31,870 nt of DNA from a virus, in the IMG/VR virus record IMGVR_UViG_3300047510_000513, positions 1 to 31,870 of that record; one strand, given 5' to 3'. This document shows positions 1-31,870 of this stretch, piece after piece. Made by a program: the position numbers and the translations under genes. The notes under the pieces were generated by a model. It was given only the letters and a program-made list of their open reading frames with translations. It did not search any database and was not told the DNA's origin. The first letter of the stretch is position 1; every line of letters starts with the position of its first letter.

Positions 1-978
1 TCTCAATCTAATTTTAAGTGGGCTGCTTTCAGCCGCAGCTACGATACTATACAGTGTATATAGTCTACCGTGCTTGGCTACGCTATCGCTTATATCTTTT
101 ATGCCCGGACCCCATTCTGGCATACTAACACCCCAACCTCTGTCAATAGCTTGTTCAATTAGTTTACTGCCAGCTTGATCTCTATCCGGAACAATGTATA
201 TATCCTTGCCAAGTCTGTTTAGTAACAAGGCCTGGGCGTCGTTTATTTCGCTACCAGTTAACGCACACCCTTCGATATGGATAGCATCGATGGGTCCTTC
301 GCATACTAGAGTAAATGCTTTTTGTGGACGTTGCTCATCCAAGTTATACACAAATCCAGGTTGTGTTTCTGTAAGGTACTTGGGTTTTTTGTTTTGATTT
401 ATACTGCGAGCAGTCCATCCTACAATCCTACCTTCATAGTAAAACGGAACAATCAAACGTTCTCTATATGCAAGGCTAGGGCTCCAATAATAATCTGTAT
501 CATCGAGATTTAGATTACGTTCAGCCATATAATCAATTACCTGTAAAAAGTTTTTAAAACTCAAACAGTTTTCATTGTAGTCTGGTATGTCTCGTATACG
601 CACAGCGTCATCTGGCAAAGGCACGGTTGTAAATTCAGGCAGTTCAACTTTGTGTATTTGAACTTCGACGCCTTCGTTGATACGCATTACATCCAGTGCA
701 AGTTTTGTAATTTCACTGTCGGGTGTGTTTAACCATTCCAACAATTTTTTAAACTTGTGACTTAGATTGCGTCCGGGTTGCCAGCTGGCTTTGAAGCCAC
801 AGTTGAAGCAATGATAGCTGATTACATCGCCTTCTGTGATAAGTCCGCCACGTCCTCTAGTGTCTGCATTTTCACCATTGTACGTACAACAAGGTGCATT
901 GAAGCTGGTCCAACCACTAGGTGTGGTTTTACGCTTTGCAGGCAAGTAAGTGGTCAAGACGTCAGATACAATGCTCAT
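1..978 (-). CDS. 61: DNA primase, T4 gp61-like (partial, runs off left edge)
   Basis: The reading frame is open for 326 codons from an ATG at 978 to the window edge without a stop. The encoded protein would make RNA primers for lagging-strand synthesis with the replicative helicase. An N-terminal zinc ribbon is visible: C30-C31, then H56-C57-x2-C60 in 'YHCFNCG'. A TOPRIM domain follows, with 'VCEGPIDAI' near residues 225-233 (catalytic-type E227, D231) and 'VPDRD' at 263-267 (D265, D267). T4 gp61 is about 340 aa, so only the C-terminal end is probably missing. No strong Shine-Dalgarno sequence precedes the ATG. It is the last minus-strand gene here, 34 bases beyond the stop of the structural gene at 1013. 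I am confident of the primase call; that it is gp61 rather than another DnaG-type primase rests on the T4-like context. Confidence 0.9.
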   Translation of the reverse strand, partial: MSIVSDVLTTYLPAKRKTTPSGWTSFNAPCCTYNGENADTRGRGGLITEGDVISYHCFNCGFKASWQPGRNLSHKFKKLLEWLNTPDSEITKLALDVMRINEGVEVQIHKVELPEFTTVPLPDDAVRIRDIPDYNENCLSFKNFLQVIDYMAERNLNLDDTDYYWSPSLAYRERLIVPFYYEGRIVGWTARSINQNKKPKYLTETQPGFVYNLDEQRPQKAFTLVCEGPIDAIHIEGCALTGSEINDAQALLLNRLGKDIYIVPDRDQAGSKLIEQAIDRGWGVSMPEWGPGIKDISDSVAKHGRLYTLYSIVAAAESSPLKIRLR

Positions 979-1012
979 AGTTCATAGTAGCATTTTACTG
1001 TCTGTATGTCAA

Positions 1013-1786
1013 TTAATTTCTAACGAGTATCTTCTCAATAGTATCGTCAACAGCTACAAATCTTAGATAATTGTAAACACCGTTAAAGTTTACAGGAGTT
1101 GGTTCTGTTTCGTTGCCGGTAAACGTAACAGTAGTTACAGTTGCCCAATCTAGTGTATCGGTGCTGTTGTCTAGCGTAGCTTGTACAATTAGATTGCCTG
1201 TGTAACCGTTTGAATAAACTGCAATGGTATGCAATGCTTCGTTACCATTTATTCCAGGGTCAGCACTGATACGTTCACCATCTTCATCTAATGTTCCGTA
1301 ATAAAGGTCATTTAAAAATTGCCAATTGTTTACAACTTTGCTAGGTTTAACTCCTGGGAAGCTATTGCCGTTTACATATATTATTCCAGCACTGTCAAAA
1401 TTTCTATTGGCGTAGGTTAAAGTTTTAGAATTGCCATTTATATAAATGTTATAGGTAAGGTACTGTTGTCTTATATTCAACAAATCGTTTTCGGTTATGG
1501 TTACCTCAAACATACCTTTCAATGCTGTACTACTATCGTCGGTAACTGTACAGTCACGTTCAATAACCAAAATGCCATTTTCGTCAAAGGCAACAAAAAT
1601 TGGAGTACCTTCAACAAATACAGGTTTTTGATCAGCATTTAGTAATCTAAACTGTAAGGTATTGTCTATACCTCTATATACTTTTAATTGTCTGCTATAC
1701 ACTGGTCTATACTCCACTACAAATCCAGTTTCACTAGAAATAACATAAGTAAAATTATCGACTAAATATCTAGGGGTTAGTTGCAT
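1013..1786 (-). CDS. Putative virion structural protein (baseplate/appendage type)
   Basis: A 257-aa, beta-rich protein with many Asn/Thr/Val and Gly residues, no cysteines of note, no signal peptide and no membrane segment. The N-terminal part contains 'KVYRGIDNTLQFRLLNADQK' (about 35-54), which resembles an immunoglobulin-like or BppU-like N-terminal domain. Proteins of this kind occur in marine T4-like phages as virion proteins, which I recall only in general terms. The C-terminal half ('LIVQATLD...WATVTTVTF') reads like a carbohydrate-binding or jelly-roll-type beta sandwich. It is preceded by an AATAAATA late-type motif 33 bases upstream and by a weak AAGGA ribosome site, which fits late expression. 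It could also be a tail-fibre accessory protein. The structural role is moderately likely; the exact location in the virion is unknown. Confidence 0.5.
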   Translation of the reverse strand: MQLTPRYLVDNFTYVISSETGFVVEYRPVYSRQLKVYRGIDNTLQFRLLNADQKPVFVEGTPIFVAFDENGILVIERDCTVTDDSSTALKGMFEVTITENDLLNIRQQYLTYNIYINGNSKTLTYANRNFDSAGIIYVNGNSFPGVKPSKVVNNWQFLNDLYYGTLDEDGERISADPGINGNEALHTIAVYSNGYTGNLIVQATLDNSTDTLDWATVTTVTFTGNETEPTPVNFNGVYNYLRFVAVDDTIEKILVRN

Positions 1787-1815
1787 ACTATACTGGATCC
1801 TTAAAAATTATTATA

Positions 1816-2202
1816 GTGTATTTATTGGAAAAGATGTTATTAAAAGAAATAGAAAATCAATTTCCTTATGTTAGTGTTGTTGCTTATGGCGGCAACGAAT
1901 ATGTAGGCATTATCTCAAATCAAGATCAGTATGTTACTACCATGTTTGTTTATACAGGTTTAAGAACACCCGAGGATAAAAAACTGTTGTTGGATTTAGG
2001 AGAAATATGGTGGTGGGAATCAAATCGAATGATTCCTATTAATATATTCCTCAGAAGAGAAATTGATAATCTAAAATATTGTATGATGACTATGAACAGC
2101 AAAGATGTTAAAGTTGTTATAGGGCCATGCGTTAATGTAACAAACTTAACTCTTAAACGAATAAAAAGAAAAAGCGTTCAGTTAATTAAAAAGATTCGTT
2201 GA
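1816..2202 (+). CDS. Conserved phage protein of unknown function, plus strand
   Basis: One of only two genes on the plus strand. The frame opens with a GTG at 1816; an in-frame ATG at 1834 (giving 122 aa, starting MLLKEIEN) is an alternative, and neither has a convincing ribosome site. The protein has a YxGNEYVGII segment, a tryptophan cluster 'GEIWWWESNRMIPINIFLR' at about residues 62-80, and a very basic C-terminus ('LKRIKRKSVQLIKKIR'), suggesting nucleic-acid or protein contact. I believe similar proteins occur in marine T4-like phages, but I know no function. It diverges from the structural gene at 1786 across a 29-base gap and its last 17 bases overlap the tail of the convergent DnaE-like gene. 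Confidence 0.7.
   Translation: MYLLEKMLLKEIENQFPYVSVVAYGGNEYVGIISNQDQYVTTMFVYTGLRTPEDKKLLLDLGEIWWWESNRMIPINIFLRREIDNLKYCMMTMNSKDVKVVIGPCVNVTNLTLKRIKRKSVQLIKKIR
1819..1826 (-). promoter_or_regulatory. Late-promoter-like AATAAATA upstream of the 257-aa structural gene
   Basis: Minus strand AATAAATAC, seven of eight matches to TATAAATA, 33 bases before the ATG at 1786. It overlaps the first codons of the divergent plus-strand gene. Confidence 0.45.
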
Positions 2203-2755
2203 CTTTTTCACATAACAAATTCATGTGTACTACCACAGCCATAGCATAGCTAAACGCATGGGCTTTTTTAAAGTAGTAACTGCCGTCGTCTGGTACAGTC
2301 CAAACTTCGTTGTTTATTCTATTCCAATCTACTGTGTTAGCTAGATATCTTTTTGAAGGTCTAATAATAGCCAGTGTAGCAGCTAGTTGTTCTATACTTT
2401 TAGGTGCTAGTTTTTTTACTAAATTTTCGTTGCCACTTAGATGAAACACCTGTGTGCAAAACTCAAAATGTTCAAGTAATTCCCATAATGGTTCTTTATT
2501 CATCAACTCTTGCATGTGAGCTTCGTCACGTACATCTTTGTAAATGTGTACGTTAAGAAAGTCAAGTTTAAAATACCCTCTGTCCTCAGCAGTATTATAA
2601 TCAATGGTTGCAATATTATCTATAGGATTGTGTGGCACCTCAGTAACGTACACGCCCGTATTATGTTTTTTACCTGTTTCCAATCGTGCGACACGATGTT
2701 GTAACTTTGATAGTACAACGTCTCTGTCTGCAAAGTCTATGTCGATATCAGGCAT
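2186..2755 (-). CDS. Short DNA polymerase III alpha (DnaE)-like protein
   Basis: A 189-aa protein in which the landmark motifs of bacterial DnaE palm domains occur in the right order. 'MPDIDIDFADR' at 1-11 matches the PDxDxDF motif carrying two catalytic aspartates (D3, D5 here). 'KHNTGVYVTEV' at 30-40 matches the GvHAAG strand. 'YFKLDFLN' at 61-68 matches the third catalytic aspartate (D65). 'CTQVFHLSGNENLVKKLAP' at 100-118 matches the VFQLES segment, 'IIRPSKRYL' matches the RPGPL segment and 'FKKAHAFSYAM' at 162-172 matches the FNKSHS motif. It lacks PHP, fingers and C-terminal domains; bacterial DnaE exceeds 1,000 aa. It lies 3 bases after the zinc-finger gene. Whether it polymerises is unknown. 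Confidence 0.75.
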   Translation of the reverse strand: MPDIDIDFADRDVVLSKLQHRVARLETGKKHNTGVYVTEVPHNPIDNIATIDYNTAEDRGYFKLDFLNVHIYKDVRDEAHMQELMNKEPLWELLEHFEFCTQVFHLSGNENLVKKLAPKSIEQLAATLAIIRPSKRYLANTVDWNRINNEVWTVPDDGSYYFKKAHAFSYAMAVVVHMNLLCEKVNESF

Positions 2756-2758
2756 TAA

Positions 2759-3520
2759 TTAAAGTCCGGCTTCCTGTGAAATTTGTTTTACAAGTTCTAC
2801 ATCTTTTGGCTGTCTTTTAAATCTCACAGCCCAGTGTTGTGGATCTAAGATATTGGTCAACATGTTTAACTGTTCGTTGTTTAGTTTGCCAAGTGCTGTT
2901 TTACCGCTCTTGCAATTCAAAACCAACCACGGAGATATCTTTCCATCTCTAATATCCCATGTGAGTTTGTTCAATGATACGTAATTGAAATAGTGATTGT
3001 AAACGCTGTTATGTTCAGCAGCCCAAGCAACCATTGTATTTATACTACGCTCCAGTGCTGTTTCAACACCTTCTTTGCGTATCAACTCAATTGCATATTT
3101 TTCATACAGTTCGTCTTTGCACCATTGATCTAATTTAATTCCGCTGGTTACAACATAATCGATATATTTTTCCATATACAGCGGTCTTACATTGTTAACA
3201 AAGCTACCAAACTTTACAAACGCATTATAGAAACTTGACTTTACAAATTCATCATATGTCTTGTCTGTTTTAGCACCTGCACTTAGTCGATAAAATCTTT
3301 GAAAGGCATAGAACCCTAACTGTACTCGTTTTTCATCTTTCTGAAGCCAACGTCTTTTAGGTTCACACAGGTGTGCAACGAGTGTACTTTCTTTAGTGTA
3401 ACTTTTGTTGCAATATTCACATGTGTAACTTTTAGAGGTCAACTTTATCGTATCCGTGTTCACGGGCAAGTTCTTGGAGCTCTTTTTTTGTAGATATTCT
3501 AGCAAGCGTTTCAACCTCAT
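2759..3520 (-). CDS. Zinc-finger-containing phage protein, function unknown
   Basis: A protein of up to 253 aa with a single C2H2/C2HC-like finger: 'CEYCNKSYTKESTLVAHLC' at about 35-53, followed by a helical, tyrosine/lysine-rich body. The finger suggests DNA or RNA binding. The start is uncertain. The first ATG (3520) forces an 89-base overlap with the preceding 155-aa gene, whereas an in-frame TTG at 3442 would start just before the finger with an 11-base overlap; no in-frame ATG lies between. Its stop is 3 bases from the DnaE-like gene, so the two are probably cotranscribed and translationally coupled. Comparable zinc-finger proteins appear beside replication genes in marine T4-like phages, from general recollection only. 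Confidence 0.65.
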   Translation of the reverse strand: MRLKRLLEYLQKKSSKNLPVNTDTIKLTSKSYTCEYCNKSYTKESTLVAHLCEPKRRWLQKDEKRVQLGFYAFQRFYRLSAGAKTDKTYDEFVKSSFYNAFVKFGSFVNNVRPLYMEKYIDYVVTSGIKLDQWCKDELYEKYAIELIRKEGVETALERSINTMVAWAAEHNSVYNHYFNYVSLNKLTWDIRDGKISPWLVLNCKSGKTALGKLNNEQLNMLTNILDPQHWAVRFKRQPKDVELVKQISQEAGL

Positions 3521-3899
3521 CTAACTTCATATTTGGATAAATTTGTAATAATAACTTTACTGCTTTACTACTATCATCCTTTTTCTTTTTAAGCCCTATC
3601 CACGGATGGAATTCTTTTTTACCAGTTTTACCAGCAACACACAACAGTTGCCATTGTAGCTTAGGATGATTTGCTCCTAACACTGCCCAGTTCTTATTGT
3701 AATATGCATTAACTTTGACCAACGCCAACGCTTGTTTTTCAAAGCTGCCGCCAACACTACTAATATAACGATTGAGATTCCACAAGTCAAGTTTTATTTC
3801 TTTCTTGCCTTCGTCGGTTGCTGCATCCCAAAGTTCTTTGATTCCTAAGTCAATAGCAGGAATCATTTCCTTAAAAAGATCAATATGTTTGTTCGCCAT
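3432..3899 (-). CDS. Conserved phage protein, 155 aa, function unknown
   Basis: A basic, helical protein with 'VKVNAYYNKNWAVLGANHPK' near residues 61-80, 'QWQLLCVAGKTGKKEFHPWIGLKKK' beyond it, and a C-terminal helical part containing 'ARISTKKELQELAREHGYD' that looks like a small SAP- or HeH-like helix-turn-helix ending. I do not recognise a known enzyme motif. The ATG at 3899 lies inside the 3' end of kdsB (20-base overlap), so its translation is coupled to the Kdo genes, although the neighbours downstream are replication-type. A small clamp-loader subunit (gp62) was considered because of its size, but no specific similarity could be seen. Confidence 0.65.
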   Translation of the reverse strand: MANKHIDLFKEMIPAIDLGIKELWDAATDEGKKEIKLDLWNLNRYISSVGGSFEKQALALVKVNAYYNKNWAVLGANHPKLQWQLLCVAGKTGKKEFHPWIGLKKKKDDSSKAVKLLLQIYPNMKLDEVETLARISTKKELQELAREHGYDKVDL

Positions 3900-4560
3900 T
3901 ACGTTTGTGCCATTCTACCAAATCTTCTGGTGTGTTAATTTCTATACCGTCAAACTCTACTTCAACAACTCCGATTTTGACACCGTTCTGTATCCATCTT
4001 AGTTGTTCTAGTTTTTCAATGTCTTCTTCAATAAATTTGGTGCTGGTTGAATACATTGATTTTGCTTCTCTGTTGTAGCCATATACTCCAAGATGGTGAT
4101 CACCATATTGTAGGCTTGCACGTAGAAACCAATGTGCTCTTCCTCTACTGTGTATCATTTTAACAGTGTTTGGATTATTACGCAAGTTAAAATCCATCTG
4201 TGTATATGCAGTTGATACATCACTTTTTTGTAATTCTGATTCTACCTTAAGAATTATTTCAGGAGTAATGTCTGGCATGTCTCCTTGCACATTAATGTAG
4301 CGATCATATTGCAACACTTCGTCAATAACTTGCATACAACGTTCTGTACCGTTTTCTGCTTCTGTAGTCCACAAACATTTTTTAGCACCAAGGTAGTTGT
4401 AAATTTCTTGGTTATCAGTTAGCACATATGTACTAAGTCCTGTTGCAGCACACTTGTTGTAAACATGTTCTACAAGGGGAACACCGTTTAACTTTGCCAT
4501 CATCTTTCCAGGAAATCTAGTACTGGCATATCTTGCAGGGATTAGTATTGCTGTTGTCAT
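3880..4560 (-). CDS. kdsB: CMP-Kdo synthetase (3-deoxy-manno-octulosonate cytidylyltransferase)
   Basis: Activates Kdo with CTP to CMP-Kdo, the donor for Kdo transfer to lipopolysaccharide or capsule linkers; cytoplasmic. The N-terminus 'IPARYASTRFPGK' (7-19) is the KdsB nucleotide-binding signature. 'NGTERC' (70-75), 'NVQGDMP' (90-96, metal-binding D94; usual NxQGDEP with Glu changed to Met) and 'HHLGVYGY' follow in family order. Length 226 aa is slightly below the usual 245-255. I start at the ATG of an ATGA overlap with the kdsA stop (4560); the frame also has an in-frame TTG two codons earlier. The 3' end overlaps the next gene by 20 bases. Together with kdsA it forms a two-gene Kdo pair. 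Confidence in family is high; activity is inferred. Confidence 0.93.
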   Translation of the reverse strand: MTTAILIPARYASTRFPGKMMAKLNGVPLVEHVYNKCAATGLSTYVLTDNQEIYNYLGAKKCLWTTEAENGTERCMQVIDEVLQYDRYINVQGDMPDITPEIILKVESELQKSDVSTAYTQMDFNLRNNPNTVKMIHSRGRAHWFLRASLQYGDHHLGVYGYNREAKSMYSTSTKFIEEDIEKLEQLRWIQNGVKIGVVEVEFDGIEINTPEDLVEWHKRNGEQTY

Positions 4561-5348
4561 AGCCAAGTGTATCCTCTTGCTGCATCACCGACTACTTTAA
4601 TTTGTTTTACAACATCTTCAAAGTCTTTTAAATGTAACATATTAGGACCATCGCTGGGTGCGTTGTCCGGATCAGGGTGTACTTCTAGGAAGAAGTTGGT
4701 TACGCCTAGAGCACTAGCTGCACGAGCCAAGCCAGGAACATAAGAACGATTGCCATCGCTACTAGTTCCTCGGCCGCCTGGTTTTTGTACACTGTGCGTG
4801 GCGTCGAGTACAATAGGTACACTAAAATTATCGAGCATATAGTTAAGGCCGGTGAAATCAACAACCAAGGCATTATATCCAAAGCTAGTTCCTCTCTCTG
4901 TTATCCAAACTTCTTTGGCTCCTTCGATCTTCGAAAGAATACCCGCGACATCCCACGGTGCAAGAAACTGTCCTTTTTTAATATTAACCGTTTTGCCTGT
5001 TGCCACACAAGCTCTAATAAGATCTGTTTGGCGACAAAGAAAAGCAGGGATCTGATAAACGTCAACTGAATCTCCCCAAACTGTATTGATATAAGTTACT
5101 TGGTTTATATCGTGTACGTCTGTTAGTGTATTTACTCCTAATTGTTCTTTTAGGCTTCTGAAGTCATACATGGTTTTTTCGAGACCTAGTCCTCGCTTAC
5201 CTGACATACTTGTACGGTTTGCTTTATCATAGCTGGCCTTGAAATAATATTCAACGCCGTATTTTTCACATACACGTTTGCATTCTTGAGCAATTTCTAA
5301 ACTCTGTTCTAGAGTTTCGTGCTGGCATGGGCCTGCAATAATTTTCAT
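4557..5348 (-). CDS. kdsA: Kdo-8-phosphate synthase
   Basis: Condenses arabinose-5-phosphate with phosphoenolpyruvate to Kdo-8-phosphate. The protein is complete (263 aa from the ATG at 5348) and follows the family throughout: 'AGPCQHE' at 5-11, 'FKASYDKANRTS' at 36-47, 'LTDVHD', 'IPAFLCRQTDL', 'NIKKGQF', 'LDATHSVQ' and 'EVHPDPDNAPSDGP'. The metal ligands of the metal-dependent class (Cys, His, Glu, Asp as in Aquifex) are present as C8, H185, E222 and D233, where the E. coli-type enzyme has Asn instead of Cys. An upstream ATG at 5360 adds four residues; I prefer 5348 because GGA lies 7 bases ahead and TAA of the previous gene ends just before. KdsD and KdsC partners are not in the window. Confidence 0.95.
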   Translation of the reverse strand: MKIIAGPCQHETLEQSLEIAQECKRVCEKYGVEYYFKASYDKANRTSMSGKRGLGLEKTMYDFRSLKEQLGVNTLTDVHDINQVTYINTVWGDSVDVYQIPAFLCRQTDLIRACVATGKTVNIKKGQFLAPWDVAGILSKIEGAKEVWITERGTSFGYNALVVDFTGLNYMLDNFSVPIVLDATHSVQKPGGRGTSSDGNRSYVPGLARAASALGVTNFFLEVHPDPDNAPSDGPNMLHLKDFEDVVKQIKVVGDAARGYTWL

Positions 5349-5349
5349 T

Positions 5350-5634
5350 TTATTTTCCATTTTTTATAAGATAATATATGTCAAGAGTTTTGTCAAGTTG
5401 TTTTCTAAGAGTAGGATTTTTGTCTGCTAAACTGAATAATTCTTTCCAACTATCATAACTCAAATAACCTTGTGCTACAGCAATCTCCTCGGCACTGCCG
5501 CCGATTATCCAACGTCCTGCATATAAACTTTTTTTTGGTTCATCTCTAAAACGTGCATATGTCACACTGTTGGCTTGTTCATATATCAATGACTCACCAA
5601 TCAGTTCAACTAAATCAGGACGGTCTATTAACAT
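5350..5634 (-). CDS. Hypothetical protein, 94 aa
   Basis: Starts at the ATG of a TAATG junction with the upstream methyltransferase (stop and start share a base at 5634) and ends a few bases before kdsA. A longer frame from 5712 exists but lies inside the methyltransferase, so the short form is chosen. The protein is soluble and helical with 'SLYAGRWIIGGSAEEIAVAQG' in the middle and a C-terminal helix 'LRKQLDKTLDIYYLIKNGK'. The 'GGSAEEIAVAQGY' segment followed by 'DSWKELF' resembles a small helix-turn-helix, but this is weak. Location between sugar genes suggests a role in the same pathway or simply a passenger. I do not recognise it. Confidence 0.6.
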   Translation of the reverse strand: MLIDRPDLVELIGESLIYEQANSVTYARFRDEPKKSLYAGRWIIGGSAEEIAVAQGYLSYDSWKELFSLADKNPTLRKQLDKTLDIYYLIKNGK

Positions 5635-6233
5635 TATAGAGTTTGTACCTTGTTTGCACGCCATTGTTGAAAGTCTAGTTCTTCGAATACTATGTCTTCT
5701 CTTACATACCATGTTTCATATGGTAGCCAAGATTTTTTACAAAACACATCTCTAACAGCAACTTTGTATCCATGCTTCTTTAAAAACTCAGTTGCTTGTT
5801 CATTAAAGGTTGTATCAGGAAAGTTATACCAGTCGTGTTCAAATGTAATAGATTCAAACTCAACACCTTGATTGATTACACGCTGCAAAGCTGCATAGGT
5901 ATTTTCAGGCGGTTCAATGTCGCAACTCAAATATCCAACTTTGGTGGTCATTCCTTGTTCGCGAATTGCTGCAAGGTAATCAAATGTAAGTGCGTTTTCA
6001 AAATAACAAGGATTGTTTCTCGACGACGTGTCCCATGCATTGTTCCATTTGTCGTTTAGTTCAATACTAAATCCTTTCCATCCGTGATTAGAATCTAGAT
6101 TGAATGTGTTATTAATGCGTCTAGGATGACTGCCACCAATCTCAATATAGGTTTTATTTTTGCATATTTCTAATGCAAATAAATCTTGTCCTGCTTGTGC
6201 TTCGGACTTTCCGAGTAAAGGATTCTTTTTCAT
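5634..6233 (-). CDS. FkbM-like SAM-dependent methyltransferase
   Basis: A 199-aa protein with the layout of FkbM-type enzymes: 'SEAQAGQDLFALEI' at 10-23, the SAM-binding strand 'KTYIEIGGSHPRRINNTF' at 27-44 (E31 and G33-G34 replace the usual D-x-G-x-x-x-G), then 'GFSIELND' for the ribose-binding acid, and 'GYLSCDIE' as the later strand. These enzymes O-methylate sugars or small molecules; the substrate here is not visible. It is in a tight operon: its ATG overlaps the dehydrogenase-like gene by 4 bases, and its stop overlaps the next start. A role in modifying the phage-directed glycan is inference from context. Confidence 0.7.
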   Translation of the reverse strand: MKKNPLLGKSEAQAGQDLFALEICKNKTYIEIGGSHPRRINNTFNLDSNHGWKGFSIELNDKWNNAWDTSSRNNPCYFENALTFDYLAAIREQGMTTKVGYLSCDIEPPENTYAALQRVINQGVEFESITFEHDWYNFPDTTFNEQATEFLKKHGYKVAVRDVFCKKSWLPYETWYVREDIVFEELDFQQWRANKVQTL

Positions 6234-7024
6234 TCTCTCATTCCGTTAAACACTGTTTTTTTAAGTTTGTTATTATCATTGTTTATACTTTGTATTAGAT
6301 CAAAGTCCAAGTTCAGTTGATTTAACAATGCAGCAATAGCTTGTGTATCTTTTGGCAAACACATTCCGCCGTAACCTCTTAGCCCAGGACTCACATCAAG
6401 ATACATGTCAACTGCTTTTCCTGTTTTAATATAAGCATTTTTAATAGTTGTGTAATCGCAATCTAGTTTATCACAGATTTCGTACATAACATTTGCAAAG
6501 GTAACACGTAGAGCTGCATATACGTTATTGTAATATTTTAGCACCTCTGCTTCACTGGGCGTAAGATGTTCTGTATTCTCTGGTAAGTTGCCATGAGCTT
6601 TTACAAGTTTTCTATACACCCAAATATCATGTGTTCCAATAGCAAGTAGTTTGTGATTGTTTATAAAATCGTCAGCAGCACAACGTTCTCTTAAAAATTC
6701 AGGAACAAAACAAATAGTTAGATTTTTATATGTATCTATCATTCGTTGTGTAAAACCAGGAACTACGGTACTACGTATAGCTACAATACCCTTGTATGTG
6801 TGGTCTTGTAATTCTTGTATTACACTTTCGATTATACTTGTATTGCAACTACCATCTGCTGCTTGAGGAGTTGGAACACAAATAAATACTATTTCGGTGT
6901 TTAGTACATCAGTTATTAGTGTGGGCAATTTGATGTCGTGTACACTTACTTCGTGACCAAGATATTCAAACCCTTGTTTGTTTGCACTTCCTACAGCACC
7001 TAACCCTACTATACCTAATTTCAT
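6230..7024 (-). CDS. UDP-glucose/GDP-mannose dehydrogenase-like protein, short form
   Basis: An N-terminal Rossmann fold is clear: 'GIVGLGAVG' at 4-12 (GxGxxG at 7-12), 'VFICVPTPQ' at 46-54, 'IRSTVVPG' at 83-90, 'PEFLRE' at 108-113 and the catalytic-cysteine block 'GYGGMCLPKDTQA' at 217-229 (C222). The helical central domain has 'KYYNNVYAA'. The family oxidises NDP-sugars to NDP-uronic acids in two steps, using the Cys. Typical members are about 390-450 aa and carry a C-terminal UDP-binding domain; this one ends at 264 aa, just after the central domain, in a compact 4-base overlap with its neighbour, so the short form looks genuine rather than a frameshift. How it would hold an NDP-sugar is unclear. 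Confidence 0.85.
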   Translation of the reverse strand: MKLGIVGLGAVGSANKQGFEYLGHEVSVHDIKLPTLITDVLNTEIVFICVPTPQAADGSCNTSIIESVIQELQDHTYKGIVAIRSTVVPGFTQRMIDTYKNLTICFVPEFLRERCAADDFINNHKLLAIGTHDIWVYRKLVKAHGNLPENTEHLTPSEAEVLKYYNNVYAALRVTFANVMYEICDKLDCDYTTIKNAYIKTGKAVDMYLDVSPGLRGYGGMCLPKDTQAIAALLNQLNLDFDLIQSINNDNNKLKKTVFNGMRE

Positions 7025-7887
7025 ATTAGACTTTCTATTGTTTTTTTAAGTCCTAATTCCAACGGCGTGTAATCTTTAAATCCAGTAAGCATACGAACTA
7101 AACTAGTATCAGGACATCTGCGTTTAGCACTTCCTGCAAGCCCTGGTAAGATTTCTAACCGATCTGGATCTACACCCATAATATTCATAATTGTTTTTGC
7201 TACAGTACTTATTTCAATTTCTTCTTGATGACCTACGTTTACAATGTAACCATTATGATGTTGGACAAGATTATGTGTCATAACAACAGCATCATCAATG
7301 TAGCAGAAACTTCTAGTATCGTTGCCTTTAATATAATATTCGCCGTTCTTTACACGTTCAACAAATTCACTGATAAAGTGATCTCGTTGTCTTGGACCAT
7401 AGATATTAAAATATCTAATGATAAGCCAAGGTGCACCACAATTGGCAACTAAGTTTTCACCTAATGCTTTTGGAAGACTGTAACTCCATCTAGGATTAGT
7501 TATATCTTCAAACATTATTGGTACAGATTCGTCAGTGGGGACACTGTGTAGATTTCTATCTACAGTAGTATTAAAAATCTCGCAAGTACTTGTAAACACA
7601 ATCTTAGTATTGGTATTTTGATATCTGTGTACTAGATTGAAAGTAGGCAGTGTATTGTTGGTTGCAACTTCAGTTGGAATTTCATAAAACAGTTTTGTAC
7701 CATTGGTTGCAGCCATATGTACCAGTACATCGCAATCCGGACTTTCGTAAGCAGTTCTTGTATTGCACAGATCTTCGCCCGAGTCTTTATCAAACCCGTA
7801 AACTGATTCTACTTCGACTCGGTCTTTTATATAATCTAAATAATGACTACCGATAAAACCTTTGTGGCCTGTTAATACTATTTTCAT
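7021..7887 (-). CDS. NAD-dependent sugar epimerase/dehydratase (extended SDR)
   Basis: A 288-aa extended short-chain dehydrogenase/reductase acting on NDP-sugars in the cytoplasm. The cofactor loop 'TGHKGFIG' at 6-13 has GxxGxxG; 'VLVHMAA' at 55-61, 'FTSTCEIF' with S100/T101, the catalytic 'YSLPK' (Y136, K140), 'IRYFNIYGPRQ' at 157-167 and 'RSFCYIDDAV' (near 199-208) all occur at standard places. The product cannot be told from sequence: UDP-glucose 4-epimerase, a uronate decarboxylase or a dTDP-sugar enzyme are possible. ATGA-type overlaps on both sides put it in one operon with the dehydrogenase-like gene, with which it may act in sequence. Confidence 0.88.
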   Translation of the reverse strand: MKIVLTGHKGFIGSHYLDYIKDRVEVESVYGFDKDSGEDLCNTRTAYESPDCDVLVHMAATNGTKLFYEIPTEVATNNTLPTFNLVHRYQNTNTKIVFTSTCEIFNTTVDRNLHSVPTDESVPIMFEDITNPRWSYSLPKALGENLVANCGAPWLIIRYFNIYGPRQRDHFISEFVERVKNGEYYIKGNDTRSFCYIDDAVVMTHNLVQHHNGYIVNVGHQEEIEISTVAKTIMNIMGVDPDRLEILPGLAGSAKRRCPDTSLVRMLTGFKDYTPLELGLKKTIESLI

Positions 7888-8630
7888 TTTTTTCTAGCCC
7901 GCAGTTTTGCAATTTTTAAATTTTGATCTCTGTTTTCTTTTTTGTCTCCCTTGTAATGAGTTATTTTTCCTATAAATTTTCTATCAAAATGCTGAGAGCT
8001 TAAATCTGGTGGACTTATATTTTGAGCTTTAATTTTACCCAATGATTCCATTTCTTCCTTTACAGCGTCAAATACGTGACAATCTAGTTGAGCAGGCAAG
8101 TTATAAATTTCATTTGTATTATAATACCATTCCCAACGATCAAAAAACGTTTTTGACCACTTATTCCTTAAATTAAAACATAACCAACCAGTTTCACTAT
8201 ATCTATTGGGTCTACCTAAATAACTCACAAAATAATCTAAATCTAATTGTTCGCTTAGATATTGGTGAGTGATAGGAGCAATAACTTCTGTATCGGCGTC
8301 TAACCAAATAAGCAAATCAGTTTCGATTGTTCTGCTTGCATGTATTATGCAGTAACTTTTATGACTAAATCTTACTGCATCTCTTATCCATCCTTTGGTT
8401 CCAGTAGGTATAACTTTGTCGCTGTTGCGTTTTTTAAATTCTACTAAATTAGGAGAACACTGGTTTAAGATTCTGTTGCTAAAATTTGGCTTAAATAAAG
8501 TCAATGGTGTGTCTGTATATAGAACAACATCAACACGATTATCTAAAAATTTCTCTAGGCTTTCGACAAAATATCTGCCGTAAGTTTTATAGTGAGCTGG
8601 ACCAAAAGTTGAAATGATTGTTATTTTCAT
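7884..8630 (-). CDS. GT-A-type glycosyltransferase (phage paralog family)
   Basis: A 248-aa protein with an N-terminal strand 'KITIISTF', a 'YGRYFVESLEKF' helix, and 'LIWLDADTE' (DxD 111-113) for metal and nucleotide-sugar binding, then a C-terminal 'THYKGDKK' motif. It belongs to a group of four homologous proteins in this window (with 8627, 14159 and 18967) that share the N-terminal layout, the DAD motif and a C-terminal H/L-x-KG-x-x-K sequence. Family assignment (GT8/GT24-like fold) is by motif only. It probably transfers a sugar onto a glycan acceptor; donor and acceptor unknown. Genes on both sides overlap by 4 bases. Confidence 0.78.
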   Translation of the reverse strand: MKITIISTFGPAHYKTYGRYFVESLEKFLDNRVDVVLYTDTPLTLFKPNFSNRILNQCSPNLVEFKKRNSDKVIPTGTKGWIRDAVRFSHKSYCIIHASRTIETDLLIWLDADTEVIAPITHQYLSEQLDLDYFVSYLGRPNRYSETGWLCFNLRNKWSKTFFDRWEWYYNTNEIYNLPAQLDCHVFDAVKEEMESLGKIKAQNISPPDLSSQHFDRKFIGKITHYKGDKKENRDQNLKIAKLRARKK

Positions 8631-9385
8631 TCTTTTAATCCAATTAGTGATTGCATTTGTGTAGCATTCATATGTTTTTTACTTTTACCTTTTTGATGAC
8701 TAAAATATTTGCTTAATTCGCTATGATTTAATGGAGTTTGTGTTTTATCAGTTGTTCTAATAATACTTAAATCAAATACGTTTTCTATAAACATATTAGC
8801 AACCATCATACAAATTTGATTGTCCCACCATTTAACTATGTCGGTTGGCTTAAAAGGTAACTCATATATTTCTCTATATTTTTTTACAAATTTTAAAAAA
8901 TCTTTATGACGTTTGTTTATAATGACGTATCCTGTTTCGGCACTGTATCCTATAGGTACTTCATTTTTTGTATGAGCAATGTAGGCGTGATTAAACAATC
9001 CAATTAACATATTTTTTTTAATAGTAAGTTTTATAACATCTTCGTCGAACGGATTGTGAAATAATAAATCTGCATCTAACCAAATAAGGTAATCTGCATC
9101 TATGTTTTCCCAAGCATGAATACTTGCCCATCCTTTTTTGCCAAATTTTCTTGCACTGTTATCATCGGTTTTAACTGCAAACTTTTCCCAGTCTTCTTTG
9201 CACACTTTATTCCAATCATAGATTACTAAATTAAGTGCTTTGGGTAATTTGCTAATAATACTTTCGGCATATAGATGCAAAACAAAATGTTTTGGTGCAT
9301 ATTTTAAAAAACTTTCAAGCATGAATCTACCTATGTGATCATAGTATCGTTGATTCATGCTTGTAATAAATGCGTACTTTTTCAT
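8627..9385 (-). CDS. GT-A-type glycosyltransferase (phage paralog family)
   Basis: A 252-aa member of the same group as the gene at 7884. Starts 'MKKYAFITSMNQRYYDHIG', has 'RFMLESFLKYAPKHF' and the metal motif 'LIWLDADLLFH' (DAD 104-106), followed by 'YSAETGYVIINKRHKDF', which resembles the acceptor-side 'TGxxxxN' segment also seen in 7884 ('SETGWLCFNLR'). The C-terminus has 'FSHQKGKSKKHMN', a variant of the KGDxK motif. The start at 9385 is preceded by 'CTAAATAT', close to the late-promoter-like motifs elsewhere, but by no clear Shine-Dalgarno sequence. It is the first of a run of seven overlapping genes reading from the cupin side. Substrates unknown. Confidence 0.78.
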   Translation of the reverse strand: MKKYAFITSMNQRYYDHIGRFMLESFLKYAPKHFVLHLYAESIISKLPKALNLVIYDWNKVCKEDWEKFAVKTDDNSARKFGKKGWASIHAWENIDADYLIWLDADLLFHNPFDEDVIKLTIKKNMLIGLFNHAYIAHTKNEVPIGYSAETGYVIINKRHKDFLKFVKKYREIYELPFKPTDIVKWWDNQICMMVANMFIENVFDLSIIRTTDKTQTPLNHSELSKYFSHQKGKSKKHMNATQMQSLIGLKE

Positions 9386-9393
9386 ACAGATAT

Positions 9394-9759
9394 TTAGTTT
9401 TTGTCCACTGCTGTACCAATAGTCCTGCGAACAATATCATCGTGATTAAATTCTGCCCAGTATAGTTCAAATGCTACGCCATCTTCTAGGCCTTCGAACT
9501 GGTGCACCTTGCCTGGCTTAACCATTGCAAATTGTCCGCCGTGAAGAACTGTTTCATCAACTAATCCGTTTTGATCTTCGTCTTGCCAAACACGAATTAT
9601 CATCTTTCCATGTTCTACGTAAAATCCATTCCACTTGTATTTGTGATGATGCTCGCTGCATTTGTAACCAGCCTTAAATGCAATCCTATGAAACTCTAAT
9701 GCACCATTACCAAATATAAAATCTGTAGTACCCCAAATTTTTCCTGCTCGTGTCGCCAT
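9394..9759 (-). CDS. Single-domain cupin protein
   Basis: A 121-aa protein that fits one cupin barrel. Metal-binding motif 1 is 'CSEHHHKYKWNGFYVEHGK' (34-52) and motif 2 'MVKPGKVHQFEGLEDG' (79-94), with the H-H-H and late His residues typical of metal-binding cupins. A tryptophan-rich 'IIRVWQDEDQNGLVDE' lies between. The function is not determined by the fold: sugar-epimerase-like (RmlC-type), isomerase-like or binding roles are possible. The ribosome site is strong (AAGGAGAATAAC before the ATG) and follows the stop of the small membrane gene by 11 bases, so it is likely cotranscribed with that gene and leads into the sugar operon. Confidence 0.8.
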   Translation of the reverse strand: MATRAGKIWGTTDFIFGNGALEFHRIAFKAGYKCSEHHHKYKWNGFYVEHGKMIIRVWQDEDQNGLVDETVLHGGQFAMVKPGKVHQFEGLEDGVAFELYWAEFNHDDIVRRTIGTAVDKN

Positions 9760-9770
9760 TGTTATTCTCC

Positions 9771-9926
9771 TTAAATATTATATGCAATGTATGCTAGTAT
9801 TGGTGCAATTACCAATAGCAAAATTGCCGAATTGTTGTTTCTTAATGCCCAAGAAAACAATTTACCTAAAACAACAAGTGCTAACAGTCCTACAAATATT
9901 ACAATTAGTAATGCAACCAACTCCAT
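9771..9926 (-). CDS. Small two-helix membrane protein, 51 aa
   Basis: An ORF of 51 codons (ATG at 9926). The protein 'MELVALLIVIFVGLLALVVL' at 1-20 is a membrane helix, followed by a short polar turn 'GKLFSWALRNNNS' and a second hydrophobic stretch 'AILLLVIAPILAYIAYNI' at 34-51. The ATG follows directly on the TAA of the upstream 48-aa gene, with no gap, so it is probably coupled. Small two-helix proteins in phages can be holins, antiholins or membrane-modifying peptides, but position among unknown and sugar genes gives no support for lysis. Function not assigned. Confidence 0.7.
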   Translation of the reverse strand: MELVALLIVIFVGLLALVVLGKLFSWALRNNNSAILLLVIAPILAYIAYNI

Positions 9927-10073
9927 TTATCTAACCTCGTATACGCCAGATTTTACATTATCTTTACCGTATTGTGCTTCGATAAGTTTTTTAGCACTAA
10001 CAGTATCTTTGGCACTTACTTGAGTTTTTGTGCTCATGCCACCAACAGTTACAATTGCTTCATATGTTTTCAT
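9927..10073 (-). CDS. Small conserved-looking protein, 48 aa
   Basis: A 48-codon ORF starting at the ATG at 10073 with an AAAGGAG ribosome site 7 bases ahead. Predicted protein begins 'MKTYEAIVTVGGMSTKTQVS' and continues as a helix 'AKDTVSAKKLIEAQYG' before ending 'KSGVYEVR'. The beta-strand, helix, beta-strand order with a repeated 'AIVTV...V' pattern resembles small single-domain phage proteins that appear near structural and replication genes in marine T4-like phages. No motif permits a functional call. It lies 12 bases after the 168-aa gene and is immediately followed by the membrane protein gene. Confidence 0.65.
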   Translation of the reverse strand: MKTYEAIVTVGGMSTKTQVSAKDTVSAKKLIEAQYGKDNVKSGVYEVR

Positions 10074-10085
10074 TTTAATTCTCCT

Positions 10086-10592
10086 TTATAATAGTTTTCC
10101 AAAATCAATAATTTCACTTTGACGGTTTATATCCTTGACAAAGTATGCACACTGTGGATTAGGTCCTTCAGTTATTGGTACACATAAAAGATGTCCGTTT
10201 CTCATTTTCGGAAAAAACCATTTTACATCATTATAAAAATTAGTTATTTCTATATTACCAAACTGTGCCATATTTCCGGTTAACGGATTAAACAAAAAGG
10301 CTTCAAAGCCTCTATCATTTAAACTTGTAAGCGGTAATACTTCTAAGTCACTGCCTGCTTCACTACAGCCAACAGCTACACACCAGTCTAATGGCATTGT
10401 GATTTCATTGCCATTAATTTCTAATACTATAGCAGGACTATTAAAACTTTCTAAAAAAATCAGTGGGTTAAAAAAGAAATCTGGATCTACTGGGTTACTG
10501 TTGTCTAGTACGGCAAATCTTAGTGTATCGTCAACGCTGTCTGGTAATCGATTCAAAGAAAATGATTTATTTTCTAATGTTAGTATTCTCAT
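10086..10592 (-). CDS. Hypothetical protein, 168 aa
   Basis: Starts 'MRILTLENKSFSLNRLPDSV' and is rich in Asn, Phe and Pro. 'VDPDFFFNPLIFLESF' sits near 35-50 and the C-terminal half contains 'KWFFPKMRNGHLLCVPITEG' and 'QCAYFVKDI'. There are several Cys (C71, C75, near 137 and 149) but no zinc-ribbon spacing. The protein looks like a compact beta-rich fold; I do not recognise a family. The start lies 6 bases from the uvsW stop, with no strong Shine-Dalgarno sequence. It is the upstream partner of the two small genes, and probably belongs to the same transcript as uvsW. Confidence 0.65.
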   Translation of the reverse strand: MRILTLENKSFSLNRLPDSVDDTLRFAVLDNSNPVDPDFFFNPLIFLESFNSPAIVLEINGNEITMPLDWCVAVGCSEAGSDLEVLPLTSLNDRGFEAFLFNPLTGNMAQFGNIEITNFYNDVKWFFPKMRNGHLLCVPITEGPNPQCAYFVKDINRQSEIIDFGKLL

Positions 10593-10598
10593 CTAAAA

Positions 10599-12062
10599 TT
10601 AATTCCAATCTACCTTTTCAATGGTAAATGGGTATTGAGCTTCCTTGTAAAACTTCTTTCGTTCGGTAAGGTGCCGCTTCGCAAACTTACATGTGCTTGT
10701 AAGATCCCATATTTGTACGAAGTCTTTGTCTTTTGCCTTTCTAACGCCTCTACCGATACTTTGAATTACTCTTACAAAACTTTTGCCAGGTTCAAGCAAC
10801 ACAAGATTAAAAATACGTGGAATGTTAAGTCCAACCGCAGCAACACCATACGTAGCAATAATTACTTCGTTTGTGCCTTCTCGAATTGTGTCGTATGTTT
10901 CTTTTCTGTCTTTTACTTTAACAGCACCACTGATAAAGGTGCTATTAGGTATAAGTTCCTGTAGCATCTCTCCTGCAGAAATTCTATCTACAAGAATTAG
11001 AGTATTGCCTGAGTTTTTTATAGTGTTTAATAATTTGCCTATGTATTCTATACGTTCTTTATTACTAACTAGATATTTTAATTCTTCTTGATAGCCTCTA
11101 TGTGCCACAGTATCAATTAGCTGTACAATGTTAACATGACAGTCTGCTAGCACACCTTTGTCTTGTAATTCTTTTGCTGTAATCTGTCCAATAACCGGGC
11201 CAAGGCTTGCGTGAATACTTTCAAACTCAAACTTCTCTTTGGGCACTGTACCAGTTAGTCCCCAGCGAATTGGAGCGTTACGCAAGTTGCGTGTAAGTAG
11301 ATTTTTTAGTACTTCTGCTTTGGCCTGGTGTACTTCGTCAACAATAACTGTGCTTACACCTTCTAAGAACTCTGCTAGGCTTAGTACTGCATCACCGTCT
11401 TTGTGACGCTTATCAAGAATGTTTAAACTTTGCCAAGTGCAAATAGTGTGTGTTTTTCCTAGTTGTTTTCTGTCACCGAAATAAACACCTACGTCAAGTC
11501 CGCAGTTAATATAATCTTCTTCAGTTTGTTCAACCAAGCTCTTGTTAGGTACAATGACAAGACTGCGACCATATGGTTCGCTAATGTGACTTAGTGTTGC
11601 TGTGGTAATAGTTTTACCTGCACCGGTAGCAATCTGTTGTAGACTTTGCGGGTTAGCAATAAAGTTGTTGATTGCTTCAACTTGATAGTCGCGAAGCATA
11701 ATAAGTTCGCCTTCAGCTGGATGGCCTTTTGGCCAACGCACGCCTTGATCGGCCCAATAGGTTTCGGTTACTGGTTGAAGATTTAATTGTATTGGATGCC
11801 TGTTATCTTCGATGTCTACAATTTGAACATTGTTCTTTTGTAGAATGTCAACAATAATATCCAAATGATTAACATAGCCGCTGCCGCCGATTCCAAAGAA
11901 CGCAACTTTGCCATCCCAACGTCCAAGCTTGAATTGAGGCATGTGTTTTGCATACGGCACTTCAAACTTTAGTGCATTTGCAAGTTTACGACGAACGTCA
12001 ATATCAAGTCCTTCGAGCTTGATATTGACTTCATCTTCAATTATTAGTTTACAAGTAGGCAT
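10599..12062 (-). CDS. uvsW: UvsW-like ATP-dependent DNA helicase
   Basis: A 487-aa superfamily-2 helicase that in T4 unwinds branched DNA and R-loops and controls origin-dependent replication and recombination repair. Motifs: N-terminal UvsW-type substrate domain with 'HMPQFKLGRWDGKVAFF' (40-56), Q-motif region 'LRDYQVEAINNF', Walker A 'ATGAGKT' (145-151), 'VPNKSLVEQT', DEVH box (242-245), 'LTGTVP' (269-274), motif V/VI region 'IQSIGRGVRKAKDK'. Length matches T4 UvsW (about 500 aa). The ATG at 12062 overlaps the 402-aa gene by 14 bases. In T4 and relatives uvsW and uvsY lie next to each other; here they are separated by about 7.5 kb of sugar genes and a 402-aa gene. Confidence 0.93.
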   Translation of the reverse strand: MPTCKLIIEDEVNIKLEGLDIDVRRKLANALKFEVPYAKHMPQFKLGRWDGKVAFFGIGGSGYVNHLDIIVDILQKNNVQIVDIEDNRHPIQLNLQPVTETYWADQGVRWPKGHPAEGELIMLRDYQVEAINNFIANPQSLQQIATGAGKTITTATLSHISEPYGRSLVIVPNKSLVEQTEEDYINCGLDVGVYFGDRKQLGKTHTICTWQSLNILDKRHKDGDAVLSLAEFLEGVSTVIVDEVHQAKAEVLKNLLTRNLRNAPIRWGLTGTVPKEKFEFESIHASLGPVIGQITAKELQDKGVLADCHVNIVQLIDTVAHRGYQEELKYLVSNKERIEYIGKLLNTIKNSGNTLILVDRISAGEMLQELIPNSTFISGAVKVKDRKETYDTIREGTNEVIIATYGVAAVGLNIPRIFNLVLLEPGKSFVRVIQSIGRGVRKAKDKDFVQIWDLTSTCKFAKRHLTERKKFYKEAQYPFTIEKVDWN

Positions 12063-13257
12063 ACGATTTATTCAGTTTTCCTATTAAACTAGAATCTTTA
12101 TCATGTACCATGACAAGATCGCAACAATCGTTAATATAATAATTAACGTGTGTATGACTTCTAGTGCCGGTAATAATTAATGCAGCACTAGGTTTCCAAT
12201 CTGTTTTTAACAACAATTTAGGAAGTTTATTTTTACAAATATACACGATTTCAGTGTTTGTGTCAAGCCAGTTGTTCAAAGACCGCTCGTGAATAAAATC
12301 GTTAACATTGTATTTGTTTTCGGTTTCTACTCTAAATAAAACACTTTGTTTTTCAGAAGGAACTAGATAAGAAAACGCATCATAAACAGACGACACTTGT
12401 TTTAAAGCATCTTCTTTGTCAATTACAACAAGTAGCGGAAATCTATCAAGATGCATAGTTGCTTCTGCAATTGAATTTAAATTAAACGATTCTGGATTGA
12501 TATTGATTTCTTTATCTGTCCTAAAAGCAATTTCGCCAATTAAGCCAGCAGGCACGTTATCATAATCAACTGTTACAATGCCATATCTACGTTTACGATC
12601 AATGATTTTTAAAATATTTGACTTGTCAATATTGCCAATTTCTTTTTCGATTAATTGACAACCGTCATCGCTTATATTTTTTACAGTGTAATTGATTACA
12701 CTAGGGTACAGAGAACGTTCGTTCTCTTTTAAAGATTTAACTTCGTTGTACCATTCAATCAGTTGAGTATCAATGTCGAACTTCTTTTCTATAAAAGAAT
12801 GTACAACATTATAAACATTATTTTCAGTTAAACGAAAATAGTGTTCATGACTACCGCGTTGATGAAAATAATTATTTCTTTTTGAACTTGAATTAAGTTG
12901 TTCAACTGCAACAATATTTTTTTTACTAAATGGAAATTTAATCTTAATCCATTTCCATTTTTGTTTGTAACTCTCATATGGAGCGTCACCCATCATGTTT
13001 TGATGATTTACAATAGTAATCGAATGTTCGCGGTTGATTATACGCAACGGCAATCTAGTGTTATCTAACATTTCATCAATGTTAACATCAAAACAGTGCT
13101 TGTAATTAAGCAGCTTTGATTTAACAAGAGCATGTTGACGATCAGTTAGAGCAGTGCCTTTTTTTACCTGTTGACTAATGCTAACAAGAATGGGCTTGTC
13201 TGACGGATTAATGTCGTGATTATCCACTAGGGTTTGTAGTATATCTTCTATGAACAT
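12049..13257 (-). CDS. Unknown 402-aa protein next to uvsW
   Basis: An acidic/basic mixed protein with an N-terminal helical region 'FIEDILQTLVDNHDINPSDK' (2-21) and 'GTALTDRQHALVKSKLL' (34-50). A central basic region 'KWKWIKIKFPFSKKNIV' and a C-terminal part with alternating strand-helix stretches such as 'FPLLVVIDKEDAL', 'TEIVYICKN' and 'SAALIITGTR' that read like a Rossmann-type or toprim-like fold. No Walker or nuclease motif could be found. It overlaps uvsW by 14 bases. I have a general memory that marine T4-like phages carry such a protein near uvsW, without function. A recombination or replication role is guesswork from position. Confidence 0.65.
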   Translation of the reverse strand: MFIEDILQTLVDNHDINPSDKPILVSISQQVKKGTALTDRQHALVKSKLLNYKHCFDVNIDEMLDNTRLPLRIINREHSITIVNHQNMMGDAPYESYKQKWKWIKIKFPFSKKNIVAVEQLNSSSKRNNYFHQRGSHEHYFRLTENNVYNVVHSFIEKKFDIDTQLIEWYNEVKSLKENERSLYPSVINYTVKNISDDGCQLIEKEIGNIDKSNILKIIDRKRRYGIVTVDYDNVPAGLIGEIAFRTDKEININPESFNLNSIAEATMHLDRFPLLVVIDKEDALKQVSSVYDAFSYLVPSEKQSVLFRVETENKYNVNDFIHERSLNNWLDTNTEIVYICKNKLPKLLLKTDWKPSAALIITGTRSHTHVNYYINDCCDLVMVHDKDSSLIGKLNKSYAYL

Positions 13258-13274
13258 ACAGTAAATTTAGCATA

Positions 13275-14120
13275 TTAAAGTTTCTGTGTCAAGTTTTTCA
13301 AAGGGATACCTTGCGATATTTCTTCTACTGTCCATTCAGTGTGTGCATAGTTGTTGAGCCATTGTTGCCTATCTGGCAAATGAGGATTGTCTACCATTAA
13401 CAAATGCGGACATGCTACATCAAACGCTAAACTATATGGACTAACAAACGCAGGTACACCATTGATGATACTGTGTATCCCTGGATTACTACTCCAACTT
13501 ACAGTGTATTTTACATTAGCAAAGTTCATATCAAAGTCGTCGTATGTGCCTGATATCTGCTTTGGTTCTTGCCTATAAACATTCTTGTATTGACGTTCAA
13601 TGTCTGGAAGTCTGCATCTCGGGTGCGGGCGAAATATAATAGGATAGTTGTAATGCATTTGCAACGCTTCGATTGTATCCATTACCCACTTGCTCATAGA
13701 TGGCATGCCTTGCCACTGTAAACTTTTATCGTGTTGTCCACAAATTAAAATACATTCACCATCTTGTCGCCATGGTTTTAATTCTAGTCCTAATTTGCGA
13801 CTGCGTAGATCATCCATACCACCAGGCCCAAAATAAGCATCCCTGTTAATTCCATTTAGTCCTACTTTCCATGTTGTTCCACGTTTGATACCGCCGACTT
13901 CTAACACAACTACATTACGATTATTTTTACGAAAACTATTCCATACGTCTTTGTTTTTGGCCATACGTCCATAAAACAACACGCTCCATATAACAGCAAC
14001 ATCTGCATTCATATCATTGTAGACAACAGTATGACCTGCAGAACGTAAACTATGTTCGAATGCTTCAAACACAGGTTTACTGTTTAATGCTCCATATTCT
14101 TTGAATAAACTAAATTTCAT
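13275..14120 (-). CDS. Capsule/Kdo-transferase-like GT-B protein, paralog A
   Basis: A 281-aa protein from the ATG at 14120; the GGAG 9 bases ahead supports this over the in-frame TTG five codons upstream. The central 'WVMDTIEALQMHYNYPIIFR' leads into 'RPHPRCR', and 'ANVKYTVSWSSNPGIHSIIN' precedes 'GVPAFVSPYS'. This matches the HP motif and the S/N-x-S-x-x-x-E/H-A/S-L/I-x-G-x-P block of capsule synthesis (KpsC/KpsS-like) proteins. The C-terminal 'DRQQWLNNYAHTEWTVEEIS' is shared with the protein at 14965, and more distantly that at 15881, so the three are paralogs. The substrate is inferred, not seen. Divergent from the plus-strand glycosyltransferase. Confidence 0.7.
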   Translation of the reverse strand: MKFSLFKEYGALNSKPVFEAFEHSLRSAGHTVVYNDMNADVAVIWSVLFYGRMAKNKDVWNSFRKNNRNVVVLEVGGIKRGTTWKVGLNGINRDAYFGPGGMDDLRSRKLGLELKPWRQDGECILICGQHDKSLQWQGMPSMSKWVMDTIEALQMHYNYPIIFRPHPRCRLPDIERQYKNVYRQEPKQISGTYDDFDMNFANVKYTVSWSSNPGIHSIINGVPAFVSPYSLAFDVACPHLLMVDNPHLPDRQQWLNNYAHTEWTVEEISQGIPLKNLTQKL

Positions 14121-14158
14121 AAGTAAATACTCCAAGTATATTTAATAAGGATTTTATA
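14121..14158. promoter_or_regulatory. Divergent start region with late-type sequence
   Basis: A 38-base gap between the minus-strand gene (ATG at 14120, GGAG 9 bases ahead) and the plus-strand gene (GTG at 14159, AAGGA 7 bases ahead). The minus strand contains CTATAAAATCC near 14150-14160, close to TATAAATA, and could start transcription leftward. No convincing promoter for the plus gene is visible. Confidence 0.4.
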
Positions 14159-14977
14159 GTGACAAAAATTTCTGTAGTTAGTACATTTCATGCTCCGGTG
14201 CTGGACTTATATGGTCAGCGGTTTATTGATAGTTTTAGCAAAAATATTGATCCTAAAATAGAACTTTTACTATATGCAGAAGATTGTGTTCCTACTACAA
14301 ATGACAGTAGAATTACCATATTAGATCAAAAAGAAAATCTTCCAAAATTAAATGCATTCAAAGAGTATTGGAAAAACGATCCTCGTGCAAATGGAATACC
14401 ACCTGACGATATTAAACGTAAAAGAAAAGATTGGAATAAAACATTTAAATGGGATGCAATAAGATTTGCTAATAAAGTTTATGCAGTATTTGATGCTGCA
14501 AAACGCACAGATGCAGATTGGTTGTTTTGGATGGATGCAGATACATTTGTACATTCCTATATGCCACAAGAAGCATTTGAAAAACATATGAGTAAAAAAG
14601 CATGGTTGTGCTATTTAGGCAGAGGTAAAAAATGGCCAGAATGTGGGTTTTATGGTATAAATCTAAAACACTCTACCGGACAAGAATTTTTAAAAGAATT
14701 TGAACATGTATACGAACATGCCGAATATGGAATATTCCGCATGGATGAGTGGCATGATAGTTTTGTGTTTGAAGAAGTACGTAAGAAAATATACGCAAAC
14801 TATCCCAATGATGCAATCATTAATATTAGTAAAGATTTAGTAAACGGAGAAGGGCATCCGTTGATTAACAGTGACCTTGGTCGGTATTTGGATCATTTAA
14901 AGGGTGATAGAAAAAATACTGGTAAAAGCAAACAAACTGATTTAATCGTAAAACGCAACGAAAGTTACTGGCAATAA
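14159..14977 (+). CDS. GT-A-type glycosyltransferase on the plus strand (paralog family)
   Basis: A 272-aa protein starting at GTG (14159) with an AAGGA ribosome site 7 bases upstream. 'KISVVSTFHAPVLDLYGQRF' (3-22) aligns with the N-terminus of the 7884 protein; 'WLFWMDADTF' (DAD 126-128) and C-terminal 'DHLKGDRKNTGK' identify it as the same family. A segment 'DDIKRKRKDWNKTFKWDAIRF' at 83-103 has extra length relative to the paralogs. It is the only sugar gene on the plus strand: it diverges from 13275 and its final 13 bases overlap the end of 14965 on the opposite strand. This suggests a local inversion or separate acquisition after duplication. Confidence 0.8.
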   Translation: MTKISVVSTFHAPVLDLYGQRFIDSFSKNIDPKIELLLYAEDCVPTTNDSRITILDQKENLPKLNAFKEYWKNDPRANGIPPDDIKRKRKDWNKTFKWDAIRFANKVYAVFDAAKRTDADWLFWMDADTFVHSYMPQEAFEKHMSKKAWLCYLGRGKKWPECGFYGINLKHSTGQEFLKEFEHVYEHAEYGIFRMDEWHDSFVFEEVRKKIYANYPNDAIINISKDLVNGEGHPLINSDLGRYLDHLKGDRKNTGKSKQTDLIVKRNESYWQ

Positions 14978-15894
14978 TTTCTCATATGACGCCAAGCTGA
15001 GCCGTCTTCGAGTTCACTAAACTTCCAATGAAACATCGATATTCTTTCTAGCCATTGTTGTCTATCAAAATCATCTGGATTTTCTATTTTACTAAAGTCT
15101 GTATTTGCAACATCTTTACATTGACTTTTTACTGGGTCTGTAATAAATCCACGATATCCTTTGATAATAGGTCCTACAATTGCACTGCTATTATGATTAA
15201 CCACTGCCCAGGCATTTGCTAAATCGGTTTCTAAAGAATTGTTAAAATTACTGATCGATACATTTGGCAAGTTTTTTATTAAGGTTTTTCTAGGATCTAA
15301 ATAGATTTTAGCCTGTTTGTCTCCAGGATGCGGTCTAATTAAAATTGGTCGGCTTGAATGTTTTCTAATTTTTTTAATTGTATCCAACGCCCATTGTTGT
15401 GTGTCTACGCCGCCCATACTCCAGCCGCCTTTTCTTTGTAACATTAAAAGTATATGCTTGCCGTGTGGTTTTATGTTTTCTATATTGATCTTACAATCTC
15501 TAGATATTTGTTGCCATCTAGCAGGATCTACTTTATCGTCACAATAGATTCCTGTATTAGGAAAAACTCCGTTGAAACTATATCGTAGATATCCGTGAGG
15601 ATTGATTTTGTTTGAATACAAAAACAAATTTGCATCAGCAACTACTACATATTTTTTGTTTTTTAGTTGAGTATCGATTATTTGTTTTCTTAACTTTAAA
15701 TGCGGAGACGAGATATCATCATATACCCACCCTTGTATAACTCCTACATCTGCAGACAATACTTTGCCGGTATTTTCTATTATTCCTTCGTCGCTGTTTT
15801 TTACAACACCGGTGATAAATTTTAATAAAAGATCTGTTTTTTGCTGATTGGTATTGTTTGCTGGAACAGTTTTAAGATAACTAACTATCTTCAT
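14965..15894 (-). CDS. Capsule/Kdo-transferase-like GT-B protein, paralog B
   Basis: A 309-aa protein with 'WALDTIKKIRKHSSRPILIR' leading to 'RPHPGDK' (HP motif), then 'NAWAVVNHNSSAIVGPIIKG' for the donor-sugar side and the shared C-terminus 'DRQQWLERISMFHWKFSELE' followed by 'DGSAWRHM'. It is about 30 aa longer than paralog A at the N-terminus. The sequence order fits GT-B-type capsule synthesis proteins (KpsC/KpsS group, which transfer Kdo), but assignment is from these motifs only. The start overlaps the stop of paralog C by 14 bases. A candidate user of CMP-Kdo made by the phage KdsA/KdsB, which is inference. Confidence 0.72.
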   Translation of the reverse strand: MKIVSYLKTVPANNTNQQKTDLLLKFITGVVKNSDEGIIENTGKVLSADVGVIQGWVYDDISSPHLKLRKQIIDTQLKNKKYVVVADANLFLYSNKINPHGYLRYSFNGVFPNTGIYCDDKVDPARWQQISRDCKINIENIKPHGKHILLMLQRKGGWSMGGVDTQQWALDTIKKIRKHSSRPILIRPHPGDKQAKIYLDPRKTLIKNLPNVSISNFNNSLETDLANAWAVVNHNSSAIVGPIIKGYRGFITDPVKSQCKDVANTDFSKIENPDDFDRQQWLERISMFHWKFSELEDGSAWRHMRNYCQ

Positions 15895-16693
15895 TTAGTA
15901 TGCTCCATGCAAATCCGTTTTGCATTTCGGTAGCAGTAAACTGACAATAAGACAAGTGTGCTGCAAATCTAACAGTTTCTTCTTTGGTGGGCAAATATAA
16001 ACTATTGATCTGTTTAAGTTCGGTATTACACAATACAGAAGCAGCGTTTGGTGCTAGTGTTATAGCCGGTACACTGTAAAGTAATGCTTCGGTTGCTGCA
16101 ATGCTGTTAAACGTAACCAAGCAATATGCATCATCTAATGCATTCCAAATTGTATTCGTTGTAACTCTTTCAGACCGATCAGGTTTGAGTCTAACTTCAA
16201 TTGGACGATCAGTATATGTCTTAATTGTATCAATAGTTTCCTTTAACCAAACGTCAAGATCTTTTTCATAAAACTTCATTACTTTGTCAGACGGCGGACA
16301 TATTAAAATTTTACTACCAGTCTGTCTAGTTCTATTTTTGTATTTCCAGTTTAACTTTCTTAGTCTATCAAGATCTCTGTCTTTTATAGGTCCTAAGTTT
16401 TGTAATGCATTTTTAGTAATACGATGATAGTCTTTTTTTGTATTAGGTTGAATATATCCTGAATCAACAGCATAAAAATCTATTTTATTTTCTAAACAAT
16501 ATTTTATAGCTTTCTGGCCACGTCCGCCTAGTCCACGAATTACCAGGGTGTTGCCGGTGCCTTTTTTTAATTCAAAATTACATATACGTCCGCCCGAACC
16601 CAATATAAATGATTGGAGATAAGGATCATATTGCAATCCCTTGACTTCGTAGTTAAATCCGTCGGATGCAATTGCTGCAACTTTTATTCCCAT
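15881..16693 (-). CDS. Capsule/Kdo-transferase-like GT-B protein, paralog C (possibly fused upstream)
   Basis: A 270-aa protein from the ATG at 16693, or the C-terminal part of a longer protein (see the A10 finding). 'WLKETIDTIKTYTDRPIEVR' aligns with paralogs A and B, but its HP motif is degenerate ('RLKPDRSE'), which may mean altered activity. 'DDAYCLVTFNSIAATEALLY' followed by 'SVPAITLAP' is the clearest sugar-donor block of the three. The N-terminus 'GLGGRGQKAIKYCLENKIDF' resembles the corresponding part of paralogs. The ATG has only a distant GAGG (11-base gap), and the frame stays open upstream to 16888 with no ATG/GTG/TTG, so the true start is uncertain. Confidence 0.7.
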   Translation of the reverse strand: MGIKVAAIASDGFNYEVKGLQYDPYLQSFILGSGGRICNFELKKGTGNTLVIRGLGGRGQKAIKYCLENKIDFYAVDSGYIQPNTKKDYHRITKNALQNLGPIKDRDLDRLRKLNWKYKNRTRQTGSKILICPPSDKVMKFYEKDLDVWLKETIDTIKTYTDRPIEVRLKPDRSERVTTNTIWNALDDAYCLVTFNSIAATEALLYSVPAITLAPNAASVLCNTELKQINSLYLPTKEETVRFAAHLSYCQFTATEMQNGFAWSILNEDS

Positions 16694-16830
16694 AAACGTA
16701 TCAACCTCTTTTTTTAATTCTGTGTTGTCATAAATCTCATGTTCAGGATCAATTAACGTATTTAAGTATGACTTTAAAATAGACTTAACAGTTTTTGTAA
16801 ATGTTAAATCGTCAATCGACTTGGGTCTGT

Positions 16831-17586
16831 CTAGCTCTTTTGTAAATTTTTTTTTTGAACTTCTAATTCGTTTCTTAAGTATAGTCTTTCAACACGATAC
16901 CATTCGTTAGCATATTCGCAGTTTTCGTATTGTTTAAACCACGGGCCGCCTTCTGTATAATGCAATGCTTTTGGTGATCCGTCTTTGGGTTCTTTATACC
17001 ATCCTACTAGCCAATTGTATTCGTGGCTTAGTTTTCCAATTTCTTCATTGTCGAGCCAACTAAATCTGTGCAAAAAGGCACCGGTTTTATGAGGATCATT
17101 TACAAAATCCTTTGTAACCTGTTTATTACTAGGATGCCCGCAGTTTATAAGCATCATGCTTGACCAATTTTTTCTTGGATATTGAGTTTGTTTCTGTCCA
17201 TCCATCTTAACACCCTCATCGGGTGTGTAATCGTGCTGGGCACACATGATGGCGTATTTGTCGTCGGCTTGATCAAATATATTTTTTACATCGTCAAGAA
17301 ATACAAAATCACAATCGATAAACAATGCCCATCCGTCAAAGTTGTTCAATTCTGGAATTAAAAATCTAGTAAAGGTAAATTCGGTTGCAGCAAGAGCATC
17401 TACATCTCTCCAATACAATCCGTCTTTTCTAAGTACCTTTTGCTTTAATGGAATAACTTCAACTGGAACACTTGCAAGATTTTCTATACTTAACTTAGCA
17501 ACTTGATATGCAATATCTTCTCTGCTGTCCCAACCTATGTAAACTCTTAACGGATTAACTTCTACGTTCAATATCACTCTCCACAC
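16831..17586 (-). CDS. GT-A-type glycosyltransferase, ends at an A10 tract
   Basis: A 251-aa protein with 'LRVYIGWDSREDIAYQVAKL' at 13-32, 'WALFIDCDFVFLDDV' (DCD 91-93) and 'ALHYTEGGPWF', the acceptor-end motif common to GT8-like enzymes, and a 'FLHRFSWLDNEEIG' segment. It is unlike the four DAD paralogs in length and detail. The ATG at 17586 overlaps the upstream cytidylyltransferase gene by 32 bases; a later start (about 17571 or 17556) is possible. The ORF ends soon after a run of ten A on the coding strand (plus-strand positions 16847-16856); the -1 frame after this run stays open into paralog C, so the C-terminus is either natural here or truncated. Confidence 0.78.
   Translation of the reverse strand: MWRVILNVEVNPLRVYIGWDSREDIAYQVAKLSIENLASVPVEVIPLKQKVLRKDGLYWRDVDALAATEFTFTRFLIPELNNFDGWALFIDCDFVFLDDVKNIFDQADDKYAIMCAQHDYTPDEGVKMDGQKQTQYPRKNWSSMMLINCGHPSNKQVTKDFVNDPHKTGAFLHRFSWLDNEEIGKLSHEYNWLVGWYKEPKDGSPKALHYTEGGPWFKQYENCEYANEWYRVERLYLRNELEVQKKNLQKS
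16847..16856 (-). other. A10 homopolymer (coding strand), candidate -1 slippage site
   Basis: On the minus strand the glycosyltransferase reads CAA AAA AAA AAT, which contains A-AAA-AAA in the phase of a classical -1 slippery heptamer. Slipping back one base continues into a frame open from 16888 to 15881 that runs straight into paralog C. A single added A would give the same fusion, so an indel or assembly error in the homopolymer is also possible. No downstream stimulatory hairpin is obvious. Confidence 0.6.
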
Positions 17587-18328
17587 ATTCTTCGCCGTAT
17601 TGCACTTCTAAAATGTGACATAATTCATCTGTGCAATTATAGGCCTTGTGCCATACTTTATTTTCTATTATGTAGCCCGAATTTAATTCTGACAATGTAA
17701 TTTTTTGACCGATATTATTGTATTCTGTTTCTAAAACGCATTTGCCTTTAAGAACATACCAGTGTTCAGATCTTAAAAAATGTCTTTGCATTGAAAGACT
17801 CTTTCCAGGTTCGATAACTAGTTCTTTTACTTTATAGCCCGGCTTGTCGTCGAGCACTCTATACCAACCCCAGTTACGCACTGTCTTTGGATTTTTCCAT
17901 TCTTCTAGAATCCAACTACTAGAATTCTTTTTGTCATCGCCGCCTACGCTCCATGCAAATTCTACCCTTGGATGATTTCCGTATTTGATTACTTCAGGTA
18001 TATTTCCTGGATTTCTGTCGCCGCCATTGGCTACAATTATCTTTGTGTCCATTCCTGTTAACTCAAGAATTTTTTCTATACAATGATTACTGCTGCCGAT
18101 TTCATCATCTTCAAAACCTAAAACTTGATCAACCATTCTAAGATTTCGAATAATGTTTGTTCTCTCTGCAAAAGGCATAAATGGTCTGCCTTTTTTTCTA
18201 ACTAACCATGCGTCAGAATTTACACCAACCCATAGTTCGTCACCTAATTTTTTAGCTTCTTCAAAATAAGAAACATGTCCGCTGTGTAAAGGGTCAAAGC
18301 CGCCTGAAACTAATACTATTGTTTTCAT
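17555..18328 (-). CDS. Nucleotidyltransferase fused to phosphomannose-isomerase-type cupin
   Basis: A 257-aa two-domain protein. Residues 1-140 are a cytidylyltransferase-like (HldE C-terminal/TagD) domain: 'GGFDPLHSGHV' (9-19, HxGH at 15-18), 'GVNSDAWLVRKKGRPFM' (35-51) and 'KNSSSWILE' (134-142). Residues 150-257 match the C-terminal isomerase/cupin domain of type II mannose-6-phosphate isomerase/mannose-1-phosphate guanylyltransferases: 'NWGWYRVLDD', 'YKVKELVIEPGKSLSMQRHF', 'LRSEHWYVLKG', 'NSGYIIENKVWH' and 'EVQYGEE'. One His of the usual HxH is Leu185. The pairing is unusual; it suggests activation of a sugar phosphate plus isomerisation or binding. Substrate unknown. Confidence 0.85.
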   Translation of the reverse strand: MKTIVLVSGGFDPLHSGHVSYFEEAKKLGDELWVGVNSDAWLVRKKGRPFMPFAERTNIIRNLRMVDQVLGFEDDEIGSSNHCIEKILELTGMDTKIIVANGGDRNPGNIPEVIKYGNHPRVEFAWSVGGDDKKNSSSWILEEWKNPKTVRNWGWYRVLDDKPGYKVKELVIEPGKSLSMQRHFLRSEHWYVLKGKCVLETEYNNIGQKITLSELNSGYIIENKVWHKAYNCTDELCHILEVQYGEECVESDIERRS

Positions 18329-18343
18329 AAAGTTATTTAATAG

Positions 18344-18970
18344 TTACCAGCCAAATATGTAGTCTTTTCTGACATTGGTAATTTCTTTTGCACCTTGGCT
18401 TTTTAAATAAGTGCCTGCACAATACTCTGTATCAGAATGTTGCTCAACAACAATGATAGGTTTGTATTTTAAAATAGTTTCAATACCGCCCTTTAGTACT
18501 TCTAATTCGTAGCGTTCGCAATCAATTTTAAGAAGGCCAAACTTGGGTAAATTTAAATCATCTAACCGTTTTATTTGAATACTACCGTTGCCTATTGAAT
18601 TATCTTTAACAAAACTCATACCTGTATTTTCATTATTAATTTCGATGTCAACGGTACTATTGATATTTCCTAATGCACATTTATACAGTTCTACATTTAG
18701 GCCTTGTGTGTTTCTTTCTAAACACTCGTATACTTGATCGACTGGTTCAAATGCGATAATTTTTTTAAATTTCTTAGATAACGGAACAGTAAATAGTCCA
18801 ACGTTTGCACCTACATCAATACATACTTCAAAATCAGTTACATACTTGTATGACTCTTCTCTAACAAGGTCTTGATATTCGGCAGGACCGCCTTGACTAA
18901 TACGTTTTGTAATTAATCTTTCAAAATGTGTATCAGTGTCAGGCATCCAATAATTATAAACTTTTTTCAT
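18344..18970 (-). CDS. FkbM-family methyltransferase
   Basis: A 208-aa SAM-dependent methyltransferase: motif I 'CIDVGANVGLFT' at 50-61, acidic 'FEPVDQVYECLERN' at 74-87, and post-motif 'LLKIDCERYELEVLKG' are the standard signature of FkbM enzymes, which O-methylate sugars of surface glycans or natural products. Its start overlaps the preceding glycosyltransferase by 4 bases. It is a second, less divergent FkbM member besides the one at 5634. The acceptor is not visible; methylation of phage- or host-derived glycan is inference from context. Confidence 0.85.
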   Translation of the reverse strand: MKKVYNYWMPDTDTHFERLITKRISQGGPAEYQDLVREESYKYVTDFEVCIDVGANVGLFTVPLSKKFKKIIAFEPVDQVYECLERNTQGLNVELYKCALGNINSTVDIEINNENTGMSFVKDNSIGNGSIQIKRLDDLNLPKFGLLKIDCERYELEVLKGGIETILKYKPIIVVEQHSDTEYCAGTYLKSQGAKEITNVRKDYIFGW

Positions 18971-19623
18971 TCTTGCACCTTATATTTGTTGTATTCTTTA
19001 AGATACTTATCTGTTTCTTTTTGATCACCCTTGAGAGTTAAAAAATAACTATTTTTTTTATTTTTTCCTATTGCCATCCATTCTAAAGGAAGCTGTATAA
19101 AATTATATTGAACGGACAGTTCTTTTAATATTTCTTGATCCCGTCCCCATTTCCATTCCTCTATTGGTATTCTTTTGAGATAATTTGCAAAATCGTATCT
19201 AAAATTATTATTTGTAAAAGTTACAAAGCCTGCAAGCCATCTGTTATCTTTTTTATGAGATAATACATATTGTTCTTTAAAAAGTTTTTTAAAATCCTTT
19301 TCTGTAATTAATTTTGTACAAATAGTATCAGCATCAATAACTACAACGTTTTCTTCTAACAAAAAGTTGTTAGCAACAACTAAAAATCTAACTGCTTGCA
19401 AATAAGAAATTTTTGATTCTTTACTAATAAAGTTAATTGATTCATTTGTAATATTTACACCTTCTAAAACATTATTTTTAGTTGGATTTACAATATGACA
19501 ATGTAAAGAAATAAATGGAGCGTATTTTTTTAAACTTTCTAATAAAGTAATGCCCCAATCGTCAAAGTATTTTTGATCACATCCGATTAAAATATTATAA
19601 GGTTGCATCTTCCATTCCTGCAA
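18967..19623 (-). CDS. GT-A-type glycosyltransferase (phage paralog family)
   Basis: A 218-aa protein, the shortest of the four DAD-family glycosyltransferases. 'YNILIGCDQKYFDDWGITLL' (9-28) parallels the N-termini at 7884, 8627 and 14159; 'VVVIDADTICT' gives the DxD (97-99); 'FLTLKGDQKETDKYLKEYNK' ends the protein with the KGDxK motif. It starts within the 3' end of uvsY (29-base overlap from the ATG at 19623; an alternative ATG at 19608 gives a 14-base overlap), so uvsY sits at the border of the sugar island. Substrates unknown. Confidence 0.75.
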   Translation of the reverse strand: MQEWKMQPYNILIGCDQKYFDDWGITLLESLKKYAPFISLHCHIVNPTKNNVLEGVNITNESINFISKESKISYLQAVRFLVVANNFLLEENVVVIDADTICTKLITEKDFKKLFKEQYVLSHKKDNRWLAGFVTFTNNNFRYDFANYLKRIPIEEWKWGRDQEILKELSVQYNFIQLPLEWMAIGKNKKNSYFLTLKGDQKETDKYLKEYNKYKVQE

Positions 19624-20050
19624 CTCGCAACTTTACAATGTTAGTTAATTGCCATTGCTTTTGATCTAGTGCTTTAAGAACACCTAGCCACTTGTTTCTA
19701 ATCAATGCAAATTCGTTGATAATTTTTTCGTAATCGCAAATATCTGGTTCACCGTCAACATATTTTTCAACATCTCGACTGCTTAATGCACGTTGATAGT
19801 TTTCTAGATATTTTTTAAAATGAATACTACGAAGTTTTCTTAACTCAATATTGAGATATTCGAGTATTGCTTCAAGTTCTTGAAGTTGGTTGAATCTATG
19901 TTCAACAATACCAGGCATACTAGCGGCAGCTTTTTCAATACTGCCGCTAATCTTTACTTCACTACGAGCAACATTTAGTTCATCCTCAAAGTGTTGTATT
20001 GCTGCTGGAATCTCTGTGATATTTCGGCTAACCCGACTATACCATCCCAT
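19595..20050 (-). CDS. uvsY: UvsY-like recombination mediator
   Basis: A 151-aa protein that in T4 helps load UvsX on gp32-covered single-stranded DNA. Residues 1-60 are helical and the second half has the recognisable UvsY region of marine T4-like phages: 'LRKLRSIHFKKYLENYQRAL', 'SSRDVEKYVDGEPDI' and 'LKALDQKQWQLTNIVKLRVA', with the ending 'AGMEDATL'. The ATG at 20050 shares its base with the stop of the upstream 75-aa gene (TAATG). The order uvsX, small gene, uvsY is compact. Its 3' end overlaps a glycosyltransferase gene, so a sugar island has been inserted immediately after it. Confidence 0.85.
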   Translation of the reverse strand: MGWYSRVSRNITEIPAAIQHFEDELNVARSEVKISGSIEKAAASMPGIVEHRFNQLQELEAILEYLNIELRKLRSIHFKKYLENYQRALSSRDVEKYVDGEPDICDYEKIINEFALIRNKWLGVLKALDQKQWQLTNIVKLRVAGMEDATL

Positions 20051-20277
20051 TAATCATCCTCGTCTTCATCAACATCGCTATCTAAATCTAGATAGTAGGT
20101 AATTGCTAAATCTAAATGTTTGTCTGTTCCTAATAACTCTTTGAAAATTAAATCATCAACACCATAGTCTGCCATCAAGTCAACAAACTTTTCGGCTGCA
20201 ATGTCTAGATTTTTTTTATCAAGATAAGACTTGAACATCATCCAAATATCGGCAATCTGTTCTTCATTCATCAGCAT
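20050..20277 (-). CDS. Small acidic protein between uvsX and uvsY
   Basis: A 75-aa protein ('MLMNEEQIADIWMMFKSYLD...') with a strongly acidic C-terminus 'LDLDSDVDEDEDD'. The ATG at 20277 has GAGGAG 4 bases upstream inside the end of uvsX; the second ATG at 20271 has the same site at 10 bases and may be the true start. The upstream frame extends to 20298 but lacks a ribosome site there. Overlaps uvsX by 14 bases. The helical N-terminal region and acidic tail could suit interaction with DNA-binding partners or mimicry, but no function can be assigned. Confidence 0.7.
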   Translation of the reverse strand: MLMNEEQIADIWMMFKSYLDKKNLDIAAEKFVDLMADYGVDDLIFKELLGTDKHLDLAITYYLDLDSDVDEDEDD

Positions 20278-21355
20278 GGAACTCCTCGTTATGATCAATC
20301 ACAGCTTCTTCGTCTGTGTTGTCGATATTTACCATTTGTGCTTCTTTTGCTGGTAGATCGTCTATGATCATTTCGAGTAATTCACCTGTCCAATTTTTAC
20401 GATATTCTAGTGTTTCGTTGCCTTCGCTGCTGATATACTTGTAGCGGTTGCCTTGCTTTTCTAGCAGGCCTTTTGCTTCAAACAGATCAAACAATCCGCT
20501 GTAAGGATCCATGCCAGTTTCATATGGAATCTTAACCTGTACGCTTTCAAACGGTTTAGCATAACGTGTTTTCATAACTTTACAAGCTGCTCTAATACCT
20601 TGTACAGTTGAAGTTTTGTTGCCGTCTTCGTCTTCTTTTAGTTTTAGCTTTTTCATAGCTACAACCATTGAACTTGCATACACAAAGCCCGAACCACCCG
20701 AAATCTTGTCATCAGGATCAAACATGTCTTGACTTGCATAAGTGTGGTTAGTAACAACCATACCTACATTGTGAGCACCAAACATGTTAACACAATTAGT
20801 AACCAGTGCTTTAAGTGCTTTGGCCTTACGACCCATATCACCCTTCATGTCACCTGCATCAAACTGATTGACTTCAGTAGGAGTCATCAGCATACCTAGG
20901 CTGTCAATGACAAACAATACCTTTGGACGATCTTTTTCATCCATTGCTCTGTAATCATCCATGAACGTCGAAATTGTTTTTGCAACGTCGTCGACCATAG
21001 CCATGTTTAGTTTTAGCAGTTTGTCTTCGCTGGTTTCAACACCGAGTGCTTGTAGCCAACTTTCGTCAAGAGCATTTTCGCTGTCAATAAGAACAACAAA
21101 GATGCCTTGCTCTTGAGCGTGTTTAACAATGTTACCTGATACGATATAACTCTTTCCTGCACCACTTTCGCCTGCAAATACACTTACTTTGCCCAGTGGA
21201 ATACCTTTGCGGAAATCTCCGCTGAGCAAGTAATTAAGAGCATAGTTACCTGTGCTGATCCAATCAGTAGGATCGTGAAACCCTGCACTCATACCTTTAA
21301 TAGATTTAGTTAGACTGTTTCTAAACTTACTTGGATCAAAAGATTTGGATGCCAT
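20264..21355 (-). CDS. uvsX: UvsX RecA-like recombinase
   Basis: A 363-aa strand-exchange protein. 'VFAGESGAGKSYIVSG' carries Walker A (GESGAGKS, 62-69), 'VVLIDSENALDE' (88-99), 'KVLFVIDSLGMLMTP' (145-159) the Walker B region, and the DNA-binding loop region around 'VNQFDAGDMKGDMGRKAKAL' after it. Works with gp32 and UvsY in recombination-dependent replication and repair. Length is close to T4 UvsX (about 390 aa). The start (TAATG) joins the preceding 62-aa gene; the end overlaps the 75-aa gene. High confidence. Confidence 0.95.
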   Translation of the reverse strand: MASKSFDPSKFRNSLTKSIKGMSAGFHDPTDWISTGNYALNYLLSGDFRKGIPLGKVSVFAGESGAGKSYIVSGNIVKHAQEQGIFVVLIDSENALDESWLQALGVETSEDKLLKLNMAMVDDVAKTISTFMDDYRAMDEKDRPKVLFVIDSLGMLMTPTEVNQFDAGDMKGDMGRKAKALKALVTNCVNMFGAHNVGMVVTNHTYASQDMFDPDDKISGGSGFVYASSMVVAMKKLKLKEDEDGNKTSTVQGIRAACKVMKTRYAKPFESVQVKIPYETGMDPYSGLFDLFEAKGLLEKQGNRYKYISSEGNETLEYRKNWTGELLEMIIDDLPAKEAQMVNIDNTDEEAVIDHNEEFHADE

Positions 21356-21543
21356 TAGCTACGCTCCATTTCCGATACTTCTTTGATTACAGTAATCAAA
21401 TCGTCCATAGTATTACAAAGAATTTTTGCAGTTGCCCAGTCATCGTTTTTGTCACGTCCTGGCACTTCGATCATGTATCCATTGTCATACATGTGTACAG
21501 TAAACGAGTCGTCTACTTTTTTAATTTTGTTTAGTTTTGCCAT
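21355..21543 (-). CDS. Small protein between gene 32 and uvsX
   Basis: A 62-aa protein ('MAKLNKIKKVDDSFTVHMYD...') with a basic N-terminus, two beta-like stretches ('SFTVHMYDNGYMIEVPGRD', 'ATAKILCN') and a short helix at the C-terminus. The ATG at 21543 has an AGGAG site 10 bases upstream and its stop shares a base with the uvsX start. I recall such a protein in marine T4-like phages at this position without a function. Its fixed position argues for cotranscription with uvsX after the gp32 hairpin. Confidence 0.7.
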   Translation of the reverse strand: MAKLNKIKKVDDSFTVHMYDNGYMIEVPGRDKNDDWATAKILCNTMDDLITVIKEVSEMERS

Positions 21544-21572
21544 TTATATTTCTCCTAAATTAAGCCTTAAAG

Positions 21573-21603
21573 TCTACAGGCTTGATTTGTTCAAGCCTGT
21601 AGA
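21573..21603 (-). terminator. 13-bp hairpin after gene 32
   Basis: Perfect inverted repeat TCTACAGGCTTGA / TCAAGCCTGTAGA with a 5-base loop, ten bases past the gp32 stop. It lacks a U-run, so it may be an mRNA 3'-end stabiliser, processing site or attenuator rather than an intrinsic terminator. Confidence 0.65.
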
Positions 21604-21612
21604 ATTGTTTGA

Positions 21613-22623
21613 TTAACCGTTGTTTTGACGTGCTCGGATTTTTGCAAGGATATCCATTGCACCGCTTCCGCCTGCTTCCGGCATAGCTGCTTTTTGAGGA
21701 GCAGGAGCAGCGGCCTGTTTGACCTCCTCAGTTGACTTAAAAGGAATGTCGTCATCCTCTTCATACGACGGAGCACTTTGGCTTGTAGCAGTAGCACGAG
21801 GACTTGCTGCTACATTTGGATCGCCTGTACGTGCTGCCATACCTGCAGGACGGAAGTAATTGCTCCAGCGATCTGGATCATATGCTTCACCGTCGACGCT
21901 AGCTTCAAACATCTCAGTAAGAACTTTAAGTTCTACGTCAGTGGGCTTTTTAGGAAGGAAATCATTAAGACTAAACAATCCGTTATCATTGATTGCTTTC
22001 ATTTCTGCATCACTTAGCGGACGCTCTCTACGTGCCCAGTTACTAGCACCGTAGTCTGCATAACCACCTTTAGAACCTTTGCTAAGACGGAAATCAACAC
22101 CTGCTGTATAATCAGTAGGAAGTTCTTCCATATCAGGATCCATAAGTGCTGCTTTGATCAGTTGGAAAATTTGAGGACCAATGATAAATCTACGAATTGG
22201 ATTTTCTGGTTTAGTATCGTCATTGAGCGGATTGTCTGTCACAAATCCTTGGAAAATATAGCTACGCTTTTTCCAATACTTTTTACCCATATCTTCAAGA
22301 GTAGGATCTTTAAACCATCCGCGGACGTCTGCTAGAATAGGGCAGCTTTCTCCATACATTTCCATGCACGGAACTTGCACTTGTACTGGACGACTATCGG
22401 TTTCACCCTTTACTCCAGCAAAAGGAAGTTTAATCATCAAACGTTCTCTCCAAAAGAAAGTGTTTGACGAATCGCCATCGGGCAAGAAGCGAATGGTTGC
22501 GGTATCGCCTTCTTTCATATTCCAAAATGGGTAAATTGCGTTGTCGCCGCCGCCTGTAGAACCACCTGTTGAACGTGTTTCTTGTTCTTTGAGCTTTGCT
22601 CTAATTTCTGCTAATGATGCCAT
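21613..22623 (-). CDS. 32: Single-stranded DNA-binding protein gp32
   Basis: A 336-aa protein. The N-terminal 'LAEIRAKLKEQETRSTGG' (4-21) is the cooperativity region, and the central OB-fold has 'YPFWNMKEGDTATIRFLPDG' (31-50), 'RERLMIKLPFAG', 'VPCMEMYGESCPILADVRGW' (84-103), 'KKYWKKRSYIFQGFVTDNP'. The Zn-binding knuckle of T4 gp32 (one His and three Cys) is reduced to C86 and C94. The acidic C-terminal part 'SYEEDDDIPFKSTEEVKQ' precedes 'MDILAKIRARQNNG'. Preceded by a strong AGGAGG site and a sigma70-like promoter. It protects ssDNA and interacts with UvsX/UvsY; gene followed by a 13-bp hairpin. High confidence. Confidence 0.95.
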   Translation of the reverse strand: MASLAEIRAKLKEQETRSTGGSTGGGDNAIYPFWNMKEGDTATIRFLPDGDSSNTFFWRERLMIKLPFAGVKGETDSRPVQVQVPCMEMYGESCPILADVRGWFKDPTLEDMGKKYWKKRSYIFQGFVTDNPLNDDTKPENPIRRFIIGPQIFQLIKAALMDPDMEELPTDYTAGVDFRLSKGSKGGYADYGASNWARRERPLSDAEMKAINDNGLFSLNDFLPKKPTDVELKVLTEMFEASVDGEAYDPDRWSNYFRPAGMAARTGDPNVAASPRATATSQSAPSYEEDDDIPFKSTEEVKQAAAPAPQKAAMPEAGGSGAMDILAKIRARQNNG

Positions 22624-22630
22624 AGTTATG

Positions 22631-22636
22631 CCTCCT
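22631..22636 (-). promoter_or_regulatory. Strong Shine-Dalgarno site of gene 32
   Basis: AGGAGG on the minus strand, 7 bases before the ATG at 22623, the best ribosome site in the window. It fits the high expression expected of a single-stranded DNA-binding protein and fixes the start. Confidence 0.85.
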
Positions 22637-22682
22637 ATATATTGCCTATGTGCTTTGTGCCTAATATGTGCAGCACTCTTAC

Positions 22683-22711
22683 ATACTACACAAATGTATT
22701 TATCTTGTCAA
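22683..22711 (-). promoter_or_regulatory. Sigma70-like promoter for gene 32
   Basis: On the minus strand TTGACA (22706-22711) is followed after 17 bases by TAGTAT (22683-22688), a good -35 and a moderate -10. It lies 60 bases upstream of the gp32 ATG. A GATAAATA late-type motif (22697-22704) is embedded in the spacer, so early and late control may overlap. Confidence 0.6.
22697..22704 (-). promoter_or_regulatory. Late-promoter-like GATAAATA, gene 32 leader
   Basis: Minus strand GATAAATA, seven of eight matches to the T4 late promoter TATAAATA, 74 bases upstream of the gp32 start and inside the spacer of the sigma70-like promoter. Confidence 0.45.
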
Positions 22712-22750
22712 TCGTTTTTTTGCTTATAATTCAATGGTTTTGTTTACCAA

Positions 22751-22785
22751 AAGAATTAGCAGGGTTATACCCCTGCTAATCTTTT
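22751..22785 (-). terminator. Hairpin terminator overlapping the 578-aa gene stop
   Basis: A stem TTAGCAGGG / CCCTGCTAA (22756-22764 and 22771-22779) with the TAA stop at 22765-22767 in the loop, followed on the minus strand by TTCTTTT. Separates the virion block from the gene 32 promoter. Confidence 0.7.
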
Positions 22786-24501
22786 AATCATCTCTGTTTC
22801 TGGGTAACGGCTTTGAGCCATTGATTCGGCCTTTTTCTGAGCTACTACAGTCTCTATTTGTTTCATAAATTGGGCGGCAGGTTTAACAGATTCGTCGCCG
22901 TATTCTTTTTGCACCGCAGTTAATACTGCTGTCTCGCCTTTTGGAAATTTACCAGTTTCTCTGTCAAAATAACTTAAGATATATTCTCCGATTGGAGTTT
23001 GTTCTTTTTCAGGTTCTGCATCGGCCTTGCCAATCGAACCGTCTGGACCTATTTGTACATCCATGTCAGTTGGCTTATCTTTGGAAATTTTATCTTCGCC
23101 TTCAGCAGCCTGTGCTTGTAGACCTTTAAGTGTTGCATCACTAAAATTGGTCATGAATTGTCTTTCTCTATTGTTAAGACTATCAAATCCACCTTGCAAT
23201 ACTTTTTGTAAAATATATTCTGCTTGTTTAACACTGCCTGGAGTAATTGCGACACCTGGCTTAAATGCATTTCTTAAACTGCCTGCAATATTTTTTAATA
23301 AACTGCCTAAACCTTCTTCGATTGTAGCTTCAGCAAACTGACCCATTAATTGGTCAACGGCTGCTTCAACCATGCCTTCGAGAGATTCTTTTTTAATTGG
23401 TACACAGTTATCTACACGCTTGCCACCTTTCATTTTGGTGCCCATACGCTTGTAGCCGTCCCAACATGCCTTACCATCGACGCCTTTTTGCTTTTCTGCT
23501 TCTGCAACAATGTCTTCAAACTCTAATTCTTTTGCCTTAGTTGCTTCGCCTACAAGACTATAAATGTAAGGAAACACATCTTTTAATTCTTCATTGAATT
23601 GTTTAATAGTAAGTTGGTCTATCCAATTTTCTGCAACATCTTCAGGTACGTCTTCTACCATAGGTACAACATAACTTGCTAACGCTTCTGCATAATATGA
23701 TGGTTTTTGGAGATTTTGAATTTCTTTTTTAACAATAGCAACACGTTCTTTAACAACACCGGAATAATCTTTCAAGCCTTCTGCCATTACAGCACTGCGA
23801 TTCATGTACTGATTGAACTTACGCAGTTTTGTCATTTCTTCGCTGAGGCCTGAAATGTATTTGCCAAAGTCATCATACGCATGACCACCTTCGCTTACGT
23901 GCATTGCCATTGCTCTTGCACCACTTAAATGCTTGTATGGATAACGGAATCTTTCGCCTGCTGGAGATTCTATAAAAATTGCATTAATTTTTTGTGTACG
24001 TCCACTTGTGCTTTCCATGTTAATCGGTGCTTGATGTTTGATAACCAAACGTGCATTACCAATTTTTTGAAAACTGGTTTTATTTGTGCCATACATTTTT
24101 GTTTCGGCCATGGTTTTTTCTCCGGTACGATTTGCTGCTAAAAATTCGTAATCTCTTTTGTTTAAATTACTTTTGTTAATATCTCTTACATCAAAGTTAA
24201 GCAATCTTTTTTTTGCAAAAACTCTTAATTCTTTTAAAAAATTAAACCAACGATCTTGTATATCTTCTGTTTGATTTTGAACAATGTCTCTACCAACTAC
24301 TAAAACAATGCCTTCGTCTTCATCTAAGCTTACACTGACCTTGCCCAAGTCAACGCCATTATTTTGAAAGCTAAAATCGAAATAACGTGCATCTTCAGGT
24401 ACATTAGTAACTTGGCCATTCTCGTTGCCTATAGTAACGTCCTGAAAACGTCCTCTAATTTTATTGAAAAGATCAGATGCTATACTATTTAAATTTTTCA
24501 T
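22765..24501 (-). CDS. Large virion-type protein downstream of the terminase
   Basis: A 578-aa protein from the ATG at 24501; a longer ORF from 24552 reaches back into the terminase gene, which is why the shorter start is chosen. N-terminal helix 'MKNLNSIASDLFNKIRG' is followed by a beta-rich region, then helical regions with 'KVVEDVPEDVAENW'-like charged stretches. A motif 'KACWDGYKRMGTKMKGGKRV' ending 'DNCVPIKKESLE' occurs in the middle; I have seen this type of motif in several marine phage virion proteins. The C-terminal part has a Gln/Lys-rich tail. Probably structural, possibly head- or neck-associated, but unproven. A hairpin overlaps the stop. Confidence 0.7.
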   Translation of the reverse strand: MKNLNSIASDLFNKIRGRFQDVTIGNENGQVTNVPEDARYFDFSFQNNGVDLGKVSVSLDEDEGIVLVVGRDIVQNQTEDIQDRWFNFLKELRVFAKKRLLNFDVRDINKSNLNKRDYEFLAANRTGEKTMAETKMYGTNKTSFQKIGNARLVIKHQAPINMESTSGRTQKINAIFIESPAGERFRYPYKHLSGARAMAMHVSEGGHAYDDFGKYISGLSEEMTKLRKFNQYMNRSAVMAEGLKDYSGVVKERVAIVKKEIQNLQKPSYYAEALASYVVPMVEDVPEDVAENWIDQLTIKQFNEELKDVFPYIYSLVGEATKAKELEFEDIVAEAEKQKGVDGKACWDGYKRMGTKMKGGKRVDNCVPIKKESLEGMVEAAVDQLMGQFAEATIEEGLGSLLKNIAGSLRNAFKPGVAITPGSVKQAEYILQKVLQGGFDSLNNRERQFMTNFSDATLKGLQAQAAEGEDKISKDKPTDMDVQIGPDGSIGKADAEPEKEQTPIGEYILSYFDRETGKFPKGETAVLTAVQKEYGDESVKPAAQFMKQIETVVAQKKAESMAQSRYPETEMIKRLAGV

Positions 24502-24505
24502 ATTG

Positions 24506-24511
24506 TATTTA

Positions 24512-24513
<2 letters not shown>
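24506..24513 (-). promoter_or_regulatory. Late-promoter-like GATAAATA at the end of gp17
   Basis: Minus strand GATAAATAC at the gp17 stop, 5 bases before the ATG of the 578-aa gene. As at 30898, the close spacing would give a nearly leaderless mRNA if this is a promoter. Confidence 0.4.
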
Positions 24514-26092
<1,579 letters not shown>

Positions 26093-26103
26093 GTTAATAT
26101 TTA

Positions 26104-26137
26104 GTCAAAAAAATAGCACCCGAAGGTGCTATTTGAC
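26104..26137 (-). terminator. Rho-independent terminator after the 589-aa gene
   Basis: Minus strand reads AAATAGCACC, TTCG loop, GGTGCTATTT followed by T-run: a C(UUCG)G-type tetraloop hairpin with a strong U tract. Lies between the stop at 26159 and the gp17 start at 26092. Confidence 0.88.
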
Positions 26138-26158
26138 CTGTTACAGTTAGTCAAAGAC

Positions 26159-27928
26159 TTAAAGTAATCTTGATAATGTTTGTTTGATTCTAGCTAGTTC
26201 TGAATCTGCTGCTTCGTTTGTTGCTTTTTTAATAACTTCAAATTCATCATTAGCATGGAAAGAATCTACCACAATTTTGCCTAACATATTTTTAAACTTG
26301 ATAGCAAATGAACTTTCGCCTCTTGTACCAGGGCCTACTATTATACCTCTAATAGGAGAACCGTCGTCATATGAAGCATACAATTCAACCATATCGCCTA
26401 CTTGTGGATTAACTTCTTCACCACGCCAGTTAGTAGTACCTTCCTTAAAGGGTGCTTTTTTCTTATCAGCAACAGCCTTTTTCATTGGCTCTTTTTTGTT
26501 GCCGTCTTTGTCCATATCAAGGAAGTCTGGTTTTGCATTTTTCTTTTCTGCAAGTTTAGCTTCAAGACGGGATTTCATTTCAACTGCCATTGGGTTGTCG
26601 CCCTTTGCTGCTGGCTTATGCATTTTCTTTTGACGATTGATGCCGCCACTTAAGTCTTTGGTCATAAGTTTGTGATCCCAATATTTTTCATTTGGTTCAG
26701 TTGACGCATCATATTCCGATTCCATCTCTGCTGCACTTTGTCTTAGTTTTTTATCACCCGAACCACCTAGTGCTTTTGATCCAACTGCTAGGCCAGCACC
26801 TGCCGCTGCTGCCGCCGGAGCAACTTTACCAATTTGTGCACCAATTTCTGCACCCTTGTAACCGCCAAGTCCTGCTCCTATACCTGCTCCTGTTATGCCA
26901 TCTGTAGCACCACCGTATGCACCACCTAAAGCACTTCCTATCTTTGAACCGATACTAGCACCTTTATCGGCTGCCCAGTCGCTTGCTTGACCCATTGCAC
27001 CGATTGCACGTTGTCCAAGTCCAGTACTTGCCGCTGCATCTCCTGCGGCTTTAGCACCAGTAGTAATAGCGTCTCCGGCTGCTTGAGAACCTTGTGCTAC
27101 TGCATCTGCTGCCTGAGCACCAAAACCTTTAAGAGCATCTAATGCTCCGGTTGCTAAACCACTGATGTCTTGTTGTAAATCTGTATCACCATCGACATCA
27201 TCACGACCGGGAATACGTGGATTGTCTTTAGAGCCAGCCTGTAGTTCTCGTTTGGTCATTTTAGCAGTAGCAGCACCTCGGCCAGCAGCACCACCTAATG
27301 CTGCTCCTCCGAGACCGCCTAGTTTAGCACCTTGTATTGCACCTGCAGGACCGCCTAACGCCATTCCTGCTGCACCACCTAATGCTGCACCTATGCCGGC
27401 ACCTACTGCTCCGTGTTTAACAGTTTGTCCAGCAGTTGTACCTATATTGCCTAATACACCTTGTTGTAAATCCATATCACCTTCGACATCATCACGTCCT
27501 GGAATACGTGGATCATCTTCGTCTCGATCAGTAAGACTATCACCTGCGGCAGCCCCAGACAATGCACCAAGTGTAGTAGCCATTGGACCTGCACCTGTTG
27601 CTAATCCTAAGCCGGCACCTAGTGCTCCGCCTAGTGTTGTACCAATTATTCCTTGGTTTAGATCCTGGTCGCCTTCTACGTCATCACGGCCTGGATTGCT
27701 AGGGTCGTCATGCATAGATGTACCCATTGACATTCTTCCGCCTTGAATTCCTGCAAGTGCTCTAAGTATTTGTGACATACTCGCAGCATCGCCGGTAATG
27801 TTAATACTTAAATCTCCGCCAGTTTCCATAGTTGGCATATCTGGTGGGCATTCTACAACAAATGCTTCATTTAATGTTTTTCTCTGTACAGCATCAAAGC
27901 TTTTTAAAATTTTACGCATATCGCTCAT
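26159..27928 (-). CDS. 589-aa Gly/Ala-rich repeat protein, probable virion protein
   Basis: Starts 'MSDMRKILKSFDAVQRKTLN' followed by 'EAF'; residues 19-21 (L-N-E) then Ala resemble a prohead-protease site after an amphipathic helix. Three copies of a motif 'PGRDDV[ED]GDxDLxQ' occur near residues 79-92, 143-156 and 240-253, each followed by Gly/Ala-rich zipper-like sequence (for example 'GTTLGGALGAGLGLATGAG' at 96-114, 'GAVGAGIGAALGGAAGMALG' at 173-192, 'GAGIGAGLGGYKGAEIG' at 347-363). The C-terminal third is basic and polar with 'LDMDKDGNKKEPMKKA' and 'VNPQVGDMVELYASYDDGS'. The repeats are visible in DNA too. Function unknown; Gly-zipper proteins can form membrane pores, which is inference only. 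Confidence 0.75.
   Translation of the reverse strand: MSDMRKILKSFDAVQRKTLNEAFVVECPPDMPTMETGGDLSINITGDAASMSQILRALAGIQGGRMSMGTSMHDDPSNPGRDDVEGDQDLNQGIIGTTLGGALGAGLGLATGAGPMATTLGALSGAAAGDSLTDRDEDDPRIPGRDDVEGDMDLQQGVLGNIGTTAGQTVKHGAVGAGIGAALGGAAGMALGGPAGAIQGAKLGGLGGAALGGAAGRGAATAKMTKRELQAGSKDNPRIPGRDDVDGDTDLQQDISGLATGALDALKGFGAQAADAVAQGSQAAGDAITTGAKAAGDAAASTGLGQRAIGAMGQASDWAADKGASIGSKIGSALGGAYGGATDGITGAGIGAGLGGYKGAEIGAQIGKVAPAAAAAGAGLAVGSKALGGSGDKKLRQSAAEMESEYDASTEPNEKYWDHKLMTKDLSGGINRQKKMHKPAAKGDNPMAVEMKSRLEAKLAEKKNAKPDFLDMDKDGNKKEPMKKAVADKKKAPFKEGTTNWRGEEVNPQVGDMVELYASYDDGSPIRGIIVGPGTRGESSFAIKFKNMLGKIVVDSFHANDEFEVIKKATNEAADSELARIKQTLSRLL
27169..27709 (-). repeat. Three 58-bp direct repeats inside the 589-aa gene
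   Basis: Related 58-base units at 27169-27226, 27460-27517 and 27652-27709. Each encodes the 'D/NPxxPGRDDV[ED]GDxDLxQ' motif. The first two are closer to each other (sharing 'gacatcatcacg' and 'ggaatacgtgg') than to the third. Gly/Ala-rich DNA separates them. They look like internal duplication rather than a mobile element or CRISPR, because spacers are coding and of unequal length. Confidence 0.85.
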
Positions 27929-27930
27929 GA

Positions 27931-28479
27931 TTAACTCCCCATTGCACTTTTGGTGTTTTGCGGTTCCTCTTTTATAGCCTCTGCCTTAAAGCCGTCGGTA
28001 CCGTCTGCACGCTCTTTGCGTGCGGCTTCTAATTCTTTTAATAGTTCCATTATACGATTGTTACCTACACTGTTTTGGGCACTTTCGCCGCCTAGTTCTT
28101 CTTTGGTAAGCAGTGTCTCATAGGTAGTATCTGTTTCTTGTTTGTTTTGTTTTTCCAAAGAACTGTTTGCGTTTCTTACAACTATGTGTGATTCGTGTAT
28201 ACTACAGCATTGTCCTAGGTAATTTTTCACAACTGAATCAGTGGTTGGATAATTTACTTCTACATCCCAAAATGTAACTTCTGTGTTTTCTAATTGTGGA
28301 AAATCTAATGGGCGTTCTTGTATTGGTGTTTTTTTACCACCGCTCATTGATGCTAATCCAAATCTTTCCATTGCAGTGCGTAGGCGACTGTTAAACTCTT
28401 CTGGTAAGTCGCCGGCAACTACTATTTTGAAAGGATAAGTCTTTTTAGACTCGCTTAGGTATTCTTTAAAACTTTTCAT
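27931..28479 (-). CDS. 182-aa protein with capsid-targeting N-terminus
   Basis: Begins 'MKSFKEYLSESKK', which matches position for position the capsid-targeting sequence of T4 internal head proteins (MKTYQEFIAEA): K2, E6, aromatic at 4 and 7, and L8-S9-E10 in place of I8-A9-E10, the cut site of prohead protease gp21. The rest is soluble with a beta-rich centre ('FKIVVAGDLPEEFNSRLRTA' at 17-36, 'TEVTFWDVEVNYPTTDSVVK') and an acidic helical C-terminus. Preceded by a GATAAATA motif. It follows gp16 and precedes the repeat protein with overlapping context. Probably packaged inside the head; what it does after injection is unknown. Confidence 0.8.
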   Translation of the reverse strand: MKSFKEYLSESKKTYPFKIVVAGDLPEEFNSRLRTAMERFGLASMSGGKKTPIQERPLDFPQLENTEVTFWDVEVNYPTTDSVVKNYLGQCCSIHESHIVVRNANSSLEKQNKQETDTTYETLLTKEELGGESAQNSVGNNRIMELLKELEAARKERADGTDGFKAEAIKEEPQNTKSAMGS

Positions 28480-28503
28480 AATTGTAGGATCCTATTATTA
28501 GTA

Positions 28504-28992
28504 TTATTTATCTTTATCAAGGCCTTTTAGACGCTGTAGTAGACTATTTCTATCAGTAACCACATACCCTTCGCCTTCAGTGAATCCACCATTATCGTTA
28601 AACGTATCGCTGTCTAGTTTTTGCTTCTTAAGTTGTAATTCAACCATCTTTAATTTTTTATCTAGCTTGGCAACTTTGGCATCCAAGTTAGTACGTAGCA
28701 TGTTTCCAGCAACTTCAAATACCCTGCCGCTGTAACGTGCTTCAACATTCATTCCGAGATCCATTAAATCTTCGTATGCTTGCATGGCTTTGTCTGCAAC
28801 TTCATTGAGTTCTCTGTCAGCCATTTCGCCTAAGCCTTGAACTGCTGGTAATGCAGCGGCTATTTTATCTAACTCAGCAATATCTCTAAATGTGTCTTCT
28901 TGAGAAGGCGGAACTATTTTTCCCTTTTTTTCTTCTGCAATTATTTCTTTGGATTCAGGTAAACCCAATAAATCTTCAAGTTTTTTGGTCAT
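28504..28992 (-). CDS. 16: Terminase small subunit gp16
   Basis: A 162-aa helical protein. 'MTKKLEDLLGLPES' at the N-terminus, a long coiled-coil region 'RYSGRVFEVAGNMLRTNLDA' into 'KVAKLDKKLKMVELQLKKQK' (about 103-133), and the C-terminal 'VVTDRNSLLQRLKGLDKDK' match the layout of T4 gp16 (164 aa), which regulates gp17 and recognises DNA. Weak direct similarity, so the call rests on length, coiled-coil centre and marine-phage resemblance; a few residues ('EVAGNMLRTNLDAK') agree with the T4 'EVFATLMGQMTTTNREI' region. Has a GATAAATA motif 27 bases upstream of the ATG. Confidence 0.8.
   Translation of the reverse strand: MTKKLEDLLGLPESKEIIAEEKKGKIVPPSQEDTFRDIAELDKIAAALPAVQGLGEMADRELNEVADKAMQAYEDLMDLGMNVEARYSGRVFEVAGNMLRTNLDAKVAKLDKKLKMVELQLKKQKLDSDTFNDNGGFTEGEGYVVTDRNSLLQRLKGLDKDK
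28505..28512 (-). promoter_or_regulatory. Late-promoter-like GATAAATA upstream of the 182-aa gene
   Basis: Minus strand GATAAATAA, 26 bases before the ATG at 28479, overlapping the end of gp16. Same placement as for gp16. Confidence 0.5.
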
Positions 28993-29018
28993 AGTAATAT
29001 CCCATTATATACTACTAT

Positions 29019-29026
29019 TATTTATC
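29019..29026 (-). promoter_or_regulatory. Late-promoter-like GATAAATA upstream of gp16
   Basis: Minus strand GATAAATAA, 27 bases before the gp16 ATG, overlapping the last codon and stop of gp4. Confidence 0.5.
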
Positions 29027-29459
29027 TACGTTTGCCAGTATGAAAAATATCTTCTTCGCTTACTATTCTAAACAATATATTGTTTTGTTTTGACCACGCT
29101 CTAGCAGCTTCCCATTTGGCTTGATTTAAAACAAAGTGAGCTTGATTTCTTTTGTTTCTTCCGGTTTTTTCTAACACTGTTTGATTAATAGGTTTAACTT
29201 CTATAATCTCAACATGTCTTTTGCCAGTCTTATCAACATATTCTATAAAAAAATCAGGCACATAAATTGTAAATTTACCAGTAAACGGATTTCTATATGG
29301 AATTTTAATTGCTTCACTGGCCCAACGATTGACGCTAGGATGTTCGTCGCAAAATCTCATAAAGGCAAATTCCCAACTGCTCCTGTATGTAGGCGATCTT
29401 CCTCCTACATACTTTTCTGGATTTTTTGGTGTAAATTTTCCTTGTGCATATTTTGACAT
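29022..29459 (-). CDS. 4: Head completion protein gp4, PD-(D/E)xK-type nuclease fold
   Basis: A 145-aa protein that is needed to complete the filled head in T4. The sequence shows a TnsA/Hjc-like nuclease pattern: 'SSWEFAFMRFCDEHP' (E30), 'IYVPDFFIEY' (D69), 'EIIEVKP' (E87, K89), in the PD...ExK order, plus 'YVGGRSPTYR' at the N-terminus. T4 gp4 is about 150 aa. The ATG shares its base with the stop of the 122-aa gene (TAATG). Whether it cuts DNA ends or acts only as a plug is unclear. Confidence 0.88.
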   Translation of the reverse strand: MSKYAQGKFTPKNPEKYVGGRSPTYRSSWEFAFMRFCDEHPSVNRWASEAIKIPYRNPFTGKFTIYVPDFFIEYVDKTGKRHVEIIEVKPINQTVLEKTGRNKRNQAHFVLNQAKWEAARAWSKQNNILFRIVSEEDIFHTGKRR

Positions 29460-29827
29460 TATACTATAACATTACGATATTCTAATTGATTGATTTCTCG
29501 TTCTTGACGATATCCAAGCTTGCTTATTTTACTTCTACTGTTGTTTAATATTGCAGTGACTAAACTGTTTAATTTGATGTTATCATAACCTTTTAGTTTG
29601 TCTAATAATTCAAACACGTTCACACCGTCGATAACAGATTGTTCAAGTAAAACACTTGCAACACTGATTGCAGCATTTTTATCAAACCCTCTTTTTTCAA
29701 AAAAACCAATTACTGCGTCAACCTTGTTGCTTGGATAGGAAATAGATTTGGTAAAAAATCTATCAAATATTTCTCTTGTTGGTTGTTGACTGTCTGTTGT
29801 TGGTGTTATTTGTTCTGTGCTAGACAT
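29459..29827 (-). CDS. Unknown 122-aa virion-region protein
   Basis: A mostly helical protein: 'TREIFDRFFTKSISYPSNKV' (17-36), 'DAVIGFFEKRGFDKNAAISV' (37-56), a helical domain with two short repeats, and C-terminal 'NNSRSKISKLGYRQEREINQ'. The pattern resembles proteins of marine T4-like phages that sit near tail genes, from general recollection. Start at 29827 has an AAGGT ribosome site 8 bases upstream. It might be a neck or tail-assembly protein; this is guesswork from location between the tube-like protein and gp4. Confidence 0.65.
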   Translation of the reverse strand: MSSTEQITPTTDSQQPTREIFDRFFTKSISYPSNKVDAVIGFFEKRGFDKNAAISVASVLLEQSVIDGVNVFELLDKLKGYDNIKLNSLVTAILNNSRSKISKLGYRQEREINQLEYRNVIV

Positions 29828-29836
29828 TTTTTTACC

Positions 29837-30892
29837 TTATATATTTGACTGTGTTGCTTCTGTAACCGAACCTTGTACTGCCGATGATGGAAACGCTGTA
29901 CTGCCAAAGTTGTTTTCTGTCACTGTTCCGGTGACTGATTTTTGAGATTGTAAATCTTTTAAGTTAGGAACTTTTAATTGAGAAACAGTCAGTGACGGTC
30001 TATAGTTTCCATCTTTCAATTCAGGTATTGTATTATTAGATCCTGCAATTGTGGCAAGCGATGCCGATACAATTGATTGATCTGCTGATAAAGGACTTGG
30101 TGTATTATCATAATGCCAAGTACCAAAGCTAGGAGGAGCACTGTCTACTTTGGTATAACCTCTGTTATATTGAACTGCTTCATAAGATATAGTTAATATG
30201 TTTTCACTAAAGTTGGTTCCTTCGGCAACCATAGAATCGTGTTGGAATGCTTCTATATATGGATTGATCAAAGTAAAACTTGTATATGTGCTTTGACTAT
30301 TTTGCGGGGACAACTGATACACCACAATGCTTGTAAAGAAGTTGGCTGCTTTGTTAGGTCTGTCCAACCCAAATCTGTAACTTTGAGATTCACCGGTACT
30401 GTATACATTGTTAATACCGTTTGGTCCACGAGCATAAGCATCTACTGTAATTGCAGGAGTACCGTCGGGATTTTTTTCTACATAATTGCTATCGGTATAG
30501 TAATAACGAAAATATGACTCCCATAATAATGTTGTCAAGCCAGCATTGTCATCATGAAAAGACATATTCACAGGTTGATAGTCTACTCTTGTTTGAATTA
30601 CTTTTTTTCTGTTGTATTGATTTACTGTATCTGTTTGTATATTGTATTTGGGTAAATCTACACTTTTGCACAACAGGTTTACTTCTGGAACATATAACTG
30701 TTCTCTTAAGGGACTGCGTTCTCTAACAAAAGGATTTATGTTTAATACAACATGATAAAGATGCTTAAACTTAGGAGCAAGCCTAAAGTTATTTGCTCTA
30801 TACAATCTCGAAGCATGTTGATAATCTCCTAAATCGCCTTTAAGAGAGCCGAACTGCTTAAAATTGTCGTAAAAACCTGATAAGTAACTCAT
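29837..30892 (-). CDS. Tail-tube-like protein, gp48/gp54 or tube-cap type
   Basis: A 351-aa protein in which 'KHLYHVVLNINPF' (43-55) and 'SVDLPKYNIQTDTVNQYNRK' (72-91) then 'VIQTRVDYQPVNMSFHDDNA' correspond to the tail-tube fold seen in gp19 here ('YRFRVTLEGFG', 'MEIPVYNSKVYLAGKHTWNP', 'LTLNLREDVNN'). Longer than gp19 (205 aa) with an extended C-terminal region rich in Ser/Thr/Asn. In T4 the tube caps gp48 (364 aa) and gp54 (320 aa) carry a tube-type domain, so the size suits either; I cannot choose between them. GATAAATA lies 5 bases upstream of the ATG, next to the start. Confidence 0.6.
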   Translation of the reverse strand: MSYLSGFYDNFKQFGSLKGDLGDYQHASRLYRANNFRLAPKFKHLYHVVLNINPFVRERSPLREQLYVPEVNLLCKSVDLPKYNIQTDTVNQYNRKKVIQTRVDYQPVNMSFHDDNAGLTTLLWESYFRYYYTDSNYVEKNPDGTPAITVDAYARGPNGINNVYSTGESQSYRFGLDRPNKAANFFTSIVVYQLSPQNSQSTYTSFTLINPYIEAFQHDSMVAEGTNFSENILTISYEAVQYNRGYTKVDSAPPSFGTWHYDNTPSPLSADQSIVSASLATIAGSNNTIPELKDGNYRPSLTVSQLKVPNLKDLQSQKSVTGTVTENNFGSTAFPSSAVQGSVTEATQSNI

Positions 30893-30897
30893 ACATA

Positions 30898-30905
30898 TAT
30901 TTATC
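30898..30905 (-). promoter_or_regulatory. GATAAATA five bases upstream of the tube-like protein start
   Basis: Minus strand GATAAATAT, 5 bases before the ATG at 30892. If it acts as a -10-type late promoter, the transcript would begin at or near the start codon (leaderless); the same spacing occurs at 24506. A good terminator lies just upstream, so an own promoter would be needed. Confidence 0.45.
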
Positions 30906-30931
30906 TAAAATATAATATACGCAGATAATAA

Positions 30932-30956
30932 AAAAAGGGGACCAAGTCCCCTTTTT
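30932..30956 (-). terminator. Rho-independent terminator after gp19
   Basis: A perfect 11-bp stem AAAAAGGGGAC / GTCCCCTTTTT with a 3-base loop; minus-strand RNA has a run of U after the stem. Located between gp19 and the tube-like protein. The A-rich other arm also makes it usable in reverse. Confidence 0.85.
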
Positions 30957-30981
30957 GTATGGCAATCATTTTTAGATACTA

Positions 30982-31599
30982 TCAGCCAGCACCAGTAGTT
31001 GATGTACCAGTAGTTCTTCCTACATTTTGACCAACACCTTCACCTAATTGAATTGCGTTGTCATATTGTATAGTAAGTGCAACACTAACAGGTTCGTTGT
31101 TTGCATAAGCAAGTGTGCCGTAATTTGCTTCAGTGATAAAGCAACCATATGCTTCCCATGTTTCTAGTACAGTTGGCGTAAATGCACCATTACCGCCATC
31201 TAGAATTTCAATTCTTGTTAAGAACTTGTAGTCAATACCGGATGCAGCACTTGCTTGTTCCATAAAGTCAAATTGCTTTTGTAGTTGTTCGCCAACAAGC
31301 TTTTGTACGTTGTTGTTAACATCTTCGCGTAAGTTAAGTGTAAGTGGGTTCCAAGTATGCTTGCCTGCAAGGTAAACTTTTGAATTATACACTGGAATTT
31401 CCATGCTTTCAAAAGTAATATTTGGACGAGTAACATCTACTACTTGCTTTGTAAGTTCAGTAGTCGGAGTACTTACACCAAATCCTTCTAGTGTAACACG
31501 GAAGCGATATTGTAGTTTTGGCATTAGCAAACCTTGTGCCGATGCACTATCGTTGGTTGCCAATGGAACTGTAATTTTGCTTAGTGATGAGATTGCCAT
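30982..31599 (-). CDS. 19: Tail tube protein gp19
   Basis: A 205-aa protein with 'MPKLQYRFRVTLEGFGVSTP' (26-45), 'MEIPVYNSKVYLAGKHTWNP', 'LTLNLREDVNNNVQKLVGEQ' and 'FITEANYGTLAYANNEPVSV' then 'ALTIQYDNAIQL', the order of strand-rich tube subunits. T4 gp19 is 163 aa; the extra residues are an N-terminal arm and a Gly/Thr tail ('GRTTGTSTTGAG'). AGGAG lies 7 bases before the ATG. It follows the sheath gene, separated by a hairpin, and a late-type motif lies in the same gap. High confidence in the call. Confidence 0.88.
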   Translation of the reverse strand: MAISSLSKITVPLATNDSASAQGLLMPKLQYRFRVTLEGFGVSTPTTELTKQVVDVTRPNITFESMEIPVYNSKVYLAGKHTWNPLTLNLREDVNNNVQKLVGEQLQKQFDFMEQASAASGIDYKFLTRIEILDGGNGAFTPTVLETWEAYGCFITEANYGTLAYANNEPVSVALTIQYDNAIQLGEGVGQNVGRTTGTSTTGAG

Positions 31600-31621
31600 A
31601 TAATATTCTCCTATTCACAAG

Positions 31622-31629
31622 TATTTATC
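31622..31629 (-). promoter_or_regulatory. Late-promoter-like GATAAATA upstream of gp19
   Basis: Minus strand GATAAATAC, 23 bases before the gp19 ATG and directly after the hairpin that follows the sheath gene. The distance leaves room for an mRNA leader with the AGGAG site. Confidence 0.55.
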
Positions 31630-31631
31630 AT

Positions 31632-31659
31632 ATTAGGGTCGACTTTCATCGACCCTAAT
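31632..31659 (-). terminator. 11-bp hairpin after gp18
   Basis: Perfect stem ATTAGGGTCGA / TCGACCCTAAT with a 6-base loop, ten bases after the sheath stop. No U-run follows on the minus strand, so it may act as an RNA 3'-end structure rather than a strict terminator. A GATAAATA motif follows it directly. Confidence 0.65.
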
Positions 31660-31669
31660 GTTTATGATA

Positions 31670-31870
31670 TTATAAACCTGCGATTTCTCCTGTGTTTTTA
31701 AGACGTAGCGGAATGTAAATAAATTCTACAGCCTTCACTGGTTCGATAGCAATATCTACATAAAGTTCGTTGCGATCAATTCTGCTCGGTGTGTTATTGG
31801 TTTCATCACAAACTACTAAGTAGTCATAAATTGCTCTTAGACCAATTAGCTCAACCATTAAGCTTTCAAC
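31670..31870 (-). CDS. 18: Tail sheath protein gp18, C-terminal end (partial)
   Basis: The frame is open to the right edge (67 codons including the stop, 'VESLMVELIGLRAIYDYLVV' onward). 'YLVVCDETNNTPSRIDRNEL' then 'DIAIEPVKAVEFIYIPLRLK' matches the C-terminal signature of contractile-tail sheath proteins, 'VCDxTNNTPxxIDRNEL...D I...PxxxxxFI'. An internal ATG at 31858 is not the real start. The gene is upstream of gp19 as in other T4-like phages (order 18-19). Partial because the window ends here. Confidence 0.88.
   Translation of the reverse strand, partial: VESLMVELIGLRAIYDYLVVCDETNNTPSRIDRNELYVDIAIEPVKAVEFIYIPLRLKNTGEIAGL

Follow-up and report, generated by a model that had tools for sequence, protein, structure and literature searches.

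The Kdo route comprises KdsD, KdsA, KdsC and KdsB, and the cyanophage P-SSM2 reportedly carries an LPS gene cluster. Capsule-modification clusters of jumbo phages, in the passages available (PMC7824862), combine sugar-nucleotide genes with several glycosyltransferases in large phages, and a lock-out hypothesis goes with them. LPS clusters of the P-SSM2 type in cyanophages are alike in both respects. Phage kdsA and kdsB are already in print, according to the excerpts seen of two reports (PMC10653327, PMC5332604). The retaining beta-Kdo transferases of GT99, GT107 and GT140 are defined, in the published passages available, by a QXXXD motif with a nucleophilic Asp; in known Kdo transferases the same passages have RxHP binding CMP and Gln binding the Kdo carboxylate, with the general base at the position of KpsC E66 and, in KrkA, elsewhere. 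KpsC (GT107) is the group 2 capsule linker beta-Kdo transferase, and kdsB adjoins kpsC in E. coli UTI89.

The window analysed here, the whole stretch of 31,870 nucleotides, is a linear metagenomic fragment in which terminase, UvsX, UvsY, ssb and tail tube genes frame a Kdo/glycosyltransferase island. The phage is large and T4-related (UvsX/UvsY). Its terminase is closest to those of PA5oct-like Pseudomonas phages (54%), and a search for a near DNA match found none. Large phages, most of them uncultured, carry the island, which was syntenic across contigs of up to 357 kb. Everything that the original prediction reported as seen was present in the sequence where it had been placed. The island comprises the following genes.

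3880..4566, minus strand: kdsB-like, CMP-Kdo synthetase family, 228 aa, Asn211 at the expected Mg-A Asp
4557..5360, minus strand: kdsA, metal-type Kdo-8-phosphate synthase by profile models, PDB matches and metal ligands
5350..5712, minus strand: small ORF directly upstream of kdsA, kept in relatives; no Pfam match
6230..7024, minus strand: short UDP-glucose/GDP-mannose dehydrogenase-like, 264 aa; matched in 5/80 kdsA-centred loci
7021..7887, minus strand: NAD-dependent nucleotide-sugar epimerase/dehydratase; matched in 4/80 kdsA-centred loci
7884..8630, minus strand: glycosyltransferase-like by reading; homologous to 14159..14977 (E 1.6e-20); no Pfam match
8627..9385, minus strand: glycosyltransferase-like; homologous to 14159..14977 (E 1.3e-11); weak Glycos_transf_2 (0.0056)
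9394..9759, minus strand: cupin, island-conserved; Cupin_2 8e-6, slightly below cut-off
13275..14135, minus strand: GTB1, KpsC-like GT-B, HP type; E79, Q134, S138, R169-x-H171-P172
14159..14977, plus strand: glycosyltransferase-like, between GTB1 and GTB2 on the opposite strand; weak Glycos_transf_2 (0.043)
14965..15894, minus strand: GTB2, KpsC-like GT-B, HP type; D87, Q153, G157, R187-x-H189-P190
15881..16693, minus strand: GTB3, degenerate KpsC-like paralog, KP type; D77, P134, V138, R168-x-K170-P171
16831..17586, minus strand: GT8-like, conserved island member; Glyco_transf_8 0.0029, below cut-off
17555..18328, minus strand: fusion protein, HldE-type nucleotidyltransferase domain plus ManC-type cupin domain
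18344..18970, minus strand: FkbM-family methyltransferase

Judged by sequence, kdsA is a clear Kdo-8-phosphate synthase. It exceeded the cut-off of two of the three KdsA models (NF003543, 340.9 bits against 242; TIGR01362, 323.3 against 314) and fell below that of the third (NF009109, 233.8 against 457), and a PDB sequence search returned KdsA entries down to 3.5e-77. The predicted metal ligands C8/H185/E222/D233 were confirmed as C12/H189/E226/D237 counted from the earlier, first ATG, and were invariant in 38/38 aligned sequences. The kdsB assignment also held: all 13 PDB matches were KdsB (best 3.1e-28) and KdsB was the best family, with scores under the cut-off of each of the five KdsB models (TIGR00466, 116.9 against 155.2). 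In KdsB enzymes a catalytic metal, Mg-A, is bound by two aspartates that are strictly conserved (D95 and D219 of the Aquifex enzyme), in the part of the description available (PMC3149649). The window kdsB has the first of these but Asn211 in place of the second; in the relatives aligned, D96 was kept in 32/32 and the second position was Asn in 32/32. The likely true starts, all ATG, are M5 for kdsA, M3 for kdsB and M6 for GTB1, because relatives use them.

Gene kdsB accompanied kdsA in 75 of 80 kdsA-centred loci. Between the two genes in two relatives looked at lay envelope-type genes, one Pal/OmpA-like (L006) and one DUF481 (L048), which counts for a host-surface role. KdsC and KdsD, predicted to be absent, were found neither in the window nor in any of 20 related records (0/20 each), one of which, a 92.8-kb contig, belongs to the same phage; among these virus records SIS and KdtA were also at 0/20. 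Because both are absent from the records tested, the missing steps are probably supplied by the host. The 92.8-kb contig encodes 5-aminolevulinate synthase, which hints at an alphaproteobacterial host.

Synteny was assessed in those 52 of 80 kdsA-centred loci whose upstream flank reached 7 kb or more, a set sampled by kdsA. GTB1 and GTB2 were each present in 46/52 and GTB3 in 45/52. The glycosyltransferase-like gene at 14159..14977 occurred in either orientation among relatives. The proposed combination of kdsAB with the transferases was borne out in part: 14 of 20 records carried both, four kdsA only and two the GT family only.

The three GT-B genes proved homologous beyond chance, as predicted, both by BLASTP within a 28-protein set (GTB1-GTB2 E 2.7e-14, GTB1-GTB3 2e-7, GTB2-GTB3 8e-5) and by profile-profile comparison (1.3e-30, 5e-18 and 1.6e-20, respectively). 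The GTB2 and GTB3 genes share 14 overlapping bases. The HP motif was present as RPHP in GTB1 and GTB2 and degenerate, as RLKP without His, in GTB3; the N/S-rich block was seen in all three and DRQQWL in GTB1 and GTB2 only. Searches of GTB1-3 against Pfam, NCBIfam and PHROGs gave no family that was over cut-off or convincing, and sequence searches of the PDB gave nothing meaningful. Pfam Capsule_synth (PF05159, gathering cut-off 20 bits) had no match in the window or the 20 related records; stray matches appeared in 4/45 GTB3 relatives (best E 0.033) and 1/45 GTB2 relatives (0.099). GTB3 reached 15.5 bits against DUF6716 (PF20471), under the gathering cut-off of 27, and 13/45 of its relatives matched this family at E<=0.1 (best 6.4e-5). 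In RefSeq, DUF6716 is the family of E. coli NeuE. As a parent of GTB3, NeuE was dropped when the profile gave E 0.27 against the UTI89 protein. E. coli KpsS was weak against the complete paralogs described below (E 1e-4, 58%) and weaker still against the window set.

Kinship with KpsC was found by fold and by profile. Predicted structures cover GTB1 and GTB2, and GTB3 was placed by profile homology only. For GTB1, 25/25 PDB matches at E<=0.001 were WbbB, KpsC or KrkA (best 9.5e-8); for GTB2, this group made up 26/39 PDB matches, including ranks 1-20 entire. KpsC was the best structural match of both, with VIA Z of 13.6 for GTB1 (rmsd 3.8, 233 aligned) and 14.1 for GTB2 (rmsd 3.9, 248 aligned); beta-Kdo transferases filled ranks 1-15 in each case, and the next family scored 10.0 and 10.2. 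The only sialyltransferase rows in the VIA lists were polysialyltransferase (Z 9.8, GTB2), below the Kdo group, which says nothing against sialyltransferases. A match to unrelated GT-B folds had been set as the outcome that would refute the original prediction, and for the two proteins folded the opposite was seen. The overall fold of the GT99/GT107/GT140 retaining beta-Kdo transferases is present in both predicted structures, at TM-scores to solved Kdo transferases that are modest (0.38-0.58 by query length) and count against the reading preferred below. So does direct profile comparison of KpsC alone with GTB1-3, which was weak (E 0.0015-0.003, 10-17%). A bridge was provided by 20 complete phage paralogs, which matched ten KpsC modules at profile E 3.5e-8, with their E, Q, D, H and P in register with KpsC LEDG, QxxxD and HP, and which matched the GTB1, GTB2 and GTB3 sets at 6e-45, 2.9e-56 and 3.4e-34. 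The suggested profile search thus left the Pfam capsule family silent and gave a KpsC link that is significant through these paralogs. Model-based fold and profile comparisons together show GTB1 and GTB2 as descendants of the retaining beta-Kdo transferase group.

The active sites differ from those of the kin enzymes. The QXXXD nucleophile was missing from GTB1 (QxxxS) and GTB2 (QxxxG) in 45/45 relatives each, and from GTB3 (PxxxV; V in 43/45, I in 2/45). The CMP-binding (K/R)XHP motif kept R, H and P in 45/45 relatives of GTB1 and of GTB2, and GTB3 had RxKP in 45/45. At the general-base position, E79 of GTB1 was kept in 45/45 and an aligned Asp stood in GTB2 and GTB3, also in 45/45. All of E79, Q134, R169, H171 and P172 of GTB1 were invariant (45/45). 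dN/dS was low, 0.10-0.22, for kdsA, kdsB and GTB1-3 (one pair each), the ratios being rough because dS came to about 1 or more for three of the genes. Since none of the three has the nucleophile, and GTB3 also lacks Gln and the HP His, they are not simply Kdo transferases. They probably act in a different mode, their sequences lacking the residue that grips the sugar in kin enzymes. The earlier interpretation therefore stands for kdsA and kdsB as CMP-Kdo genes, for the trio as Kdo-transferase-like kin of KpsC-type enzymes and for the absence of KdsC and KdsD from the records tested, while a plain Kdo-transferase label is not supported.

The core set of the island is these three nucleophile-less paralogs; the fourth, complete paralog (E, QXXXD, RXHP) is optional and co-resides in the island in relatives. 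Relatives were also found in the cultured Caulobacter phages CcrBL9, C1 and CcrPW and Pelagibacter phage Mosig, and in the Manatee Spring podovirus MW202713, whose protein keeps the full E/QXXXD/RXHP set; these proteins carry either a hypothetical annotation or none. In the three Caulobacter phages an FkbM gene follows the HP- and KP-type relatives, and CcrBL9 also has a heptosyltransferase-family protein. A bacterial source was sought, and 3/33 pattern-matching genome-contig stretches encoded relatives. Two of these, on contigs of 335 kb and 153 kb, come from a single Neomarinimicrobiota MAG; because their paralog order also occurs in the phages, both contigs are probably of phage origin and were binned into the MAG. 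The other is a 3.9-kb Saccharibacteria contig.

Our preferred reading, at a probability of about one half, is a phage glycan-decoration module in which kdsAB boost CMP-Kdo and divergent KpsC-type transferases decorate a glycan, most likely on the host surface. KdsA and KdsB, the latter with its altered metal ligand, would raise CMP-Kdo supply at the phage-encoded steps. The host would provide arabinose-5-phosphate as starting material, and its KdsC and KdsD would carry out the remaining steps. GTB1 and GTB2 retain RxHP for CMP binding, Gln for the carboxylate and an acidic residue at the base position; they would continue to use a CMP donor and transfer Kdo or a closely related ulosonic acid, with no Asp nucleophile and no covalent enzyme-sugar step. 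With its gene overlapping that of GTB2, and with Gln, Asp and His all missing, GTB3 most likely either serves as a partner subunit or draws on another donor. The likeliest target would be host LPS or capsule glycan, modified in the cytoplasm, with changed adsorption of other phages as the outcome. We infer the target (host surface or virion), the donor and the mechanism. Several observations count against this reading: the nucleophile is missing from every window copy, KdsB has Asn211, four of 20 records have kdsA without the GT family, no flippase, polymerase or export gene was noticed among the window genes scanned, and a 261.8-kb relative has the GT island and no kdsA, the window kdsA and kdsB having no match between the same neighbours. 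A more specific version, which we regard as doubtful, sees a fold series in phages, with the complete optional paralog beside a nucleophile-less core in which GTB1 and GTB2 would act by single displacement as inverting enzymes forming alpha-Kdo links, GTB3 possibly being an obligatory partner.

The island enzymes might instead glycosylate the virion, on its tail fibres or capsid, and not the host surface; self-glycosylation is reported for large DNA viruses (PMC4691112). In CcrBL9, C1 and CcrPW the HP and KP relatives lie one gene past a very large protein, a putative tail protein in CcrBL9 and CcrPW and hypothetical in C1. The window-clade trio, however, lies between uvsX and a UvsW-like helicase gene, away from tail genes, and the envelope-type neighbours of kdsA-kdsB in two relatives also speak against a virion target, which we consider rather unlikely. 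Tentative, and on balance improbable, is transfer by GTB1-3 of a different sugar (pseudaminic-type, another ulosonic acid or a non-ulosonate) from a CMP or other nucleotide donor, with kdsAB as an independent LPS-booster pair. Loose co-occurrence (14, four and two of 20 records), GT relatives in phages without a kdsA match and the further sugar genes of the island favour it, as does the KpsC relative KpsS1/GT118, which uses pseudaminic acid in the part of the report seen (PMC12887879). Fixed synteny with kdsA (46/52 loci with enough flank, kdsA-sampled) argues against it, as does the conservation of RxHP and Gln, which in known enzymes bind CMP and the Kdo carboxylate.

We consider it quite unlikely that GTB1-3 are pseudoenzymes or scaffold subunits activated only by the optional nucleophile-bearing paralog. 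The nucleophile is gone from all three, GTB3 also lacking Gln and His; KP-type and GTB2 ORFs lie <=60 nt apart in 141/162 loci holding both; a complete paralog shares the island in relatives; and GTB2 is present in 58/74 loci with a complete copy. Against this, only two of 20 records (G014 and G018) had matches that scored as the fourth paralog does, and the 92.8-kb contig had none, all of these records being possibly incomplete, and the five invariant GTB1 residues are as expected of a working site. A linear metagenomic fragment could reflect misassembly or bacterial contamination; the same arrangement on many separate IMG/VR contigs refutes this, the phage genes that frame the island in the window also speak against it, and we give it a negligible chance.

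Compared with described systems, GTB1 and GTB2 share with KpsC the RxHP and Gln, and GTB1 also has a Glu at the general-base position, in an LE-x-G segment. KpsC has two modules, whereas the phage GT-Bs are single compact modules of 270-309 aa, have Ser, Gly or Val in place of nucleophile Asp160 and are invisible to PF05159. The WbbB GT99 module and KrkA (GT140) belong to the same fold group (Z 10.3-12.9) but, in the published parts available, retain QXXXD and occur as domains within larger proteins, whereas the phage proteins are free-standing. Unlike P-SSM2-type and jumbo-phage clusters, the window has KpsC-derived transferases linked to kdsA-kdsB. Synechococcus phage S-SCSM2R (PQ898602) has annotated kdsA and kdsB with glycosyltransferases nearby, as in the window; it differs in that its KdsA is only 41% identical to that of the window, its kdsA and kdsB lie on opposite strands, its KdsB keeps the Asp, and its record was absent among GTB1 or GTB2 matches. 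The Caulobacter and Pelagibacter phages and MW202713 share the GT-B family and were not among 14 phage records with a KdsA match.

Phage kdsA and kdsB were known already; their link to KpsC-derived transferases appears to be new. Among the matches listed from the open-licence literature, we recognised no report of KpsC-like or nucleophile-less phage Kdo transferases. In these phages, conserved proteins that have the fold but not the nucleophile stand beside paralogs that bear it, which offers natural pairs for testing gain and loss of the mechanism; if the fold-series version is true, a retaining enzyme family would have turned inverting through loss of its covalent nucleophile. The family also gives a lead for unannotated proteins of cultured Caulobacter and Pelagibacter phages, and it supplies a candidate transfer step for phage kdsA and kdsB, which have so far been classed as auxiliary metabolic genes.

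The DNA under study, a linear 31,870-base fragment, makes up an entire IMG/VR virus record. Genes identified with PHROGs frame its island of Kdo and glycosyltransferase genes; besides the helicase, UvsY and UvsX genes listed, they include ssb, terminase and tail tube genes.

3880-4566(-), kdsB
4557-5360(-), kdsA
10599-12062, DNA helicase, UvsW-like by reading
13275-14135(-), GTB1, GT-B protein of HP type (RxHP)
14965-15894(-), GTB2, GT-B protein of HP type
15881-16693(-), GTB3, GT-B protein of KP type (RxKP)
19595-20050, UvsY
20264-21355, UvsX

A 92,765-base contig (IMGVR_UViG_3300047564_003078) with nearly the same DNA held 15 of 16 60-base window anchors, all at one offset, and 19 window genes matched related locus L001 at 100% after rounding. 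The nearest named terminases were those of PA5oct-like Pseudomonas jumbo phages (54%) and contigs with relatives reached 330 and 357 kb, placing the phage in a large, T4-related lineage. A 5-aminolevulinate synthase of the same phage (G001:66225-67427, equivalent to L256:6225-7427(-); TIGR01821, 566 bits against a cut-off of 339) hints at an alphaproteobacterial host. The same phage contig encoded a carbamoyltransferase with both Pfam halves (L255:5723-7342(+)) and a PstS-like phosphate-binding protein (L256:12397-13470(+)). Near tail genes, a 1500-aa protein (L253:628-5130(+)), preceded by a GT2-like protein by reading, carried a 'YDDYLxAxxxSxTELFW' unit repeated some twelve times and had no match in a Pfam search. 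The UDP-glucose dehydrogenase-like protein at window 6230-7024(-) lacks its C-terminal part, as it spans only 264 aa against family profiles of about 380-440.

Sequence alone gave no classifying match for GTB1-3. AlphaFold models built from 45-row alignments were confident (mean pLDDT 94.8 for GTB2 and 91.7 for GTB1). In Foldseek searches of the PDB, all 25 GTB1 matches at E≤0.001 were the beta-Kdo transferases WbbB, KpsC or KrkA, as were 26 of 39 for GTB2, including all of ranks 1-20; of the remaining 13, eleven were chains from the UDP-GlcNAc 2-epimerase group and the other two were TagF and tll1591. VIA-align likewise placed beta-Kdo transferases at ranks 1-15 for GTB2 (Z 14.1-12.2; next 10.2) and for GTB1 (Z 13.6-10.3; next 10.0), where the KrkA rows tied with the next family whereas those of KpsC and WbbB did not. 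TM-scores to the solved enzymes were modest, at 0.38-0.58 by query length. GTB2 was closer to four Tetraselmis virus 1 proteins in BFVD (A0A2P0VP54, A0A2P0VNK4, A0A2P0VP74 and A0A2P0VP72; TM 0.70-0.74 by query length) than to the solved structures listed; two of the four are named capsule polysaccharide biosynthesis protein. GTB3 belongs to the same GT-B family by profile comparison, its alignment matching those of GTB1 relatives (5e-18), GTB2 relatives (1.6e-20) and nucleophile-bearing phage paralogs (3.4e-34).

In KpsC, WbbB and KrkA, the Asp of a QXXXD motif is described as forming a covalent Kdo adduct, with CMP bound by an HP motif and the acceptor activated by a Glu (PMC10148158, PMC9587256, PMC12887879). 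Unlike these enzymes, the window proteins carried Ser138 (GTB1), Gly157 (GTB2) and V138 (GTB3) at the place of the nucleophile. E79, Q134, Ser138 and R169-x-H171-P172 of GTB1, and D87, Q153, Gly157 and R187-x-H189-P190 of GTB2, were invariant in 45/45 sequences, the non-redundant picks from 148 and 172 full-length sequences respectively. GTB3 had D77, P134, V138 (43/45) and R168-x-K170-P171 (45/45), and thus has none of the Gln, Asp and His of the family motifs. Two residues past the Gln, GTB1 and its relatives mostly had an acid (38 Asp, 6 Glu and 1 Asn among 45), perhaps a nucleophile that has shifted position; no consistent acid was seen there in the 45 GTB2 sequences.

Complete paralogs provided the bridge to KpsC. 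An unannotated ORF of Manatee Spring podovirus MW202713 (L210:4792-5613) had the full set LETGY, QVPQD and RPHP. We surveyed 4,073 ORFs by HMM, leaving out eight bacterial, plasmid or S-SCSM2R loci, and obtained 539 family hits, which are non-independent as several loci sometimes came from one contig. By motif string, 166 were GTB2, 156 GTB1, 130 main GTB3 and 38 KP-type variants; 41 were complete for QXXXD and RXHP (Glu also read in 39), and the last eight comprised three of a Caulobacter EQG/RHP type and five cut sequences. Across 20 aligned complete paralogs, E71, Q133, D137, R173, H175 and P176 were invariant, and this profile matched ten KpsC modules at E 3.5e-8 (95%), the two families being in register at their Glu, Gln, Asp, His and Pro; the Manatee group alone reached 8.7e-9. 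Direct comparison of the window profiles with KpsC gave only 0.0015-0.003, so their homology to KpsC rests on the fold and the complete-paralog intermediate. The original prediction had picked out a real feature and named the right kin from sequence alone; to file all three proteins as Kdo transferases, however, would be wrong on the defining feature tested, the QXXXD Asp being absent in each. The evidence supports GTB1-3 as KpsC-derived proteins that probably handle a CMP-ulosonate.

Co-occurrence in both surveys marks the three nucleophile-less paralogs as the core of the island, with the complete copy as an optional fourth. The order KP-GTB2-GTB1 was seen in 114 loci of the first survey, and those three with a complete copy in 32 more. 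A scan with the complete-paralog profile found at least 80 loci, extending up to 10 kb per side; 74 of 80 had the complete set, accompanied by GTB2-type (58), GTB1-type (44) and KP-type (50) proteins, the helicase (40) and a kdsA match (7). Among 20 related records picked for size, 16 had the family, and only G014 and G018, both with kdsA, reached the score range of complete copies. A further KP-like paralog (RxRP) lay on the 92.8-kb contig of the window phage (G001:60919-61701). As far as our searches show, the literature holds no description of a nucleophile-less KpsC-like core with complete sister paralogs; phage kdsA and kdsB are already known.

KdsA was confirmed as predicted, with its full metal ligand set: it passed the cut-off of two of three curated models, matched solved KdsA structures at E down to 3.5e-77 and kept all four ligands in 38/38 aligned sequences (of 40 picked). 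For the kdsB product, all 13 PDB matches were KdsB, but the protein fell under the cut-off of every KdsB model tested. Mg-A of CMP-Kdo synthetase is described as sitting between two strictly conserved Asp, D95 and D219 in Aquifex (PMC3149649). Phage KdsB had D96 and Asn211 at these positions, each invariant in 32/32 aligned sequences (of 45 picked). The second Asp is retained, by contrast, in KpsU of E. coli and in the KdsB of phage S-SCSM2R. The dN/dS of 0.11 for each gene, against one relative, is rough given dS of 1.1 and 1.8.

Pairing of kdsA with kdsB is the rule among loci with kdsA: kdsB matches, some partial or distant, occurred in 76 of 86 such loci (six entered via GTB1) and in 75 of 80 kdsA-centred loci, the best 80 of 226 from the scan. 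In 52 loci selected by kdsA with at least 7 kb upstream, GTB1, GTB2 and GTB3 were present in 46, 46 and 45. The 20 records, chosen by one gene or the other and none marked complete, included 14 with both, four with kdsA only (G007, G011, G016, G017) and two with the family only (G004, G013); in the 261.8-kb G004, the island was intact and the window kdsA and kdsB had no match between the same neighbours (L119). Phage CMP-Kdo synthesis is therefore usual and not obligatory for the transferases. Such loose linkage would be seen with a host that makes CMP-Kdo of its own, and also with two gene sets that are independent. KdsC (TIGR01670) and KdsD/KpsF (TIGR00393), which the original prediction saw to be missing from the window, each matched 0/20 of these records, as did any SIS isomerase (PF01380), KdtA (PF04413) and Capsule_synth (PF05159); every profile matched some of 14 control genomes, and since no record is marked complete, the absence applies to these 20 alone.

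Between kdsA and kdsB, relatives encoded a HemE-like uroporphyrinogen decarboxylase (L018:10773-11750(+); PF01208 1.8e-62, TIGR01464 207.6, below the cut-off of 303; also L024:2875-3849(+), by reading), an FkbM-like gene or nothing. L039:10797-13473(+) held, by reading, DegT-type aminotransferase, GDP-mannose dehydratase-like and short-chain dehydrogenase-like genes.

The glycan could decorate the virion or the host surface. In three Caulobacter phages, a very large protein, labelled tail or hypothetical, was followed one gene later by HP- and KP-type relatives that have FkbM as a neighbour, an arrangement that would suit the less favoured virion target. For the host surface, the island's sugar-nucleotide enzymes, several glycosyltransferase-like proteins and FkbM resemble in content the LPS/capsule clusters described for cyanophages and jumbo phages (PMC7824862). 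Envelope-type proteins were also encoded between kdsA and kdsB: a Pal/OmpA-like protein with an apparent signal peptide (L006:10786-11298(+); PF00691 over cut-off, TIGR02802 just under) and a DUF481 protein (L048:10787-11431(+)). On this slender evidence we lean towards the host surface as the target of the glycan.
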